The notes beneath the pieces were generated by a model that made no database searches, had not been told where the DNA came from, and saw only the letters and a list, made by a program, of their open reading frames with translations. Source: Chelativorans sp. J32 (lineage in GTDB: Bacteria; Pseudomonadota; Alphaproteobacteria; Rhizobiales; Rhizobiaceae). Taken from it: a stretch of DNA of 64,000 bases. A program made the translations under genes and the position numbers. The stretch covers positions 62,001 through 126,000 of the forward strand of contig NZ_JAEQ01000010.1 in assembly GCF_000518985.1 (NCBI RefSeq), read 5' to 3'. Shown one piece after another: positions 1 to 64,000 of this stretch (the stretch's first letter is position 1; each line of letters starts with the position of its first letter).

Positions 1-172
1 CGATCCATGAAAGCGGCCAACCCGTATCGGCCGCGATCGGGGCGGCGAGAACGGCGAGCAGGTAATAGGAGCTGCCCCATGCAAATATCTGTACGATGCC
101 GAGCGCGGAGATGACGGGCCACCTTCTCGCGTCGGGAGACAGGCCCGTTTGAGCCGGCAGGTTTGTCGTCAC
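1..172 (-). CDS. MFS transporter, N-terminal part only
   Basis: This is the first 57 codons of a gene that runs off the left edge of the window. The GTG start overlaps the arsH stop codon (GTGA). The translation has a short polar N-terminus followed by a first membrane segment with the WGSSYYLL pattern and then a TGWPLSW loop, which is typical of major facilitator proteins found next to arsH in alphaproteobacteria. It is the last visible gene of the ars operon and may export an arsenic compound or organoarsenical, but its substrate cannot be read from this fragment. Confidence 0.7.
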
Positions 173-885
173 CGGACGCGCTTGAGCGCCATACGCTCTT
201 CCAGCTTTTGGGCGGTTTCCTTGCGCTCGCTGTAGCGGTCGGTGAGGTAAGGAGCGACGTCGCGGGTCAGAAGCGTGAACTTCACCAGTTCCTCCATCAC
301 ATCGACCACCCGGTCGTAATAGGATGAAGGCTTCATTCGACCCGCTTCGTCGAACTCCTGATATGCCTTGGCGACCGAGGACTGGTTGGGGATGGTGATC
401 ATCCGCATCCAGCGGCCGAGGACGCGAAGTTGGTTGACGGCGTTGAAACTCTGCGAGCCGCCAGAGACTTGCATCACGGCCAATGTGCGGCCCTGGGTGG
501 GGCGAACTGCGCCAACCGCGAGCGGTATCCAGTCGATTTGCGCCTTGAGGACTCCGCTCATGGCACCGTGACGTTCGGGGCTGGTCCAGACCTGCCCTTC
601 GGACCATTCCGAAAGTTTCCGAAGCTCCTGCACCTTCGGATGATCAACGGGCGCACCATCAGGCAGCGGCAGGCCGTGCGGATCGAACACACGGGTTTCC
701 GCGCCGAAGTGGTTGAGGAGCCGTTCGGCTTCGAGCGTGAGCAGCTTGCTATAGGAGCGTTCACGCAACGAGCCGTAGAGCAGGAGAATGCGCGGCGGAT
801 GAGCAGAGGGCGTCGTTCGTAGGCGTTCAGCCGATGGGCTGTCGAGCACCGCGCGGACCACATTAGGAAGGTCGGAAACCGTCAT
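169..885 (-). CDS. arsH: ArsH, NADPH-dependent FMN reductase / organoarsenical oxidase
   Basis: A 238-residue flavoprotein of the ArsH family. Known members oxidise trivalent methylarsenicals and aromatic arsenicals and act as NADPH:FMN reductases in the cytoplasm. The flavodoxin-like fold begins with the FMN phosphate loop [11 protein letters not shown] (about residues 36-46). [14 protein letters not shown] segment lies later in the chain. I chose the ATG at 885 because it overlaps the acr3 stop (ATGA). An in-frame upstream start at 936 would lie inside acr3 and adds an unrelated N-terminus. The gene is coupled to acr3 upstream and to the MFS gene downstream. Confidence 0.93.
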
Positions 886-1970
886 GGCTTGGCCTCGGCC
901 GGAACGGCAACGGGCGTCCCTTTCTCGGGAAACCACTTCGCGCCGAGCCTGAGCGCGACATGAACGAGCAGGATCAGTGCGGGCACTTCCACGAGCGGGC
1001 CGATGACGGCGGCGAAGGCCACCGGCGATGCGAGACCGAATGCCGCGATGGCGACCGCGATGGCCAACTCGAAATTATTGCCGGCAGCGGTGAAGGCGAT
1101 GGCCGTGGTGCGCGGATAATCCGCCTCGATCAGCCGGCCCATCGCGAAGCTGATGAGGAACTGGATGACGAAATAAAGCGCCAGGGGAATGGCTATGCGC
1201 AGGACATCGAGAGGCAGCGACACCACGTCCGCGCCCTTGAGGCTGAACATGGCGACAATGGTGAACAGCAGCGCGGCTAGCGTTATGGGGCTGATGCGCG
1301 GCAGAAATTCGTGCTCATACCAGCCCGCGCCTTTGCGAGCGATGAGGATGCGGCGCGTCAGGAACCCGGCGAGGAAGGGAATGCCGAGATAGATCAGCAC
1401 CGCTTCGGTAATGGTCCAGAAGCTCACGTCTATGACGCTGCCCTCAAGGCCGAAGAGGGGTGGCAAGACGGAAAGGAAAAACCACGCATAGGTGGAGAAG
1501 AACAGAATCTGGAATATCGAGTTGAAGGCAACCAGACCGGCGACATATTGATTGTCGCCGCGCGCGAGTTGGTTCCAGACCAGCACCATAGCGATGCAGC
1601 GGGCGAGTCCGATCAGGATCAGTCCTGTCATGTATTCCGGGTGGTCGCGCAGGAAGATCACGGCCAGCGCGAACATCAGCGTCGGGCCGATGATCCAGTT
1701 TTGTACCAGCGAAAGGATCAGCACTCGCTTGTCGGAAAAGACCCGGTGCAGTTCTTCGTAGCGCACCTTGGCGAGCGGCGGATACATCATCAGGATCAGG
1801 CCGATGGCGATCGGTATGTTGGTGGTGCCGACCGACATGGCGTTGAGAGCTTCCGGCAAGCCGGTGAATATCGTGCCCAGCACGACGCCGAGTGCCATCG
1901 CGGCGAAAATCCACACCGTCAGATAGCGGTCGAGGAAACCAAGGCGGGAAGCTGGCTTGAGGGAAGCCAT
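882..1970 (-). CDS. acr3: Arsenite efflux permease, Acr3 family
   Basis: A 362-residue polytopic inner-membrane protein with about ten hydrophobic segments that exports As(III). The Acr3 signature [15 protein letters not shown] is present, with the conserved transport cysteine at residue 125. A conserved [11 protein letters not shown] segment lies in the second half. The gene sits 27 bp downstream of the glutaredoxin-type arsC and overlaps arsH by 4 bp, so it is the central export step of the operon: arsenate is reduced, then arsenite is expelled. Confidence 0.95.
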
Positions 1971-1997
1971 CAGTATTCTCCAATCGCAGGCTGAAAG

Positions 1998-2423
1998 TCA
2001 GGCGGAAGCAACGCGCCGTCCATGTTCGTCAATGATCCGCTCGCCATCCTCTTTGACGAACTCGCCCCGTTGTGGGGGCAGCAGATCAAGAACGGCTTCG
2101 GACGGTCGGCAGAGCTTGACCCCTTGGGGGGTGACGACGAGGGGGCGATTGATGAGGATCGGGTGCGCCATCATGGCGTCGAGCAATGCGTCATCGCTCA
2201 ATTCTGGATCGCCAAGGCCGAGGTCGGCATAGGGCGTTCCTTTCTCCCGCAAGATCGAGCGGGCCGTCAGGCTGGCGCGCTCGATGAGTTGCGCGAGCAG
2301 CGCCCGTGAGGGCGGGGTTTTCAGATATTCGATGATATGCGGCTCGACGCCGGAATTGCGGATCAGGCCGAGCGTATTGCGCGAGGTGCCGCAATCGGGA
2401 TTGTGGTAGACAATGACATCCAT
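1998..2423 (-). CDS. arsC: Arsenate reductase, glutaredoxin-coupled (ArsC/Spx fold)
   Basis: A 141-residue cytoplasmic reductase that converts arsenate to arsenite using glutathione and glutaredoxin. The motif VYHNPDCGTSRNT carries the single catalytic cysteine (C11), and HPILINRPLVVT supplies the conserved arginine of the R773-type active site. The ATG at 2423 is preferred because GAGG lies about 7 nt upstream. A GTG at 2435 overlaps the preceding stop codon and is an alternative. It follows a second arsenate reductase of an unrelated fold in the same operon. Confidence 0.93.
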   Translation of the reverse strand: MDVIVYHNPDCGTSRNTLGLIRNSGVEPHIIEYLKTPPSRALLAQLIERASLTARSILREKGTPYADLGLGDPELSDDALLDAMMAHPILINRPLVVTPQGVKLCRPSEAVLDLLPPQRGEFVKEDGERIIDEHGRRVASA

Positions 2424-2431
2424 GGATTGCC

Positions 2432-2980
2432 TCACGCCGCGCCAGAGCGGGGCGAGGCTGCCCCTTCGGATTGACCGATTTCGTTGAGCTTCATATTGAG
2501 CGACGATTTATCGAGGCTGGCGACGGGCAAGGCCACGAAGACCGAAATCCGGGTTTTCATGTAGCGAAACGCCGTGACAAAAGCCGCCATGCGCTGAATC
2601 TCGGTGCCCTCGACGGTGGCGGGGTCTTCGATACCCCAATGCGCGGTCATCGGCTGGCCCGGCCAGACCGGACAGGCTTCGCCGGCCGCGTTGTCGCAGA
2701 CGGTGAACACGAAATCCATCACCGGCGCGTCGGGGCCGGAGAATTCTTCCCATCCTTTCGATCGGAAGCCTTCAGCCGGGTAGTCGTAGCTTTCGAGTAC
2801 CTTCAGGGCGAGCGGGTTCACTTCGCCTTTGGGCTGGCTTCCAGCCGAATAGGCCCGGAAGCGACCCGCACCATCCTTGTTCAAGATGCTTTCGGCAAGG
2901 ATCGAGCGGGCGGAATTTCCGGTGCAAAGAAACAGCACGTTGAAGATTCTATCGGAGTGATTGGCCATAGGCTCAGGCAT
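2432..2980 (-). CDS. arsC: Arsenate reductase, low-molecular-weight phosphatase type
   Basis: A 182-residue protein of the LMW protein-tyrosine-phosphatase fold. The P-loop LCTGNSARS has the Cx5R pattern (C19, R25), and a second cysteine pair (VCDNAAGEAC) matches the thioredoxin- or mycothiol-coupled arsenate reductases. The C-terminus is about 20 residues longer than compact family members. The ATG at 2980 overlaps the arsR stop by 8 bp; ATG 2968 (MANHSD) is possible. A longer upstream reading inside arsR is a shadow. Confidence 0.9.
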   Translation of the reverse strand: MPEPMANHSDRIFNVLFLCTGNSARSILAESILNKDGAGRFRAYSAGSQPKGEVNPLALKVLESYDYPAEGFRSKGWEEFSGPDAPVMDFVFTVCDNAAGEACPVWPGQPMTAHWGIEDPATVEGTEIQRMAAFVTAFRYMKTRISVFVALPVASLDKSSLNMKLNEIGQSEGAASPRSGAA

Positions 2981-3332
2981 GGGTGACGCCTTTCGTCGGT
3001 TTGCAGCAGGACAGCGCGGCGACTGCCGGGTTGCACACGTCCGGGTGGCCTTGGCAGCAATCGCGCATGAGAAATTCGAGCAGGCCGGACAGCGCCGGAT
3101 AGGAGGCGCTGTAGATGATCGAGCGCCCGTCGCGCCGCGACTCGATGAGGTCGGCTTGTTCAAGGTGGCTCAGGTGGAAGGACATGCGCGACGACGATGC
3201 GCCGTCCATCGCTTCCCCGATCGCGCCGGCCGGCATCCCTTCCGGGCCGGCCGTCACCAGCAGGCGCACGATGCGCAGCCGGGTTTCCTGCGAGAGCGCC
3301 GCGAAGGCAGAGAGGGCTTGCTTTTCGTTCAT
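2973..3332 (-). CDS. arsR: Arsenic-responsive ArsR-family repressor
   Basis: A 119-residue winged-helix repressor and first gene of the ars operon. The HTH contains SSSRMSFHLSHLEQADLI and the beta-wing SRRDGRSIIYS. Instead of the alpha-3 CxCxxC arsenic site of R773 ArsR, three cysteines sit after the wing (C92, C93, C100, in DCCQGHPDVC). This arrangement resembles the C-terminal site of the Acidithiobacillus-type ArsR. A TCAAC-N12-GTTGA dyad lies immediately upstream. As(III) binding should release the protein from DNA. Confidence 0.92.
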   Translation of the reverse strand: MNEKQALSAFAALSQETRLRIVRLLVTAGPEGMPAGAIGEAMDGASSSRMSFHLSHLEQADLIESRRDGRSIIYSASYPALSGLLEFLMRDCCQGHPDVCNPAVAALSCCKPTKGVTHA

Positions 3333-3339
3333 GTATGCC

Positions 3340-3361
3340 TCAACATCTCAAGAGTAGTTGA
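3340..3361. promoter_or_regulatory. Probable ArsR operator between arsR and the DUF6428 gene
   Basis: Inverted half-sites TCAAC and GTTGA are separated by 12 bp, within 30 bp of both divergent start codons. The same half-sites and spacing occur upstream of the second arsR at 10948-10975. Regulation of both flanking genes by ArsR is an inference. Confidence 0.6.
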
Positions 3362-3378
3362 ATCATGGATACACGGAC

Positions 3379-3876
3379 ATGAACGCTTACGCCAGCCCCT
3401 TAATCACAGAATTTCCTGATGTTGCCTCGCTCGGGGCGATCCTCGATATTTTGGAGGGCCATGCCGACAAGGTTCTTGTGCTCGCCTATGGCGACGGGCA
3501 GCAGGTGCAGGCCGGCTATCACATCACGGAGGTCAAGGCCGGTTCCTTCGTCACGCTCGATTGCGGCGGCAATCCCGATGCGTGGCGGGAGACGGTCTTG
3601 CAGGTCGAGGATATTCCCCCGACCGAAGGCAGCATGCCGATGACCGTCGCCAAGTTCCGGTCAATCTTGGGAAAGGTCGGCAGCAGGGTCCAGCTTGACA
3701 CGGACGCGCGGTTGACATGGGAGGTGAGCCGGCCCGGTGAGCCGATGCAGGTCTATGACGGGGCCGGAATCGAGATCGAGAAAGACCGGACGATTGTGCG
3801 TCTCAGCCCGCGCCCCGCAATCTGCAAGCCGAGGCATCGCGCGCAGCAGACGAGAGCGTCTGCCTGCTGCGGCTAA
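3379..3876 (+). CDS. DUF6428 family protein
   Basis: A 165-residue soluble protein of the DUF6428 type, a family often found beside arsR; its biochemical function is unknown to me. It begins near ITEFPDVASLGAILDIL and has a conserved PGEPMQVYDGAG region. The C-terminus is basic and ends in a cysteine pair (ASACCG), which could bind a metalloid. The ATG at 3379 is chosen; a TTG at 3358 would lie inside the putative operator. It is transcribed divergently from arsR and followed by the convergent lspA. Confidence 0.75.
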   Translation: MNAYASPLITEFPDVASLGAILDILEGHADKVLVLAYGDGQQVQAGYHITEVKAGSFVTLDCGGNPDAWRETVLQVEDIPPTEGSMPMTVAKFRSILGKVGSRVQLDTDARLTWEVSRPGEPMQVYDGAGIEIEKDRTIVRLSPRPAICKPRHRAQQTRASACCG

Positions 3877-3981
3877 GCCCGCCCGAGCCATTGCCATGTC
3901 GCACTACTTCTAAAGCCCGCTACGTTGCAGGTTCCGGGAATTTTGCGGCGATAGTTTCGGATAGCTGGCGAGGACTTCTGT

Positions 3982-4446
3982 TCATGCAGCCTTTGTTTTG
4001 CCTCGTGCCAGAACGCTCTCCACCAGCAAAAGCCCGACCCCACAGACAATCGCCACGTCGGCAAGGTTGAAGGCGGGCCAATGATAGCTGCCAATGTAAA
4101 AATCCAGGAAATCCGCCACCGCACCCTGCCGCAGCCGGTCGAGCAGATTGCCGAGCGCCCCCCCAACCACGAGCCCGAGGGCGGATGCCGTCAGGCGGCT
4201 GTCGCTTCGATGGATCCAGACAAGGAGGCCAGCGACTATAGCGAGCGTGAACGCCATCAGGAGCCAAGCCGGCGCCTGGCCGAACAATCCGAAGCTCACG
4301 CCGGTATTGAAGCCGAGCACGAGATTAAAGAAGCCGGTGACGGGGATGACCTGAGGCGGGTTCATAACATGGTTCAGGACCCACCACTTCGTCGCCTGAT
4401 CAAGGAAAAATCCGCCAAGGGCGATGGGAAGGCCGAGCCTGAGCAT
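3982..4446 (-). CDS. lspA: Signal peptidase II (lipoprotein signal peptidase)
   Basis: A 154-residue inner-membrane aspartyl protease that cleaves prolipoprotein signal peptides. It has four membrane segments and the family motifs FNLVLGFNTGVSFGLF, GGALGNLLDR and FNLADVAI, which supply the two catalytic aspartates. ATG 4446 gives the usual length. It is the last gene of the Cd/Zn ATPase operon. An lspA-like gene is also part of known lead/cadmium operons (PbrC), so it is likely accessory rather than the housekeeping copy. Confidence 0.92.
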   Translation of the reverse strand: MLRLGLPIALGGFFLDQATKWWVLNHVMNPPQVIPVTGFFNLVLGFNTGVSFGLFGQAPAWLLMAFTLAIVAGLLVWIHRSDSRLTASALGLVVGGALGNLLDRLRQGAVADFLDFYIGSYHWPAFNLADVAIVCGVGLLLVESVLARGKTKAA

Positions 4447-4471
4447 GTCCAAATGTCCTTTAAACTCCGGC

Positions 4472-5215
4472 TTAGCCGATCCGGCCGAGGGCCGGGAAAG
4501 TCTGGAGCAGCCATATCGCAAAGCTGGTTAGATGGCCGGTGATCATGGCGATGCCCATCACCACCATCACCCCACCAGCGACGATTTTGAGCACCCGGCC
4601 AGTACGGCGCATCGACATCATCCGCGCCATGAACCCGCGCATGAACAAAGCGGCCAAGATGAAAGGGAGGCCAAGGCCGAGCGAGTAGACGGCGAGCAGC
4701 GTCGTTCCGCTTGCGACCGTGGCGTTGGCGGCGGACAGGGTCAGAATCGCGCCCAGCACTGGTCCGATGCAGGGAGTCCAGCCGAACGCGAAAGCGAGAC
4801 CGAGGAGATAAGCCGCGCCGGCGCTTCCGCTGCCCGGATTGGCATGGAACCGCGCTTCACGATTGAGCCAGGGCATTGGTACGAGGCCTGTCGTGAACAG
4901 ACCGAAGAGGACGACGATTACGCCTCCGATCAGGTTCGCTTCGAAAAGATACATGCGCAGGAGCCGGCTCAACACGGTTGCGCTGGCCCCAAGGAGGACG
5001 AACACGGTCGTAAAGCCGAGCACGAAGCAGAGGCTGAGGCCGAGAGTTCGGCTTGCCGCCTTGAATTCGGCATCGGCCGCAGTGCCATCCGGGCTAATCG
5101 TGCGGCCTGCGACGTAGGAGATATAGCCCGGCACCAGCGGAAGGACGCAGGGCGACAGGAAGGATACGACACCTGCGGCGAAAGCCGTCGCTATTCCGAT
5201 ACTGGAGAACTCCAT
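4472..5215 (-). CDS. ccdA: CcdA-type thiol-disulfide electron carrier
   Basis: A 247-residue, six-segment membrane protein of the CcdA/DsbD-transmembrane family. The two redox cysteines are visible in SFLSPCVLPLVPG (C23) and GWTPCIGPVLG (C149). Such proteins pass electrons from cytoplasmic thioredoxin to periplasmic thiol proteins. Placed next to SCO and PCuAC, it could keep their copper-binding cysteines reduced; that role is inferred. Its start touches the SCO stop. Confidence 0.9.
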   Translation of the reverse strand: MEFSSIGIATAFAAGVVSFLSPCVLPLVPGYISYVAGRTISPDGTAADAEFKAASRTLGLSLCFVLGFTTVFVLLGASATVLSRLLRMYLFEANLIGGVIVVLFGLFTTGLVPMPWLNREARFHANPGSGSAGAAYLLGLAFAFGWTPCIGPVLGAILTLSAANATVASGTTLLAVYSLGLGLPFILAALFMRGFMARMMSMRRTGRVLKIVAGGVMVVMGIAMITGHLTSFAIWLLQTFPALGRIG

Positions 5216-5835
5216 CAGCCAATCTCGCCCGCCAGGCGGCGGAGCTTCTGCAATCGAATCTCACGCGGCTCGTGCATGTCGAGCGTGCCGACGAATTGGC
5301 TCTCGGCATCCATCAGGTAAACGCCGGCGGTATGATCCATTGTGTATTCGCCCCCTTCCAGAGGCACTTTTCGCGCATAGGCCGCAAAGGCCTTCACCAC
5401 AGCGTCCGTTTCCTGTCGATTTCCCCGCAGTGCGAGGATGCGGTTATCAAAGGCTGTCATGTACTGAGCCAGCAATTCTTGTGTGTCCCGTTCGGGATCG
5501 ACGGTGAAGAACAGGACGTTGAACTGGTCGGCCACCGGCCCGAGCTCGTTCATGAGATCGCTCAGTTCATAGAGCGTCGTCGGGCACACATCGGGACAAT
5601 GGGTGAAGCCGAAGAAGGCGAGATAAGGCTTTCCGGCCAGCGCAGCATTGTCGATCGTTTCGCCTCGATGGGATGTGAGCTGGAACGGGCCGCCGATGGC
5701 TGCCGTGCCTGTCGAGGACGCGACCGCCACGGTTTGCTGTTGCCAAGGCTTGGATACGGACAGGCCGATGAAAAGCCCGCCGACAGCGGCGACGGCAACC
5801 CATGCAACAAGGCGGAAAAGTTTGACGCCGCTCAT
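5215..5835 (-). CDS. SCO1/SenC family copper chaperone
   Basis: A 206-residue membrane-anchored thioredoxin-fold protein that delivers copper to the CuA site of cytochrome oxidase in known systems. An N-terminal anchor (about residues 8-28) precedes the copper motif CPDVC (C80, C84), and the third ligand is H168 in TMDHTAG. It overlaps pcuAC by 4 bp, and the two families commonly work together on the periplasmic side. Confidence 0.92.
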   Translation of the reverse strand: MSGVKLFRLVAWVAVAAVGGLFIGLSVSKPWQQQTVAVASSTGTAAIGGPFQLTSHRGETIDNAALAGKPYLAFFGFTHCPDVCPTTLYELSDLMNELGPVADQFNVLFFTVDPERDTQELLAQYMTAFDNRILALRGNRQETDAVVKAFAAYARKVPLEGGEYTMDHTAGVYLMDAESQFVGTLDMHEPREIRLQKLRRLAGEIG

Positions 5836-6335
5836 TGGACAGCCTCTCCGTGTCCGTCATGTTCGTTCGCAGATTCCGGACGAGCGCCCATGTTCTGCAC
5901 AACGAACTCAACGTCGATCGCACCGGCCTGCTCGAACACAAGAGTCGCGGCAAACCGCTCCCCATCCTTCAAAGGGCGCGATGGCTTCAAGAACATGATG
6001 TGCATACCGCCAGGTTGAAGCTCGACGGTCTCGCCAGCTCCAATTTCGATGCCATTTTGCACAGGCCTCATGCTGGCAACCCCATCGCTCACGGTCGACT
6101 CATGGATTTCCACCCGGTCTGACAGAGGTGATGAGATTGAAACCAGGCGATCGGCCATATCGCCATCGTTTGTCAGCGTCAGATAGCCGCCGGCTACCGG
6201 CGTGACCGGCGGAGTCGCGCGTGACCACGGGTGATTGATGGTGATCGAACCAGCTTGGAAGTCGTGACCCACAGCAGGAGAGATCGACACTGCAAGGGCA
6301 AGGAAGGCGGCGGATAGGGCTCGCAAACTAGTCAT
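5832..6335 (-). CDS. Periplasmic copper chaperone PCuAC
   Basis: A 167-residue exported protein with a signal peptide ending near residue 23. The Cu(I) site H78-x10-M89-x22-H112-x-M114 matches the PCuAC pattern, although the long gap is one residue more than usual. The C-terminus is histidine-containing (NEHDGHGEAVQ). The start at ATG 6335 overlaps the upstream CDF gene by 8 bp. A longer reading from 6398 lies inside that gene and destroys the signal peptide. Confidence 0.9.
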   Translation of the reverse strand: MTSLRALSAAFLALAVSISPAVGHDFQAGSITINHPWSRATPPVTPVAGGYLTLTNDGDMADRLVSISSPLSDRVEIHESTVSDGVASMRPVQNGIEIGAGETVELQPGGMHIMFLKPSRPLKDGERFAATLVFEQAGAIDVEFVVQNMGARPESANEHDGHGEAVQ

Positions 6336-6945
6336 GTTCCTTTTCTCCTTTTCCAGCTTCGCCGGCCTTCTCAAGGATTTCGAAGCCGCTTCTGACAACG
6401 ACTACAACCACACCCAAGCCAATGATCAGATCCGGATAAGGCGAATTGAAAAGAATTACTGCAAGACCAGAAACAGCGATCGCCGAGTTCACGAGCATAT
6501 CGTTTGTCGTGAATATCCATGAGGCTTGCAGATGCACGCCACTTTCCCGATGTGATTTCAGGAACCACATGCAGATCATATTCGTAAGCGCGCTCGCGAT
6601 TGCCACGGCGATCATGACCGGCCCGATCGGATCGGAGCCAGTGAAGAAGCGTCGGCCAACCTCAAACAGAAGCAAACCGGCGAATACTATCAGGAGCATA
6701 CCCGACAGCCGCGCAACGCGAACCTTCGCCGCCAAACCGCGACCTACGACGAAAAGGCTGATGGCGTAGACACCGGCATCGCCAAGATTATCGAGTGCAG
6801 AGCCCATCAATCCTGTTGACTGAGCCCACCAACCTAATCCTCCCACAATGGCTGCCTGGGCAGTATTAATCGCAAGTACCCATGCGAGCGCCCATTGTTC
6901 GCTCTTCTCGGATGAATTGGCACTGCCCTGGGACTGATTACTCAT
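6328..6945 (-). CDS. Short CDF-like cation transporter
   Basis: A 205-residue membrane protein resembling the transmembrane half of cation diffusion facilitators, with no C-terminal cytoplasmic domain. The TM2 metal motif is DxxxD (D52, D56 in LDNLGD). In TM5 the usual HxxxD reads TxxxD (T146, D150 in TTNDMLVN), so one canonical ligand is missing. Position between the P1B ATPase and pcuAC suggests a role in Zn/Cd/Pb or Co handling. The substrate is not evident. Confidence 0.8.
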   Translation of the reverse strand: MSNQSQGSANSSEKSEQWALAWVLAINTAQAAIVGGLGWWAQSTGLMGSALDNLGDAGVYAISLFVVGRGLAAKVRVARLSGMLLIVFAGLLLFEVGRRFFTGSDPIGPVMIAVAIASALTNMICMWFLKSHRESGVHLQASWIFTTNDMLVNSAIAVSGLAVILFNSPYPDLIIGLGVVVVVVRSGFEILEKAGEAGKGEKEHD

Positions 6946-7011
6946 AAATTATACCTCGGCTTTCTTGGCGAGAAGTGGAAGCCGCGACCTGCATGTGCGC
7001 ACTGTTCAAGC

Positions 7012-9144
7012 TCATTTGTCGCGGGTGCCGCGCCAGGTCAGCAGGCGCAGCGCATTGGCCGTAACGAGGACAGTAGCGCCCGTATCGGCGAGGATGGCCA
7101 TCCAGAGCGTGGTAATGCCGAATAGAGTCGTCACGAGGAAGACAGCCTTCAGACCAAGCGCTATTGCGATGTTCTGCCAGATATTGCCGAGCGTCGCCTG
7201 CGACAATCCGATGAGATCAGCGATACCCGTCACCCGGTTTCTGAGCAGCGCGGCATCAGCGGTTTCCAGCGCGACGTCGGTGCCCGCACCCATGGCAACG
7301 CCAACGGAGGCAGCAGCGAGCGCCGGAGCGTCGTTGATACCGTCTCCCACCATGGCAATCGGTCCATCAGCCCTGAGGCGGCCGATCTCGGCGAGCTTGG
7401 CGTCGGGCAGAAGTTCGGCGCTCGCCTCAAGGCCGAGATGAGCCGCAATGGCGTCGGCCGTGCGCTTGTTGTCGCCGGTCAGCATCAGAGGGCGCACGCC
7501 GCGATCTGTCAGCCGCTTCACACCTTCGATAGCGTCGTCGCGCGGCTCGTCGCGCAAGGCGATCAATCCCTCGATGGTCTTGCCCTTGATGAGCACGACG
7601 ACCGTCTTGCCCTGGCTCTCCAGCCCGGTGATCGTGTCAACGATGCTCTCTTCGAGGCCCGTTTGTTCGGCGGCGTGACGGGGAGACCCGACCGAAGCGA
7701 AGCCGTCCTTCAACCGCGCTGTGACCGCTTTGCCGGGTGTGGCAACGCCGCCCCCGAAGGTGGCGGGCAGTTCGAGCCCCCGCACCTTTGCCGCCTCCAC
7801 GATTGCAATCCCGAGAGGATGGCTGGTGCTGCGCTCGACGGCCGCCGCGATGGCAAGGACGGAGTTCTCATCACCATTGATCGGCACAATGTCCGTCACC
7901 TGGGGGTGGCCACGCGTCAGCGTTCCCGTCTTGTCGAAGGCAACGGTTACGACCTTGCCAAGTGTTTCCAGCGTCGCGCCGCCCTTGATCAACAGTCCCT
8001 GACGCGCACCGGCGGCAAGACCCGAAGCAATAGCCGCCGGTGTGGAAATCACGAGCGCGCAGGGACAAGCAATCAGCAACGTCGCGAGACCCCGATACAC
8101 CCATGTCATCCAGTCACCGCCGAAGGCGAGCGGCGGCACGACAACGATCAGAGCCGCGACGACCATCGCGCCCGGCGTGTACCAGCGGCTGAAACGGTCG
8201 ATCATACGCGCCGTCGGGGCCTTTGATTCCTGGGCTTCCTCGACCATGTGGATGATACGGGCGATGGTGTTGTCGGCCGCGACATGGCTGATCGACACCC
8301 GCAACTCGCCATTTGCATTGATGCTGCCGGCATAGACGTTTGCGCCGGCTTCTTTCAGCACGGGCACGGATTCGCCTGTCACCGGGGCCTCATCGACCTC
8401 AGAAACGCCGTCAATCACCGTGCCGTCAGACGGCACACGGTCACCAGGCCGAACAACGACAACATCACCGACGGCCAGATCTTCTGCGGCGACCTTCTCA
8501 ACAACACCATCACGCTCGCGGAACGCGGCCCGAGGCACGAGATCGATCAGTGCTTCAATGCCAGCGCGCGCACGGCCGGCCGCCACGGTTTCAAGCAATT
8601 CGCCCACTGCGAACAGAAAGATCACGACAGCAGCTTCTTCGGCCTCGCCGATGGCGACCGCGCCGAGTGCCGCGACCGTCATCAGCGTCTCGATGGTGAA
8701 GGGGGAGCCGGACATCGCGCCGGCGACCGCCCGCCTCGCGAACGGGATGATGCTGATCAATGCAGCGCCCGAGTATAGCCATTGCTCCGATTCGGGCAGG
8801 ACACGCGCGAGGGCGAAGGCAAGGATGAACAACGCGCCGGTAAGGAGCACAAGCCGACCCTTGCTGCCTTTCCACCACGCCTCCGTGCTGCGTTTCCGAG
8901 GTGGGCTCGCCTTTGCCTCGGTCTGCTCGATCACTGGTGTGTAGCCGAGCGCTCGGATCTTTTGCTCAATGGTGCCGAGAGCCGTACGGTCCTCATCCAG
9001 TTGCAATGCGAGCGTCTCGTTGGCGTAGCTGACATGAATGTCGCTAACGCCCGGCAGGCGTTGCATCACCGTTTCAATTTTCAACGCGCAGGAGGCGCAG
9101 TCCATGCCTTCTACACGCAGTCTGTAAGGGCTCGCTGCCGCCAT
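7012..9144 (-). CDS. P1B-type ATPase, Cd/Zn/Pb exporter (CadA/ZntA type)
   Basis: A 710-residue heavy-metal ATPase. One N-terminal HMA domain has GMDCASC (C16, C19). The transmembrane metal motif is CPC (C360, C362 in LIACPCALVIS), and the phosphorylation site is DKTGTLT (D404). Further conserved segments are the TGES loop, SHPLG and [13 protein letters not shown] 9144 has GAGGTGA 5 nt upstream; an ATG at 9174 lies too close to the promoter. Expression from the CadR-type promoter directly upstream and the single HMA point to divalent soft metals rather than Cu(I). Confidence 0.92.
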   Translation of the reverse strand: MAAASPYRLRVEGMDCASCALKIETVMQRLPGVSDIHVSYANETLALQLDEDRTALGTIEQKIRALGYTPVIEQTEAKASPPRKRSTEAWWKGSKGRLVLLTGALFILAFALARVLPESEQWLYSGAALISIIPFARRAVAGAMSGSPFTIETLMTVAALGAVAIGEAEEAAVVIFLFAVGELLETVAAGRARAGIEALIDLVPRAAFRERDGVVEKVAAEDLAVGDVVVVRPGDRVPSDGTVIDGVSEVDEAPVTGESVPVLKEAGANVYAGSINANGELRVSISHVAADNTIARIIHMVEEAQESKAPTARMIDRFSRWYTPGAMVVAALIVVVPPLAFGGDWMTWVYRGLATLLIACPCALVISTPAAIASGLAAGARQGLLIKGGATLETLGKVVTVAFDKTGTLTRGHPQVTDIVPINGDENSVLAIAAAVERSTSHPLGIAIVEAAKVRGLELPATFGGGVATPGKAVTARLKDGFASVGSPRHAAEQTGLEESIVDTITGLESQGKTVVVLIKGKTIEGLIALRDEPRDDAIEGVKRLTDRGVRPLMLTGDNKRTADAIAAHLGLEASAELLPDAKLAEIGRLRADGPIAMVGDGINDAPALAAASVGVAMGAGTDVALETADAALLRNRVTGIADLIGLSQATLGNIWQNIAIALGLKAVFLVTTLFGITTLWMAILADTGATVLVTANALRLLTWRGTRDK

Positions 9145-9176
9145 GATGTCACCTCGACTTTCCCGATGTGACATTG

Positions 9177-9207
9177 TAGATAGACCCTGTAGTAACTATA
9201 GGGTCAA
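9177..9207 (-). promoter_or_regulatory. CadR/ZntR-type MerR promoter of the ATPase operon
   Basis: Read on the minus strand, -35 TTGACC and -10 TATCTA are separated by 19 bp. The spacer carries the dyad ACCCTATAG...CTACAGGGT. An overlong spacer with a central dyad is the hallmark of MerR-family promoters that are untwisted by the metal-bound activator. The divergent merR gene begins 4 bp beyond it. Confidence 0.85.
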
Positions 9208-9210
9208 GAG

Positions 9211-9627
9211 ATGAACGACAGAATTCTGATGATCGGCCAATTGGCTAGACGAACGGGGACCAAGGTCGAGACGATCCGGTTCTACGAGAAGAACGGTCTC
9301 CTGCCCGCACCCTCGCGTACCGATGGCAACTACCGTGCATATGAGCCGGGCCACCTCAACCGCCTCAGCTTCATCAGGCGTGCGCGCGAGCTTGGTTTCT
9401 CGCTCGATCAGATCAGGGAGTTTCTCAAGCTGGCCGACGATCGTTCGCAGTCCTGCGCGGCGATTGATGCGATTGCAAAGGAGCACCGGAAGGAAGTCGA
9501 GCGAAAAATCGAAGACCTAACTGCGCTCAAGTCGGAACTGGACAGGATGATAGACCAGTGTGGATGCGGGCTGGTCGCAGATTGTAGGATAATAGAGAGC
9601 CTGTCTCCGCTGCCAGCCAGAACCTAA
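9211..9627 (+). CDS. MerR-family Cd/Zn/Pb-responsive activator (CadR/ZntR-like)
   Basis: A 138-residue regulator. The winged HTH (IGQLARRTGTKVETIRFYE) is followed by the dimerisation helix and a cysteine-rich tail. C82, C117 and C125 (with C119) reproduce the 35-residue first interval of the ZntR/CadR metal site; the C-terminal loop reads CGCGLVADC. PbrR places its cysteines differently. It is divergent from the ATPase operon and should activate the promoter between them. Confidence 0.9.
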   Translation: MNDRILMIGQLARRTGTKVETIRFYEKNGLLPAPSRTDGNYRAYEPGHLNRLSFIRRARELGFSLDQIREFLKLADDRSQSCAAIDAIAKEHRKEVERKIEDLTALKSELDRMIDQCGCGLVADCRIIESLSPLPART

Positions 9628-9634
9628 TGACTGC

Positions 9635-10570
9635 TCACCGCAGCGCCGGGCCTCTCGATGCCAAAATCTTTGCGGCGATCGGTGACGTAATCATCTGGAT
9701 CACAGCGAAGAAGGCGGCAGGCACGGCGATTTCCGAGGGCAACCCGGACGCCGCTACGAACGCCGCCGCAATGGAGAACTCCTTTTTGCTCACCGTGAAC
9801 AGGTAGGCGATCAGCTCTTGCCGGTCGGCCACAAAGACTTTTGCGATGGACCCGACCGCATAGCCGATCAGGTTCAGCGTGAGCGCGGCCAGCGCGATTA
9901 GGAGGGCGAACCAGCCATAGCCGAGGATTGTTTCGGCGTTTGGACCCACGACCGCCAGAAGCAGGAGCAGGTAGAGCACCGAACCAAGAGAGGGATAGAG
10001 GCCATCGTGTCGGCCGACCGCTTCCGGGTATCGCGTGCGTAGGTAGACCCCGATCACGGTCGGCAGCACCACGATCAGCACTAATTCCATGATGATCGCC
10101 CCGATGGGAACTTGCAGCTCGATTCCGGTGAGAAGCAGGAACAGGATCGGCACGATGAAGGGCGAAAGCACTGTGTTGACCGCATTGAGGACCGCCGCGA
10201 GGGCGACATTGCCGCGTGCGAGCAGGACCAGCAACGGAGCGGAAACGTCAGTCGGCAGAGTGCCGACAAGGGTTTGACCGGCGGCCAGCGGCCCAGAGCC
10301 GAAGAACAGCCGCCCGGTGAGCCATCCGGCGAGCGACATGGGACCATAGACGAGGCCAAGCGCCCAAAGCTGCCGGCTCGGCTTCCGGAAAACCAGCTTC
10401 ACGGCGTGAGCGTCGAATGTCAGGCTGATGACCAGCATCAGCAATGCCAGAAGCGGGCTTATGCCGCTTTCAAGGACCATGCCGAGCGAAGGGACGAGCA
10501 GGCCAAGCGCGGCCGTTACAACGGCCAGCAGCAGGAGATTGTTTTCAACAAAGGCGAGGGCTTTCTGCAT
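9635..10570 (-). CDS. BASS/Acr3-superfamily permease
   Basis: A 311-residue polytopic protein with about nine or ten hydrophobic segments, of the bile-acid:sodium symporter (SBF) superfamily to which Acr3 also belongs. Recognisable parts are GTLPTDVSAPLLVLLARGN in the middle and the late FTVSKKEFSIAAAFVA segment. It lacks the Acr3 ARC motif, so arsenite transport is not assured. ATG 10570 is 8 bp downstream of arsR2; a longer upstream reading lies within arsR2. Co-transcription with an arsenic-type repressor suggests a metalloid or arsenic-metabolite substrate. Confidence 0.8.
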   Translation of the reverse strand: MQKALAFVENNLLLLAVVTAALGLLVPSLGMVLESGISPLLALLMLVISLTFDAHAVKLVFRKPSRQLWALGLVYGPMSLAGWLTGRLFFGSGPLAAGQTLVGTLPTDVSAPLLVLLARGNVALAAVLNAVNTVLSPFIVPILFLLLTGIELQVPIGAIIMELVLIVVLPTVIGVYLRTRYPEAVGRHDGLYPSLGSVLYLLLLLAVVGPNAETILGYGWFALLIALAALTLNLIGYAVGSIAKVFVADRQELIAYLFTVSKKEFSIAAAFVAASGLPSEIAVPAAFFAVIQMITSPIAAKILASRGPALR

Positions 10571-10578
10571 CGGCAGTC

Positions 10579-10944
10579 CTATTCGCAGCGGATCGTACCG
10601 GTTGGGCGGCCCTCGCATTTCGCGAACAGGGCAATCGCTTGATCGCAATATTTGCAGTGACCTTGGCAGCAGTCGTGCATGAGGAAGGCGACGAGATCGG
10701 AGAGCGCCGGCCAGTTGGCGCTGTAGATGATCGACTTGCCATCTCGCCGCCCCTGCACGAGTCCGGCACGCTCCAGTTCCTTGAGATGGAAGGAGACGCG
10801 CGACGGCGGCGCATCATCGAGCGCGCCGGCGATGGCACCAGCGGCCATGCCGTCAGCCCCCGCGACGACCAACATGCGGATTATCCGCAAGCGGTCCTTG
10901 TGAGAGAGCGCGGCGAAGCCCGCGAGCGCGTCGTTTTCGTCCAT
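10579..10944 (-). CDS. arsR: Second ArsR-family repressor
   Basis: A 121-residue winged-helix repressor similar to arsR at 2973 through most of its length (SRVSFHLKELERAGLV, GRRDGKSIIYSANWPALS). The post-wing cysteine cluster is richer, with C92, C93, C97 and C100 in DCCQGHCKYC, plus later cysteines. It precedes and probably controls the permease gene. Its own promoter contains an ATTTCAAC/GTTGAAAT dyad. Confidence 0.9.
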   Translation of the reverse strand: MDENDALAGFAALSHKDRLRIIRMLVVAGADGMAAGAIAGALDDAPPSRVSFHLKELERAGLVQGRRDGKSIIYSANWPALSDLVAFLMHDCCQGHCKYCDQAIALFAKCEGRPTGTIRCE

Positions 10945-10947
10945 ATC

Positions 10948-10975
10948 ATTTCAACGTTTCATGTTTTGTTGAAAT
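10948..10975. promoter_or_regulatory. Probable ArsR operator of arsR2
   Basis: Perfect 8-bp arms ATTTCAAC and GTTGAAAT with a 12-bp spacer lie 3 bp upstream of the arsR2 start codon. The core half-sites and spacing equal those at 3340-3361. Confidence 0.65.
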
Positions 10976-11372
10976 TATTGCTTATAGATGGAGCGCGCGC
11001 GCCTCAATCTCGCGCAATTCCTGAAACCCGCAATAGATCGGCTGCACCCGGAAAGTCGCGGCTATTCGTTTCACAAGACTTTATCGCAAGTGCTAAGCCA
11101 CTTGCGACATGATTTCCGAGAGCGGACCACCTGGGGCGAACGTCGGCTCGGTCCCGGCGAGGCGGCCTGACGCCACGGGCCGGTCGAATCAGTCGAGAGC
11201 ATGCCGGTGTGCCTGCAGATCATCCGACTGGTCAGGCACACCGCCGTTCTCCTGTAATTTTATCCCACATTACTACGACGACCGAAACTTGTTGAAACGA
11301 CCTGTTTTGTGTCTCTTTTAGTGATCCCCATCCGGGGATCGTCTCTCGCCTCCCCGGTGGAACGGGGACGAG
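10976..11372. other. Non-coding region upstream of trbB with three inverted repeats
   Basis: No convincing gene is present. Three hairpin-forming dyads occur: 11084-11107 (TCGCAAGTG/CACTTGCGA, 6-nt spacer), 11205-11243 (CGGTGTGCCTG/CAGGCACACCG, 17-nt spacer) and 11323-11340 (GATCCCC/GGGGATC, 4-nt loop). The last is 32 bp before the trbB start codon and could influence trb expression. The other two could be protein-binding sites or part of a transfer origin, but no nick-site consensus was recognised. Confidence 0.5.
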
Positions 11373-12371
11373 ATGCCAGGCATCAACCACAAACAGGCAA
11401 ATGTGGACCGCGGCGCGCGCATGCTCCGGACAGCGCTCGGGCCTGCCATCTCAACCCTGCTGCAAGACCCGTCTGTCGTCGAGGTCATGCTGAACCCGGA
11501 CGGACGCATCTGGGTGGACCGGCTGTCCGAAGGGTTGGCCGATACGGGCGAAATACTGTCCGCCGCTGACGGTGAGCGCATCGTGCGGCTGGTCGCCCAC
11601 CATGTCGGCGTCGAAGTCCATGCGCGCAGCCCGCGCGTCTCGGCCGAACTGCCCGAAACCGGCGAGCGCTTCGAGGGGTTGCTGCCGCCGGTCGTGTCCG
11701 CACCCGCCTTCGCCATCCGCAAGCCCGCGGTCGCAGTATTCACGCTAGACGACTATGTGGCCGCCGGCATCATGTCCGCCGATCAGGCGGAAACGCTCCG
11801 CGCGGCCGTCGCGTCCCGCGCCAACATCCTTGTCGCAGGCGGCACGTCCACCGGTAAAACGACGCTGACCAATGCGCTGCTCGCCGAGGTGGCGAAGACG
11901 CAGGATCGGGTCGTCATCATCGAGGACACCCGCGAACTGCAATGCGCAGCGTCGAATCTCGTGGCGATGCGCACCAAGGATGGTGTCGCCACCTTGTCGG
12001 AACTGGTGCGGTCTTCGCTGCGCCTGCGTCCGGACCGCATTCCGATCGGTGAGGTGCGCGGCGCCGAGGCGCTCGATCTCCTCAAAGCCTGGGGCACCGG
12101 CCATCCGGGCGGCATCGGCACCATCCATGCTGGTTCCGGCATCGGCGCCCTGCGCCGCCTCGAACAACTCATCCAGGAAGCCGTCGTCACTGTGCCGCGC
12201 GCGATGATCGCGGAGACCATCGACCTCGTGGCCGTCCTCGCTGGCCGCGGCTCCGCGCGCCGGCTGGCCGAACTTGCCTGCGTCGAAGGGCTCGGCCCCG
12301 ACGGCGATTACCGGATTTCCCTCGCTTTTCCCGACACCTCAATCCCTCACGTTCCAGGAGAACCTGCATGA
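11373..12371 (+). CDS. trbB: Conjugal transfer ATPase TrbB
   Basis: A 332-residue VirB11-type secretion ATPase, the cytoplasmic traffic ATPase of the P-type mating-pair formation system. The Walker A motif is GGTSTGKTT (about residues 156-164), followed by [11 protein letters not shown] and the [15 protein letters not shown] His-box. The start has GGGGACGAG directly upstream. It is first in a tightly overlapping trb operon and overlaps trbC by 4 bp. Confidence 0.95.
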
Positions 12372-12697
12372 TCCGTTGCGCCGTTCGTATCCGTCATCAT
12401 CTGGCGACCGCCGCCGCCTTCACCTGGGCGAGCCTGATGACTGCCCCCGCCCAAGCGTCTGGCTCCTCCATGCCCTGGGAAGCGCCGCTGCAATCCATCC
12501 TTGAATCCGTCGAAGGCCCGGTGGCCAAGATCGTGGCAGTGATCATCATCATCGTCACCGGCCTGACGCTCGCATTCGGCGATACCGGCGGCGGCTTCCG
12601 TCGCCTCATCCAGATCGTCTTCGGTATCTCCATCGCCTTCGCGGCGTCCAGCTTCTTCCTCTCGTTCTTCAGCTTCGGCGGCGGAGCGCTGGTCTGA
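12368..12697 (+). CDS. trbC: Conjugative pilin TrbC
   Basis: A 109-residue VirB2-like pilin precursor with a signal sequence ending near residue 31 (APAQASG), followed by two hydrophobic segments (IVAVIIIIVTGLTLAFG and a phenylalanine/serine-rich C-terminal helix). It forms the transfer pilus after processing. It is coupled to trbB and shares one base with trbD (TGATG). Confidence 0.92.
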   Translation: MIRCAVRIRHHLATAAAFTWASLMTAPAQASGSSMPWEAPLQSILESVEGPVAKIVAVIIIIVTGLTLAFGDTGGGFRRLIQIVFGISIAFAASSFFLSFFSFGGGALV

Positions 12698-12978
12698 TGG
12701 CGGTGAGTTTCGAGGCGCTCGACGCGGTTCCGGGATTCAGTGTGCCGGTTCACCGCGCCCTGACCGAACCGATCCTGCTTGGCGGAGCGCCACGCTCCGT
12801 CGCGATCCTCAATGGCACGCTGGCCGGAGCCGTGGGCCTCGGCCTCCAGCTCTGGCTGGCCGGCATCCTGATCTGGGCCGTCGGTCACATCGCCGCCGTC
12901 TGGGCCGCCAAGCGCGATCCGCTCTTCGTCGAGGTCGCGCGCCGCCACCTCCGCATCCCCGGTCATCTTTCGGTGTGA
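12697..12978 (+). CDS. trbD: Conjugal transfer protein TrbD
   Basis: A 93-residue VirB3-like inner-membrane protein with one or two hydrophobic segments (ILNGTLAGAVGLGLQLWLA). VPVHRALTEPILLGGAPR is characteristic of the family N-terminus. It works with TrbE in pilus assembly and overlaps the trbE reading frame at its 3' end. Confidence 0.92.
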   Translation: MAVSFEALDAVPGFSVPVHRALTEPILLGGAPRSVAILNGTLAGAVGLGLQLWLAGILIWAVGHIAAVWAAKRDPLFVEVARRHLRIPGHLSV

Positions 12979-12986
12979 GGAAGCCC

Positions 12987-15497
12987 ATGATGAATCTCGC
13001 CGAATACCGCCGTACCGCATCCCGCCTCGCCGATTACCTTCCCTGGGTAGCGCTGGTCGGCTTCGGCGTTGTCCTCAACAAGGACGGCTCGTTCCAGCGC
13101 ACCGCGAAGTTTCGCGGTCCCGATCTGGATTCCGCCGTCGCGGCCGAGCTGGTCGCGGTCGCTGGCCGCCTTAACAATGCCTTCCGTCGCCTCGGCTCCG
13201 GCTGGGCGATCTTCGTCGAAGCACAGCGGTCGGAAGCCGCCACCTATCCGGCGAGCCGCTTCCCCGATCCCGCATCGGCGCTGGTCGATGCCGAGCGCAA
13301 GGCCGATTTCGAGGAGAAAGGCAGCCATTTCGTCTCTGGCTATTTCCTGACCTTCCTCTGGCTTCCGCCCGCCGAGGATGCCGCCCGCTCCGAGTCCTGG
13401 CTTTACGAGGGCCGCGAAACGTCGAGCGTGAACCCTTGGGAACTGGTGCGCGGCTTTGCCGACCGCACCGACCGCGTGCTGGCGCTGCTCGACGGTTTTA
13501 TGCCGGAATGCCGCTGGCTCGATGACGCCGGGACGCTGACTTACCTGCATTCGACGATTTCGATCAACCGGCATCGCGTCCGCGTGCCCGAAACCCCGAC
13601 CTATCTCGATGCGCTGCTGGCCGATCAGCCGCTGACCGGCGGGCTGGAGCCGCGCCTGGGCAATCAGCATCTCCGGGTGCTGACGATCACCGGCTTTCCG
13701 GCAACCACCACCCCCGGCCTGCTCGACGAAATGAACCGGTTGGCCTTTCCCTATCGCTGGTCGACCCGCGCCATCCTCATGGACAAGACCGATGCGACCC
13801 GGCTGCTGACGAAGATCAGGCGCCAGTGGTTCGCCAAGCGCAAGTCGATTGCCGCCATCCTGAAAGAGGTGATGACCAACGAGCAATCCGCGCTCGTCGA
13901 CACCGACGCCGCCAACAAGGCGGCCGATGCCGACATGGCCCTGCAGGAACTTGGCGCCGACATGGCGGGCATGGCCTATGTCACGGCGACCGTCACCGTT
14001 TGGGACGAGGACGCCCGCCGCGCCGACGAAAAGCTGCGGCTGGTCGAGAAGATCATCCAGTCCCGCGATTTCAGCGTCATGGTCGAAACGGTCAACGCCG
14101 TCGACGCCTGGCTCGGCAGCTTGCCCGGACATGCCTATGCGAATGTCCGGCAACCGCCGGTCTCGACGCTCAACCTTGCCCACATGGTCCCTTCGTCCGC
14201 CGTGTGGGCGGGACCGGAACGGGACGATCACTTCGGCGCGCCCCCGCTGCTGTATGGCAGGACCGAAGGATCGACCCCGTTCCGGTTTTCCCTCCATGTC
14301 GGCGATGTCGGCCATACGCTTGTCGTCGGGCCGACGGGTGCCGGCAAATCGGTGCTGCTGGCGCTAATGGCCTTGCAGTTCCGGCGCTACGCGCGCTCAC
14401 AGGTCTTTGCCTTCGATTTCGGCGGCTCGATCCGGGCCTGCGCCCTCGCGATGCAAGGTGACTGGCACGATCTTGGTGGCGAGCTGACCGACGCTTCCGA
14501 AACATCCGTCTCGCTGCAACCTCTGGCGCGCATTCACGAGACGGCCGAACGCGCCTGGGCCGCCGACTGGATCGTGGCGATCCTGACGCGCGAGAACATC
14601 CAGATCACCCCGGAGGTGAAGGAGCACATCTGGACGGCCCTGACCTCGCTCGCCTCCGCCCCGGTCGGGGAACGCACCATCACCGGCCTCGCCGTGCTGC
14701 TCCAGTCGAATGATCTGAAACAGGCGCTCCGCGCCTATTGCGTCGGTGGTCCCTATGGCCGGCTGCTCGATGCGGAGACCGAACATCTTGGTTCAGCAGA
14801 CGTGCAGGCATTCGAAATCGAGGGCCTTGTCGGGACCGGCGCGGCGCCCGCGGTCCTCTCTTATCTCTTCCACCGCATCGGCGACCGGCTAGACGGGTGG
14901 CCCACGCTGCTGATCATCGACGAGGGCTGGCTGGCGCTCGACGACGAAGGCTTCGCGGACCAACTCAGGGAATGGCTCAAAACCCTGCGAAAGAAGAACG
15001 CCAGCGTCATCTTCGCCACGCAGTCACTGTCCGACATCGACAATTCAGCCATCGCGCCGGCGATCATCGAAAGCTGCCCAACGCGGCTGTTGCTGCCCAA
15101 CGAGCGCGCCATCGAACCCCAGATCACCGCGATCTATCGCCGTTTCGGCCTCAATGACAGGCAGATCGAGATCCTCGCACGGGCCACGCCCAAGCGGGAC
15201 TACTACTGCCAGTCGCGGCGCGGCAACCGCCTGTTTGACCTCGGATTGTCGGAAGTCGGGCTGGCGCTTTGCGCCGCATCGGCCAAATCCGATCAGGCCC
15301 TGATCAGCGAAATCCTCACCGAGCATGGCCGCGACGGGTTCCTCGCCGCCTGGCTCAAGGCGCGTGGCGTCGAATGGGCCGCAGAACTGATCCCGGACCT
15401 CAGCAATCTCGCGACCGAAAGCGAGGATCTGCCGTCCGTCATTTTCGATGAGGACGCGTTCGAGCTCACCCTGGAAGAAGAGGAAAGTACCCCATGA
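12987..15497 (+). CDS. trbE: Conjugal transfer ATPase TrbE
   Basis: An 836-residue VirB4-type ATPase, the largest motor of the mating channel. Walker A (VGPTGAGKS) lies near residue 448 and Walker B (LLIIDEGWLAL) near residue 641, followed by FATQSLSDI. ATG 12987 follows an AGGAAG ribosome site; an in-frame GTG at 12975 overlapping the trbD stop is less likely. The C-terminus overlaps trbJ by 4 bp. Confidence 0.95.
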   Translation: MMNLAEYRRTASRLADYLPWVALVGFGVVLNKDGSFQRTAKFRGPDLDSAVAAELVAVAGRLNNAFRRLGSGWAIFVEAQRSEAATYPASRFPDPASALVDAERKADFEEKGSHFVSGYFLTFLWLPPAEDAARSESWLYEGRETSSVNPWELVRGFADRTDRVLALLDGFMPECRWLDDAGTLTYLHSTISINRHRVRVPETPTYLDALLADQPLTGGLEPRLGNQHLRVLTITGFPATTTPGLLDEMNRLAFPYRWSTRAILMDKTDATRLLTKIRRQWFAKRKSIAAILKEVMTNEQSALVDTDAANKAADADMALQELGADMAGMAYVTATVTVWDEDARRADEKLRLVEKIIQSRDFSVMVETVNAVDAWLGSLPGHAYANVRQPPVSTLNLAHMVPSSAVWAGPERDDHFGAPPLLYGRTEGSTPFRFSLHVGDVGHTLVVGPTGAGKSVLLALMALQFRRYARSQVFAFDFGGSIRACALAMQGDWHDLGGELTDASETSVSLQPLARIHETAERAWAADWIVAILTRENIQITPEVKEHIWTALTSLASAPVGERTITGLAVLLQSNDLKQALRAYCVGGPYGRLLDAETEHLGSADVQAFEIEGLVGTGAAPAVLSYLFHRIGDRLDGWPTLLIIDEGWLALDDEGFADQLREWLKTLRKKNASVIFATQSLSDIDNSAIAPAIIESCPTRLLLPNERAIEPQITAIYRRFGLNDRQIEILARATPKRDYYCQSRRGNRLFDLGLSEVGLALCAASAKSDQALISEILTEHGRDGFLAAWLKARGVEWAAELIPDLSNLATESEDLPSVIFDEDAFELTLEEEESTP

Positions 15498-16276
15498 CGC
15501 GCACAAAGACCCGGATTTCCCGCATGGCCAGCGCTTCGGCGCTCGCCCTTTCGCTTGCCGCGCCGCTGGCGCTCGCGCCGGACTTCATCACCCCGGCCCA
15601 TGCCTTCTTCGGCGGGTTCGGCCGGATCGTCTATGATCCGACCAACCACGCGGAGAATCTGCTGACCGCCGCCCGTACGCTGGAGCAGATCAACAACCAG
15701 ATCACCTCGCTTCAGAACGAGGCGCAGATGCTGATCAACCAGGCCCGCAATCTCGCGAGCCTGCCTCACAGCTCGCTTCAGGCGCTTCAGCAGAACGTCC
15801 AGCGGACCCAGCAGCTTCTCGGGCAGGCCCAGAACATTGCGTTCGACGTTCAGAACATCGATCAGATGTTCCAGCAGGACTACGGCAAGCTGTCTTTGAC
15901 CGCGACCGACACCCAGATGATCGCCGATGCGCGCTCGCGCTGGGAAAACACCGTCGGCGGCCTGCAGGACGCCATGCGCGTCCAGGCCGGCGTCGTCGGC
16001 AATATCGACAGCAATCGCACGCAAATGTCGGAGCTTGTCGGCCAAAGCCAGGGGGCGACCGGCGCGCTTCAGGCGACCCAGGCTGGCAACCAGCTTCTCG
16101 CCCTCCAGTCGCAGCAGCTTTCGGACCTGATCGCTGTCATCTCGGCCAATGGCCGGGCGAATGCCTTGACCGAGGCCGAACGCGCCACGGCAGCCGAACA
16201 GGGACGCATTCAGCGCGAGCGTTTCCTGACGCCGGGGTCAGGCTATCAGCCCGGCAACGCGCGAATGTTCAACTGA
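15494..16276 (+). CDS. trbJ: Conjugal transfer protein TrbJ
   Basis: A 260-residue VirB5-like periplasmic protein with a signal peptide cleaved near residue 37 (PAHA/FFGGFG). The mature part is glutamine-rich and predicted mostly helical or coiled coil (ARTLEQINNQITSLQNEAQ). It functions as a minor pilus component. FGRIVYDPTNHAENLLTA is a family landmark. Confidence 0.94.
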   Translation: MTRTKTRISRMASASALALSLAAPLALAPDFITPAHAFFGGFGRIVYDPTNHAENLLTAARTLEQINNQITSLQNEAQMLINQARNLASLPHSSLQALQQNVQRTQQLLGQAQNIAFDVQNIDQMFQQDYGKLSLTATDTQMIADARSRWENTVGGLQDAMRVQAGVVGNIDSNRTQMSELVGQSQGATGALQATQAGNQLLALQSQQLSDLIAVISANGRANALTEAERATAAEQGRIQRERFLTPGSGYQPGNARMFN

Positions 16277-16292
16277 GGAAAGGAGGCGGAGT

Positions 16293-16580
16293 ATGGAGGG
16301 GAAGGTGCTGGCCCGGATCGCGGCCATTGTGTTCGTGGCCGTGGCCATCACGGCGGCGATCATCGAGATGTCGCGTGAGGAAGGCCCCGCGCCAGCACCT
16401 TCCGTCCCAGCGCTTCAGCCCGCCACCGATCCGCTGCGTCTGGAACAGCGGCGTTGCCAGGCATTGGGCGAGGCGGCGGCCAATGATGCCGACTGCCTCC
16501 GAACCTGGGCCGAGACCCGCGATCGCTTCCTCGGCAAGACACCCGCGCCAGCGACCCCCGCACAGAACGGGAGACCGTGA
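16293..16580 (+). CDS. trbK: Putative entry-exclusion protein TrbK-alt
   Basis: A 95-residue small protein with an N-terminal membrane segment (VLARIAAIVFVAVAITAAII) and a periplasmic domain containing a cysteine pair in RRCQALGEAAANDADC. The position between trbJ and trbL and this layout match the TrbK-alt family, which is distinct from the RP4 TrbK lipoprotein. An entry-exclusion role is by family and position only. Confidence 0.82.
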   Translation: MEGKVLARIAAIVFVAVAITAAIIEMSREEGPAPAPSVPALQPATDPLRLEQRRCQALGEAAANDADCLRTWAETRDRFLGKTPAPATPAQNGRP

Positions 16581-16583
16581 GCC

Positions 16584-17942
16584 ATGGGCGGAACGGGGGT
16601 CATCGATAATTTTCTCGGCATCTTCACCAGCTATATCGACTCCGGCTTCGGCCTGCTCGGCGGCGAGGTGGCGTTTATCGCCACGACGCTGATCGTCATC
16701 GACGTGACGCTCGCCGCACTGTTCTGGGCCTGGGGCGCCGACGGCGACATCATTGCGCGGTTGGTGAAAAAGACGCTGTTCGTCGGCGTCTTCGCCTATC
16801 TCATCAGCAACTGGAACAATCTCGCACGGATCGTCTTCGAGAGCTTCGCCGGGCTCGGGCTCATGGCGTCCGGCACTGGCTTCTCGGTTGCCGATCTGCT
16901 GCGCCCCGGCCGCGTTGCCCAAACCGGGCTGGACGCCGGTCGCCCGCTGCTGGAATCTATTTCGGACCTGATGGGCTGGATCGCCTTCTTCGAGAACTTC
17001 ATCCAGATCGCGTGCCTGTTGTTCGCCTGGGCGCTGGTGGTGCTGGCCTTTTTCATCCTGGCAATCCAGCTTTTCGTCACGCTGATCGAGTTCAAGCTGA
17101 CCACGCTGGCCGGCTTCGTGCTGATTCCATTCGGCCTGTTCGGCAAGACCGCCTTCATGGCCGAGCGGGTGCTGGGCAATGTGATCTCCAGCGGTATCAA
17201 GGTGCTGGTCCTCGCCGTCATCATCGGCATCGGCTCCACGCTCTTCGGCCAGTTTACCGCAGGCTTCGGCGGTGCGACCCCGACAATCGACGACGCCATG
17301 GCGATCGTGCTGGCAGCCCTTTCCCTTCTCGGCCTCGGCATCTTCGGCCCCGGCATCGCCACCGGCCTCGTCTCCGGAGGCCCGCAACTCAGTGCCGGCG
17401 CCGCCGTCGGGACTGGCCTTGCGGTTGGCGGCGCTGCGATCGCAGCCGGTGGCGCGACCATGCTCGCGGCGCGGGGTGGCGCAGCCGCACTCTCGGGCGG
17501 GGCAGCACTTGCCCGCGGCGGTGCCTCGGCCGCCGGTGCGGCTTCGTCCGCCTATACCCTCGGCTCCTTGGGCGGGTCCGGCACGGCCGGGGTCGCCTCC
17601 GGCCTTGGCGGTGTGGCGCGCGCCGGAGCCTCCGCCGCCGTTTCACCACTCAAGCGCGCCGCCTCCCGCGCCAGCGACAGCCTGAAATCCAGCTATTCCG
17701 ATGGTGCGAAAGCCGGATTCGCGGCATCCGGCGGCACGTCGACCATGGGCACCGTCGGCAGAGATTCGTCGCCTGCGCCGTCAACCCCCTCAACCCCTGA
17801 TGGGCCGCCGGCCTGGGCGCAGCAGATGCGGCGTGGCCGGGCCATGAGCCACGGCGTCACGGCTGCTGCTCATGCTGTCCGATCCGGCGACAGCCACGGC
17901 GGCGGCTCCTCCGTCAGCCTTTCCGAAAGTGACCGCACATGA
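16584..17942 (+). CDS. trbL: Conjugal transfer protein TrbL
   Basis: A 452-residue VirB6-like inner-membrane channel protein. Five or more hydrophobic segments occupy the first 270 residues. The C-terminal part is a long Ala/Gly/Ser-rich low-complexity tail (repeated GGA/ASAA patterns), as usual in TrbL. It starts 3 bp after trbK and overlaps trbF by 4 bp. Confidence 0.94.
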   Translation: MGGTGVIDNFLGIFTSYIDSGFGLLGGEVAFIATTLIVIDVTLAALFWAWGADGDIIARLVKKTLFVGVFAYLISNWNNLARIVFESFAGLGLMASGTGFSVADLLRPGRVAQTGLDAGRPLLESISDLMGWIAFFENFIQIACLLFAWALVVLAFFILAIQLFVTLIEFKLTTLAGFVLIPFGLFGKTAFMAERVLGNVISSGIKVLVLAVIIGIGSTLFGQFTAGFGGATPTIDDAMAIVLAALSLLGLGIFGPGIATGLVSGGPQLSAGAAVGTGLAVGGAAIAAGGATMLAARGGAAALSGGAALARGGASAAGAASSAYTLGSLGGSGTAGVASGLGGVARAGASAAVSPLKRAASRASDSLKSSYSDGAKAGFAASGGTSTMGTVGRDSSPAPSTPSTPDGPPAWAQQMRRGRAMSHGVTAAAHAVRSGDSHGGGSSVSLSESDRT

Positions 17943-18628
17943 ACATCTTCAAACGACCGACGACCCATTACGGCAAGGTGCCGGAACCCGAGACTCCCTA
18001 TCAAAAAGCCGCACAGGTCTGGGACGAACGCATCGGCTCGGCCCGCGTGCAGGCGAAGAACTGGCGCTATATGGCGTTCGGCTGTCTGATCCTCTCGGCC
18101 GGCTTTGCCGCCGCGCTCGTCTGGCAATCGGCGCGTGGAACCGTCGTGCCCTGGGTGGTGCAGGTGGACAATCTCGGTCAGGCGCAGGCTGTCGCGCCCG
18201 CGAACGCCGATTATCGCCCGACCGATCCGCAGATCGCCTTCCATCTCGGCCGCTTCATCGAGCAGGTCCGCGCGATCCCGGCGGACGCGATCATCGTCCG
18301 GCAGAACTGGCTTCGGGCTTACGAGTTCACCACCGACCGGGGCGCGGCGGCCTTGAACGATTATGCGCGGGCCAACGATCCCTTCACCAAGGTCGGCCGC
18401 CAGCAGATCGCCGTCGAGGTGTCGAGCGTCATCCGGGCTTCGCCGGACAGTTTCCGCGTCGCCTGGACCGAACGCCATTTCGAGAACGGCCAGCTTTCCA
18501 CGACCGAGCGATGGACCGCGATCCTGACTGTCGTGATCCAGCCCCCGCGCGATGCCGAACGATTACGCGCCAATCCGCTGGGAATCTACATCAACGCAAT
18601 TTCGTGGTCGCGGGAGATGAGCCAATGA
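17939..18628 (+). CDS. trbF: Conjugal transfer protein TrbF
   Basis: A 229-residue VirB8-like bitopic protein. The cytoplasmic N-terminus (MNIFKRPTTHYGKVPEPETPY) precedes one membrane segment (about residues 42-62) and a periplasmic NTF2-like domain. ENPLGIYI-type ending is seen here as NPLGIYINAISWSREM. It overlaps both neighbours by 4 bp. Confidence 0.95.
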   Translation: MNIFKRPTTHYGKVPEPETPYQKAAQVWDERIGSARVQAKNWRYMAFGCLILSAGFAAALVWQSARGTVVPWVVQVDNLGQAQAVAPANADYRPTDPQIAFHLGRFIEQVRAIPADAIIVRQNWLRAYEFTTDRGAAALNDYARANDPFTKVGRQQIAVEVSSVIRASPDSFRVAWTERHFENGQLSTTERWTAILTVVIQPPRDAERLRANPLGIYINAISWSREMSQ

Positions 18629-19653
18629 CCCGCACGACTTTCCGTAGAGCCGGTTTTCCGGTTTTCCGTAAACCCGCTTTCGCGGCTTTGCTGCTTTCCG
18701 CGACCATGTTGGCCGGCTGCGCGACCAACCGGACGCCGCAATTCAACTATGACGCCGACGTGCCGCCGCTGCCCACCGTGCAGACGGTCGCCACCGACGA
18801 CCGGCCCCGGCCGCTTCACACGCCGCCGGCCTGGACGGTCGCGCGGGGCGGAACTGCTGCCAGCACTCCGGACGGCCGTGTCGAAAACGCCAATGCCGCC
18901 GCCCGTGTCGAACCTCGCCGTGAGGGCTATTACAACGCCATCCAGATTTATCCGTGGAGCGAAGGCGCGCTCTATCAGGTCTATGCGGCCCCCGGCCAGA
19001 TCACAAATATCGCGCTGGCGCCGGGCGAAAGCCTGACCGGCGCGGGACCTATTGCGGCCGGGGATACGACACGATGGATCATTGGCGACACCGAATCCGG
19101 TTCGGGCGCGAACCGCCGCGTCCACATCCTCGTGAAGCCGACACGCCCGGACATTTCCACCAACCTTGTCGTGACCACCGACCGGCGCACCTACATGATC
19201 GAGCTGCGCGCGCGGGAATCGCTCTACATGCCTTCCGTCGCATGGGCCTATCCCGCGGCGCCGGCGGGAAGCCGTGCCACCACGCCCGCCGCGCCCATCA
19301 TCCCCGCCGAGGCGGCGCGGAACTATCGCTACGGATTGCAGGTGCGGGGCGACAGCCCGCCATGGCGGCCGCTCTCCGTCTTCGACGATGGCCGCCGCGT
19401 CTATGTCATTTTCTCGCGCGGCATCGTGCAGGGCGAAATGCCGCCTTTGTTCGTCATCGGGTCGGACGGAGAAACGCAGATCGTCAACAGCCGTGTCCAC
19501 CAGAATGTCCTGATCGTGGACCGCCTGTTCGGTGCGGCCGAACTGCGCCTTGGCAGCGGCGATCGGCAGCAAGTGGTCAGGATCGTCCGCATCAACCCGA
19601 CGCAGGCCGCAGCAGAACCAGCCAGCACGACCACGGGAGGATCGTCGTCATGA
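18625..19653 (+). CDS. trbG: Conjugal transfer protein TrbG
   Basis: A 342-residue VirB9-like outer-membrane-complex protein. The ATG at 18625 overlaps the trbF stop. The signal sequence ends in a lipobox LAGC with C32 as the probable lipidated residue. The C-terminal VirB9 domain contains NYRYGLQVRGDSPPWRPL and FDDGRRVYVIF. A longer in-frame reading starting upstream within trbF is rejected because it removes the signal peptide. Confidence 0.94.
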   Translation: MTRTTFRRAGFPVFRKPAFAALLLSATMLAGCATNRTPQFNYDADVPPLPTVQTVATDDRPRPLHTPPAWTVARGGTAASTPDGRVENANAAARVEPRREGYYNAIQIYPWSEGALYQVYAAPGQITNIALAPGESLTGAGPIAAGDTTRWIIGDTESGSGANRRVHILVKPTRPDISTNLVVTTDRRTYMIELRARESLYMPSVAWAYPAAPAGSRATTPAAPIIPAEAARNYRYGLQVRGDSPPWRPLSVFDDGRRVYVIFSRGIVQGEMPPLFVIGSDGETQIVNSRVHQNVLIVDRLFGAAELRLGSGDRQQVVRIVRINPTQAAAEPASTTTGGSSS

Positions 19654-20777
19654 GCGATACCGATACCGCCGCCCCCATGCGCCTGCGCGCCGAGCCGCCT
19701 CGTGTCACCCGCCTGTCCCGAAAGTTGCTGGCAAGCGTTGGCGCGGTCGCGCTTCTCGGCATCGCCGGAACCTTGATCTATGCGCTCCAGACCCGCGATG
19801 CGGGGCCGGGTGGCGGCGAACTCTATTCGACCGAAAACCGACCCACGGCTGACGGCCTCGCCGGTCTGCCGCGCGACTATACCGGCCCCGTCCTGGGACC
19901 GGCATTGCCGGGCGACCTTGGCCGTCCGATCCTCGACGCGCAGAACCGGGGGCAGCCAGTCGCGCCTCCGGCAATCACCACACCAGCCGTCGATCCCGAA
20001 GAGGAGCGCCGCCGCGCCGAGGAAGAGGCCGCGCGCTTGAGCAACGTGTTCTTCCAGTCCGGGTCGCGTTCTGGCGGGACAGCGGGAACGGCCATGCCAG
20101 GAATAGCCGGGATAGGCTTGCAGCCGGACGGCACAGGGCAGAACAGGCACGCGGCTTTCCTCAATAGCCCGGTCGACCGACAGACGGTTGCGCCAGATCG
20201 CGTCACGCCGCCGGCATCGCCCTACATCCTTCAGGCTGGAGCCGTCATTCCGGCCGCACTCATCACCGGAATCCGCTCCGATCTGCCGGGCCAGATCACC
20301 GCGCAGGTCACCGAAAACGTCTATGACAGCCCGACCGGCTCGCTGCTTCTGATCCCGCAGGGAACGCGCATCATCGGCCAATATGATGACGGCGTGACCT
20401 TCGGCCAGCGCCGCGTCCTGCTGGTGTGGAATCGCCTGATCCTGCCGGGCGGCCGCTCCATCGTTCTGGAGCGCCTGCCGGGCGCGGACGCTTCCGGTTA
20501 CGCCGGGCTTGAGGATGGCGTCGATTATCACTGGTGGGATCTGATGAAAGCGGCAGGGCTTTCCACACTGCTCGCGGTCGGTACAGAGCTGGCGACCAGC
20601 GACGAGGACCGGTTGATCCGCGCCATTCGCGACGGCGCACAGGATACCGTCAATCAGGCCGGGCAGCAGATCGTCCAGCGCCAATTGCAGGTCGCGCCGA
20701 CGCTCACCATCCGGCCCGGCTTTCCGGTCAGGATTATTGTGACCCGCGACCTGGTATTCGAGCCCGCAGGAGGTTGA
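19650..20777 (+). CDS. trbI: Conjugal transfer protein TrbI
   Basis: A 375-residue VirB10-like energy-transducing protein. A cytoplasmic N-terminus and one membrane helix (about residues 29-47) are followed by a proline-rich linker. The C-terminal domain contains ILQAGAVIPAALITGIRSDLPGQ and DGVDYHWWDLMKAAGLSTLL. The start at 19650 overlaps the trbG stop. Confidence 0.95.
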   Translation: MSDTDTAAPMRLRAEPPRVTRLSRKLLASVGAVALLGIAGTLIYALQTRDAGPGGGELYSTENRPTADGLAGLPRDYTGPVLGPALPGDLGRPILDAQNRGQPVAPPAITTPAVDPEEERRRAEEEAARLSNVFFQSGSRSGGTAGTAMPGIAGIGLQPDGTGQNRHAAFLNSPVDRQTVAPDRVTPPASPYILQAGAVIPAALITGIRSDLPGQITAQVTENVYDSPTGSLLLIPQGTRIIGQYDDGVTFGQRRVLLVWNRLILPGGRSIVLERLPGADASGYAGLEDGVDYHWWDLMKAAGLSTLLAVGTELATSDEDRLIRAIRDGAQDTVNQAGQQIVQRQLQVAPTLTIRPGFPVRIIVTRDLVFEPAGG

Positions 20778-20779
20778 GC

Positions 20780-21019
20780 ATGACAAAACTGAAACTCGGT
20801 CCCATCGTCGAGGACAAGCCCGTCAAGGTTACGGTAGAGCTGCCGGGGCCGCTTCATCGCGATCTTGCGACCTATGCCGAGGTGCTGGCCCGCGAGACCG
20901 GCCAACCCGCCGCTGATCCTGTCAGGCTGATCGTGCCAATGTTGGAGCGCTTTATCGCCACTGACAGGGGGTTCACGAAAGCACGGCGCTCCGTCCTGTC
21001 TCCGAAGTCGCAGGTCTGA
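20780..21019 (+). CDS. DUF2274 domain protein, trb-associated
   Basis: A 79-residue soluble protein directly after trbI with a good ribosome site (AGGAGG). The sequence (KLKLGPIVEDKPVKVTVELP, LHRDLATYAEVLA) belongs to DUF2274, found almost always at the end of trb operons. A DNA-binding ribbon-helix-helix role is possible but unproven. Its 3' end overlaps the convergent LysR gene by 47 bp. Confidence 0.88.
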   Translation: MTKLKLGPIVEDKPVKVTVELPGPLHRDLATYAEVLARETGQPAADPVRLIVPMLERFIATDRGFTKARRSVLSPKSQV

Positions 21020-21920
21020 CGGCCATTGCTTTCGCCAGACTGAGAAAGCGACGGAAGGCGGGATTGTCGTTGCTCGCCGACCAGACGGCCGAAAAGGGCA
21101 GAACCTCGCCGAGGATCGGTCGGTAAACCACACCCGGAAATTGTGCGACGGTGATGGCTTCGCTCACCAAAGTCAGCCCTCGGCCGAGGGCGACAAGCGG
21201 CACCAGATTATCCCGACCGACATATTGCACCTGGATCTCGGGATGCCTGCCGAGATCCGCCAGCCGCCGCACCAGATGATCGTAAATTTCCTGTCCCGGA
21301 GCAGTCTCGCTGACGATAAAGGACTCGTCGGCCAGATCGCGCCATACGACTTCCTCCCTGTTGGCTAAGGCATGATGGTCAGGCAAGACCACGAACACAC
21401 GCTCCGACCACAAGAGGACGCGTTCGCAATCCGGCCAGTCTCGTGTTCCAGTGATGAAGGCGACGTCGAGATTGAGTTGCCGGATCGCTGCGACATGCTC
21501 TGCGGGGTTCCCGTCAGCCACTTCGATTCTCACCGCGCTATGTCGCCTGCCGTAAACTTCCAGCAACTCCGCCAAAAAGCCGGAAGCGATCGAGGAATAA
21601 ATACCGATCCGGACACGTCCCTTTTCAGAACGACCTGCGGAGGCAACCTCTCGAGCGCCTTCTCCAACAGTCCTGATGACCCTGCGGGCGTGTACGAGGA
21701 ATCGCTGGCCGGCATAGGTTTGCGATACGCCCCATGTATGCCGGTGAAACAAGGAGGCGCCAATCTCGTCTTCCAGCTTGGCAATGGACCGACTGATTGC
21801 AGCTTGCGACCGTCCAACCGCAGCTCCTGCTTTGCGAAAGCTGCCATGCTCGACCACAGCCACGAAATAGCGGAGATGGCGAAGCTCGACTTTATCCGAA
21901 CACTTGACCCCTTTCCGCAT
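20973..21920 (-). CDS. LysR-family transcriptional regulator
   Basis: A 315-residue regulator with an N-terminal HTH (RHLRYFVAVVEHGSFRKAGAAVGRSQAAISRSI) and a periplasmic-binding-like effector domain (RVRIGIYSSIASGFLAELLEVY). It converges on the trb operon and is the usual neighbour of DUF2274 in this type of cluster, so it may regulate transfer. Its ATG overlaps the stop codon of a 58-codon gene upstream, which itself lies behind a CueR-type promoter. Confidence 0.9.
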   Translation of the reverse strand: MRKGVKCSDKVELRHLRYFVAVVEHGSFRKAGAAVGRSQAAISRSIAKLEDEIGASLFHRHTWGVSQTYAGQRFLVHARRVIRTVGEGAREVASAGRSEKGRVRIGIYSSIASGFLAELLEVYGRRHSAVRIEVADGNPAEHVAAIRQLNLDVAFITGTRDWPDCERVLLWSERVFVVLPDHHALANREEVVWRDLADESFIVSETAPGQEIYDHLVRRLADLGRHPEIQVQYVGRDNLVPLVALGRGLTLVSEAITVAQFPGVVYRPILGEVLPFSAVWSASNDNPAFRRFLSLAKAMAVRPATSETGRSAVLS

Positions 21921-22096
21921 TATGCGGCCACCTTGCTTCTGGTCGCCAACATCAATGTCTGGAGAAAGCCCAAACGAATCCGTATGTCGGCACCATCATC
22001 GAGGTCCGCGGCATCATCTGCATAAACGTACCCTTCCGCGATCAGCGAGCCGAATAATTTGTCGACGGACGAACGGTTCTTCGCTTGGTCCTTCAT
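21920..22096 (-). CDS. Small unknown protein (58 aa) between a CueR-type promoter and LysR
   Basis: A short frame beginning MKDQAKNRSSVDKLF and ending TRSKVAA. I do not recognise it. It is soluble, acidic in the middle (ADDAADLDDGAD) and without cysteine. Evidence that it is a gene: the stop TAA overlaps the LysR ATG (TAATG coupling), a purine-rich AAGGCGG precedes its ATG, and a CueR-type promoter lies 40 bp upstream in the same direction. Confidence 0.55.
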   Translation of the reverse strand: MKDQAKNRSSVDKLFGSLIAEGYVYADDAADLDDGADIRIRLGFLQTLMLATRSKVAA

Positions 22097-22135
22097 TTCT
22101 GCCGCCTTGCATTGACGAAACGGGTATCAAGCAAG

Positions 22136-22166
22136 ATCGTGCAGCCTCCAACCATTGGAAGGTCAA
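22136..22166 (-). promoter_or_regulatory. CueR-type promoter 1 (small orf and LysR)
   Basis: On the minus strand TTGACC is followed by a 19-bp spacer with the dyad CCTTCCAATGGTTGGAGG and a weak -10 CACGAT. The transcription start would fall about 30 bp before the 58-aa gene. The pattern matches the seven other CueR-type sites in this window. Confidence 0.7.
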
Positions 22167-22309
22167 GACCGAAATTGCTTAAGTCCCGGTCTTAACCGCA
22201 GCGTGAAGATTGCCGTGTCGGCGATAAGTGCTGCTGCCTGCTTCAACGAACGCATTAGCGGCCCGCTCTTCAGCGGTACAGGCATCACATCGCCAAGAAG
22301 CCTTGTTTG

Positions 22310-22624
22310 TCAGTCATCAAAGTGCTCCTCGTCGATGTGGGTTGCCATGTCGATCAGCATGTCGCTCACGTGACTGTCTGCCACTTCGTAGAAAACCTGC
22401 TTTGACCGACGCTCCCCCCTGACGAGCCGTGCACCTCTGAGCAGGCGTAAATGGTGGCTAACCAGTGTCTGCGACAGTCCCAGGCTCTCAACAATGTCGC
22501 CGACGGACTTTGGACCCGGCAGGCAAAAGAGCAGAATTCTCAGCCGTGTAGGATCGCCCAGCAGGCGAAAAGTCTCTGCCAGTACGGTTACGTCGTTCTG
22601 CGACAGGGACGGGGCTTGCTTCAA
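22310..22624 (-). CDS. ArsR/SmtB-family zinc/cobalt-type repressor
   Basis: A 104-residue winged-helix repressor. It lacks the alpha-3 cysteine site but has the complete alpha-5 metal motif D83-x-H85-x10-H96-x2-E99 (DSHVSDMLIDMATHIDEEH), as in SmtB and CzrA. The recognition helix is SQTLVSHHLRLL. It overlaps the stop of the CDF exporter by 4 bp, so both are co-transcribed, and it probably represses from the 50-bp palindrome in front of that operon. Confidence 0.9.
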   Translation of the reverse strand: MKQAPSLSQNDVTVLAETFRLLGDPTRLRILLFCLPGPKSVGDIVESLGLSQTLVSHHLRLLRGARLVRGERRSKQVFYEVADSHVSDMLIDMATHIDEEHFDD

Positions 22625-23679
22625 CGTTCATGCTCCTGCTTGCTGTGGACATGCTCAGGCCCATGGTTGTGGTGATGCCCATCATGGTCGTGTCGATCCC
22701 CATGCGCGTGCCCCGTCAAGGCAGAGGCTTGCGACAGGCTGCACGCGTCCGCATCGTCATTCCAGTCGATGGCGATGGTCGGATGTTCGATCTTAAACTG
22801 TGACTTCAACTCACGCTCGACCGCGCGCATCACCGAGCGAGCATCGACATCGGCTTTCGGCCGCACATGTAGGGTGGCCAAGGTCCGCCCGGACGTGATC
22901 GACCAGACATGGATGTGGCTCACCGACGCCACGCCAGCGATGTTCTCGACAAGATGGCGTTCGATCTTCTCGGGCGTCGCGTTATCTGGCGCACCTTCAA
23001 GCAGGATATGTATCGACTTGCCGAGGAGATTCCACGCGGCGCGCAGGATCAGCAGGGAGACAAACACCGAGAGGATAGGATCGATCAGCGTCCAACCCGT
23101 GTACATGATCACGATGGCGGCTGAAACCGCTGCCACAGAGCCGAGGAGGTCGCCCAACACATGAAGGATGGCACCCTTGATGTTCACGTGCTCGGTATCT
23201 CCGCGCGTCAGAATCCAGAACACGAGAATATTGATGAGGAGCCCCGCAATGGCGACGCCAAGCATCGGACCCGCGAGGATAACATGCGGTTCCTGAAAGC
23301 GCTGCCAGGCTTCATAGACAATCCAGACGACGATCGCGAATAGCGTGATTGCGTTGATAAAACCGGCAAGGACCTCGAAACGCAGATAGCCAAAGGTCCG
23401 CTTGGAGTCTGCCGCCCGCCGTCCGAACCGAAAGGCGGCATAAGCTAGCGCCAGCGCAGCCGCGTCGCTCAGCATATGTCCAGCGTCGGCGAGCAGCGCC
23501 AGCGATCCTGAGATCAGACCGCCGATCACCTCCACGATCATGAACGTGAGGATCAGGAAGAACGAGAGAAGGACCTTGCGCTCATTATCGCTCGTGACGG
23601 TCGGCGCATGGGAGTGATCATGGGAATGGTCATCATGAGAATGACCATGGCTGTGTGAATGGGACATTTCAGGGCTCAT
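22621..23679 (-). CDS. CDF-family zinc/cadmium/cobalt exporter
   Basis: A 352-residue cation diffusion facilitator with six membrane segments. Histidine-rich ends (HSHSHGHSHDDHSHDHSH at the N-terminus, HGDRHDHDGHHHNHG at the C-terminus) are typical of zinc exporters. Both intramembrane metal motifs are intact: HMLSD in TM2 and HVLGD in TM5. ATG 23679 abuts the operator palindrome; ATG 23667 is an alternative that leaves a longer leader. A GTG at 23697 lies inside the palindrome. Confidence 0.93.
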   Translation of the reverse strand: MSPEMSHSHSHGHSHDDHSHDHSHAPTVTSDNERKVLLSFFLILTFMIVEVIGGLISGSLALLADAGHMLSDAAALALAYAAFRFGRRAADSKRTFGYLRFEVLAGFINAITLFAIVVWIVYEAWQRFQEPHVILAGPMLGVAIAGLLINILVFWILTRGDTEHVNIKGAILHVLGDLLGSVAAVSAAIVIMYTGWTLIDPILSVFVSLLILRAAWNLLGKSIHILLEGAPDNATPEKIERHLVENIAGVASVSHIHVWSITSGRTLATLHVRPKADVDARSVMRAVERELKSQFKIEHPTIAIDWNDDADACSLSQASALTGHAHGDRHDHDGHHHNHGPEHVHSKQEHER

Positions 23680-23680
23680 G

Positions 23681-23730
23681 CGGTTGACATACAACACATG
23701 AATATGTGTTCATATGTTGTATGTCAACCG
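23681..23730. promoter_or_regulatory. 50-bp near-perfect palindrome, promoter-operator of the CDF/SmtB operon
   Basis: The arms CGGTTGACATACAACA and TGTTGTATGTCAACCG are perfect 16-bp inverted repeats. Inside them ATGAA...TTCAT forms an SmtB-like core. On the minus strand a -35 TTGACA sits in one arm, with TATTCA 17 bp downstream. Repressor binding would occlude the whole promoter. Confidence 0.8.
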
Positions 23731-23768
23731 CTCCGCTTGCAATTCGTCCAAGCAGGCGTCTGCGCAAG

Positions 23769-23808
23769 GCCTACGGCGGGTAGCGCGCCACGGAACCGCG
23801 CCGTAGGC
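23769..23808. terminator. Possible hairpin terminator after the MFS gene
   Basis: Inverted 10-bp arms GCCTACGGCG and CGCCGTAGGC with a 20-nt loop lie between two minus-strand operons. No clear U-run follows, so termination is uncertain. Confidence 0.35.
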
Positions 23809-23823
23809 TTAATGACTATCCTG

Positions 23824-25329
23824 TCAATGGACAGCGATCGTGCCGGTAGAAACCTGTCCCCTCTTAGCGTTGACCAGAACCGCGGCAATGACTGCGGCAA
23901 TCACGAGGGCAGCTCCAGCTCCCGCAAGCGCAAGACCATAACCGTGGATCAGCGCATCGCTGGCCGATCTCACTAGCCCGGCGTCACCCGTCTCCCGCCC
24001 GCGATAGAGGGCGGCGAGTGCACCCGGCAACCTGCCAGCCGTGGCAGAGACTGCGATGGTCGAAAGGACGGCCAGCCCCAAGGCGACGCCGATCTGTTGC
24101 GAGGCGTTGAAGAGCGCCGATGCGATGCCCGTCTCCTGTGTCTGCACGCCTTTGACGGCGGTCAGCGCCAGTGCAATCACGGCCCCCACGAAACCGAAAG
24201 CGGTGAGGAAGGCCGCGGGCATGAAGTGCCACATATAGTTGAGTTCCTGTCCGATATTGGCGAGCCAGAACAAGGCAGCGCCGCCTATTAGTGCGGCGGG
24301 CGCTGCCACCTCGCGCGGCGCAAACCGCGTGACAAGCTTGGAACTGACAATGGCCCCAACGATAATACCCGCACCGAATGGCAGGAACGCCAGCGCGGTC
24401 ATGATCGGGCTGTAGCCGAGGATGTGCTGCAAATAGAGCGTCAGCAGATAGATCATCCCCATCGGACCGAAGCCCAGCAGCAGCATGGCGAGGTAGGAAC
24501 CCGCCCGGTTGCGCTCCTTGAACAGACGTGGCGGCAGAAGCGGGTCTTTGCTGCGCGACTGCAAGATCAGGAACAGCGGCAGCAGGATCGCGGCGGTAGC
24601 GAACGAGGCGAGCGTGATGCTGTCCGTCCAGCCATGTTCGCCGCCACGGGTGATCCCATAGACGAGCGCGGCCATGCCCACAATGCTGGTGAGCGCGCCG
24701 GTGAAGTCCGGGCGGCCTTTGTGCAGTTCCGCCTCGACAAGCGTTCTTGACCCCGCCAGCACAGCCAGGCCGATGGGAATGTTGATGAAGAAGGCCCAGC
24801 GCCAGCCCAGCAGCCCCGTCAGCAGCCCGCCGAGGATCAGCCCGGCGATGATACCAAGGCCGGACATTGCTCCGTAAACGGCCATCGCTCCGTTGCGCGC
24901 CTTGCCTTCGGGGAAGGTCGTCGCGATCAAGGCAAGAGCATTGGGGGCCGTCAGCGCCGCACCCACGCCCTGTAGACCGCGTGACGCGATTATGCTCATG
25001 CTGTCCTGGGCAAGCCCGACGAACAGGGAAGCAATGGTGAAGATCGCCATGCCCGCCTGCAGCATGCGCCGCCGGCCATAGATATCGCCCAACCTGCCGC
25101 CGAACAGCAGCAGTCCACCAAAGGCGAGAACGTAGGCGTTGATCACCCAAGGCAGGCTCGCAGCCGACATTCCGAGTTCGTTCTGGAGTGTCGGCAGGGC
25201 GATGTTCGCGATGGTATCGTCAAGCACCACCATGAGCTGAGCCGTCGCAATGACGGCCAGCGGCAATGTCGTGCTTGCAGGTGACGAAGCCACCGGAGGC
25301 TTCGGCGTTTGGGGGGAGAGCGTAGACAT
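23824..25329 (-). CDS. DHA2-family MFS efflux pump (14 TMS)
   Basis: A 501-residue drug:H+ antiporter of the EmrB/QacA type. The N-terminal motif LDDTIANIALPTLQ, the loop motif GGRLGDIYGRRRML and the motif-C-like GLGIIAGLILGG are present, with about 14 hydrophobic segments. Family members export dyes, biocides and drugs. Unusually, a CueR-type promoter stands 45 bp upstream, placing it among copper-responsive genes. Its substrate is unknown; a copper chelate or copper-linked toxicant is speculation. Confidence 0.9.
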   Translation of the reverse strand: MSTLSPQTPKPPVASSPASTTLPLAVIATAQLMVVLDDTIANIALPTLQNELGMSAASLPWVINAYVLAFGGLLLFGGRLGDIYGRRRMLQAGMAIFTIASLFVGLAQDSMSIIASRGLQGVGAALTAPNALALIATTFPEGKARNGAMAVYGAMSGLGIIAGLILGGLLTGLLGWRWAFFINIPIGLAVLAGSRTLVEAELHKGRPDFTGALTSIVGMAALVYGITRGGEHGWTDSITLASFATAAILLPLFLILQSRSKDPLLPPRLFKERNRAGSYLAMLLLGFGPMGMIYLLTLYLQHILGYSPIMTALAFLPFGAGIIVGAIVSSKLVTRFAPREVAAPAALIGGAALFWLANIGQELNYMWHFMPAAFLTAFGFVGAVIALALTAVKGVQTQETGIASALFNASQQIGVALGLAVLSTIAVSATAGRLPGALAALYRGRETGDAGLVRSASDALIHGYGLALAGAGAALVIAAVIAAVLVNAKRGQVSTGTIAVH

Positions 25330-25373
25330 CCGGAGTTCCTGTTATTTTTCATGGGGCGTTCAGATGTCGCAGA

Positions 25374-25404
25374 CCCCTAATCCTTCCAACGGCTGGAAGG
25401 TCAA
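25374..25404 (-). promoter_or_regulatory. CueR-type promoter 2 (MFS pump)
   Basis: Minus-strand TTGACC, a 19-bp spacer with the dyad CCTTCCA/TGGAAGG, and a poor -10 (TAGGGG) lie 45 bp before the MFS start codon. Confidence 0.7.
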
Positions 25405-25601
25405 GAACAAATTGCTTCCCAAATCCGCTGAAACTTGATCTATAAGCCGATGAGCTGCACATCGCCCACATTTTGCATGCGAGAAGCGCCGATCAGGCAA
25501 TGGCGATCAGTGGTCTAGCTGGCCATGACATGACCAGATTCGTCGTTCACGGACGGGCCGAGCGGCCTGGCGCGGCAGGAACGGGCGGCGGTCAGACGGT
25601 C

Positions 25602-25640
25602 CTAGCAGCAAATTCGCCGGAACAAGGTTCGTCTTGACAT
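25602..25640 (-). pseudogene. Truncated frame behind an orphan CueR promoter
   Basis: A strong AGGAAGGA ribosome site precedes an ATG that encodes only MSRRTLFRRICC before a TAG. The start resembles a twin-arginine leader, so this may be the stump of a deleted exported copper protein. A short regulatory peptide is the alternative. An in-frame ATG at 25658 adds six residues. Confidence 0.4.
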
Positions 25641-25665
25641 GCTTCCTTCCTGATCCATTGCACCC

Positions 25666-25696
25666 CAGATGGGGCTTCCAACAATGGGAAGGTCAA
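25666..25696 (-). promoter_or_regulatory. CueR-type promoter 3 (no intact gene behind it)
   Basis: Minus-strand TTGACC, a 19-bp spacer with GGAAGC/CTTCCCA half-sites, and -10 CATCTG. The -10 differs by one base from that of copA (CATCTT). Transcription would run into the truncated frame at 25640. Confidence 0.65.
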
Positions 25697-25735
25697 GGCC
25701 GCCTTGGCCGCGATATCATTTTTCCTCGTTGACCC

Positions 25736-25766
25736 TTGACCTTGCCAACGTGGCAAGGACCAGATT
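25736..25766 (+). promoter_or_regulatory. CueR-type promoter 4 (copZ)
   Basis: Plus-strand TTGACC, a 19-bp spacer containing the dyad CCTTGCCA/TGGCAAGG, and -10 CAGATT lie 33 bp before the copZ start codon. The half-sites use GCCA rather than CCA, a variant seen in other MerR copper promoters. Confidence 0.7.
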
Positions 25767-25798
25767 TGTCCGTGAACGCCCAACAGAGGAGAGTTCGC

Positions 25799-26014
25799 AT
25801 GTTCCGATTCACTGCTCCCGACATGACTTGCGGCGGCTGCGCGCGCCGGGTCAACAACGCGCTTCTGAGCGTCGATCCGGCGGCTGATGTCACCACCAAT
25901 CCACCCACCCGCGAAGTGACGGTCACCACGAAGGTGGACGAGCAGGTACTCCCCGCCGCCTTAACCGAGGCAGGCTATCCGGCCGAACGCAAGGACCAGT
26001 CGGCGGCCGCGTGA
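25799..26014 (+). CDS. copZ: CopZ-like copper chaperone (HMA domain)
   Basis: A 71-residue single heavy-metal-associated domain. The Cu(I) site is MTCGGC near residues 9-14. The rest follows the beta-alpha-beta-beta-alpha-beta pattern and ends in an alanine-rich tail. ATG 25799 has AGAGGAGAG upstream. It should carry Cu(I) to an exporting ATPase. It resembles the second copZ at 40678, and both have their own CueR-type promoter. Confidence 0.9.
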   Translation: MFRFTAPDMTCGGCARRVNNALLSVDPAADVTTNPPTREVTVTTKVDEQVLPAALTEAGYPAERKDQSAAA

Positions 26015-26095
26015 GGCTTCTGGGCGCGGTGGCGGCTCGGCTGCGCCCCTTCGTCTCCGCCATTCTCAACAGCTCGACTCGACGTGCAAGTACAC

Positions 26096-26599
26096 TCAAG
26101 AACCGCTCCACCAGAGAAATGCGCCGGCGACAAAGAGATAGCGTGCCGCTTTGCCGATCGACACGAATATGAGAAAACGAGAAAGGTCAACTCGCAGTGC
26201 TCCTGCCACAACTGTCAGCGGATCGCCGATAATCGGCAGCCAGGACAAGAGTAGAGACCACACGCCATAACGTCCGTACCAATCTGATGCACGGCTAAAT
26301 GACCTGTCGTCAATCGGAAACCAGCGATGGTCTCGAAACCCTGAGAGGAACCTGCCCAGCGCCCAGTTCACCAAGGAGCCGAGCACATTTCCTGCCGTTG
26401 CGACGCCCACTAGGGTGACGAGGTTGGCCTGTCCCATTGTTAGAAGAGTCAGGAGCGCTGCCTCGGACGACCCTGGTAGGAGGGTCGCCGACGTGAACGC
26501 GCTTACGAAAAGGGCGGCATATGCGACAAGATCAGTTCCGATGTCTGCAACCAATGCCGTGCTGCCTCGAAGTTCGTCATGCACGCCGGCTCTGCTCAT
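26096..26599 (-). CDS. YqaA/DedA-family membrane protein
   Basis: A 167-residue inner-membrane protein of the YqaA branch of the DedA/SNARE-associated superfamily. Landmarks are ATLLPGSSEAALLTLL, GNVLGSLVNWALGRF and the re-entrant-like SWLPIIGDPLTVVAG. Family members affect membrane homeostasis; their transport substrate is debated. ATG 26599 is chosen, but a start nearer the first membrane segment is possible. It lies downstream of the DUF305-YVTN gene on the same strand. Confidence 0.8.
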   Translation of the reverse strand: MSRAGVHDELRGSTALVADIGTDLVAYAALFVSAFTSATLLPGSSEAALLTLLTMGQANLVTLVGVATAGNVLGSLVNWALGRFLSGFRDHRWFPIDDRSFSRASDWYGRYGVWSLLLSWLPIIGDPLTVVAGALRVDLSRFLIFVSIGKAARYLFVAGAFLWWSGS

Positions 26600-26667
26600 C
26601 GACGCCAATAGCTATTCTCAATTCTCAAGTCTGGCGCCAGAGCTGTTTCGCTCCGGCGCCGCGCTGC

Positions 26668-28221
26668 TTACTGGTTCGATCCGGCGTAGACTATGCCGTT
26701 CGGGCGATCGCCGACCGGCACGGTCTTGAGCACTTCCTGGCTCGCCACGTCGATGATCGAAACGCTGTCATCGGCAATGTTCGTTACGAACACGAATGCC
26801 CCGTCAGCCGATGCCGAGACGCCGTGGGCGCCGCTCCCGGTGGTGATCGTCTCGATCACGTTTCCGGACTCAATCTCGATCACGGAGACCGTGTCGTTCG
26901 GTTCCGCCTCGGTGCCCTGATTGGCCACATAGACGTAGGCTCCATCCGGGGTGGCGAACATCTGGATCGGGTTCGGCCCGACGTCGATCCTGTTCGTCAC
27001 CTCGCGGGATGCGGTGTCGATGACGGCCACCCGGTTCTCGTCTCGAAGAGAGACGTAGACCTGATCGCCCGAGGGCGTGAACCCGACCTGAACAGGCGCT
27101 GCGCCCACCGGAATGCGCGCAACCTCGGTCAGCTCCTGCGTGTCGATGACGGAGACCGAGCCGTCCTCGACATTGGCCACATAGAGCTCGCTCTCATCCG
27201 GGTTGAGGCGCAGCCCGTGCGGATAGGCTCCGGTCGTGATGTGCTCGATCACCGAAGCCGCTGCGAGATCAACGACCGCAATCTCGTTCCCGCCGGACAG
27301 CGAAACATAGGCGCGGCCGCTACGATCGGCGACGACATGCGCCGGATGCGCACCGACTTCTACAGTGCCGACGGGTTGTGACAGCTGCTGCGGATCGAGC
27401 ACCACCAGAAGCCCGTTGCCGGCATCGGCATGTCCCTGGTCATCCGATCCGTGAGCGTGATCGGAGGCAGCGCTCCCGACGGCGAGCAACAGCCTCCCGT
27501 CCGGTGTCCGATCGACATTGTGCGGTGAGACTCCGATCTGCACCGTCTCGACCGAACCCGTGCCGAGTTCGATGGCGCTGATCGAATTGTCGCCCTCGTT
27601 GGCGGAGTACACGGTTCCGCCTGTCTCGACCAAGCCGGCAGGCTGCTGGCCGGCATTCCTGTCCAGCCACGCCTGCATTTCGGCGATCTCACGTTCCTGT
27701 GCTTCAATGATCTGAGACGCCCACTCTCTTGTCTGCGGGTCATCTCCGTATCGCTGCACGATCTTCGCCATGTCGACCGCACCCTGATGGTGCGGGATCA
27801 TGCCCCGGATGAAAGCGACGTCCGGGTCCTCGGCCATGACGCCCTCCATCATCGGACCGTGCATCTCCTCCATCGCATCGACATAGGCCTTGGTGAAGTC
27901 GGCGACATCGGCGTCGGCTGGAGCCGACTCTCCGCCTTGGGGAGCGGCCATCCCACCGTGCATCATGCCGCCCTGCATCATCTGCTGCATGGCGTCCATG
28001 CACGCTTGGGGCATGGTCTCCATCATGGCCCGGCATTCCTTCGGCATGTCCTGCATCGAAGGCATCTGTCCTGAAGGGGACATGGAGGCAGGGGCCCGTT
28101 CCTCCTGGGCCTGCGGCGTCTGAGGGTGATGGGCGTCATGCTCTGCCTGCTGCGCCAGAGCAGCGCCGGAGACTCCCATCAAGAGACTGGCAGAAAGGGC
28201 AACTATTGTTCGGTACGTCAT
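26668..28221 (-). CDS. Exported DUF305 - YVTN beta-propeller fusion protein
   Basis: A 517-residue secreted protein. A signal peptide (cleavage near residue 23, ALA/QQ) precedes a Met/His-rich linker with CRAMMETMPQACMDAMQQMM. A DUF305 domain follows with [19 protein letters not shown] near residue 140. From about residue 205 to the end there are YVTN/40-residue beta-propeller repeats (VYSANEGDNSISAIEL, LYVANVEDGSVSVIDT, VFVTNIADDSVSIIDV). DUF305 proteins are helical, ferritin-like and occur in copper islands. Joining one to a propeller suggests a periplasmic copper sensor, sink or scaffold, but no activity can be assigned. Confidence 0.88.
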   Translation of the reverse strand: MTYRTIVALSASLLMGVSGAALAQQAEHDAHHPQTPQAQEERAPASMSPSGQMPSMQDMPKECRAMMETMPQACMDAMQQMMQGGMMHGGMAAPQGGESAPADADVADFTKAYVDAMEEMHGPMMEGVMAEDPDVAFIRGMIPHHQGAVDMAKIVQRYGDDPQTREWASQIIEAQEREIAEMQAWLDRNAGQQPAGLVETGGTVYSANEGDNSISAIELGTGSVETVQIGVSPHNVDRTPDGRLLLAVGSAASDHAHGSDDQGHADAGNGLLVVLDPQQLSQPVGTVEVGAHPAHVVADRSGRAYVSLSGGNEIAVVDLAAASVIEHITTGAYPHGLRLNPDESELYVANVEDGSVSVIDTQELTEVARIPVGAAPVQVGFTPSGDQVYVSLRDENRVAVIDTASREVTNRIDVGPNPIQMFATPDGAYVYVANQGTEAEPNDTVSVIEIESGNVIETITTGSGAHGVSASADGAFVFVTNIADDSVSIIDVASQEVLKTVPVGDRPNGIVYAGSNQ

Positions 28222-28339
28222 GGTTCATCCTTTGGCACCGGAGAGCCGCGTCTAATTTCTGGACGCGCGCCTACCGTGGCTTCGTCTGACTGTTTGCTGC
28301 TTGAGTGCCGAGAAGAACACCTCCCGGCCGATGCGTTCA

Positions 28340-28750
28340 CTACGCAGGGGCGGTCAGACGCGGTGGTGTCAGGAGGACTGAAGGATTTCGGCCCAGATCG
28401 CTGGCCTGGAAACCGAGCAATGGCTCGCCGTCCGAGGATGGCATCACAGGCGGCGCCTCGGGTAGCAGGGCAACAATGGTGCAGAGCTGGCCGCAATCGC
28501 GGTCCGGCGCCGTTTCAGTGTGACAGCATCGTTCGTCCGCAGCCTTGCTTCGGTCGTCGGAGTAATTCGAATGGGCCTCATGCTGTGCACCCGCAACGGT
28601 CTGATCCTGATACGAGCCGTGTGTGCCCGGGCTGGCATGCGCCGCTGCCAGGAAAACAAAAGCGCTGAACGCAAGCAGCAGCAGGCCTGTCAGGAACTGG
28701 CGGAGCCAGTCGCCTTTCGATCCGAAAGCCGCAGTCGAGCTCCTGCTCAT
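28340..28750 (-). CDS. Small exported Cys/His-containing protein, unknown function
   Basis: A 136-residue protein with a strong N-terminal hydrophobic segment (FLTGLLLLAFSAFVFLAAAHA) followed by a histidine-containing stretch and four cysteines (ERCCHTETAPDRDCGQLC). The proline-rich C-terminus is FQASDLGRNPSVLLTPPRL. The layout recalls DUF2946/CopL-type proteins of copper clusters, but the match is weak. The ATG overlaps the stop of the preceding 55-aa gene (ATGA). Confidence 0.6.
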   Translation of the reverse strand: MSRSSTAAFGSKGDWLRQFLTGLLLLAFSAFVFLAAAHASPGTHGSYQDQTVAGAQHEAHSNYSDDRSKAADERCCHTETAPDRDCGQLCTIVALLPEAPPVMPSSDGEPLLGFQASDLGRNPSVLLTPPRLTAPA

Positions 28751-28914
28751 GGCTTGGCTTCTTTGTCGAGGTCGGGATGGAGAGTTGCCACGCACCAGAT
28801 GACATCCTTGCGGCCGTCAGTATCCGAGCCCAGGCAACCAGAGCTCCTGACAAAGGCAGGGTCTGCCCCGCAGGCCCGGTTCTGGATCGGACTGATGGCG
28901 ACCGGATGGATCAT
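28747..28914 (-). CDS. Small cysteine-containing protein (55 aa), unknown
   Basis: It starts MIHPVAISPIQNRACGADP and ends HPDLDKEAKP, with three cysteines and no membrane segment. I do not recognise it. Support comes from the 4-bp ATGA overlap with the downstream exported protein and the 14-bp gap from the DUF411 gene, giving a tight three-gene unit. The ribosome site is weak. Confidence 0.5.
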   Translation of the reverse strand: MIHPVAISPIQNRACGADPAFVRSSGCLGSDTDGRKDVIWCVATLHPDLDKEAKP

Positions 28915-28928
28915 GAGCACCGTTCCAC

Positions 28929-29417
28929 TCAGATCTCCCGCGCGCCGCGGAAACGCCCGAAGGTTTTCTGGACGGAAGGGCCGAACAGGAACACCTCGTA
29001 TGGCTCGGGGACCACGCCGGGAAAGTCCATGCCGGGGGAGCCGGCGGGCATTCCGGGAACCGCAAGCCCTGTCGCGAGCGGGCGCGCGGCCAGGAGGCGG
29101 CGAAGCGCGGCGGCCGGCACATGTCCTTCGATGACATAGCCGTCCACTTCGGCCGTATGGCAGGAGTACAACGCCGCCGGGACGCCGAGCCGCTGCTTGA
29201 GGCTTTCGACCTCGCTCGATTCCACGACGCTCACCGGGAAGCCGGCCGCCTCGATATGCTCGACCCATGCGCCGCAGCACCCGCAATTCGTATCCTTGGT
29301 GACGGTCACCAGAGGCAGTCCTGCCGAGCGAACCGTTCCCGCCGTTGAGAGCAGGAGGGGGAACGCGGTGGCGCTGGCGAGGAAGGAGCGCCTGCTGATC
29401 ATATGGATGGTTTGCAT
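28929..29417 (-). CDS. DUF411 metal-binding protein
   Basis: A 162-residue exported protein with a Tat-type leader (ISRRSFLASA). The DUF411 core carries TKDTNCGCCGAWVEHIEAAGF, YSCHTAEVDGYVIEGHVP, a GLAVPGMPAGSPGM loop and an FLFGPS segment. DUF411 proteins are small periplasmic copper-binding proteins often coded beside cop/cus genes. ATG 29417 has GGAGG 7 nt upstream; ATG 29402 directly before the RR motif lacks one. Confidence 0.88.
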   Translation of the reverse strand: MQTIHMISRRSFLASATAFPLLLSTAGTVRSAGLPLVTVTKDTNCGCCGAWVEHIEAAGFPVSVVESSEVESLKQRLGVPAALYSCHTAEVDGYVIEGHVPAAALRRLLAARPLATGLAVPGMPAGSPGMDFPGVVPEPYEVFLFGPSVQKTFGRFRGAREI

Positions 29418-29458
29418 CTCAGTTCCTCCATCTGGGCCGCAACTTCGTCAAAGCTGGA

Positions 29459-29551
29459 TCACCGGAAAAATACGTATTTGATCAAAGCGGCGGCGGTAAG
29501 GAGCACGAGCACCAGAAGAACGATGCCCCACATCATCCCGCCCGACATCAT
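29459..29551 (-). CDS. Possible 30-residue single-span membrane peptide
   Basis: The frame begins MMSGGMMWG, continues with a valine/leucine-rich helix and ends KYVFFR. The methionine-rich start plus one transmembrane helix resembles tiny proteins often seen beside copper ATPases. No ribosome site was found, so this is tentative. Confidence 0.35.
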   Translation of the reverse strand: MMSGGMMWGIVLLVLVLLTAAALIKYVFFR

Positions 29552-29717
29552 GACATTGCATCATGGCCTGTTCTGCCCTTCCGTCGCAAAGATACTCATA
29601 GCGGCCCCCTTCGCCGCAGACTTTGACTTAGCGCAAGGATGGGACGGTATCCGGGCTGTTGGCGCCACCATCGTCACCAATTTTTCCAGATGGAGGACCT
29701 TCGCCCACGTCAGCCTC

Positions 29718-32105
29718 CTACAATCTCGTGACCCGCAGCCGGGAGGCGTTCGCGATGACGCTCACCGACGACAGCGCCATGGCGGCGGCCGCGATGATCG
29801 GCGACAGCAGGATGTCGAAGAACGGGTAGAGCACCCCGGCCGCCACCGGCACGCCGAGCGCGTTGTAAATGAAGGCGAAGAATAGGTTCTGGCGGATGTT
29901 GCGCATGACAGCCTCCGAGAGCCGGCGCGCGCGGACGATGCCCGTGAGATCGCCCTTGAGCAATGTGACGCCTGCGCTTTCCATTGCCACATCGGTACCG
30001 GTGCCCATGGCGATGCCCACATCGGCCGCCGCCAGCGCCGGTGCGTCGTTCACGCCGTCGCCTGCCATCGCCACCACCTCGCCTGCCGCCTTGTGACGCT
30101 GCACGACCGCGCTTTTCTGGTCGGGCAGGACCTCGGCCTCGACCTCGTCGATGCCGAGCCGGCGGGCGACCGCCTTGGCCGTGGTCCAGTTATCACCCGT
30201 AAGCATGACAACGCGGATTCCCTGCGCCTTCAGCGCGGCAAGCGCCTCGGGCGTCGAGGGCTTGACCGGATCGGCGATGGCGAAGATGGCAGCGATGCGG
30301 TTGTCCACTCCCATGAAGATCGCGGTTGCCCCGTCCTCGCGCAGCCGGTCGGCCTCATCCGCCAGTGGGGCGACATCAACGCCTTGCTCGGCTAGGAACT
30401 TGGCATTTCCAAGGGGAATGCGCTTGCCTTCGACCGTGCCGTAGGCGCCTTTGCCGGTCGGCGAGTCGAAATCCGCGACCGGTGCGGTCACGATCCCCCG
30501 CTCCTCGGCAGCGCGAACGATGGCCAGCGCCAGCGGATGCTCGCTGGCCCGCTCCACGCTGGCGGCAAGCCGCAAAGCCTCGTCCTCGGTGAACCCCGGC
30601 GCCGGCACGATTGCGGTGACGGCGGGTCGTCCCTCGGTCAGCGTACCGGTCTTGTCGACTATGATGGTATCGACCTTCTCCATATGCTCCAGCGCCTCGG
30701 CGTTCTTGATCAGCACGCCCGCCTGTGCGCCACGCCCGACGCCGACCATGATCGACATCGGCGTTGCCAGCCCGAGCGCACAGGGACAGGCGATGATCAG
30801 CACGGAAACCGCCGCGATCAGACCGAAGGAGAAGCGCGGCTCCGGACCCCAGATCGACCAGGTTATGAAGGCAAGGATTGCGACCACGATCACCGCCGGC
30901 ACGAACCAGCCCGACACCTGATCGGCGAGGCGCTGGATCGGCGCGCGACTACGCTGCGCCTCGGCGACGAGCTGGACGATCTGCGACAGCATGGTGTCGC
31001 GGCCGACCTTCTTCGCCTCGATCACCAGCGCGCCGGACTGGTTCATGGTGCCGCCGATGGCGGTGGCGCCGACCTCCTTGGTGACCGGCATCGACTCGCC
31101 AGTCACCATCGATTCATCGACGGCGCTGCGTCCTTCCAGAACTTCGCCATCGACCGGCACCTTCTCGCCGGGACGCACCCGCAGGCGGTCGCCGACCCGA
31201 ACGGTGTCGAGTTGAACCTCCTCCTCGGTGCCGTCGTCACGAATGATCCGGGCGGTCTTGGGGGCGAGGTCGAGCAGCGCCCGGATCGCGCCGCTGGTGC
31301 TCTCGCGCGCCCGCAATTCCAACACCTGCCCGAGCAGCACGAGCACAGTGATGACCGCGGCCGCCTCGAAATAGACCGCGACCGAGCCGTCATGCTGGCG
31401 GAATGCATCTGGGAAGATGCCCGGCGCCAGCGTGGCGACGACGCTGTATATCCACGCCGTTCCCGTGCCCATGGCGATCAGTGTAAACATGTTGAGGCTG
31501 CGGTTGACGAGCGACTGCCAGCCACGCTGGAAGAACGGCCAGCCCGCCCAGAGAACGACCGGCGTTGCGAGGATCAGTTGCAGCCAGTTCGAGACCTGCT
31601 GCCCGATGGCATGAGTCAGCCCGAACAGATGCCCGCCCATCTCGAGAATGAACACCGGGATCGCCAGAACGAGGCCGATCCAGAAGCGGCGTGTCATGTC
31701 GATCAGTTCGACATTGGGCTCGGCCTCAAGGCTGACCAGTACCGGCTCCAGCGCCATGCCGCAGATCGGGCATGATCCGGGGCCGTCCTGCCGGATCTCA
31801 GGATGCATCGGGCAGGTATAGACCGTCCCCTCGAGAATCGGTACTACCTCCGCCGCCGCCGGATCGAGATAGCTTTCGGGCTCGGCCAGGAACTTCGCGC
31901 GGCACCCGGCCGAGCAGAAATAATAGGGCCGGCCCGCATGCTCGGCCTTGTGCTGGGCCGTGTGGGGATCGACAATCATGCCGCAGACCGGGTCCTTGAC
32001 CTTGTGCGTGTCGTCCTGCGCGACGGCCCCGTGATCATGCGCATGACCTTGGGCGGAATGAGCGTGACTCTGATTCTGGTGATCGTGTTCGGTCTTGCTG
32101 GCCAT
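29718..32105 (-). CDS. Copper-type P1B ATPase with YHS and CPMHP metal-binding domains
   Basis: A 795-residue ATPase without a classical HMA domain. The N-terminus is histidine-rich. It is followed by a YHS domain ([18 protein letters not shown]) and a heavy-metal-binding domain ([19 protein letters not shown]). The core has [26 protein letters not shown] and [10 protein letters not shown]. This architecture is typical of CopB/SilP-like Cu or Ag exporters. ATG 32105 has AGGAGG 7 nt upstream. A dedicated CueR-type promoter lies 45 bp before it. Confidence 0.92.
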
Positions 32106-32149
32106 TTTCACGCCTCCTCGGCGTCTTATCCTAAGCTTGCTCTTCGCCT

Positions 32150-32180
32150 ATTCTGCGCCTTCCAACCGTTGGAAGGTCAA
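32150..32180 (-). promoter_or_regulatory. CueR-type promoter 5 (YHS-type Cu ATPase)
   Basis: Minus-strand TTGACC, a 19-bp spacer including part of the perfect dyad CCTTCCAAC/GTTGGAAGG (32158-32176), and -10 CAGAAT. This is the most symmetrical of the eight sites. Confidence 0.8.
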
Positions 32181-32210
32181 GAGATGATCGGAATCCGGGG
32201 TTCCTGCCAA

Positions 32211-33182
32211 TCAGTGATTGTCGTGGATCTTTCCGATGCTGGTCCGTTCTTGCCCCGTCTGAGACTGCATGATGTCAATCTCGGCCGCAGAGTCCTCGCC
32301 GTCGAGGCAGTATTCCTCGATCTGCAACGTCGAGAAGTAGATGTTGAAACGCTCGCGCAGGAGATTGCTTGCTTGTCGCAGCACCCGTTCGCCTTCCTGA
32401 AAGTCCCCAACGCAGACGTGGCTTGAGAATACATTGCGCCCGGATGTCAGACTCCAGGCATGGACGTGGTGCACGTCGGTAACCCCCTCTAGCTGCCGTA
32501 TGGCCTCGATGGCGGCCTCCAAGTCGAGGTCTTCGGGCGTGCCTTGCAGCAGGATGTGCAATGCCTCGCGCATAATACCCCAGGAAGCCCAGAGCAGCAG
32601 CAGTCCGAAGGCCATGCCAAGCAGCGGATCGATGGCCACAAAGCCCGTGAATCGGATCACCAGCGCCGAGACGATGATGAGGAAGCTGCCGACGAAGGTC
32701 TGCAGGATGTGCCAATACGCACCCCGCATATTCAGGTTGTCCTTCTGGCGCTCGTACATGAGCCAGAGCGCGACAAGCTCGGTGGCGATGCCGCCCGCTG
32801 CGGCGATCAACATCGGCGTCGTGGCCAGTTCGATGGGCTCCATGAGGCGCATCGCGCCCATCCACAGCGCGTAGAGAGCCATGGCGACGAGGAAGAGGCC
32901 GTTGAAGAGGGCCCCCAGGATCTCCGCCCGAATGTAGCCGAAGGTGCGCGAGGGGCTGGATTTTCGCTCACCCAGACGCATGGCGACCAGCGCAATGAGC
33001 ACGCCGCCCACGGCCGAGAAGGTGTGGAAGGCATCCGACATGACGGCGACTGAGCCCGTCCAGATGCCGATCCCGAGTTCCACGATGAAGTAAAGGCCGG
33101 TAAGCCAGCCCGAAATGACGAGCGCTTTGCGATCACCACTCGCCGGCATGTGGCCGGCATGACCGCCGTGAGACATTGACAT
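32211..33182 (-). CDS. CDF-family transporter with altered metal motifs
   Basis: A 323-residue cation-diffusion-facilitator-like protein with a short His-rich N-terminus, six membrane segments and a C-terminal ferredoxin-like domain (VHHVHAWSLTSGRNVFSSHV). The TM2 motif reads HTFSA (H53, A57) and the TM5 motif HILQT (H158, T162), so the aspartate of each canonical HxxxD is absent. It may transport a different cation or act non-catalytically. ATG 33182 has AAGGAGG upstream. It lies between the multicopper oxidase and the Cu ATPase. Confidence 0.85.
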   Translation of the reverse strand: MSMSHGGHAGHMPASGDRKALVISGWLTGLYFIVELGIGIWTGSVAVMSDAFHTFSAVGGVLIALVAMRLGERKSSPSRTFGYIRAEILGALFNGLFLVAMALYALWMGAMRLMEPIELATTPMLIAAAGGIATELVALWLMYERQKDNLNMRGAYWHILQTFVGSFLIIVSALVIRFTGFVAIDPLLGMAFGLLLLWASWGIMREALHILLQGTPEDLDLEAAIEAIRQLEGVTDVHHVHAWSLTSGRNVFSSHVCVGDFQEGERVLRQASNLLRERFNIYFSTLQIEEYCLDGEDSAAEIDIMQSQTGQERTSIGKIHDNH

Positions 33183-33245
33183 AGGGTTCACCTCCTTGTT
33201 GCACAGGAGGACGCCGGTGCCGGCGTCCTCCTGCCAGCACGCTGC

Positions 33246-34754
33246 CTATGCGCTGACCGCGAATTCGGTCATCATGCCTGTTTCAAGATGCGGCATGTGA
33301 TGGCAATGCAGCATCCAGCGCGCGGCTTCTCCGGCATCGAGTGCCACGTCGACCATCGACATCGGCGGCACATACACCGTGTCCCGCTGCGCGCCCGTGA
33401 CCGCACGTCCATTCAGCCCGACGACCTGGAACACATGGCCGTGGAGATGCATCGGGTGACCCATCATCGACATATTGTGGAAGGACAGCACGATCCGTTC
33501 GCCGCGCCTCGCGGTAACCGGGCGATGCTGGCCCCAGACGGCACCGTTGATCGTCCACACATAGGGCTGCATCGAGCCGCCCAGCATCACCATGTGGCTG
33601 CGGTCCACCGGCCGCTCCGGCAAGGATTCGGAAGCGATCAGGCGCGTCTCCTGCGCAAGGTCGGTGTCAAAGGCCGGTGCTTCGGTCTCTGCCAAAGCAT
33701 CAATGTGCCGTATCTCGGCGCCCGGAGTGGCAAGGATCAGACCGGTGCGCTCCCGCGCGCCTTCTCGCAGCGCGAGGATCGGCCAGGCACCGCCCTCCGA
33801 AGGCAGGTCGATCTCAAGGTCGAGCCGTTGGCCCATGGCCAGACCGAACCTCGTGCCGGAGAGCGGCTGAACGGCATGGCCATCAACCGCGACGAGCCGG
33901 GCCTGCGCTTCGCCGGTGTCGAGCCAGAACACCGTCGCCGCAGCGGCGTTGATGACCCGCAGGCGGATACGCCCGCCGCGCTCGACCTGCACCACTTCCG
34001 GGTCCGAGAGCGTACGATCATTGGCAAGATAGGCGTCCCAGTCGTAGTCGTTGAGGTCCATCGTCATGCCGTCCATGGTCCCCATTCCCATCATGCCGCC
34101 CTTGGCGCCGTGATCCATGCCAGTCATCGGCATGTTTCCCATCGCGCCGTGGTTCATACCTGACATTCCGCCCGTGCCTGTGCCTGTGCCGCTTCCGTGA
34201 TTGCCCGTGGCACCATGGCCGGACTTGATCTCCGCCATCACCTCTTCGGGTGCCTTGAATGAGAAATCATGCAGAAACAGTACCACCTCCTGCCGGTCAG
34301 CGGCGACATCCTCGGCGCTGCGCACGATCAGGGGCGCGGCCAGAAGGCGCATCTCGTGCAGCGGAACATGCGCGTGCATCCAATAGGTGCCGGGCAGCGG
34401 TGCGAAGTCATAGGCGCGAGTCTCGCCGGGGGCGAGCATCGGCAAGGGCATGTCGGGCACGCCATCCTGCGCATTGGGCGGGATCTGGCCGTGCCAGTGG
34501 ATCAGTGTGGCGGTGTCGAGTTCGTTCGTTAGATCCACCCGGAACGGCATGCCGGGATCGAGTGTCAGGCCCTGTCCGGATGGCCCGGCAAGGCCCCAGA
34601 CAGTGGCGGCGCGTCCGTCGATGTCGAGCGTGCGGCTGGCGGCGCGAAGCGATAGCGGCGTGGCGTCCTGCGCTGCCGCCATCCGGGGCACCTGAGCGTA
34701 GGCCAGCATGGCCGCGCCAGCGGCGAGAAAGCCGCGTCGTGAAAGGGTATTCAT
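33246..34754 (-). CDS. Multicopper oxidase, CopA/CueO type
   Basis: A 502-residue periplasmic oxidase with a Tat leader (LSRRGFLAAG). The four copper motifs are visible: HWHG (H86, H88), WMHAHV, HPMHLHGH and HCHHMPHLETGM at the C-terminus. A Met/Gly/His-rich insert (GGMSGMNHGAMGNMP region) sits mid-chain, as in cuprous oxidases. It should oxidise Cu(I) to less toxic Cu(II). A small exported protein precedes it on the same strand. Confidence 0.94.
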   Translation of the reverse strand: MNTLSRRGFLAAGAAMLAYAQVPRMAAAQDATPLSLRAASRTLDIDGRAATVWGLAGPSGQGLTLDPGMPFRVDLTNELDTATLIHWHGQIPPNAQDGVPDMPLPMLAPGETRAYDFAPLPGTYWMHAHVPLHEMRLLAAPLIVRSAEDVAADRQEVVLFLHDFSFKAPEEVMAEIKSGHGATGNHGSGTGTGTGGMSGMNHGAMGNMPMTGMDHGAKGGMMGMGTMDGMTMDLNDYDWDAYLANDRTLSDPEVVQVERGGRIRLRVINAAAATVFWLDTGEAQARLVAVDGHAVQPLSGTRFGLAMGQRLDLEIDLPSEGGAWPILALREGARERTGLILATPGAEIRHIDALAETEAPAFDTDLAQETRLIASESLPERPVDRSHMVMLGGSMQPYVWTINGAVWGQHRPVTARRGERIVLSFHNMSMMGHPMHLHGHVFQVVGLNGRAVTGAQRDTVYVPPMSMVDVALDAGEAARWMLHCHHMPHLETGMMTEFAVSA

Positions 34755-34827
34755 GGTCGTCTCCTCGGGACCGCAGTCCCGTTCCTCAAAGCTGTCGGAA
34801 GGCCGCGGGCCGAATGCCCGGGCGCGA

Positions 34828-35187
34828 TCAGAGGAGACGGATCTTCGGAGGGCGTTCGTTCAGTCCGAGCGCCCGACCGGGAATGCTGGCATCAGGCGGC
34901 AGAACATAGGCGGTTGACGTGTATTGGTTTCCAGAACCACCGCTCGGTGATACGAGAAAGATTGAAAAACCTGCACAAACCAGTTCACAGGTTCCCGCAT
35001 CCATGTCTGCCGATCCGCAGTGTTTGCTGGTGCATGCAGGCTCAATGCCGGCTGCAGAGTTTGTAATCTCGCCCACATGCACAGCCTGTTCCGGCGGTAT
35101 GCTCATTCGTGCCGCGTGCGCGGAGAATGCCATCGTCATGACGGCGACGCCGATTATGGCAAGCATGGAGACAACGCGCGCAAACAT
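34828..35187 (-). CDS. Small exported cysteine-containing protein, unknown function
   Basis: A 119-residue protein with a signal peptide (VSMLAIIGVAVMTMAFSAHA) and four cysteines spaced in ACTSKHC and CELVC. The C-terminus is GLNERPPKIRLL. I do not recognise the family. Proximity to the multicopper oxidase suggests periplasmic copper handling. An in-frame upstream start at 35304 would run through the divergent cytochrome gene start, so ATG 35187 is chosen. Confidence 0.6.
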   Translation of the reverse strand: MFARVVSMLAIIGVAVMTMAFSAHAARMSIPPEQAVHVGEITNSAAGIEPACTSKHCGSADMDAGTCELVCAGFSIFLVSPSGGSGNQYTSTAYVLPPDASIPGRALGLNERPPKIRLL

Positions 35188-35293
35188 ACTGGAACGATAG
35201 GTACTACTCACCGGAATGTCTATTGCAAATGGTGTCGCACCACTGGCAAATCCTCCTTGCCATCTCGTGCGTTGCAATTCCTCGTTACTGAAC

Positions 35294-35764
35294 ATGCGTG
35301 CCATGCGAAAGAAGCTCCTAAATACATTCTGGGCAGGGTCGCTCCTCGCAGGTGCGATCGTGGCGACATTGGCTGGGTGGCATTACGCCCGTTCCGAATC
35401 CATCGCTGCGGCATCAGCGGAGGTCGTCGAGCAGGGCCGACAAGTCTATGCGGATCAATGCGCGTCTTGCCACGGTGCGAATCTCGAAGGGCAGCCGGAC
35501 TGGCGCTCGCCGCCTCCCTCCGGTCGGCTGCCCGCACCGCCGCACGACGAGAGCGGCCACACCTGGCACCATGCCGATGAGATGCTGTTCCGCATCGTCA
35601 AGGAGGGTACAGCGGCCATCGTCGGAGGGAGCTATGAGAGCGACATGCCTGGTTTTGCCGATGCCCTGAGCGACGGCGAGATCCGGGCTGTCCTCGCTTT
35701 TATTAAGAGTACTTGGCCGGAACGAGAGCGCGGATATCAGGAGGAGGTCTCCCGCCGCCGCTGA
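35294..35764 (+). CDS. Membrane-anchored cytochrome c
   Basis: A 156-residue protein with an N-terminal signal anchor (NTFWAGSLLAGAIVATLAGW) and one haem c motif CASCH, followed by DMPGFADALSDGEIRAVLAFIKSTWP, which supplies the distal methionine. It could accept electrons from the multicopper oxidase or feed a terminal oxidase; this is inferred. Starts at 35294 and 35303 are both possible, and neither has a strong ribosome site. Confidence 0.85.
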   Translation: MRAMRKKLLNTFWAGSLLAGAIVATLAGWHYARSESIAAASAEVVEQGRQVYADQCASCHGANLEGQPDWRSPPPSGRLPAPPHDESGHTWHHADEMLFRIVKEGTAAIVGGSYESDMPGFADALSDGEIRAVLAFIKSTWPERERGYQEEVSRRR

Positions 35765-35870
35765 GTTTCGGAGTCCCGCCTACGCGGGCAGTTGTTGACC
35801 TGCGAAGTCGGCATTGACCCGTCCCGTTTCCGGCTCATCCATCCTTGGGCCTCATTGAACGGATGATGTC

Positions 35871-36077
35871 CTAGTGATGCCGCTGACATTTTTTCGGAGG
35901 CACAGGAAGTTCTCCGATAGCCAGATAAGCTTGAGACAACGGCTTGTGCGAAGCTGCGACGCCGAGCCCTCGCGCATCAATCAGTTCAAGAGCCTGCAAT
36001 AGCTTCTCGGCAACTTCCATGTCGCCGTCCGAACATGCCCGTTTGAACAGGTGCAGGATTTCGCCGGCAAGCGTCAT
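35871..36077 (-). CDS. Small soluble protein downstream of cueR, unknown
   Basis: A 68-residue, mainly helical protein (GEILHLFKRACSDGDMEVAEKLLQALELID) with a His-ending C-terminus (KKCQRHH). Not recognised. It begins 2 bp after the cueR stop, so it is co-transcribed with cueR as the last gene of the copA operon. Confidence 0.6.
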   Translation of the reverse strand: MTLAGEILHLFKRACSDGDMEVAEKLLQALELIDARGLGVAASHKPLSQAYLAIGELPVPPKKCQRHH

Positions 36078-36079
36078 GG

Positions 36080-36595
36080 CTATTGCTCCCTGGCACCGTG
36101 ACCGCTTCTTTCCGCCTTCGCCGACACGACGGGCCTCGTGTGCTCGAACCTGTTCCCTGTCGCGCCGGAACGATCGCGGGTGTGTGTGGGGCTGGTCTCA
36201 GGGTCATCAGTCGTCGCCAACTCATCGATGATCGGGCAGTCCGGCCGGGCATTGCCCCGGCAGTTCTCGGCAAGGTGCTTGAGCGTCATGCTCATCTCCC
36301 TGAGTTCACGCGCCTTCCGTTCAAGTTCTTCGACATGCTCGAGCGCCACGCGCTTGACGTCCGCGCTCGCCCGGTCTCGGTCTCGCCAGAGCGCAAGCAG
36401 TTCCGTCATTTTCTCGACCGAGAAACCGAGATCGCGCGCACGCCTGATAAAACGCAACGTATGCACGTCCTTATCGGAGTAATCCCGGTATCCGCTATCC
36501 GTCCGCGACGCTTCCGCGATCAATCCGATCGATTCGTAGTAGCGGATCATCTTCGCCGAGACGCCTGATGCCGCCGCTGCTTTACCGATGTTCAT
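36080..36595 (-). CDS. cueR: CueR, copper-responsive MerR-family activator
   Basis: A 171-residue regulator. The HTH is IGKAAAASGVSAKMIRYYE, followed by YRDYSDKDVHTLRFIRRARDLGFS. The Cu(I) ligands C112 and C120 (NCRGNARPDC) fall at the same positions as in E. coli CueR. Beyond residue 125 there is a basic, low-complexity tail of about 45 residues that most CueR proteins lack. It is the likely regulator of the eight CueR-type promoters in the window and of its own operon through copA. Confidence 0.92.
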   Translation of the reverse strand: MNIGKAAAASGVSAKMIRYYESIGLIAEASRTDSGYRDYSDKDVHTLRFIRRARDLGFSVEKMTELLALWRDRDRASADVKRVALEHVEELERKARELREMSMTLKHLAENCRGNARPDCPIIDELATTDDPETSPTHTRDRSGATGNRFEHTRPVVSAKAERSGHGAREQ

Positions 36596-36615
36596 CGCTG
36601 GTTCCTTTCTTCGAC

Positions 36616-37632
36616 TTATGTAGGCGCTTCTTCGGGCGTAAAAAACACGTCCGCATGTATGTCCTCGCCGCGCAAGCCCAGTTCGCGAAGCATGATGCCG
36701 GAAGCATCGATCATGGCAGGCGGTCCGGCCATATATGCCTTCCAGCCATTGAGGTCCTGCACGTCACTCACGATCGCATCCGTTACCAGGCCGGTTCGGA
36801 AGTGATCGGATCGGCTCACCTCCGAAAGCACGGGCATGAAGGTGAGGTTGTCGTAGGTGCTCGCCAGAAGACTGAAATGATCGACGAGATAGAGATCACG
36901 TTCCGTCCGTGCCCCGAAATAGAGATGGATCGGCTGCCGCAGGCCGCTTGCCAGCGCCGTTTCGACAATCGACTTGATCGGCGCCAGTCCCGATCCGCCG
37001 GCGACCGCCAGAATTGGACCCGTATGCTGTTCGCGCAGAAACGAACTGCCGAGCGGCCCGCGAACCGAAACCTCGTCGCCGACCTTGAGTGACCTGGCGA
37101 CGTGTTCGCTCGTCGCTCCACCGGGCACATGCCTGATGTGGAATTCGAGATGGTCTCGACCCGGCTGGTTCGCCATCGAATAGTCGCGCGCCGGAACGCC
37201 ATCGAACGTCACCTGCGCATACTGGCCCGCCTTGAACGCGACGGCCTCTCCCGTTTCGACCTCCAGCCTGATTTGCCGGATGTCGTGGGTTGCGTCATCG
37301 ATCGCGACAACCCGCGTGCGATAGGTGCGGACGGGAAGATCAAGCTGTTCTTCCTCCTCATCGAGCCATGCGACCGTGCAATCCGTGAGCGGCTGCGCGC
37401 GGCATGCAAGGATCAGTCCCTGAGACCGCTCATCGTCCGTCAGGGCAAAGCGCGTGTGCGGCAGAAGATCGACCTCGCCGCTGACCAGTCGGGACTTGCA
37501 CGAGCCGCAGCGGCCCGAACGGCATCCATGAGGATATGCGATCCCTTCTTCTAGCGCTCTCTCCAGAATGGTTCGGCCATCCGGCACGTCGATGATGCGC
37601 CCCGCCTGCCGAATTTCGATTTGTCTTCCCAT
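36616..37632 (-). CDS. Ferredoxin-NAD(P)H reductase-type electron transfer protein
   Basis: A 338-residue fusion of an N-terminal plant-type [2Fe-2S] ferredoxin (C37, C42, C45, C77) with an FAD domain (RDYSMAN) and an NAD(P)H domain (VAGGSGLAPIKS). The layout is that of reductase components of class IB oxygenases and methane-monooxygenase-like systems. Within the copA-grx-cueR operon it has no oxygenase partner. It might reduce copper-stressed thiols or metals, which is inference only. Confidence 0.88.
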   Translation of the reverse strand: MGRQIEIRQAGRIIDVPDGRTILERALEEGIAYPHGCRSGRCGSCKSRLVSGEVDLLPHTRFALTDDERSQGLILACRAQPLTDCTVAWLDEEEEQLDLPVRTYRTRVVAIDDATHDIRQIRLEVETGEAVAFKAGQYAQVTFDGVPARDYSMANQPGRDHLEFHIRHVPGGATSEHVARSLKVGDEVSVRGPLGSSFLREQHTGPILAVAGGSGLAPIKSIVETALASGLRQPIHLYFGARTERDLYLVDHFSLLASTYDNLTFMPVLSEVSRSDHFRTGLVTDAIVSDVQDLNGWKAYMAGPPAMIDASGIMLRELGLRGEDIHADVFFTPEEAPT

Positions 37633-37643
37633 GACAATCTCCC

Positions 37644-37907
37644 TCAGGCGGCGCCCGATGACAGGGCTTCCGCCAGACGAGGTTTCTGGTCAGCAAAGGT
37701 GCCATAGAAGACCTGTTCGTTGACAATCGTGATCGGGGCAACGCGCACGCCGGTCCGCGCTTTCGCCTCTTCGGCGATCTGCGGATCTGACAGGTCACGC
37801 TCTTCGAATGGGACACCCTGGTCAGCAAGCCATCGCTTGACGGCATGGCAATCGGGGCAGGTTGGCGTGGTATACAGCACCACTGACGGAGTTCCCGTAT
37901 TGGTCAT
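37644..37907 (-). CDS. Glutaredoxin-family protein
   Basis: An 87-residue thioredoxin-fold protein with a CPDC active site (C17, C20) in TTPTCPDCHAVKRWL, and VAPITIVNEQVFYGTF as the cis-proline loop. NrdH/glutaredoxin-like. It lies between copA and the reductase gene, so an electron path from reductase to glutaredoxin is plausible. Confidence 0.88.
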   Translation of the reverse strand: MTNTGTPSVVLYTTPTCPDCHAVKRWLADQGVPFEERDLSDPQIAEEAKARTGVRVAPITIVNEQVFYGTFADQKPRLAEALSSGAA

Positions 37908-37959
37908 CGCTTCATTCCTTTACATGTGGCGAGCCTGCCGAAGCAGGCTCGCCTGTTTC

Positions 37960-40518
37960 TCATTCCGCAGGCGCAAGTTCAGGCTGACGGGGCCGGACTG
38001 CGCCGCTTTCCGCCTGCGCGGGCGCGCGGAAGGTCTTGAGCCTCAGCGCGTTGCCGAGGACGAAGACGCTCGACAGGGCCATCGCGCCGGCGGCAAAGAC
38101 CGGCGACAGCAGGATGCCGTAGGCCGGATAGAGCAGACCGGCGGCAACGGGGATCAGAGCCGTGTTGTAGGCAAAGGCCCAGAACAGGTTCTGCCGGATG
38201 TTGCCGATCGTCGCCTTGGACAGTGCGATCGCGTTCGGCACGCCTTGCAGGCTGCCCGACATCAGCACCACGTCGGCTGCCTCGATGGCAATGTCCGTAC
38301 CCGTGCCGATGGCAAGGCCCACATCCGCTTCGGCCAGCGCCGGAGCGTCGTTGATGCCATCGCCGACGAAAGCGACCTTGCCATGCTGGGCTTTGAGGCG
38401 GCGTACAGCGTCGACCTTGCCGTCCGGCAGCACTTCCGCCACCACCTCGTCGATCCCCAGCCGAGCCGCGATGGCTTTTGCCGTGCGGGCATTGTCGCCG
38501 GTGATCATCGCGACCTTGAGGCCGAGATCGTGCAGCGCCTTGATCGCTGCGGGCGTCGTCTCCTTGATCGGATCGGCCACGGCGATAATCGCCGCGAGCT
38601 TGCCGTCGATGGCGGCATAGAGCGGTGACTTGCCCTCATTGCCGAGACGTTCGGCAATCTTGGCGAAGGCAGCTACGTCGTGGCCGAGGTCTGCCATGTA
38701 GCGGTCAGCGCCAATCTCGACTTGGCTGCCGCCGACCATGGCCTTGACGCCGAAACCCGTCACCGACTCGAAGTCCGACACGGCCGGCAGCGGGATGTCC
38801 TCCCCGGCGGCCGCATCCACGATCGCACGGGCGATCGGATGCTCCGACTTCGCTTCGACGGCCGCAACCAAACCGAGGACATTTGCCCGGTTGAATCCGA
38901 TGGCCAGTTCCAGATCGGTGAGCGCAGGCTTGCCTTCGGTCAGTGTGCCCGTCTTGTCGACGGCGACGACCCTGGCGTCCTTGAGCAGCTGCAACGCTTC
39001 GCCCTTGCGGAAGAGCACGCCCAGTTCCGCACCGCGGCCCGTGCCCACCATGATCGAGGTCGGCGTCGCCAGACCCATGGCGCAGGGGCAGGCGATGATC
39101 AGGACGGCGACGGCATTGACCAGAGCGAAGGTCAGCGCGGGCGACGGGCCGAACCACATCCATGCGGCGAAGGTGAGGATCGCTACCGCAAACACCGCCG
39201 GCACAAAATACATCGTGACCTTGTCGACCAGCGCCTGGATCGGTAGCTTTGAGCCTTGCGCTTCCTCGACCATGCGGATGATCTGCGACAGCACCGTGTT
39301 GCCGCCGACCGCCGTCGCACGGATGGCAAAGGCGCCCTTCTGGTTCACCGTTCCGGCCACGACCTCGCTGCCATTCGTTTTGGACACCGGGATCGGTTCG
39401 CCCGTGATCATCGATTCGTCGACATAGCTCTGGCCTTCGATGACCTCGCCATCCACCGGGATGCGATCGCCGGGACGAACCTCGACGATGTCTCCCGACA
39501 GCACGGCGTCGATCGGCAGTTCGATCGTCTTGCCGTCCCTGCGCACGCGCGCCATCTTGGCCTGAAGGCCGACGAGACGCTTGATCGCCTCGGAGGTGCG
39601 TCCCTTGGCACGAGCCTCCAGCAAACGGCCGAGCAGGATCAGCGTCACGATGACGGCGGCAGCCTCGAAATAGACGTTCACCGTTCCGGCAGGCAGGAAA
39701 CCGGGCGCGAAGGTCGCGACCAGCGAATAGCCATAGGCGGCGAGCGTGCCGACCGCGACCAGCGAGTTCATGTCGGGGGCGAGCCGCCACAGGGCGGGCA
39801 GCCCCTTGTCGTAAAAGCGGATACCCGGAACGAACAGGACGATGGTCGTCAACACGAACTGGATATACCAGTTCGTCTGCATGCCGATGGTTGAAGCGAT
39901 CAGGTCATGCATGCCCGGAATGACGTGTGAGCCCATCTCCAGGATGAAGACAGGCACCGTCAGCACCGCCGCGATGGTGAAATCGCGGGTCAGTTCACGA
40001 CGTTCCGCTTCCTTCTTTTCGGTACGATCATCCGTCTCGCCCTGGCTGGTTCCTGCCGCCGTGGCGATCACCCTGGCGTCGTATCCCGCGCCCTCGATGG
40101 CAGCCACCAAAGCCGCCGCATCGGCGCTGCCCTGGATCGTGGCCTTCTCGGTCGCGAGGTTGACGACGGCATTAGTGACGCCGGGTACGGCCTTGAGCGC
40201 CTTTTCGACGCGTCCCACGCAGGATGCGCAGGTCATGCCCTCGATCGCCACTTCAAGCGAGGCTGCCGTCGGCGCGGAGAAGCTTGCCGCAACCTCATAG
40301 CCTACATCCTCCACGGCCTTGACGAGAGTGGCAGGATCGACCGCAGCGTTCGTGGTGATGCTCGCCTTTTCGGTCGCCAGATTGACGACCGCATCGGCGA
40401 CGCCAGGCACGGCCTTGAGGGCTCTTTCGACACGACCTACGCAGGATGCACAGGTCATCCCCTCAATGGGGAGTGATATCGTTCCAGACAGGTCTGTTGC
40501 TCGAACGGGGGCATTCAT
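37960..40518 (-). CDS. copA: Copper-exporting P1B ATPase CopA
   Basis: An 852-residue Cu(I) ATPase with two N-terminal HMA domains (GMTCASC at C23/C26 and C97/C100) that are close copies of each other. The core has the Cu(I) motif [28 protein letters not shown] and [13 protein letters not shown] 40518 follows AGGAGG. It exports Cu(I) to the periplasm and heads the operon copA-grx-reductase-cueR-orf68. Confidence 0.95.
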
Positions 40519-40558
40519 AGCCGCCTCCTTTTTTGTCCCGAAATTCCAGTTCGGACAG

Positions 40559-40589
40559 AAGATGGGGTTTCCAACCATGGGAAGGTCAA
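40559..40589 (-). promoter_or_regulatory. CueR-type promoter 6 (copA operon)
   Basis: Minus-strand TTGACC, a 19-bp spacer with CTTCCCATGGTTGGAA, and -10 CATCTT lie 40 bp before the copA start codon. Confidence 0.85.
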
Positions 40590-40614
40590 GAGGACAAACA
40601 GAGAAAAATCGCCA

Positions 40615-40645
40615 TTGACCTTCCCATGGTTGGAAGCCCCACATT
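40615..40645 (+). promoter_or_regulatory. CueR-type promoter 7 (second copZ)
   Basis: Plus-strand TTGACC, a 19-bp spacer almost identical to that of copA, and -10 CACATT. It is back-to-back with the copA promoter, 25 bp apart, so one CueR pool can drive both directions. Confidence 0.85.
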
Positions 40646-40677
40646 TGGCAACGTGAGACCAAACAAGGAGAATTCTC

Positions 40678-40872
40678 ATGGAACTCAGAATCGAGAACAT
40701 GACCTGCGGTGGCTGCGCAAAATCCGTCACCAAGGCGATCCAGTCAGTCGACCCCACCGCCAGGGTGGAGACGAATCCGGAGGCGCGGGCGGTCAAGGTT
40801 GAGACGACTGCTAGTGCGGGGGCTATTCAGCAGGTTCTCGAAGAAGCCGGCTATCCTGCAACTGTAAACTGA
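40678..40872 (+). CDS. copZ: CopZ-like copper chaperone (HMA domain)
   Basis: A 64-residue HMA domain with [11 protein letters not shown] (Cu(I) cysteines in MTCGGC). It is close to the copZ at 25799 in the first 35 residues (GGCA, SVDP, TNP). Divergent from copA and followed within 15 bp by a DUF305 gene. Confidence 0.92.
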
Positions 40873-40886
40873 CCAGGAGCTGTGTC

Positions 40887-41291
40887 ATGAACAAGCTCAC
40901 CCCGATCTTCATTGCCGGCGCGTTCGTCATTGCTGGCGGACTCGCCTACGCACAGTCTCAGATGGACGAGCAAGGCCAAGGAGCGACCATGAATCACGGC
41001 GAACATGCCGGACACGGCGCCACCGCGCCTTCGGATAACCCTGTCATTCGCGCCTACCAGCAAGTCAACGACAAGATGCATGCCGATATGGCGATCGAGT
41101 TTACGGGCGATGCGGATGAGGATTTCATGCGCGGCATGATCCCCCATCACCAGGGCGCCATCGACATGGCTCGTGTCGTTCTCGAACACGGATCAGACCC
41201 CGAGGTGCGAGCACTTGCTGAGGAGGTCATCTCCGCCCAGGAGGCGGAAATCGCGCAGATGCAGGAATGGCTGGCCAAGCGCAGCCAATGA
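40887..41291 (+). CDS. Periplasmic DUF305 protein
   Basis: A 134-residue exported protein with a signal peptide ([16 protein letters not shown]), a short Met/His linker and one DUF305 domain with [24 protein letters not shown]. The helical HHQG and Met-rich motifs are probable metal ligands. It is co-transcribed with copZ and shares its domain with the fusion protein at 26668 and the membrane protein at 42835. Confidence 0.88.
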
Positions 41292-41298
41292 GACGGTG

Positions 41299-41324
41299 AA
41301 GGGCGGATCAATTCCGCCCTTTTC
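41299..41324 (+). terminator. Rho-independent terminator after copZ-DUF305
   Basis: Nine-bp arms AAGGGCGGA and TCCGCCCTT around a 5-nt loop are followed by a short T-run (TTTTCC), 8 bp after the DUF305 stop. Confidence 0.8.
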
Positions 41325-41395
41325 CTTTGCCGGTCATCAGCACGAGGACGGTTGCCACCGCGAAGGCGACAAGCGCCCCATCGGTGCGCCTTCGG

Positions 41396-41572
41396 TCAAG
41401 GCAAACGGCTCGCGTGGACGCTGAACCACGTCTGGAACCCTGTTTCGAAAATGGTGATGCGTCCGCGGGCCTCGACCAGGGATAACAGCGTATCGGCCAG
41501 ATCCCTGACCGCAAGCAACCCGACCCGAAGCTCTCCAACTGCGGCGATCAGATTCTCGGCTCTGATCTTCAT
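41396..41572 (-). CDS. Small CueR-controlled protein (58 aa), unknown
   Basis: A mostly helical, cysteine-free protein starting MKIRAENLIAAVGELRVGLL and ending HASRLP. I do not recognise it. Strong gene evidence: AAGGAG sits 6 nt before ATG 41572, and a near-consensus CueR-type promoter ends 25 bp upstream with the same -10 (CATCTT) as copA. An ATG at 41578 directly abuts the ribosome site and is unlikely. Confidence 0.65.
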   Translation of the reverse strand: MKIRAENLIAAVGELRVGLLAVRDLADTLLSLVEARGRITIFETGFQTWFSVHASRLP

Positions 41573-41597
41573 GTCCATCTCCTTCGTTTGGCCCTCC

Positions 41598-41628
41598 AAG
41601 ATGAGGGTTCCAACCATTGGAAGGTCAA
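41598..41628 (-). promoter_or_regulatory. CueR-type promoter 8 (small unknown gene)
   Basis: Minus-strand TTGACC, a 19-bp spacer with CTTCCAATGGTTGGAA, and -10 CATCTT, identical to copA at -35 and -10. Confidence 0.85.
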
Positions 41629-41724
41629 CCCCACTGATGATCGCGACAATGGTGCAAAGCAGACAGAAAGCGCCGGCGAGATTTTTTGATCGGAGGGAAC
41701 CAAGATGGCTCTCGAACCTTAAAT

Positions 41725-41741
41725 ATACCCATACGGGGTAT
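41725..41741. promoter_or_regulatory. Probable CsoR operator
   Basis: The dyad ATACCC-ATAC-GGGGTAT, 9 bp before the csoR start codon, has the G-tract palindrome form recognised by CsoR/RcnR-type repressors. Confidence 0.7.
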
Positions 41742-41750
41742 TTTACGGCC

Positions 41751-42026
41751 ATGTGCCAGAAGGACAACAAAGCCCTCCGCGCGAGGCTCAAGCGAATCGA
41801 AGGACAGGTGCGAGGGGTCAGCCAGATGGTGGCCGATGACCGTTACTGCATCGATATCCTGCATCAGATCCACGCCATCAAGGCGGCGCTGGCCAAGGTC
41901 GAGACCGAAATCCTCAAGACCCACGCCGCTTGCTGTGTCGAGGAAGCGATAGCGGCAGGTGATGCGGACGCGCAACGCCGCAAATTCAGCGAGTTGGTCG
42001 AGGTGTTCGCAAAAGCAAAACTCTGA
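41751..42026 (+). CDS. csoR: CsoR-type copper-sensing repressor
   Basis: A 91-residue all-helical DUF156 repressor. The Cu(I) ligand set is complete: C33 (DDRYC), H58 and C62 (THAACC), with an additional C61. The basic N-terminal region RARLKRIEGQVRGV contacts DNA in the family. It is first in the operon csoR-grx/MauE-DUF305 and lies behind a CsoR-type dyad, so self-repression relieved by Cu(I) is expected. Confidence 0.92.
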   Translation: MCQKDNKALRARLKRIEGQVRGVSQMVADDRYCIDILHQIHAIKAALAKVETEILKTHAACCVEEAIAAGDADAQRRKFSELVEVFAKAKL

Positions 42027-42044
42027 AATCGAAGGACTGACGAC

Positions 42045-42812
42045 ATGGCCACTTCCACCGCAAAACGCGCCGACCTGCACAGGATGGTGACCCACGAACA
42101 TACCTGTCCCTACGGTCTCAAATCGCTCGACCTCCTGAAACGGCAGGGCTACGAGGTCAACGATCATGAGCTGACGTCGCGCGCCGAGATCGATGCTTTC
42201 AAGAAAACGCACGGCGTCGACACCACACCGCAGACCTTTATCGGCGGCAATCGCATCGGCGGCTACGACGATCTTCTCGCCTTCTTCGGCAAGGAGGTAA
42301 AGGACAAGGACGCCACCACCTATACGCCGGTGATCGCGTTGTTCGCGATGGCTGCGTTGATGGCGCTAGCGACGAGTTGGGCCGCGTTCGGTACCCTTGC
42401 GACCGTTGCGGCGGCAGAATGGTTCATTGCCATCGCCATGTGTCTGCTCGCCCTGCAGAAGCTCAAGGACGTGGAAAGCTTCGCTACCATGTTCCTCAAC
42501 TACGATCTGTTCGCCCAGCGCTGGGTGCGCTACTCCTACGTCTATCCGTTCGCCGAAGCGCTGGCGGGCATCCTGATGATGGCCGGCGCGCTGATGTGGC
42601 TGTCGATCCCCGTTGCCCTCTTCATCGGCACTGTCGGAGCCGTATCGGTCTTCAAGGCGGTCTATATCGACAAGCGCGAACTCAAATGCGCCTGCGTTGG
42701 CGGTGACAGCAACGTTCCGCTCGGCTTCGTCTCGCTGACGGAGAACCTGATGATGGTCGGAATGGCGATCTGGATGCTACTCAAGCCCATGGGCATCGGT
42801 CTCGGACATTAA
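42045..42812 (+). CDS. Glutaredoxin - MauE/DoxX-type membrane protein fusion
   Basis: A 255-residue protein. The N-terminal 80 residues are a glutaredoxin domain with the active site TCPYG (C21) and TPQTFIGGNRIGGYDDL. Four membrane segments follow in a MauE-like domain, with a cysteine pair in KCACVGGDSNVPLGFVSLTEN. It could move reducing equivalents across the membrane for copper-protein maturation. It is coded 18 bp after csoR. Confidence 0.85.
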   Translation: MATSTAKRADLHRMVTHEHTCPYGLKSLDLLKRQGYEVNDHELTSRAEIDAFKKTHGVDTTPQTFIGGNRIGGYDDLLAFFGKEVKDKDATTYTPVIALFAMAALMALATSWAAFGTLATVAAAEWFIAIAMCLLALQKLKDVESFATMFLNYDLFAQRWVRYSYVYPFAEALAGILMMAGALMWLSIPVALFIGTVGAVSVFKAVYIDKRELKCACVGGDSNVPLGFVSLTENLMMVGMAIWMLLKPMGIGLGH

Positions 42813-42834
42813 GCGAAAACCAAGGAGCCACGAG

Positions 42835-43338
42835 ATGACCCAATCGTCCCATAATGGCAAGCACGAACACGCCGATCACGGCGAAGGACGTCCCTACCTG
42901 ATGTTCTGGATCAACATGGCGCTCGGCCTGATCGTCATGTACGTCGTCATGTTCTCGATGATCGACGGATTTCAAGATTTCCGAAACAATCTCAACATGT
43001 TCTACATGGCCGTGACCATGTGGGCGCCGATGGGCATCTTCATGCTGGCAACGATGCCCGGCATGTTTCCGCGAAAAGGGCTCAATATCACCCTCTACGC
43101 CGTCTTCCTCGTCTTGACGATCGCCTCATTCGCAGCCACACGAAGCCAAACCCTGATCGGTGACGGGCAGTTCATCGATTCGATGATCCCGCACCACTCG
43201 GGCGCGATCCTCATGTGCCGGGAAGCAGACCTGCGCGATGCTGAATTGCTGACGCTTTGCGAAGAAATCATCGCAGCCCAGCGCAGCGAGATCGAGCAGA
43301 TGGAGACAATTAAGGCTCGTCTCGATCAAAGGCCCTAA
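42835..43338 (+). CDS. Membrane-bound DUF305 protein
   Basis: A 167-residue protein with a His-rich N-terminus, three hydrophobic segments (about residues 21-100) and a C-terminal DUF305 region FIDSMIPHHSGAILMCREADLRD. The usual HHQGA reads HHSGA. It is third in the csoR operon. Confidence 0.86.
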   Translation: MTQSSHNGKHEHADHGEGRPYLMFWINMALGLIVMYVVMFSMIDGFQDFRNNLNMFYMAVTMWAPMGIFMLATMPGMFPRKGLNITLYAVFLVLTIASFAATRSQTLIGDGQFIDSMIPHHSGAILMCREADLRDAELLTLCEEIIAAQRSEIEQMETIKARLDQRP

Positions 43339-43392
43339 GACCTGTTGCCTTGCCCAATAGCGTCCGAGAATGGCAGGCTCAATGAGGATTGC

Positions 43393-43485
43393 ATGACAAA
43401 ACATCATGAGGATGGTCGCAGCTTCGTCACGGTCGTCAGCAAAAGCCAGCCGTGCCGGACCTGCGGCGGCTATTCGAGACCTTGA
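43393..43485 (+). CDS. Possible 30-residue cysteine peptide
   Basis: The frame starts MTKHHEDGRSF and ends CRTCGGYSRP, with a CxxCGG pair and an HH near the start. GAGG lies 5 nt before the ATG, 54 bp after the DUF305 stop on the same strand. Its last 16 bp overlap the convergent tlpA gene. Small size makes the call tentative. Confidence 0.4.
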   Translation: MTKHHEDGRSFVTVVSKSQPCRTCGGYSRP

Positions 43486-44270
43486 ATGCCGCTCACGAGG
43501 GCTTCTCTTGAGATCTCGCCCATGTGTACCGATTGCAGCGTCCCGTCGCTCTTGAGGAACAACGTAGCCGGCAGGCCCGGTACCTCGTAATGACGACCGA
43601 ACTCACCGAGTCCGTCGAGCACCACATGCTCAAGCTCAAGATTCTCGGCTGTGAGGTAGCGCTGAATGATCTCCTGGCCTTCACCTTGGTTGACGAAGAC
43701 AAGTTCGGCAGCGTCCGTATTTGCGGCAACGTCCGCCATCATCGGCATTTCACGGCGGCAGGGCGGGCACCACGTCGCCCACAGGTTGATGACCACAGGT
43801 TGACCTTCGAGTTCACTTGGATTGAACCGTTCTCCGGCCAGCGTGCGGTAGATGTCTCCGGTCGGCAGCGGTGTCGCCGGCACGCCGGCGCTGAGCTGCA
43901 GTACGAAGAACGCGACATAGGCCGCAGCGGCGCTCGGCAGGGCCGTCCACAATGTGAGCCGCAATTCGCGCCGGAAGCGAAAGAACGTGTAGGCGAACGC
44001 CAGCGCAATGCCGGCTTCGATCATGAAGCCGCCCTGCCACATGTAGAATACGCGCAGCGGCTCGGCGAGGAAACTGCTCGCGTGCTGGATGACGTGCCCG
44101 ACGCGCGCGCCGACCACGAAAGCGACGGTCGCGCCCCAGGCCCAGGACGAAAAGCGCTGATCGACCTTGCGGGCGAGGATCTCGCTCAGCAGGAGAAAGG
44201 CGGCGATGGCGAGGATCGCGGCGAAGCGGTCGGGTGCGAAGACGAAAGGCCCGATGGCGACTGCGTTCAT
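43470..44270 (-). CDS. Lgt-like membrane domain fused to a TlpA thioredoxin domain
   Basis: A 266-residue protein. The first half has four hydrophobic segments and a region resembling prolipoprotein diacylglyceryl transferase (GARVGHVIQH, FYMWQGGFMIEAG). The second half is a periplasmic TlpA/ResA-like thioredoxin with WATWCPPCRREMPMM and the cis-proline VPGLPATLF. Lgt catalytic function is doubtful; the membrane part may only anchor or couple redox. It begins 1 bp after the dsbD stop. Confidence 0.85.
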   Translation of the reverse strand: MNAVAIGPFVFAPDRFAAILAIAAFLLLSEILARKVDQRFSSWAWGATVAFVVGARVGHVIQHASSFLAEPLRVFYMWQGGFMIEAGIALAFAYTFFRFRRELRLTLWTALPSAAAAYVAFFVLQLSAGVPATPLPTGDIYRTLAGERFNPSELEGQPVVINLWATWCPPCRREMPMMADVAANTDAAELVFVNQGEGQEIIQRYLTAENLELEHVVLDGLGEFGRHYEVPGLPATLFLKSDGTLQSVHMGEISREALVSGIQGLE

Positions 44271-44271
44271 C

Positions 44272-46089
44272 TCACTGCCTCGCCTGAGAGACCGATGTCA
44301 GCAACGTATCGGTTGTCACATCGCCGATGAGGCGGGAGCCGTTTGCCTCCGAGGCATTTCGGTTGAAGAAGATCATGGTCGGTGGGCCGACCACAGCAAG
44401 ATCGCGCATCAGACCCTGACTGGCCTCATCCAGTCCGGTCAGATCCACCTTGACACGCTGGAAGTCGTTCAGTGCGGCAACGATTTCCGTGCTCGAAAAG
44501 ACGTCGCGTTCGATCGTCTTGCAGATGACGCACCAGTCGGCCGTGAAATAGACCAATGTCGGACGTCCGTTGGCAGAGGCAATCGCTTGCTCGACCTGCG
44601 GCGTCGAGTTTGCCTCGATGAATGTCATCTCGGACTGGGCGATCTGCTGGCCCGAACCGGTCATGACGAAGTGGGCGAGCGGACGTAGCGGGTCGGTCCC
44701 GCCCGACGCCGCCCCGATCGCCAGGATGACGCCGCCGAGGGAAACCCCAAGTCCGGCGGCTTTGCGGAAACGTGGCCAGGCACCCGCATCGGCCAGGAGC
44801 CGATCAGCGACGCCGATGAAGACCGCAACAATCAAGAGGAGGCCCGCCCAAAGCGCCAGCGTCACTTGCGGCGGCAGGATTCGGGAGACCATCCAGATCG
44901 CCGCGCCGAGAAAGACGAAGCCGAACGCGTATTTGACCTGCACCATCCACGCCCCCGCACGCGGCAGAGCGCGGCTCCCCATCGTGCCAAAGGCGATCAG
45001 CGGAATGCCTTGGCCGAGCCCGAGGGCAAACAGCGCACTCGCGCCGATCCAGGCATCGCCCGTATGTGCGATATAGAGAAGTGCCGCGGCGAGCGGCGCG
45101 GTGACGCAGGGACCGACGATCAGCGCGGAAAGGAAGCCCATTCCGGCGGCTCCGCCCACCGAGCCGCGCGTGCCGGCCTGTACCCCTGCCATCCGGCTGA
45201 CCCAGGTGGTCGGCAGTTGCAGTTCGAACAGGCCGAACATCGCCGTCGCCAGCACGACGAACAGCGCTGCGACGGCGCCAATGGCGTAGGGCGATTGCAG
45301 CACCATCTGGAGGTTTTGGCCGGACCACGCGGCAACCACGCCAAGCAGGCCAAACGCTGCGGCCATTGCCAGCACATAGGCCAAAGACAGGATGAAGCCG
45401 CGCCGGGCCGTCAATGCCTCGCCCTCGCGCGCCAGGGTCGCGCTCAGGATCGGATACATGGGCAGCACGCAGGGCGTGAAGGCGAGCAACAGCCCGAAGG
45501 CGAGGAAACTCACGATCACCCAGATCGCACCGCCGCTGGCGAGAAGCGAGCCGACCATGCCGCCGTCCTGCGTGTCCTCAGCCAGGCTGAAGCCGCCGTT
45601 TCCCGTCCCTCCGGCAGGGGCGGCCGGAGTTGGACCTATGCCAAAGCCGACAACGGGTTCGGAAACCTGAAGGTTTGCCGTGTTGACCGTCAGGGTCAGC
45701 GGCGGATAGCAGATCGAATCCTTCTTGCAGCCCTGATAGGTGACTGCGACCTGCCCGGGCGCTTCAGTGCCGAGACGTGCCACCGCTTCAAGATAATAGA
45801 CCTCCGAAGGACCGAAGTTGGCATCCTCTGTCTCCACGACGCCCGGTCCAGTCGACAGCGGGATCGGCTCGCCGGTCGCGGCATCCTTCGCTTCCAGATG
45901 ATCGCGATAGAGGTAATAGCCTTCCTCGATTTCCCACCGGAGTTGGATCTGCTGATCCGCATTCCGCTCAACCGAGAAACGGAAGGCTTCCTCGGCTTGC
46001 AGGAGATCCTCCTGTTGCGCCGCGGCGGGCAGCGACAGGAAGACGAAGAACAGGCCAGCAAGGAGGCGGAGTATGGGCATTGAGGACAT
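44272..46089 (-). CDS. dsbD: Thiol:disulfide interchange protein DsbD
   Basis: A 605-residue three-domain protein. A signal peptide leads to an N-terminal DsbD-alpha domain with CKKDSICYP. The central eight-segment membrane domain has TPCVLPMYPILSA and VGPCVTAPLAAAL. The C-terminal thioredoxin domain has DWCVICK. It brings electrons from cytoplasmic thioredoxin to the periplasm. ATG 46089 places the signal peptide at the start; an upstream ATG at 46122 overlaps the dsbA stop. Confidence 0.94.
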   Translation of the reverse strand: MSSMPILRLLAGLFFVFLSLPAAAQQEDLLQAEEAFRFSVERNADQQIQLRWEIEEGYYLYRDHLEAKDAATGEPIPLSTGPGVVETEDANFGPSEVYYLEAVARLGTEAPGQVAVTYQGCKKDSICYPPLTLTVNTANLQVSEPVVGFGIGPTPAAPAGGTGNGGFSLAEDTQDGGMVGSLLASGGAIWVIVSFLAFGLLLAFTPCVLPMYPILSATLAREGEALTARRGFILSLAYVLAMAAAFGLLGVVAAWSGQNLQMVLQSPYAIGAVAALFVVLATAMFGLFELQLPTTWVSRMAGVQAGTRGSVGGAAGMGFLSALIVGPCVTAPLAAALLYIAHTGDAWIGASALFALGLGQGIPLIAFGTMGSRALPRAGAWMVQVKYAFGFVFLGAAIWMVSRILPPQVTLALWAGLLLIVAVFIGVADRLLADAGAWPRFRKAAGLGVSLGGVILAIGAASGGTDPLRPLAHFVMTGSGQQIAQSEMTFIEANSTPQVEQAIASANGRPTLVYFTADWCVICKTIERDVFSSTEIVAALNDFQRVKVDLTGLDEASQGLMRDLAVVGPPTMIFFNRNASEANGSRLIGDVTTDTLLTSVSQARQ

Positions 46090-46121
46090 GAAATTACTCG
46101 GATGATCGCGATCGGGATGCA

Positions 46122-46802
46122 TCAAGACGCTTCGCGAGCGTCTGCGACAACCTGGCGGAAGCCGTCCTCGTCGAGGGCGGAGGCGACGAGAAACCGACCG
46201 ATCAGAAACACGGGCGTGCCACGCAGACCGAGCCCCTCGGCCTGCGCGTTATTGCGCTGAAGCAAGGCGGTGATCTCGGCGTCGCGGCGGTTGGCTTCGG
46301 TCTCGAGACCCGCCGTGTCGAAGCCGGCACCTTCCAATGCCTGTCGCATCTGCTCTTCTGGCACCCGCGACCCTTCGATACCCATCAACGCCAGATAGGC
46401 TTCCTCGTAGCGGTTCTGATACCCGGCCGCCAACGCCAGCTTTGCGCCATCGACCGAAGACTGCGCGAGGATCGGCCAGTCCTTGTAGACGTGACGCACA
46501 TTGCCGTCCGATTCCAGCACCGTATTCAGCGGCTCGACGGTGCGCTTGCAGAAAGGACAGTTATAGTCAAAGAACGAGACGATCGTCAGGTCGCCGTTCG
46601 GGTTGCCGCCGACCGGCGCCTCCGGGTCGTTCAGGATCATCTCGGCTGACATGTCGTCGGCACGCACGGGCATGGCAAAGCCGGCGGCAGCGAGCGCCGC
46701 CAGGCCCGAGAGCAAGGTCCGCCGACTCAATGCACCGCGGAACGGCGGCCTACCCATAGCGAAAGGATGAGGTCTACGTGTGCAGAGGCGCCGATCGTGC
46801 AT
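46122..46802 (-). CDS. DsbA-family thiol oxidoreductase with Tat-type leader
   Basis: A 226-residue exported protein with a long n-region and a twin-arginine leader (ALSRRTLLSGLAALAAAG). The DsbA/Com1-like domain has FFDYNCPFCKRTVEPL (CPFC) and the cis-proline LRGTPVFLIG. Start options are ATG 46802 (GGAG about 10 nt upstream) and ATG 46757. It heads the operon dsbA-dsbD-tlpA. A CTTAAG-N5-CTTAAG box lies 50 bp upstream. Confidence 0.9.
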   Translation of the reverse strand: MHDRRLCTRRPHPFAMGRPPFRGALSRRTLLSGLAALAAAGFAMPVRADDMSAEMILNDPEAPVGGNPNGDLTIVSFFDYNCPFCKRTVEPLNTVLESDGNVRHVYKDWPILAQSSVDGAKLALAAGYQNRYEEAYLALMGIEGSRVPEEQMRQALEGAGFDTAGLETEANRRDAEITALLQRNNAQAEGLGLRGTPVFLIGRFLVASALDEDGFRQVVADAREAS

Positions 46803-46852
46803 GGTCTCAAAGCTCCAGATCATGGATATTGAAGCGAGCGCACTCTCCCGAG

Positions 46853-46869
46853 CTTAAGACAGTCTTAAG
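46853..46869 (-). promoter_or_regulatory. Response-regulator box A (dsbA operon)
   Basis: CTTAAG-N5-CTTAAG, an 11-bp direct repeat, about 50 bp upstream of the dsbA start. This is the box type bound by PmrA/QseB-class OmpR-family regulators. Confidence 0.75.
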
Positions 46870-46916
46870 GACCGCATTGAGCCGAAGATGCGACGGCAGT
46901 TTATCCTGACTCCGGA

Positions 46917-47456
46917 CTATCGGGTGAACGGCCGCAACCGCCGCATGAGATCGCGCCTGCTGAACGGTCCGACCGAACGGGTGCCGTTGTATTCCTGTCC
47001 GGTGGCTGCATCCACGACGAAGAATGTCGGCGGGCCGCTCGCTCGAAGGTGGGAGAGGAGCTGGCGGTTTCCCTCGTCCATCGCCGTGACGTCCACCTTG
47101 ACGAGAGGGACAGCCTCAAGGTGTTGCAGCACAGCAGGGTGGGCGAGGATTTCCCGCTCAATGCGGTGGCACACCGCGCACCAATCCGCACGGATGTCGA
47201 TGAGCGCGAAGCTATGTGTTCGTGCGATCTGCTCCAGTCTCTCCCGGTAGGAAGCGACGTCCGTGACCATTGCAGCCGGATTGGCGGCGGCCATCCCGCT
47301 GGGAGTCGCCAACAATCCTACCGGCACCACCAGGCCCCCGAGCAGAAGCTCGCGGCGGGTCCATTGGTCATTCTTGCGTCGAGCATCAGCATCGATGCCG
47401 CATCCAACACCTTCCGCGGACGCTACGGCGTTGTTTCTTAAAAGTCGCGTCCGCAT
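46917..47456 (-). CDS. Exported thioredoxin-like protein
   Basis: A 179-residue protein with a Tat-like leader (WTRRELLLGGLVVPVGLL) and a DsbD-gamma-like thioredoxin domain with IRADWCAVCHRIE and SGPPTFFVVD. It resembles the C-terminal domain of DsbD as a separate periplasmic protein. A CTTAAG box lies 42 bp upstream of ATG 47456. A longer reading from 47576 crosses that box and is rejected. Confidence 0.85.
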   Translation of the reverse strand: MRTRLLRNNAVASAEGVGCGIDADARRKNDQWTRRELLLGGLVVPVGLLATPSGMAAANPAAMVTDVASYRERLEQIARTHSFALIDIRADWCAVCHRIEREILAHPAVLQHLEAVPLVKVDVTAMDEGNRQLLSHLRASGPPTFFVVDAATGQEYNGTRSVGPFSRRDLMRRLRPFTR

Positions 47457-47496
47457 CCTCGTCTCTTTCACAGGACCGGCGGCAAAGCGGGCGTTC

Positions 47497-47513
47497 CTTA
47501 AGGCCCGCTTAAG
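47497..47513 (-). promoter_or_regulatory. Response-regulator box B (thioredoxin gene)
   Basis: CTTAAG-N5-CTTAAG in the promoter region of the exported thioredoxin gene; same spacing as boxes A, C and D. Confidence 0.75.
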
Positions 47514-47660
47514 GGCGGAAAAGTGCTCCTCGCCTGCGACGCAAGCCCGCGTTTCCAACAAAGTGCCCCCACCCAATCGAAAACCTGTTCGGCCGGATCA
47601 CTTGAGCCGCAGGCCGGCGCCTGAAGTCCCCGCCGCTTCGCTATCTTCGGCCGCGCTTAC

Positions 47661-47677
47661 CTTAAGCTGCTCTTAAG
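47661..47677 (+). promoter_or_regulatory. Response-regulator box C (L,D-transpeptidase gene)
   Basis: CTTAAG-N5-CTTAAG ends 54 bp before the preferred GTG start of the L,D-transpeptidase gene. It directly abuts an upstream in-frame ATG (47678), which argues against that ATG. Confidence 0.75.
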
Positions 47678-47731
47678 ATGGGCATCGTGCTGTGCGGCCT
47701 GATTGATCGCAAAGCAGAGAGCGTACGAAAC

Positions 47732-48448
47732 GTGAGCAAGCTACCGACACCCGCAATCGCGCGACGCGCTTTCCTCATTGGCGCCAGCGCAATGACTCTC
47801 GCCGGATGCGTTTCCACGAGGCAAACACCGCAAGTCGCGCAGCCGGTCTCGATGCCTCCTCCGCCGCCGACGCCCCCGATGTACTACGCACTGCCGAACG
47901 AGCGCTTCCCGATCCCGGAAGTCGACGTTTCCAAGGTCGATCCGAAATGGTGGCGGACGGAAGTCGACTATCCAACCGATGAACGAGCCGGAATCGTCAT
48001 CGTCGATACGCCAAACCGTTACCTCTACCACGTTCAGCCTCACGGCCGCGCAACCCGATACGGTGTGGGTGTCGGCAGGGACGGTTTTTCGTGGGCTGGT
48101 CGAGGGCGTCATATCGCATACAAGCGGGAATGGCCGCGCTGGACACCTCCCGATGAAATGGTTGCGCGCCAACCCGAGTTAGAGCCCTACTCAATCGCCA
48201 ATGGCGGCATGGACCCGGGGCTGAAAAATCCACTTGGAGCACGCGCCCTCTACATTCATGAAGGAAACCGGGACACGATCTATCGCATCCACGGAAACCC
48301 GGAATTCTGGACCATCGGCCAGGCCGTTTCATCAGGATGCATCCGGATGATCAATCAGGATGTCATCCACCTCGCCGACAACGTTCGCGACGGGAGCCCG
48401 CTGGTTGTGATAGCAGATCCGGCTATGGGGCATCTTTTGGTGGGATAG
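47732..48448 (+). CDS. L,D-transpeptidase (YkuD domain) lipoprotein
   Basis: A 238-residue envelope enzyme. The leader ARRAFLIGASAMTLAGC combines twin arginines with a lipobox (cysteine near residue 27). A proline-rich linker leads to a YkuD domain with IHGNPEFWTIGQAVSSGCIRM, which contains the catalytic His and Cys. It forms 3-3 peptidoglycan cross-links or attaches proteins to peptidoglycan in known relatives. The GTG start is preferred because box C must lie upstream of transcription; ATG 47678 is the alternative. Confidence 0.87.
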   Translation: MSKLPTPAIARRAFLIGASAMTLAGCVSTRQTPQVAQPVSMPPPPPTPPMYYALPNERFPIPEVDVSKVDPKWWRTEVDYPTDERAGIVIVDTPNRYLYHVQPHGRATRYGVGVGRDGFSWAGRGRHIAYKREWPRWTPPDEMVARQPELEPYSIANGGMDPGLKNPLGARALYIHEGNRDTIYRIHGNPEFWTIGQAVSSGCIRMINQDVIHLADNVRDGSPLVVIADPAMGHLLVG

Positions 48449-48555
48449 CTTCGTCGCGCGGCGAGAAGATCACTCCCTGCGTTGGCGCATCCTGCTGGCA
48501 CTCCATCTTCTTGAAGATGAGTTGGCTGCGCCCCGCACCATGTATGTGCAACGGG

Positions 48556-49896
48556 TCACGCGGCGTTCGCCATCACCGCTTGCAGCCCTCCGCAATCGCG
48601 ATTCTGAAGTCGTAGGTGCCAACCACTCCGCCCGAGCGCCAGTTCGACGATCGCGAGACCGAGACCGCTGCCGACCGGTACTTTGTTGCGGCCGCGAAAG
48701 AAGCGTTCGGTGACGCGGGCCAACTCCTCCTCGGGGATACCGGGACCATCATCCTCGATGATCATCTGGCCCTCTTCGGCGGGGCCGGCCACACGACACC
48801 TGACGACGCCTCCGGGCGGCGAATGGTTCACAGCGTTCTCCATCAGATTCCGGGCAGCAAGAGCGAACAGATCCGGCTCGATGTCCAGCTCGATGCGGTC
48901 AAGATCAGGGGAAACCTCGACCGCAACGCCCCTGGTCGGATCTGCTAATTCGTCCGCGAGCGCTCTCAGTATACTCCCGGGCCATACCTTCCCACTACGC
49001 TCGCCCTGGTCGAGCGCCTCAACCGCCGACATATCCAGCAATTGCCGAACGAGCCGGCCGGTGCGGTCTACGCCAACCATGATCTGACGCAATGCCTGCT
49101 CGCGGATCGTGCCATCGCCGCTTGCAAGCGCGACCTGCGCCTGCGTCTTGAGGCCGGCCAACGGCGTGCGCAGTTCGTGGGCGGCAAAGGCGGTGAAGTT
49201 GCGCTCGCGTTCCCGAAGCCCGGCCACGCGTGCAAACAATCCGTTGAGCGACTGCAAGACCGGCGCAATCTCCTTCGCGGTCTGCACGTCCTCGATCGGG
49301 CTGAGGTCGGAGGCGGGTCGTGCTTCCAGGTCGCCTGCGATCTTCCTTAGCGGCTCAAGGCCGCGCCTGACGCTGAGCCAGATCAGGACAGCAAGAACCG
49401 GCAACATCAGCAGGACCGGCAGGAGAAGACCGCGGATGACGTCGTTCACCAACCCGTTACGGATACTCAGATTGTCGCCGACCAGAACGCGAACACCGCG
49501 CTCGGTATTGGTGATTGCATAAACCCGCCACCGCTCACCATTTATCACGGTTTCGGAGATCCCGTCGGTGTGCTCCGACATTGCTTGATCGGGCGCCGCA
49601 TCCGATCGCCCGATCAATGTCCCCTGCAGCGACCAGATCTGGCACGAAAGCTGGCGGTCATAGGCGCTGTGGCCGCGCACCGGCAGATCGGACGTGATCG
49701 TTTGCGTCGGATCGATGGCGATCTCCTGGCTGACGATCAATGAGGAAACCATCCGGCCGGCTTCCATCAGCCGCGCGTCGAGAACCCGTTCCACCTCCGC
49801 GCGCGTGGAAAGGAAAATCCAGACGACCGCCGACAGCCAGACGAGACCGGTGGTCAGGGCGAGGATCAGGAACAGCCGTTTGGAGATCGACGGCAT
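48556..49896 (-). CDS. Sensor histidine kinase, QseC/PmrB type
   Basis: A 446-residue kinase with two membrane segments (about residues 8-28 and 165-190) around a periplasmic sensor region of roughly 130 residues that has one cysteine (LSCQIWS). HisKA contains FAAHELRTPLAGLKTQAQVAL, followed by the N-box MENAVNHSPP and the G-boxes DDGPGIP and GSGLGLAIV. The ATG overlaps the response-regulator stop by one base. The inducing signal is unknown; the target genes suggest an envelope redox or metal signal. Confidence 0.9.
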   Translation of the reverse strand: MPSISKRLFLILALTTGLVWLSAVVWIFLSTRAEVERVLDARLMEAGRMVSSLIVSQEIAIDPTQTITSDLPVRGHSAYDRQLSCQIWSLQGTLIGRSDAAPDQAMSEHTDGISETVINGERWRVYAITNTERGVRVLVGDNLSIRNGLVNDVIRGLLLPVLLMLPVLAVLIWLSVRRGLEPLRKIAGDLEARPASDLSPIEDVQTAKEIAPVLQSLNGLFARVAGLRERERNFTAFAAHELRTPLAGLKTQAQVALASGDGTIREQALRQIMVGVDRTGRLVRQLLDMSAVEALDQGERSGKVWPGSILRALADELADPTRGVAVEVSPDLDRIELDIEPDLFALAARNLMENAVNHSPPGGVVRCRVAGPAEEGQMIIEDDGPGIPEEELARVTERFFRGRNKVPVGSGLGLAIVELALGRSGWHLRLQNRDCGGLQAVMANAA

Positions 49897-50558
49897 CACG
49901 GTTCGTCTCCGAGGCGATAGCCGATCCCACGGACGGTCTGGATCATGCCCGGTCCCAGCTTGCCGCGAAGATGATGGATGTGGACCTCGACAGCATTGCT
50001 CTCGACCTCCTCCTGCCAGCCGTAAAGCTTCTCCTCGATCTGGCTCCGCGACAGGATCCGGCCGGGATGGATCATGAGGGCATGCAAAATCGAGTATTCG
50101 CGCCGCGACAGGCGGATGGGTTCGCCTTGGTGTTCGACATTCTGGTTTGCAGGATCGAGCCGCAGGCCGCGCCATTCGATAAGCGCCTGCGGCCGGCCAG
50201 CGGCACGGCGGACGAGCGCGCGCAGCCGCGCCGCGACCTCGTCGAGGTCGAACGGCTTGCCGAGATAGTCGTCGGCCCCCGCATCCAGTCCGTGAATCCG
50301 GTCGGCGACCTGATCACGCGCAGTCAGGAGGAGGACGGGCGTGGCGTCCTGCCGTTCCCGCAGGGATTTCAGCACGTCGAGGCCGGAACCGTCGGGAAGC
50401 ATCAGGTCAAGCACCAGCGCATCGAACTCATGGTTCGTGAGAGCTGCGCCGGCTTCTTCGCAGGTTTTGACCGCATCGGCGGTGAAGCCGCCAATCGAAA
50501 GGCCCACCGTCAATCCGTCTCTGAGGACGGCATCATCTTCGACTATCAGCACGCGCAT
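49896..50558 (-). CDS. OmpR-family response regulator, QseB/PmrA type
   Basis: A 220-residue regulator. The receiver has VEDDAVLRDGL, the phospho-acceptor in LVLDLMLPDGSG and the conserved KPFDL. The winged-helix output domain has RILSRSQIEEKLYGW and SNAVEVHIHHLRGKLG, the QseB/PmrA-type recognition region. ATG 50558 is chosen over a GTG at 50567. A CTTAAG-N5-CTTAAG box upstream indicates autoregulation. Confidence 0.92.
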   Translation of the reverse strand: MRVLIVEDDAVLRDGLTVGLSIGGFTADAVKTCEEAGAALTNHEFDALVLDLMLPDGSGLDVLKSLRERQDATPVLLLTARDQVADRIHGLDAGADDYLGKPFDLDEVAARLRALVRRAAGRPQALIEWRGLRLDPANQNVEHQGEPIRLSRREYSILHALMIHPGRILSRSQIEEKLYGWQEEVESNAVEVHIHHLRGKLGPGMIQTVRGIGYRLGDEP

Positions 50559-50598
50559 GGTTATCACCCGAGGTTCCAGGTCGCATTTCTATACGAGG

Positions 50599-50615
50599 CT
50601 TAAGGCAGCCTTAAG
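50599..50615 (-). promoter_or_regulatory. Response-regulator box D (autoregulatory)
   Basis: CTTAAG-N5-CTTAAG about 40 bp upstream of the response-regulator start codon. Confidence 0.75.
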
Positions 50616-50619
50616 GATC

Positions 50620-51047
50620 GAACTTGAGCGCGCTCGATATCGTTCGGGGATTGGGCGCCTGTGATGTACCTCATCTTACCTGAGCCAAGAGTCGGACGTC
50701 TTCGAGACTTGGAATCGCGCCGGCAAAAACGCCGTTCTCGCCCTGATCCTTATGGGCATCTCCAGCCCAGCGCCGAAACAAAACGCTGGCATGGCGGCAG
50801 TGTACCCGTCATTCCGGCCCTCCTGTCCATCGGGCTGTTGCTGGTCGCGGTGAAGGAACTCGCCCGGCCTGAAACGATACGCGGGTCCACTTGTCTGCCC
50901 GAGCCAGTTGGGCAATGCGCATTGGAGACGGACTCGAATCAGTTCGGCTCGCCGAGGCATCGTCCGGCTGGTGTTCAGGCGATCATCCCGTCCTGCCTGC
51001 TCAGGCGTCATTCGTGTTGACCAGGTGTTGGCCAAGCCCAAAAAGGG
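50620..51047. other. Region without a supported gene
   Basis: Between the two-component promoter and the tRNA fragment, frames exist on both strands (for example plus 50661-51020) but none has a family match or a good ribosome site. Nothing else was recognised. Confidence 0.5.
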
Positions 51048-51071
51048 AAGGGCCACCCGAAGATGGCCCTT
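51048..51071 (-). terminator. Hairpin terminator downstream of the tRNA-Gly fragment
   Basis: Read on the minus strand, AAGGGCCA and TGGCCCTT form a stem with an 8-nt loop, followed by CCCTTTTTGG. It lies about 35 bp beyond the tRNA 3' end and has the form of a tRNA terminator. Confidence 0.65.
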
Positions 51072-51104
51072 ACTCAATCCTTTGATTTCCTTTAGAAATC
51101 TGAA

Positions 51105-51150
51105 GAGAGCGAAGGGATTCGAACCCTTGACTCCAACCTTGGCAAGGTTG
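51105..51150 (-). tRNA. 3' fragment of tRNA-Gly(GCC), probable attachment-site remnant
   Basis: On the minus strand the anticodon stem-loop CAACC-TTGCCAA-GGTTG (anticodon GCC), variable region GAGTC, T-arm AAGGG-TTCGAAT-CCCTT and acceptor 3' strand CGCTCTC are intact. The D-arm and 5' acceptor strand (expected GAGAGCG) are absent upstream. A truncated tRNA 3' end is the classic footprint of integration at a tRNA gene. Confidence 0.75.
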
Positions 51151-51667
51151 CTATGCGGCGGCCCGAAACAGCAAGTTATGATGGGTGCGCCCTCCCGCAA
51201 CCATCTTTACCGGCGTCGATCGCAAGTTATGATCGACGCCGGTCCCCGCAACCATCTTTACTTGCTCGGGCAACAAGTGAAGATTAGATCCTGCCCCCGC
51301 AACCAACGATTCAGACACTCCCGCGCGAAACCCGCCGGGAGTTTTTGTTTTTGCAGCCTTCCCAACACCTTCCGCACCGAGCCACGCCAGGATCGCGCCA
51401 AGCTCGCCATGCAGCATCACCTCCATCTCGCCACGCCTGGCACCGGGGATGAGCGTCACGCGCTCGATCAGGGCGCGGATCGCTCCGCAGCCTCGCGCCG
51501 GTCCTCCGGGTGCTGCAGGCGTCGGCCAGCCGCTCGATCTTGCGCCGGTAGACCTGCGCCACGTTCGGGTGGATGTCGGGGAGGGGATGCCTGGCAGCCT
51601 CGATCTGCTCGCGCAGACCATCCTGCTTTGCTTCCAGATCGCGCAGGCGGTCCATCAGCGCACGCAA
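51151..51667 (-). pseudogene. Decayed C-terminal part of a large serine recombinase
   Basis: The translation ALMDRLRDLEAKQDGLREQI, then PDIHPNVAQVYRRKIERLADA in one frame, continues as IRALIERVTLIPGARRGEMEV and LHGELGAILAWL in another. This is the C-terminal region of serine-type site-specific recombinases. Two single-base deletions between them explain the frame change. The catalytic N-terminus is missing. The reading tail runs through the short repeats into the tRNA fragment. Confidence 0.7.
51171..51305. repeat. Two-and-a-half copies of a 51-bp direct repeat with a hairpin
   Basis: GCAAGTTATGAT recurs at 51171 and 51222, and CCCGCAACCATCTTTAC at 51194 and 51245, both with 51-bp period; a degenerate third copy ends at 51305. 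A perfect 12-bp dyad CCGGCGTCGATC/GATCGACGCCGG (51210-51221, 51231-51242) overlaps the second unit. Confidence 0.7.
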
Positions 51668-51798
51668 GATGCCGCCGCCAAAAATGGCGCCGCTCTACCG
51701 CTTTAAAAGGGCTCGGCCTCTGCCTCGGAAGTCCATCAGGCCGGGTGAGCGCCAGAGTTTAACATCGACCAAAGCGGGCAGCGGCGCGGTGAGCCGTC

Positions 51799-52275
51799 TC
51801 AGGAGCTATGGCGTAGAAAATTCAGGATCATGGCATCCAGGCTGTATGGTCCAGGGCCGCCCGTAACGATGACGATCAGCATGATGGCGTAGAGTGTCTC
51901 CGGCAGGTAAAGCCAGTCATCGAGCCGATCTGCTTCGTCGATCGGTTTGTAGATTTTAACCCGCTGGCTGCCTGTCGTCGCAACGGCGACAATGATGATG
52001 ACAAGCAGACCGAGCGCGGCGAGAGGGGTAAGCAACCCGATCGTAATGGCAGCGCCGCCGCTGAACTCGACGAGCGGTACCCACCACTGGTTAAAACCGA
52101 TCCACGGAATGCCGCATCGCTTCAACTCCTCGACCAGTGAGGCGTGGCGCTGTGCATTGAAAAGCTTGTGATAGCCGCAGAGCCCGAAAAATACGCCGAT
52201 GGCGACACGGTTGAGAGTTAGCGCGACATCGCTCCCGCCGATGCCTCTAAAGAGTATATCTGTTACGATATCCAT
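51799..52275 (-). CDS. DoxX-family membrane protein
   Basis: A 158-residue protein with four hydrophobic segments and the DoxX-like layout LNRVAIGVFFGLCGYHKLFN, WWVPLVEFSGGAAITIGLLTPLAALGLLVII. Members are linked to thiol oxidation or electron transport, but this one has no assigned substrate. ATG 52275 starts before the first hydrophobic helix; the upstream extension has no family character. Confidence 0.78.
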   Translation of the reverse strand: MDIVTDILFRGIGGSDVALTLNRVAIGVFFGLCGYHKLFNAQRHASLVEELKRCGIPWIGFNQWWVPLVEFSGGAAITIGLLTPLAALGLLVIIIVAVATTGSQRVKIYKPIDEADRLDDWLYLPETLYAIMLIVIVTGGPGPYSLDAMILNFLRHSS

Positions 52276-52586
52276 AATTTCTATCCGATAGACCGCGCCG
52301 CAGTACGGATAGTTATTGGTGTTAGTAGCTACCAAAGCATATATTTGTAGCGGTGTTTGGTTCACAGTTCTGCACGGCTGCGTGATTGCGGTGCGCTTGC
52401 GAACACTGTCCGTTCGATCACGCGACGATGGCAGCAAGGCCGAGCGTCAACGTCTATCTTGATGGCCGCGATTTTATGCCGGCAAGGATGCTGTCATTGT
52501 CTCCTGACGGCAGCGCTAGTCCCCCTCGGAATGAACTGAAACGTCAAAAGATACCGAACACCCCGTACGATAGCCTGCGAGCTCTG
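52276..52586. other. Intergenic region, no supported gene
   Basis: A plus-strand frame (MAARPSVNVYLDGRDFMPAR...) begins near 52428 but continues only as the antisense of the Lrp gene and has no ribosome site. No terminator or operator was identified. Confidence 0.45.
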
Positions 52587-53072
52587 CTATTTTTCGATCA
52601 GTTCCTTCACGGGAATGCGATCGCGGATGATCGGCGACTTGATGACGATATAGCTGAAATATTTTGCGATCCCGAGATTTCTCTCCAGGAGCCCCTCCAT
52701 CATCTCCTGATACTGCGCGATGGAACGGCAAAGAAACCGCAGCAAATAGTCGTATCCGCCGCTCACGAGATGGCATTCCTGCAGCTCGAGCACGTTTCGA
52801 ATTCCCGTCTCGAAACGGATGAAGTTCTCGCGGCGATGATCGACGAGGGTCACTTCAGTGAAGATGGTAACCGCCTCGACCACCTTGGCAAGTTCGATCC
52901 GAGCCCCGTAACCGCTGATGATGCCGGCGTTTTCCAGACGCTTGACGCGCTGAAGACATGGACTTGGGGACAGGCCGACGGCCTCTGCAAGGCTCACATT
53001 GCTCATTCGGCCATCCTGGCTGAGGTTGGCCAGAATGGCGATGTCGATACGGTCGAGTTTCACTTTCGACAA
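52587..53072 (-). CDS. Lrp/AsnC-family transcriptional regulator
   Basis: A 161-residue regulator with an N-terminal HTH (LDRIDIAILANLSQDGRMSNVSLAEAVGLSPSPCLQRVKRLE) and a RAM-type effector domain (VLELQECHLVSGGYDYLLRFLC). The start is uncertain: TTG 53072 has AGGAAA upstream, and GTG 53063 is possible. It lies next to the aminotransferase and likely controls the catabolic cluster, sensing an amino acid. Confidence 0.88.
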   Translation of the reverse strand: MSKVKLDRIDIAILANLSQDGRMSNVSLAEAVGLSPSPCLQRVKRLENAGIISGYGARIELAKVVEAVTIFTEVTLVDHRRENFIRFETGIRNVLELQECHLVSGGYDYLLRFLCRSIAQYQEMMEGLLERNLGIAKYFSYIVIKSPIIRDRIPVKELIEK

Positions 53073-53156
53073 GCGGGGGTTTCCTATGGATCGGACGTTC
53101 GGGTAGCAGGGGCCGTTGAGCGGCAAAGGCGGAAACGCTGCGACGCCTGCCAGCGT

Positions 53157-54512
53157 TTACACTTGCAGCATCAATGCGTCAAAAGCATTGCGCAGACGCT
53201 CCACGATCAGATCGACCTCCTCCGGCGTGATGGTCAGAGCCGGTGCCAGACCGATGATGCCGTCATCGAAGCAGCGGACCAGCAGTTTGAGGTCGCGGGT
53301 GAGGCCGAGAAGCTTCTTGCCTACCTTCAGCTCAGGCGCGAATTTGGCGCGGGTCTCGCGATCCGAAACCAGTTCGATCCCGGCGAGCAGGCCAGAGATA
53401 CGGATATCGCCGACGAGCGGATGATCGGCGAGCGTACGGAGCCGCGCCTCGAAATATGGAGCGATTTTCTGCGCTTGTGAGAGGATTCCGCCATCGGTGT
53501 AGAGCCGGATGACCTCGAGCGCAGCGGCAGCGGCAACGGGATGGCCGGAATAGGTTGCGCCGTGGCCGATCGCCTTGCCATCGGGCGTCAGGTCGCGGAT
53601 CTCGCGGTATATTCTGTCGGAAATCGCGAGGGCACCCATGGGAGCATAGCCGGAGGTCAGGCCCTTTGCCATCGTCATCATGTCCGGCACGACATCTTCA
53701 TGATCGCAGGCGAACATGCTTGCCGTGCGGCCGAAACCCGTGATGACTTCATCGACCACGAACAAAATGCCGAGTTCGCGGCATGTTTTCTCCATGGCCT
53801 TGAGCCAGCCCTTGGGCGGTACGATTACGCCGCCAGACCCGATCACCGGCTCGCAGAAGAAGGCCGCGACTTTATCCGCTCCCAGCTCGGCCACCTTGGC
53901 CCTCAGGGCGGCCTCGCAGTCGGCGATCACGTCGGCATCCAGCCCGGTGCGGTGACGGTAGGGGTAGGGTGCCTCAATGTGGTGTTGCGTGGCGAGGGGA
54001 AGCGCGAAGCCACGATGGAAATTGGCAAGCGCCGTCAGGCCGGCACCGGTCGAGGATGAACCGTGATAGCCATATTCCAGTGCGATCATGTGCTCACGCT
54101 GCGGCTCTCCTTTCATCGACCAATAATAGCGGATGAGGCGCACTGCGCTGTCGACTGAGTCCGATCCGCCCTGAGTGAGATAAATATGGTCGAGGTCGCC
54201 AGGCGTCAGTTCGGCGAGCCGTGCGGCGAGGCGTATGGCAGTCTCGGAAGCAAAACCGAAATAGCCGGTGACATAGGCGAGCTTTTCGGCCTGCGCATTC
54301 ATCGCCTCGACGACCGTCTTCTGGCCGTAGCCGACATTGACGCACCACAAGCCGGCGAAACCGTCGAGATATTCGCGGCCTGTATGATCCTTTACCGTCA
54401 GGCCGGAGCCGCGATCCAGAACCAGCGGTCCTTCCGCCTCCTGCGTTGCCCAGGCACTCACCGGGTGAACCAGGTGCTGGCGGTCGAGTTCGTAAAGATC
54501 GTTTGCGCTCAT
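53157..54512 (-). CDS. Class III (omega) aminotransferase
   Basis: A 451-residue PLP enzyme. The FAGLWCVNVGYG start, YGYHGSSSTGAG, DEVITGFGRTASMFA and the Schiff-base lysine in MTMAKGLTSGYAPMGA match beta-alanine/putrescine:pyruvate-type transaminases. It probably removes or adds the amino group of the pathway substrate. It is divergent from the methylaspartate-lyase-like genes. Confidence 0.9.
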   Translation of the reverse strand: MSANDLYELDRQHLVHPVSAWATQEAEGPLVLDRGSGLTVKDHTGREYLDGFAGLWCVNVGYGQKTVVEAMNAQAEKLAYVTGYFGFASETAIRLAARLAELTPGDLDHIYLTQGGSDSVDSAVRLIRYYWSMKGEPQREHMIALEYGYHGSSSTGAGLTALANFHRGFALPLATQHHIEAPYPYRHRTGLDADVIADCEAALRAKVAELGADKVAAFFCEPVIGSGGVIVPPKGWLKAMEKTCRELGILFVVDEVITGFGRTASMFACDHEDVVPDMMTMAKGLTSGYAPMGALAISDRIYREIRDLTPDGKAIGHGATYSGHPVAAAAALEVIRLYTDGGILSQAQKIAPYFEARLRTLADHPLVGDIRISGLLAGIELVSDRETRAKFAPELKVGKKLLGLTRDLKLLVRCFDDGIIGLAPALTITPEEVDLIVERLRNAFDALMLQV

Positions 54513-54787
54513 TTATGTATTTCCTTCCGTCGAGCGGAAGTCTGCACCGGATCTCCAGATTGTTCTGCGGAATAGAAACGCGCTGCAGCAGATCGCACCG
54601 GAATGATGGGGGCTGTCGCAGGTTTGTGCCGTGTCGGTCGATCCGGCTCGTTATCTCATAGCGATCGGCGGATCGCACCCATAAGAACGGAGTCTTACGC
54701 CTCAGGGGCAGGTATTTTCAGCAGATGCTGCCATGCCCGCACGTCTAGTCTGCTGGGGCGACGATGTGGCCAAATGCGGGAGGTGGA

Positions 54788-56035
54788 ATGAAAATCCAGC
54801 AGCTTATTGCTTCGATCGGGCTCGGCGGCTCGGTCTACAAGGACCTTGCAGCGATCAAGCAGGGCGCGGAGCCGGATGGACCTCTGCTCTATAAGGGCAA
54901 GCCCGTGACCAAGGGCTTCAGCAGGATCGTCCAGCCGGGCACGTCGGTTTCGATCCAGATGGTTCTCGAGGACGGCTCGATTGCCATTGGTGACTGCACG
55001 CAAGTGATATTGGTGGGCATCGCGGGCCGAGAGGACATCTTCGATCCCGGCGAACTGAAGGAGCAGATCGAAGGGCCGATCACGGCGCGCCTGCTCGGCC
55101 AGGATGTCCGCCGCTTTCGCGATTTGGCCGAAGAGATGGACGCGTTCCTCATCAACGGCAAACGCATGCATTCGGCACTGCGATACGGCCTTTCCCAGGC
55201 GCTGTTGGATGCTGCGGCGCAAGCGCGCCGGCTGACTATGGCAGAGGTGATCGCCGAGGAGTGGGGCCTGACACCGCGCACGGAAAAACTGCCGATCCTT
55301 GCAGGCGCGCTGCGTCTCGACTGGGCACAGCATGATCGCATGATCCTCAAGCGCGCGGATGTTCTTCCCCACACGCCGTTTCTGTCAGTTCGCGATCATG
55401 TCGGTGAAAGGGGTGAACTTCTGCAGGCCTATATCGACAGGCTGGCCGCACGCATCAACGAGATCCGCGATGCGGATTACTTCCCGCGCATTCACATCGA
55501 CCTCTACGGCACGCTGGGCGAGCTGTTCAACAACAAACCGATCGAAATCGCCGATTATATCGCTGATCTCGGAGGCAGGATCGCGCCGTTCCCGCTGCTG
55601 GTGGAGAGCCCGGTCGTCGCTTCCACCCGCCAAGAGCAGGCCGCGATCTACAGGGCCATACGTGCGCGCCTGTCGGAGATCGGGTCGGACACGCAACTGG
55701 TCATCGACGAATGGGCCAACACGCTGGACGACATCAAGGCGCTCGCTGAAGCGGGTGCATTGCAGAACGTTCAGATTAAGACGCCCGATATGGGCGGGAT
55801 CACCAACACGATCGAAGCGCTGAACTATTGCCGCGAGCATGGCATCGGAGCTGGCCTCGGCGGTTCGGCCAACGAAACGGACATTTCGGCCAGGGTGACG
55901 GCCCATCTGGGGCTCGCATGCGGCGCGTCCATGATGTCGACCAAACCCGGCCAGGGGGGAGACGAAGGCTGGATGATCCTTGTCAATGAAATGGAACGCA
56001 CGCTCGCCCGCATCCGCGCACGCGACAAAGCTTGA
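54788..56035 (+). CDS. Methylaspartate ammonia-lyase-like enzyme (paralog 1)
   Basis: A 415-residue enolase-superfamily protein. It keeps the residues expected for methylaspartate ammonia-lyase: H195 (DVLPH), metal ligands D238 (HIDLYG), E273 (VESPVV) and D307 (VIDEWANT), and Q329/K331 (VQIKTPD). The known reaction reversibly splits L-threo-3-methylaspartate into mesaconate and ammonia. No glutamate mutase is present, so the physiological substrate is probably a different beta-substituted aspartate. ATG 54788 has a GGAGGTGG site. Confidence 0.88.
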   Translation: MKIQQLIASIGLGGSVYKDLAAIKQGAEPDGPLLYKGKPVTKGFSRIVQPGTSVSIQMVLEDGSIAIGDCTQVILVGIAGREDIFDPGELKEQIEGPITARLLGQDVRRFRDLAEEMDAFLINGKRMHSALRYGLSQALLDAAAQARRLTMAEVIAEEWGLTPRTEKLPILAGALRLDWAQHDRMILKRADVLPHTPFLSVRDHVGERGELLQAYIDRLAARINEIRDADYFPRIHIDLYGTLGELFNNKPIEIADYIADLGGRIAPFPLLVESPVVASTRQEQAAIYRAIRARLSEIGSDTQLVIDEWANTLDDIKALAEAGALQNVQIKTPDMGGITNTIEALNYCREHGIGAGLGGSANETDISARVTAHLGLACGASMMSTKPGQGGDEGWMILVNEMERTLARIRARDKA

Positions 56036-56045
56036 GGCACGACCG

Positions 56046-57269
56046 ATGAAAATCCGCTCCGTACACACTGCTGTTGGCCTTTCCGGCTTTGCCCACAAGG
56101 ACCTCGCCGGCATCAAGACAGGCGCGCCGGGTAACGGCTTCTTCTATGACGGCCGGCCTGTAACGCCGGGCTTCTCAGAAATATCGCAGGAGAGCCGGGT
56201 GCTTTCGGTCATGCTGCGCCTGGAAGACGGCAACATCGCACATGGCGACTGCCTGGACGTGATATTCGCAGGGGCTGCCGGCCGCGATAGGCCATTCGCG
56301 CCGGAAGAGCATCTCGAAACCTTCGACGCGCTCGTCAGGCCCTGGCTTGAGAAGATCGATCCTGCGGCGTTTCGCGCCAATGCCGAAGCGTTCGAGGCGC
56401 GGGTCGAAACGTCGTCCCTGCATATGGCTTTGCGCTATGGCGTGAGCCAGGCGCTGCTCCATGCGGCTTCTCTCGTGCGCGGCGTGACCATGGCTGAGGT
56501 GGTGGCGGCCGATTATGGCACCACTCCGGGCACGGCCCTGGTGCCGATTTTGGTGTCGATCCCCAAGACCGACCCGCTGGTCCTCGACCGCATGATCATG
56601 AAGCGGGCAGATCTCCTGCCGCACGCAAGCTTTACGGTCGTGGAAACCGATCTCGGCCCGGACGGGCATTTGATCCTGGATTATGCGAGAGGCCTTTCCG
56701 ACCGCATCGCGGCGGTCGGAGCTAAGGACTACCAGCCGACCATTCATCTCGATACCTATGGCACGATAGGCGAGATGACGGGCAACAACATAGAAAAGAT
56801 AACGGCTTTCCTCGGCCGTTTGAGCCAGGCAGCAAGCCCGTACAGGCTTTACATCGAAAGCCCGATCATCGCACCGACCCAGGACGAGCAGATCCGGCTT
56901 TACGCCGAACTGCGCCGATCCATTGCGGCCGCGGGTCTGCCGATCAGGCTGATCGTCGACGAATGGTGCAACACGCTTGAGGATATCCGGCGCTTTCACG
57001 CGGAGAAGGCTGCCGACATGGTGCAGATCAAGGCGCCGGATCTCGGCGGCATCGGCAACACCATCGAGGCCCTGATTTACTGCCGCGAGAATGGCATCGG
57101 CTGCTGCCTTGGCGGCACGGCCAACGACACGGATCAGTCATCGCGTATCGCAACGCATCTGGCCCTGGCTTGCGGGGCAGATTTCCTGCTCGGTCGGCCC
57201 GGCCTCGGAGGGGACGCTGCACTGATGATCATGCGCAACGAGATGGCGCGCACGCTTGCGCTCCTATGA
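56046..57269 (+). CDS. Methylaspartate ammonia-lyase-like enzyme (paralog 2)
   Basis: A 407-residue paralog of the preceding gene, 10 bp downstream. Catalytic residues are again complete: H193, D236, E271, D305, Q327 and K329 (VQIKAPDLGGI). It is closer to the classical family in DEWCNTLED and GRPGLGGDAALMIM. Tandem paralogs may form a hetero-oligomer or act on two stereoisomers. Confidence 0.88.
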   Translation: MKIRSVHTAVGLSGFAHKDLAGIKTGAPGNGFFYDGRPVTPGFSEISQESRVLSVMLRLEDGNIAHGDCLDVIFAGAAGRDRPFAPEEHLETFDALVRPWLEKIDPAAFRANAEAFEARVETSSLHMALRYGVSQALLHAASLVRGVTMAEVVAADYGTTPGTALVPILVSIPKTDPLVLDRMIMKRADLLPHASFTVVETDLGPDGHLILDYARGLSDRIAAVGAKDYQPTIHLDTYGTIGEMTGNNIEKITAFLGRLSQAASPYRLYIESPIIAPTQDEQIRLYAELRRSIAAAGLPIRLIVDEWCNTLEDIRRFHAEKAADMVQIKAPDLGGIGNTIEALIYCRENGIGCCLGGTANDTDQSSRIATHLALACGADFLLGRPGLGGDAALMIMRNEMARTLALL

Positions 57270-57298
57270 TCGCTGGTGCGGTCGGGAAGGCTTCCAAA

Positions 57299-57332
57299 AA
57301 AGAGGGGAGGGCGCATTGCGCTCTCCCCTCTT
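57299..57332. terminator. Bidirectional rho-independent terminator
   Basis: Sixteen-base arms (57300-57315 and 57317-57332, one mismatch; GAGGGGAG...CTCCCCTC) lie between convergent genes. An A-run precedes it, giving a U-run for minus-strand transcripts. Confidence 0.8.
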
Positions 57333-57352
57333 CGTATTTCCGATGGGTCGCG

Positions 57353-58396
57353 TCAGCCGATCTGGGCAAGCACCGCGCGGGTTATCTCGTCGGTGCGATG
57401 TCCGCCGGGGCGCACTCCGATACCGGCAGCAGTGGTGCGCGCCAGTGCCTCCATGATGTCTTTTGCGGCTTCCATCTCGCCCAGATGCTCCAGCATCATC
57501 GCCGCCGACCAGATCGCGGCGATCGGATTGGCAATGCCGAGCGAAGCGATGTCGGGCGCCGAACCGTGCACCGGCTCGAACATTGAGGGGGCGGAGCGAT
57601 CGGGATTGATGTTCGCGGAAGCCGCGAAACCCAATCCACCCTGGATCGCCGCACCCAGATCGGTGAGGATATCGCCGAAGAGATTGGATGCCACGACCAC
57701 GTCGAGGCTCTCCGGCTGCATCACCATCCGCGCTGCCATCGCATCGATGTGGTAGCTTCGGACTTCCACGTCGGGAAACTCCGCGGCGATCTCGGCGGTC
57801 ACCTCATCCCAGAATACCATGGAGTATTTCTGCGCATTCGACTTGGTGACGGAAGCAAGCCGTCCCGAACGCGCCCGCGCCTGTTCGAAGCCGTAGCGCA
57901 GGATGCGCTCCACGCCTTCCCGGGTGAAGATCGAGGTTTCCACCGCAACTTCCTGCGGCGTGCCTTGGTGCAGACGCCCGCCCGCGCCGGAATATTCGCC
58001 TTCGGTGTTCTCGCGGATGCAAAGAAGATCGAAGTTTGTTGCCCGAAGCGGCCCTTCCACGCCGGGAAGCAGCCGATGCGGGCGGATATTGGCGTATTGG
58101 CGAAATGCCTTCCGGATCGGCAACAACAAACCATGGAGCGAAACGCTGTCGGGCACGGTTTGCGGCCATCCGACGGCGCCGAGCAGGATCGCATCGAAAG
58201 GACGAAGCTGCTCGATGCCGTCTTCGGGCATCATACGTCCGTGCCGCAGATAATAGTCGCATGACCACTCGAATGTGGTCGGCGTCAGCGCGAACCCGTG
58301 CCTTGCCGAAACGGCCTCGGCCACTCTCATTGCCGCGTCGATGACCGGTTCCCCGATGCCATCGCCGGGGATGAGGGCCAGGGAATAAGACTTCAT
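57353..58396 (-). CDS. Tartrate/isopropylmalate-type dehydrogenase (TtuC-like)
   Basis: A 347-residue NAD-dependent beta-decarboxylating dehydrogenase. It has LIPGDGIGEPVIDAAMRV, CIRENTEGEYSG, TKSNAQKYSM, the metal-binding SNLFGDILTDLGA and EPVHGSAPDIA. Relatives oxidise D-malate, tartrate or 3-isopropylmalate. ATG 58396 with GAAGAG upstream is preferred; ATG 58414 overlaps the upstream gene. Confidence 0.9.
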   Translation of the reverse strand: MKSYSLALIPGDGIGEPVIDAAMRVAEAVSARHGFALTPTTFEWSCDYYLRHGRMMPEDGIEQLRPFDAILLGAVGWPQTVPDSVSLHGLLLPIRKAFRQYANIRPHRLLPGVEGPLRATNFDLLCIRENTEGEYSGAGGRLHQGTPQEVAVETSIFTREGVERILRYGFEQARARSGRLASVTKSNAQKYSMVFWDEVTAEIAAEFPDVEVRSYHIDAMAARMVMQPESLDVVVASNLFGDILTDLGAAIQGGLGFAASANINPDRSAPSMFEPVHGSAPDIASLGIANPIAAIWSAAMMLEHLGEMEAAKDIMEALARTTAAGIGVRPGGHRTDEITRAVLAQIG

Positions 58397-58410
58397 GACA
58401 TGCTCTTCGT

Positions 58411-60462
58411 TCATATGAATGCGCAGATGCGCAGTGCATCATACATGGCCGCGTGGACCGAGCGGCTGGTGACGCAGTCACCTATGCGGTAGAGAGCAAA
58501 CTGACCCTCCGGCGGTTCCGGTTGCGCACGCCCCTCGACCGCAGCTTCGATGTCGGTGACACCCTGATTGCCCGACTTCTCCGCCAGCTCGTGGAACACC
58601 TCGTCGAGCGGTATCGTGCCATGCTCAACGATGACCTGTGGCGCAGGTCGCTCATGGATCGCGCCGGTGAGCTGATGCTCGAAACGGGCGATGTAGCCGT
58701 TGCCATCAGGCCTTACCGACAGGAGCTTGTGCTCGTGGAGGATCGGCACGTTCAGTTCGGCAAGCTTCTTGCGATAGGTGACCCGCGACTGGTACTCCAT
58801 TTCCGGAGCAAGGTGCGGGTCGAGAGTTACGAGCGACACCGGTGTACCCTGTTCCGCCAGATGCATCGCCGTCGACGGAGCGGGATGGCGTCCCGTTCCG
58901 TCGTAAATGACCGCACCGGGGCGGGCCATTCCGGGATCTCCCAGCACGTCCCAGATCGAGGTGACGTGGTCGGCCCCGTCGACCCAGTCGATATCCGGAA
59001 GGCCGCCGGTGGCGACGATCACCACGTCGGGGTTGAGCGCCTCGACATCCGATGCTTCGGCATAGACATTCAGCCGAACCTCGACGCCGAGTTTTTCCAG
59101 CTCGGCCTCGCGCCAGCCGACGATCGACAGGAGATCGCGGCGGAAACCCGCCCGGCCCGCCAGAAGCAGCTGACCACCCAGCCGTGCACCCGCTTCGAGA
59201 AGCGTTACCTTGTGGCCACGCTCGGCCAGAATGCGCGCAGCTTCCATGCCACCCGGACCGCCGCCCACAACCACGGCGCGCTTTACCCGCTCCTTGGTGG
59301 GTTGCACGACCTGAGGCAAAAGCACCTCACGCCCGGTCGCAGCGTTGTGGATACAGGCGACGCGACGATAGAGACAGTGCGAAGCGCCGACACAGGGACG
59401 GATACGCTCTTCCTCGCCGCGCATGAGTTTGTTGACGATCTGCGGATCGGCAATATGGGCACGCGTCATGCCCACCATGTCGAGCAGCCCTTCCTTGATG
59501 GCGTGGCGGGCGGTGGCCAGGTCGGCAATCTTGGCAGCGTGGAAGACGGGCAGCTTGACAGATTTGCGGAATTCGCCCACCGCGGCGAGCCACGGAGCGA
59601 TGGGCTGCGCCATCGCGGGAATGTTGTAGGTCAGCAGCGCGAGCTCGGTGTCGAGCCGGCCAAAGATGCAATTGAAAAAATCGATGTGACCTTCGGACTG
59701 GAGGATCTCCGCTGCCTTCAGAGCGTCCTCATAGAGGAGACCGTTGGGGTCATCCTCGTTGATGTCGTAGCGGATGCCGACAATGAAATCGTCGCCGACC
59801 TGCTTGCGGATTTCTTCATGAACCATCAGCACCAGCCGGACGCGGTTCTCCACCGATCCGCCGAAGCCGTCGGTTCGGAAATTGGTAGCCGGCGACAGGA
59901 ACTGTCCGAGCAGATGTCCGCCGGTCATGGTCTCCAGGCCGTCAAGTCCGCCTTCCTTGCAACGTCTTGCTGCCTGTCCGTATTCGCGTACGACACGGCG
60001 GATGTCGTGCATGTCCATCTCGCGCGAGAAGGAACGGTGCCCCACCTCGCGCAGGCGCGAAGGCGCGATGTTCGGCAACCAGTCAACGACAGTGCTGTCC
60101 GCGCGGCGGCCCAGATGCGAAATCTGGGTCATCAGTGCCGCGCCGTGAGCGTGGATGCGCTCTGCGAACTGCTGAATGTGCGGGATGATGGCGTCTGAAG
60201 AGATATCCATCTGGCTACCGCCCCAGTTGCTGTCGCGCGACACCATGGCCGAGCCGCCAAACATCGTCAGCGCCAGGCCGCCCTTGGCCTTTTCCTCATG
60301 ATAGCGCTGATAGTGTTCCATCGGCATCGTCCCATCCAGCGTGGCGGCATGGGAGGTGCTCATGATCCTGTTCTTCAGGGTTAGATGCCGGATGCGGAAG
60401 GGCTGGAGCAGCGGGTCTTTCGCAATCCGTTCAAGATTTTCCGGTGTGGTCTGGGTGGACAT
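58411..60462 (-). CDS. OYE-type FMN/Fe-S/FAD oxidoreductase (StcD/2,4-dienoyl-CoA reductase type)
   Basis: A 683-residue flavoenzyme. An N-terminal Old Yellow Enzyme barrel (LTLKNRIMSTSHA, GGLDGLETMTGGHLLGQFLSP) is followed by an Fe-S cysteine cluster in CVGASHCLYRRVAC and a C-terminal FAD/NAD domain (VVVGGGPGGMEAARILAERGH). The layout fits trimethylamine-dehydrogenase, dienoyl-CoA-reductase or N-methylproline demethylase (StcD) relatives. N-demethylation of the imported compound is plausible but not shown. Confidence 0.85.
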   Translation of the reverse strand: MSTQTTPENLERIAKDPLLQPFRIRHLTLKNRIMSTSHAATLDGTMPMEHYQRYHEEKAKGGLALTMFGGSAMVSRDSNWGGSQMDISSDAIIPHIQQFAERIHAHGAALMTQISHLGRRADSTVVDWLPNIAPSRLREVGHRSFSREMDMHDIRRVVREYGQAARRCKEGGLDGLETMTGGHLLGQFLSPATNFRTDGFGGSVENRVRLVLMVHEEIRKQVGDDFIVGIRYDINEDDPNGLLYEDALKAAEILQSEGHIDFFNCIFGRLDTELALLTYNIPAMAQPIAPWLAAVGEFRKSVKLPVFHAAKIADLATARHAIKEGLLDMVGMTRAHIADPQIVNKLMRGEEERIRPCVGASHCLYRRVACIHNAATGREVLLPQVVQPTKERVKRAVVVGGGPGGMEAARILAERGHKVTLLEAGARLGGQLLLAGRAGFRRDLLSIVGWREAELEKLGVEVRLNVYAEASDVEALNPDVVIVATGGLPDIDWVDGADHVTSIWDVLGDPGMARPGAVIYDGTGRHPAPSTAMHLAEQGTPVSLVTLDPHLAPEMEYQSRVTYRKKLAELNVPILHEHKLLSVRPDGNGYIARFEHQLTGAIHERPAPQVIVEHGTIPLDEVFHELAEKSGNQGVTDIEAAVEGRAQPEPPEGQFALYRIGDCVTSRSVHAAMYDALRICAFI

Positions 60463-60489
60463 GAACCCATGCTTTCTGTGTTCGAGAGG

Positions 60490-62148
60490 CTATAGCCGCG
60501 CGACCGCCTCGCGCAGCGCTGGCATGCCCTGCTCGGCTTCCTCGAGCCAGCCGGGCCGTAGCTGTGGGACCGAGCGGATGAGCATCTCGGTGTAGGGTGA
60601 AACGGGGGGGTGGGTCAGGTTCTGCGGTGCGGCCTTGGTCACGATGCGGCCGCGATACATCACCATCACCTGGTCACAGATCGCCGAAACGGTTCCGAGA
60701 TCGTGCGAGATGAACAGCATCGCCAGCCCGAATTCGTGGCGCAGGTCCGTAAGCAGGTTGAGCACCGAGCTTGCGACGATCGTGTCGAGGGCTGAAGTCA
60801 CTTCGTCGCAAAGGAGCAGCTTCGGTTCAGCGGCGACAGCCCGCGCGAGGTTGACACGCTGCTTCTGCCCGCCCGAAAGCTCTCCGGGCCTGCGGCCCGC
60901 CGCAGAACGCGGAATCTGCACAAGATCCATCAGCTCGAAAACGCGCGCGTCACGCCGCGACTTGTCGCCGATATCGTAGAAATCCAGCGGGCGGCGCAGC
61001 AATTGATGAATTGTCTGCGCGGGATTGAGCGCGGTGTCGGCCATCTGGAACACCATCTGGACGGCTTGGCGTCGCTCCTTGCTGCGGGCTTTGCCCTGCA
61101 AGCCGATGTCCTCGCCCTCGATCGTCATCCGCCCTTTCGACGCCGGATGAATGCCGGCGAGGACCCGCGCCAGCGTGGACTTGCCGGAACCGCTTTCCCC
61201 GATGACCCCGACGATTTCGCCCGGCGCGATGTCGAAACTGACATCGTGCACGATGGGGAAGGTGGCGGTGTTGTTCTTTATCGCCCCGTACCCGGCGTTG
61301 AGGTCACGGACCTCAACGAGCGGGCGGATGGACGAGGTGTCACCGAGCTTTGCACGTTCGTGCGGTTCGGCTGCCGCAAGCAGTTCGCGCGTATAGGCTG
61401 CGCTGGGAGAGGATAGGAGGTGTCCCGTCTCGTCCACTTCCTGAAGAGTGCCGTCTTTGAGAACAGCGATCTTGTCTGCCATCTGCGCGACCACTGCCAG
61501 ATCGTGCGATACGTAGACGGCTGTCGCATGGTGGTTCTGCACCATCCGCTTGAAAGCACGCAGGACTTCAATCTGCGTGGTCACGTCGAGAGCGGTGGTC
61601 GGCTCATCGAGGATGATCAACGCGGGATCGTTCAGCATCGCCATCGCCGCGATCATCCGCTGCAACTGCCCGCCCGAAACCTCGTGCGGATAACGCTCGC
61701 CGATCCGGTCCGGATCTGGCAGCCCCAGTTCGGCAAACAGGGCCCTTGCCTTGGCGGCTGCCTCCGGACGCGTCATGGTACCGTGAATGCGCGCGCTCTC
61801 GGTGATCTGGTCGATCAGGCGGAATGCCGGGTTGAAGGAGGCGGCGGCGCTCTGCGGGATATAGGCGATCTTGTTGCCACGCAGGTGTCGGCGCTGTTCA
61901 AACGTCAGATCCAGCATGTTGGTGCCGTCGACCACAACGGACCCTTTGGTGAAGGAGCAGCCGCTGCGGGCATAGCCCATCATCGAAAGCGCGATCGTGG
62001 TCTTTCCGGAACCGGATTCGCCGATCAGGGCAAGAACCTGCCCCTTCTCAAGGGTCAGCTCGATATCCTGAACGATGGGTCTCGGCTTGCCTCCGGCACC
62101 GGGGACGCAAATCTCAAGGTTTTTGATTCGCAGAAAAGGCTGGCTCAC
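60490..62148 (-). CDS. Fused DppD-DppF-type ABC transporter ATPase
   Basis: A 552-residue protein with two complete ATPase domains. Domain 1 has GESGSGKTT, VSGGQLQRM and LIILDEPTTALD; domain 2 has GESGSGKST, LSGGQKQRV and LLLCDEVTSALD. The fusion replaces separate DppD and DppF in peptide/opine/nickel-type importers. It overlaps dppC by 4 bp. Confidence 0.93.
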   Translation of the reverse strand: MSQPFLRIKNLEICVPGAGGKPRPIVQDIELTLEKGQVLALIGESGSGKTTIALSMMGYARSGCSFTKGSVVVDGTNMLDLTFEQRRHLRGNKIAYIPQSAAASFNPAFRLIDQITESARIHGTMTRPEAAAKARALFAELGLPDPDRIGERYPHEVSGGQLQRMIAAMAMLNDPALIILDEPTTALDVTTQIEVLRAFKRMVQNHHATAVYVSHDLAVVAQMADKIAVLKDGTLQEVDETGHLLSSPSAAYTRELLAAAEPHERAKLGDTSSIRPLVEVRDLNAGYGAIKNNTATFPIVHDVSFDIAPGEIVGVIGESGSGKSTLARVLAGIHPASKGRMTIEGEDIGLQGKARSKERRQAVQMVFQMADTALNPAQTIHQLLRRPLDFYDIGDKSRRDARVFELMDLVQIPRSAAGRRPGELSGGQKQRVNLARAVAAEPKLLLCDEVTSALDTIVASSVLNLLTDLRHEFGLAMLFISHDLGTVSAICDQVMVMYRGRIVTKAAPQNLTHPPVSPYTEMLIRSVPQLRPGWLEEAEQGMPALREAVARL

Positions 62149-62993
62149 AGCTCGCTACTCCCAGCTTTTGCCCTATCGCCGATGCTGTCGAGGAAGAGAT
62201 TGACTGCGAGGGCCAGCGAAACCACGCAAAATGCCGGCAGGAAAGCAGCCGGTGCGCCAAGGCCGACACCTGCGAGGTTTTCGTAGACGAGCGTCCCCCA
62301 GTCCACTTCCGGAGGTTGCACGCCAAGGCCCAGGAAGCCGAGGCCGCTGATGAGCAGCATGATGTAGACGAACCGGACGCCGAAATCGGTCAGAACGGGC
62401 GGCAGCATGTTGGGCAGCACCTCGCGCAGCATGATGTAGAGCTTGCCCTCGCCACGTGCCCTTGCGGCGGTAACGAAGTCCTGCACCACGATTGTGAGAG
62501 CGACGGCGCGCGCGACGCGGTAGATGCCCGGTGTGTACAGAAAGGCGGATGCGCCGATCAGAACCGGAATGGAGCTGCCCAGGCCAGCGACGATCACCAG
62601 CGCGAAGATGGTGCTCGGCAGGGAGATCAGCGTATCCATTGCCCGGCTGAGCACTGAATCGACAGCTCCTCCCGATACCGCCGCGAACAGTCCAAGGAAG
62701 GTCCCCACGAAGGATGCGATGAGTGTGGCCGTGACCGATATGCCGACAGTGTATCGCGTTCCCACGATGATACGGGAGAGCATATCGCGTCCCATATAGT
62801 CGGAGCCTGCCGGAAAACTGGCCGACATCGGTCCGAACACGTCGAAGTCGACGATCCGGCCGGGGGAGTGAGGTGCGATCCATGGCCCGATGATCGCAAT
62901 CGCAGTCCAGAAAAGGATGATGGCGAGGGAGATTATTGCCGCAGGCGAGAAGCGAAACGCGGAGATCAGACGGTTTTCTGCAGGACTGGACAT
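62145..62993 (-). CDS. Peptide-type ABC transporter permease, DppC family
   Basis: A 282-residue inner-membrane permease with six hydrophobic segments and the EAA loop (FVTAARARGEGKLYIMLREVLPN). A FDVFGPM-type N-terminal stretch precedes GSDYMGRDMLSRIIVG, typical of DppC. It shares one base with dppB. Confidence 0.92.
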   Translation of the reverse strand: MSSPAENRLISAFRFSPAAIISLAIILFWTAIAIIGPWIAPHSPGRIVDFDVFGPMSASFPAGSDYMGRDMLSRIIVGTRYTVGISVTATLIASFVGTFLGLFAAVSGGAVDSVLSRAMDTLISLPSTIFALVIVAGLGSSIPVLIGASAFLYTPGIYRVARAVALTIVVQDFVTAARARGEGKLYIMLREVLPNMLPPVLTDFGVRFVYIMLLISGLGFLGLGVQPPEVDWGTLVYENLAGVGLGAPAAFLPAFCVVSLALAVNLFLDSIGDRAKAGSSEL

Positions 62994-63955
62994 CAGTGCG
63001 CGCGCCCCCTTCGCAGCCTCGGATTGGTGATGATGGCGAAGATGTCGGCAATGGTGACGAGGATGAGATAGCTGGAGCAGAACACCATCGCGCAGGCCTG
63101 AACGAGTGGAATGTCCCGCGTAGACACTGCATCCACCATCAGGCGAGCAACCCCCGGATAGTTGAAGATGATCTCGACGAACACCACGCCGCTCAAAAGC
63201 GAGTTCAGCGCCAGCGCAGTAGAGTTGAGGATCGGCGCAAGCGCATTCGGCATGGCGTGGCGCAGCACGATTCGGTTGCGGGTGGCACCTTTAAGCGTGC
63301 TCATTTCGATATAGGATGATTGCAGCGTGGAGATCAGCGCGGCGCGGATCATGCGCGCCATCTGCGCAACCACGATGAAGACGAGCACACAGACCGGCAT
63401 CAGCAGTGATTTCATCAAGTCCAGCGTGGAGGCGGCGTTCAGGTTCGCAAGTGCTGGAAGCCATCCTAGATGCACCGCGAACACGAAGACGATCAGTGTC
63501 GCAACCATGAATTCCGGTGTCGACATCGCCAGAACCGACGAACCGCTGACCAGCCGGTCGTAGAAACTTCCGCGCCAGATCGCGCTGGTAACGCCGATGA
63601 AGAGTGCAACCGGGATGGCAATTGCCGTGGTCAATGCCGCCAGGAACAGCGTATTCGACATGCGGCCCAGCAACTGGTCGATGACCGGCTGTTTGTTGAC
63701 GAGCGAGATGCCTGCGTCCCCCTGCACCAGCGCTGCCATCCAGCTGAAATAGCGTTGCAGTGGCGGCTGGTCCAAGCCGAGTGCGGAGCGCAGTCCCTCA
63801 ACGGTTTCTTTGGTGGCGAACTGGCCGAGCGAGGCCGTCGCGGCGTCTCCCGGAAGCAGGTTGGACGCGATGAAAATCAGCGTCGCAACCAGCCAGAGGG
63901 TCAGAAACATGACGCCGATCCGCTTAAGGATAAGTTCGGTGATCTTGCCGTTCAC
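62993..63955 (-). CDS. Peptide-type ABC transporter permease, DppB family
   Basis: A 320-residue permease with the DppB N-terminus (LILKRIGVMFLTLWLVATLIFIASNLLPGD) and the EAA loop (YIEMSTLKGATRNRIVLRHAMPN). GTG 63955 has CGGAG upstream; a TTG at 63988 lies in what is probably the end of the preceding gene. The reverse strand of 63967-64000 could encode the last residues (VVAGLFAK) of a substrate-binding protein, but too little is present to annotate. Confidence 0.9.
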   Translation of the reverse strand: MNGKITELILKRIGVMFLTLWLVATLIFIASNLLPGDAATASLGQFATKETVEGLRSALGLDQPPLQRYFSWMAALVQGDAGISLVNKQPVIDQLLGRMSNTLFLAALTTAIAIPVALFIGVTSAIWRGSFYDRLVSGSSVLAMSTPEFMVATLIVFVFAVHLGWLPALANLNAASTLDLMKSLLMPVCVLVFIVVAQMARMIRAALISTLQSSYIEMSTLKGATRNRIVLRHAMPNALAPILNSTALALNSLLSGVVFVEIIFNYPGVARLMVDAVSTRDIPLVQACAMVFCSSYLILVTIADIFAIITNPRLRRGRAH

Positions 63956-64000
63956 GTGGACTCCGTCACTTGGCAAAAAGGCCGGCAACTACTGAGCGCT

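Follow-up and report, generated by a model that had tools for sequence, protein, structure and literature searches.

Regulators of the MerR/CueR family act on a dyad located in the over-long spacer of their promoters, distorting the DNA. Among the closest described systems, the CueR of Escherichia coli regulates two genes, copA and cueO (excerpt of PMC12833586), and that of Pseudomonas aeruginosa at least five genes or operons: copZ1, copZ2, copA1, mexPQ-opmE and PA3515-3519 (excerpts of PMC7922089 and PMC12833586). The published average stands at 324 sites for 238 CueRs, or ~1.4 per CueR (excerpt of PMC5045206); the operators of the related HmrR/actP system are of the CTGG-class, ACCTTCCAG-(3)-CTGGAAGG (excerpt of PMC1526738). 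Against these figures, the statement in the original prediction for the DNA described below, that two or three promoters are usual, is about right; the eight that it singled out are matched in the bacterial family, however, where 6 of 394 genomes reach eight or more sites, such that the number found here is high, yet not unique to this island.

The window that we analysed, a stretch of 64,000 nucleotides from Chelativorans sp. J32, holds eight CueR-type promoters within 20 kb, which we read, with a probability of roughly 83%, as belonging to a mobile island for copper resistance that brings its own CueR regulon; that CueR binds them, that copper induces them, how the genes are grouped into operons and what part a second CueR takes are predictions from sequence. 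As in P. aeruginosa, there are two copZ genes, a copA, genes without a known function and a pump whose link to copper is not obvious (excerpts of PMC7922089 and PMC12833586), but the pump is of the MFS (DHA2-type) rather than the RND kind, there are two CueRs instead of one, and a mobile element holds all eight sites within 20 kb; the set further includes a YHS Cu-ATPase, a LysR gene and proteins with DUF305 and DUF411, and cueR is found inside the copA gene run. With E. coli the locus shares the CueR residues C112/C120/S77, TTGACC and the 19-bp spacer, residue 16 being alanine in E. coli CueR (by alignment) and methionine here; and whereas cueO belongs to the CueR regulon in E. coli, the multicopper oxidase gene here (33246-34754) has no dyad directly in front of it. 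The HmrR/actP system is alike in having the regulator downstream of the Cu-ATPase gene and a nearly identical dyad (excerpt of PMC1526738), but the inner bases of its operators are AG...CT, paired with Thr16 CueRs, in contrast to mostly MA...GT here, paired with Met16.

Each promoter is 31 bp long and consists of TTGACC, a spacer of 19 bp that contains a dyad, and a -10 hexamer of the YA-type; all eight predicted sites are present where they had been placed, with YA at exactly 19 bp. On the + strand (25736, 40615) the coordinate listed is that of the first T of TTGACC; on the - strand (22136, 25374, 25666, 32150, 40559, 41598) it is where the -10 hexamer ends. A search of the window with TTGACCTTSCNNNNNNKGSAA, allowing at most one mismatch, returns exactly these eight matches. 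The claim of a GGAAGG-type dyad stands in part: a dyad is seen in all eight spacers, but GGAAGG forms the right arm in only two (sites 2 and 5) and GGAA in six, with GGAG at site 1 and GCAA at site 4. Taken as a natural set, the sites comprise one perfect dyad, several asymmetric ones and one orphan. No match to TTGACC-N17-21-TANNNT was found in the window, and the YA-type was adopted in place of this canonical -10; the hexamers are mostly CANNNT-like (sites 1-8: CACGAT, TAGGGG, CATCTG, CAGATT, CAGAAT, CATCTT, CACATT, CATCTT). Across 75 distinct sites in all the stretches compared, chosen solely by their first 21 bases, YA stands exactly 19 bp away in 75/75, many of these sites being orthologous and so not independent; YANNNT is seen at 19 bp in 37/75 and in no more than 1/75 at each of the other spacer lengths between 15 and 23. 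Spacing and dyad, together with the copper genes nearby, a resident CueR and the recurrence of six sites in diverged relatives, support the assignment of all eight as probable CueR-type promoters. Site 1 is off-consensus in its right arm (GGAG) and site 2 in its -10 (TAGGGG), and both oddities recur in a related genome, G011.

Islands of the same descent occur in G233, G363, L058, L059 (Falsochrobactrum shanghaiense) and L060 (Pseudochelatococcus contaminans), Aureimonas altamirensis being represented both by L058 and by L057, which matches a contig of G233. More diverged islands are found in G011, Aquamicrobium zhengzhouense (L061/L052) and Telmatospirillum sp. J64-1 (L062). Over the parts compared, gene order and promoter places in both groups are as here; the G011 island is without the module of sites 3 and 4 and, at the corresponding place, without an ArsR-CDF pair. 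Sites 1, 2, 5, 6, 7 and 8 are found at 13/13 matching places in the diverged islands, with 374/403 identical bases in the 31-bp promoters versus 765/970 in the flanks, a promoter figure biased upwards by the use of the pattern itself to find the sites in the relatives; in Telmatospirillum the promoter is no better kept than its flank at site 6 (30/31 versus 72/74) or site 7 (29/31 versus 70/75) and hardly better at site 8 (24/31 versus 57/76). G363, a member of another genus, has on a 4.18-Mb contig a 34-kb section with 99.96-99.97% identity to the window (14684-48684), and transfer genes (TrbB, TrbE, TrbJ, TrbL and TrbF, at 11373-18628) stand beside the island; judged by these features, the copper-resistance island is carried by mobile DNA.

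Copper export and chaperone genes (copA, the YHS ATPase, copZ1 and copZ2, all expected from the outset and confirmed by Pfam and TIGR01511) lie directly behind four of the promoters, with other genes or none behind sites 1, 2, 3 and 8. Site 5 (32150..32180, - strand), in which 9/9 arm pairs match, precedes a copB-like Cu-translocating P-type ATPase with YHS and HMBD domains (29718..32111, -; Pfam; TIGR01511, 612 bits), followed downstream by a DUF411 protein (28929..29417, -; Pfam DUF411); it is kept in G011, Telmatospirillum and plasmid pTAV1 of Paracoccus versutus. Site 6 (40559..40589, -; TTGACC / 19 bp / CATCTT), kept in G011, G336 (L052) and L062, stands before a run formed by copA, a Cu-exporting P-type ATPase with two HMA domains (37960..40518, -; Pfam; TIGR01511, 596 bits), a small glutaredoxin (37644..37907, -; Pfam Glutaredoxin), a 2Fe-2S/FAD/NAD oxidoreductase (36616..37632, -; Pfam Fer2, FAD_binding_6 and NAD_binding_1) and cueR itself (36080..36595, -; TIGR02044 equivalog), for which autoregulation is predicted. 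After cueR comes a 68-aa protein (35871..36077, -) that is 82-96% identical in G011, L052 and L062 and gave no match in a Pfam search. Divergent to site 6, site 7 (40615..40645, +) leads to copZ2 (40678..40872, +; Pfam HMA) and a DUF305 protein (40887..41291, +; Pfam DUF305), and is kept in G011, L062 and, with one mismatch to the pattern, L052.

Sites 3 and 4 are also divergent. Site 4 (25736..25766, +), with GCC/GGC half-sites, is the promoter of the chaperone gene copZ1 (25799..26014, +; Pfam HMA), before which its homologue also stands in genome G165. The homologue of site 3 (25666..25696, -) in G165 drives copA, divergent to copZ1, and shares 17 identical bases after the spacer; in the window the position at which copA starts in G165 is occupied by a 12-codon open frame (25602..25640, -), with no intact gene behind the promoter. 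By this comparison, site 3, which we take to be the promoter without an intact gene of the original prediction, is an orphaned copA promoter of a divergent copA/copZ pair from which copA is gone.

At the left end of the set, site 1 (22136..22166, -; TTGACC / 19 bp / CACGAT) stands upstream of a 58-aa ORF (21920..22096, -) whose stop overlaps the start of a lysR gene (TAATG), the second gene behind the promoter (20973..21920, -; Pfam LysR_substrate and HTH_1). The LysR protein is 87.6% identical in G011, and its start may be later than the predicted one. At the same place G011 has a longer, 94-aa ORF with the same stop/start overlap, and we consequently dropped the idea that site 1 is a promoter without a gene. 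A Pfam search with the 58-aa ORF gave no match, and the 94-aa ORF gave only a sub-threshold Pfam match to DUF4389 (E 0.046) and none in NCBIfam. Site 2 (25374..25404, -; TTGACC / 19 bp / TAGGGG) precedes a DHA2/EmrB-like MFS efflux pump (23824..25329, -; Pfam MFS_1), for which the best NCBIfam model is TIGR00711 at 224.7 bits, slightly below the cut-off of 230.2. Homologues of this pump with a CueR-type site just upstream are found in G011, Marinobacter pMAD49a and Paracoccus versutus pBEN; a limited search of literature, accessible in part, met no description of a CueR-controlled MFS exporter.

Site 8 (41598..41628, -), kept in G011, L052 and L062, is followed by a small gene with a frameshift, which five other records of this island share; the three diverged relatives hold intact copies of 87 aa. 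The upstream part (41396..41572, -) can be read as 58 aa from MKIRAEN, or 60 aa from an upstream ATG; the rest, in another frame (41311..41469, -; C45:103311-103469), matches residues 35-87 of an intact relative. Over the first 35 codons, the 87-aa frame has 22 silent and 16 replacing changes, versus 8/27 and 2/33 in the other frames, and after codon 60 it has 11 and 6, versus 0/17 and 0/13; in the middle part the counts are 13 and 19 versus 3/27 and 9/20, with another frame looking better in one of three pairs (5 silent, 4 replacing). This excess of silent changes at both ends argues against the 58/60-aa reading as the true gene, as do the open 87-aa frame in 3/3 relatives and a stop codon that interrupts the short frame in L062. 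Among 394 family genomes the protein occurs in four (this one, G233, G336 and G363); it has no NCBIfam match and no accepted Pfam match. By eye, a C-terminal membrane helix is predicted in the 87-aa form.

The MFS pump and two small genes of unknown function assigned to the regulon by the original prediction thus do have CueR-type promoters before them, in relatives too, but the site-8 gene is frameshifted here and site 1 leads on to lysR. Altogether, about six promoters lead to intact recognisable genes, and site 1, as a seventh, to a small ORF plus LysR. It is conceivable, if somewhat doubtful, that sites 1, 3 and 8 are relics or decoys that bind CueR to no useful product, perhaps titrating it or adding to transcription of the MFS gene: site 3 has no gene, the frameshift at site 8 is shared by several records, and G011 has a longer ORF behind site 1. 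Set against this, site 1 keeps 30/31 promoter bases in G011 (L043 7370-7390), versus 40/74 in its flanks, and leads into lysR, and site 8 is kept with an intact ORF in all three diverged relatives.

Turning to the regulator, the presence of a cueR gene at 36080 with ligands C112 and C120 is confirmed by alignment to E. coli CueR, which shows C112, C120 and S77 to be kept, and by a score of 180.1 bits against the CueR equivalog TIGR02044 (cut-off 147.4); residues 16 and 19 are Met and Tyr. Extending the search to the 4.7-Mb genome, as had been proposed, TTGACCTTSCMANNGTKGSAA at up to one mismatch gives ten matches: the eight island sites and a divergent pair on contig C41 (C41:33539-/33585+). 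No match has two mismatches, and at three there are 9, versus 8 with a reversed control pattern. The C41 pair is of the same class as the island's operators and adjoins, at a second copA/copZ locus, a second CueR (149 aa; 176.5 bits against the cut-off of 147.4) that has C112 and C120 and shares the Met16-containing SGVSAKMIRYYE helix. The picture of eight promoters and one cueR is therefore right as to promoter type but incomplete, the genome having two CueRs and ten strong operators, from which it follows that the island CueR need not be the sole reader.

All eight sites are T-class, the inner base that precedes TGG being T rather than C. When operator class is compared with residue 16 of the nearby CueR, T-class goes with Met16 in 20/20 cases and C-class with Thr16 in 11/11, counts that ignore ancestry and to which 22 of the 56 stretches, with no CueR near their sites, do not contribute; one further Met16/T-class pair lies beyond the 20. 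A link of operator bases to CueR residues (A-M and T-M pairs) is already in print (excerpt of PMC5045206). The inner bases of the island's operators fit the recognition helix of the resident CueRs, with Met16 in both proteins and 8/8 T-class sites. An HmrR (CTGG-class) regulon was rejected, the sites all carrying T at the inner position and neither CueR having Thr16.

With its matching helix, ligands, equivalog score and neighbouring operators, the C41-encoded CueR might be an equal or even the main reader of operators common to both proteins. We regard this as rather unlikely: relatives' islands too carry cueR inside the copA gene run, and an island with its own cueR, present in several genera, is unlikely to need the CueR of any one host. 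Far less probable still is that these promoters are read by another MerR-family protein, namely the CadR/ZntR-like metal regulator at about 9.2 kb of the same window, as its gene adjoins a Zn/Cd/Pb-type ATPase and the operators fit both the published CueR/HmrR signals (excerpt of PMC1526738) and the Met16 CueR class; the genome has nine MerR-domain matches besides the island CueR (the C41 CueR and eight others), and CueR-like features are absent from seven of those eight, L023 standing outside this count. Chance matching is ruled out, since dinucleotide shuffles of the window (n=100) give a mean of 0.05 matches to TTGACCTTSCNNNNNNKGSAA and a maximum of 1, versus the eight observed, and the 4.7-Mb genome has just two more sites of such strength.

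In the reading we prefer, that of a mobile island equipped with a CueR regulon of its own, apo-CueR would sit on the dyad in the over-long 19-bp spacer, holding the promoter in poor shape; Cu(I) bound at C112/C120 would then lead CueR to distort the DNA, bringing the -35 (TTGACC) and -10 (YAtcTt) into alignment such that transcription starts. Since a single gene run follows site 6 from copA through to cueR, CueR would increase its own production. This switch would provide for cytoplasmic capture of copper by copZ1 and copZ2 and for its export by copA, the YHS ATPase and perhaps the MFS pump, and would turn on the DUF305 and DUF411 proteins and the small ORF with the LysR regulator. The number of sites may have grown by the collecting of modules, each bringing its own promoter, as suggested by the lack of the site 3/4 module in the sister island of G011; at two of the eight there has been decay downstream, with loss of copA at site 3 and the frameshift at site 8.

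The general mechanism and the kind of network are already known, and the island is an unusually dense new case. It offers a compact natural set of sites for relating CueR affinity and promoter strength to the dyad, links copper sensing, by prediction, with a DHA2-type pump and a LysR regulator, and singles out a small conserved gene without a known function. We suggest, tentatively, that the island may be a self-contained copper regulon able to work in any host, since its operator class (MA...GT, with a Met16 CueR) is distinct from the CTGG of Thr16 HmrR hosts, and that the capture of promoter-bearing modules may have placed the DHA2-type pump, the LysR regulator with its small ORF and the 87-aa protein under copper control. 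If every gene module travels with its own promoter, the regulon would be extended at the moment of capture; mobile elements could in this way let a stress regulon expand through the uptake of promoters that already exist, with no need to evolve them afresh.

Scanning the copper-resistance region, an island of ~20 kb, we see that all eight CueR-type promoters of the original prediction are present at exactly the positions claimed (sites 1–8, at 22136 (-), 25374 (-), 25666 (-), 25736 (+), 32150 (-), 40559 (-), 40615 (+) and 41598 (-)): TTGACC, then 19 bp holding a dyad, then a -10 hexamer, reading in order CACGAT, TAGGGG, CATCTG, CAGATT, CAGAAT, CATCTT, CACATT and CATCTT. The dyad is found in all eight, but the full GGAAGG arm ascribed to it only in sites 2 and 5. 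The pattern TTGACCTTSCNNNNNNKGSAA, at up to one mismatch, matches exactly these sites in the window, against 0.05 in shuffles; the whole 4.7-Mb genome yields ten of such strength, the other two forming a divergent pair on contig C41. The spacing is meaningful: among 75 distinct sites, picked by their first 21 bases alone and many of them mutually orthologous, all 75 place the YA of the -10 precisely 19 bp away.

The cueR gene (36080–36595, minus strand) passes the CueR equivalog cut-off, and the predicted ligands C112 and C120 are both kept in an alignment to E. coli CueR, as is S77. It belongs to a same-strand run behind site 6—copA, glutaredoxin, 2Fe-2S/FAD oxidoreductase, cueR and a 68-aa gene—with gaps, from the ORF coordinates, of ~50 bases or fewer. 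A second CueR (equivalog, 176.5 bits; 6459–6908 of L024, a stretch of C41) sits in a separate copper locus of the same genome (L024 5915–10255), where it adjoins copA, copZ–DUF305 and both extra, divergent CueR-type sites. The CueR cysteine pair is found in two of the ten MerR-domain matches in the genome, those of the island and C41; seven others read differently, with L023 left aside. The interpretation of the sites as a large CueR regulon, in which control by CueR is predicted from sequence, is largely right, but a second CueR and two further sites must be added to it.

The inner base that precedes the right half-site divides the operators of this family of genomes into two classes, with either C (CTGG, HmrR-like; ‘C-class’) or T (‘T-class’). 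Across 56 stretches, and with kinship ignored, the nearest CueR has Met16 for 20/20 T-class sites and Thr16 for 11/11 C-class sites. Our script scored 23 of the 56 as CueR-less; one of these (L095) does have a CueR, with Met16 and paired with a T-class site, and the other 22 have none inside the stretch examined. Such a correlation is already in print: in PMC5045206, A-M and T-M pairs are over-represented for CueR between site positions 8 and 11 and protein position 15, the latter taken to correspond to our residue 16. The eight sites of the window are all T-class and the island and C41 CueRs both carry Met16, a combination that supports CueR as the reader; class does not tell the two CueRs apart.

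In diverged relatives of the island (G011, of the window's own genus; Aquamicrobium zhengzhouense, L052; Telmatospirillum sp. J64-1, L062), sites 1, 2, 5, 6, 7 and 8 are present at 13/13 matching places. Pooled identity is 374/403 inside the 31-bp promoters versus 765/970 in the flanks, the promoter figure being biased upward by the use of the pattern to locate sites in the relatives. Promoters clearly exceed their flanks at site 1 (30/31, flank 40/74), site 5 (28/31 versus 58/74 and 31/31 versus 55/74) and site 8 against G011 (30/31, flank 43/74), and do so slightly at site 2 (27/31, flank 59/74); site 8 against L062 gives 24/31, flank 57/76. Against L062 there is no promoter excess at site 6 (30/31, flank 72/74) or site 7 (29/31, flank 70/75), promoter and flank being all alike.

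Site 1 leads into a 58-aa ORF; its stop codon and the start codon of a LysR gene overlap in TAATG, an arrangement shared by the 94-aa counterpart in G011. Site 2 leads to a DHA2-type MFS pump; a CueR-type site also precedes homologous pumps in G011, on Marinobacter plasmid pMAD49a (82% identical) and on Paracoccus versutus pBEN (71%). Site 5 precedes a YHS Cu-ATPase and DUF411, and site 7 copZ2 and DUF305. The promoter said to have no intact gene is taken to be site 3, an orphan: in genome G165 a divergent pair homologous to sites 3/4, with an identical 17-base stretch after the site 3 spacer, still precedes copA and copZ1, whereas the window has lost copA and keeps only a 12-codon frame. The original interpretation also needs the LysR gene at site 1 and the broken gene at site 8; the latter is an 87-aa ORF in G011, L052 and L062, where silent changes dominate at both ends, and is frameshifted in the window. 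The identical 60-aa frameshifted reading recurs in five further records (G233, G363, L058, L059, L060), and is therefore not one assembly's sequencing slip.

Divergent to site 8 stands a gene for a CsoR/RcnR-type metal-sensing repressor (41739–42026, plus strand; Pfam Trns_repr_metal, with a weak RicR match below cut-off), so that a copper repressor may adjoin the CueR sites. Unlike E. coli cueO, the multicopper oxidase gene (33246–34754, minus strand) lacks a CueR-type dyad immediately upstream; a candidate controller of such dyad-less genes is a two-component sensor/regulator pair (48556–50567, minus strand) resembling the QseBC/PmrAB and heavy-metal families, all below NCBIfam cut-offs. In G233 and G363 (L055 3685–4516; L056 6930–7762), homologues of the glutaredoxin-MauE gene of the window (42045–42812; 75% identity) are directly preceded by a CueR-type site, which links this gene family to CueR. 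Two composite proteins are also encoded on the minus strand: a DUF305 domain joined to a YVTN/YncE-like beta-propeller (26668–28221) and an Lgt-like membrane part joined to a TlpA/AhpC-like thioredoxin domain (43470–44270).

Genes for TrbB, TrbE, TrbJ, TrbL and TrbF adjoin the island. Window positions 14684–48684 are 99.96–99.97% identical in G363, from another genus, on a 4.18-Mb contig; in G233 the sites recur with unchanged spacing, and the same island part is found in Aureimonas altamirensis (L057, L058), Falsochrobactrum shanghaiense (L059) and Pseudochelatococcus contaminans (L060). The G011 version, at 85–91% DNA identity and with part of the transfer region included, has 6/8 sites; it lacks the 25.5–28.9-kb stretch carrying sites 3 and 4, and DUF411 comes directly after the MFS gene. 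The island thus grew, or that of G011 shrank, by modules with their own promoters. Site 1 is separated from the MFS gene by an ArsR-type regulator and a CDF zinc-type exporter (22310–23697, minus strand), probably an inserted module, as the pair is missing at the matching position in G011 and many plasmids carry a similar one (~71% identity). Resistances to metals other than copper are carried by the element as well: positions 882–9429 encode an ACR3 arsenite exporter, and a Zn/Cd/Pb-type ATPase accompanied by a CadR/ZntR-like regulator.

At zero mismatches eight sites are counted in the window's genome, as site 1 and one member of the C41 pair go undetected at this setting. Among the 16 genomes of its genus the next count is six, then three and three, two having none; across 394 genomes of the family (table counted by eye), at least eight sites occur in 6 and at least seven in 11, the window's genome included, and none in 57. 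Places were examined in ten of those 11 (all but G165), and seven sites on one ~20-kb stretch were seen in three, the window's genome, G233 and G363, to all of which the island is common. A second dense cluster, differently built, is seen on contig C17 of G116 (L088, L089), where four T-class CueR-type sites in ~19 kb surround another copA–cueR and YHS-ATPase cluster. In the literature, a tally of 238 CueRs with sites gives 324 sites, or 1.36 per CueR (PMC5045206), and CueR serves two genes in E. coli and at least five in P. aeruginosa (PMC12833586). The island is an unusually dense case of an already known type of regulon.
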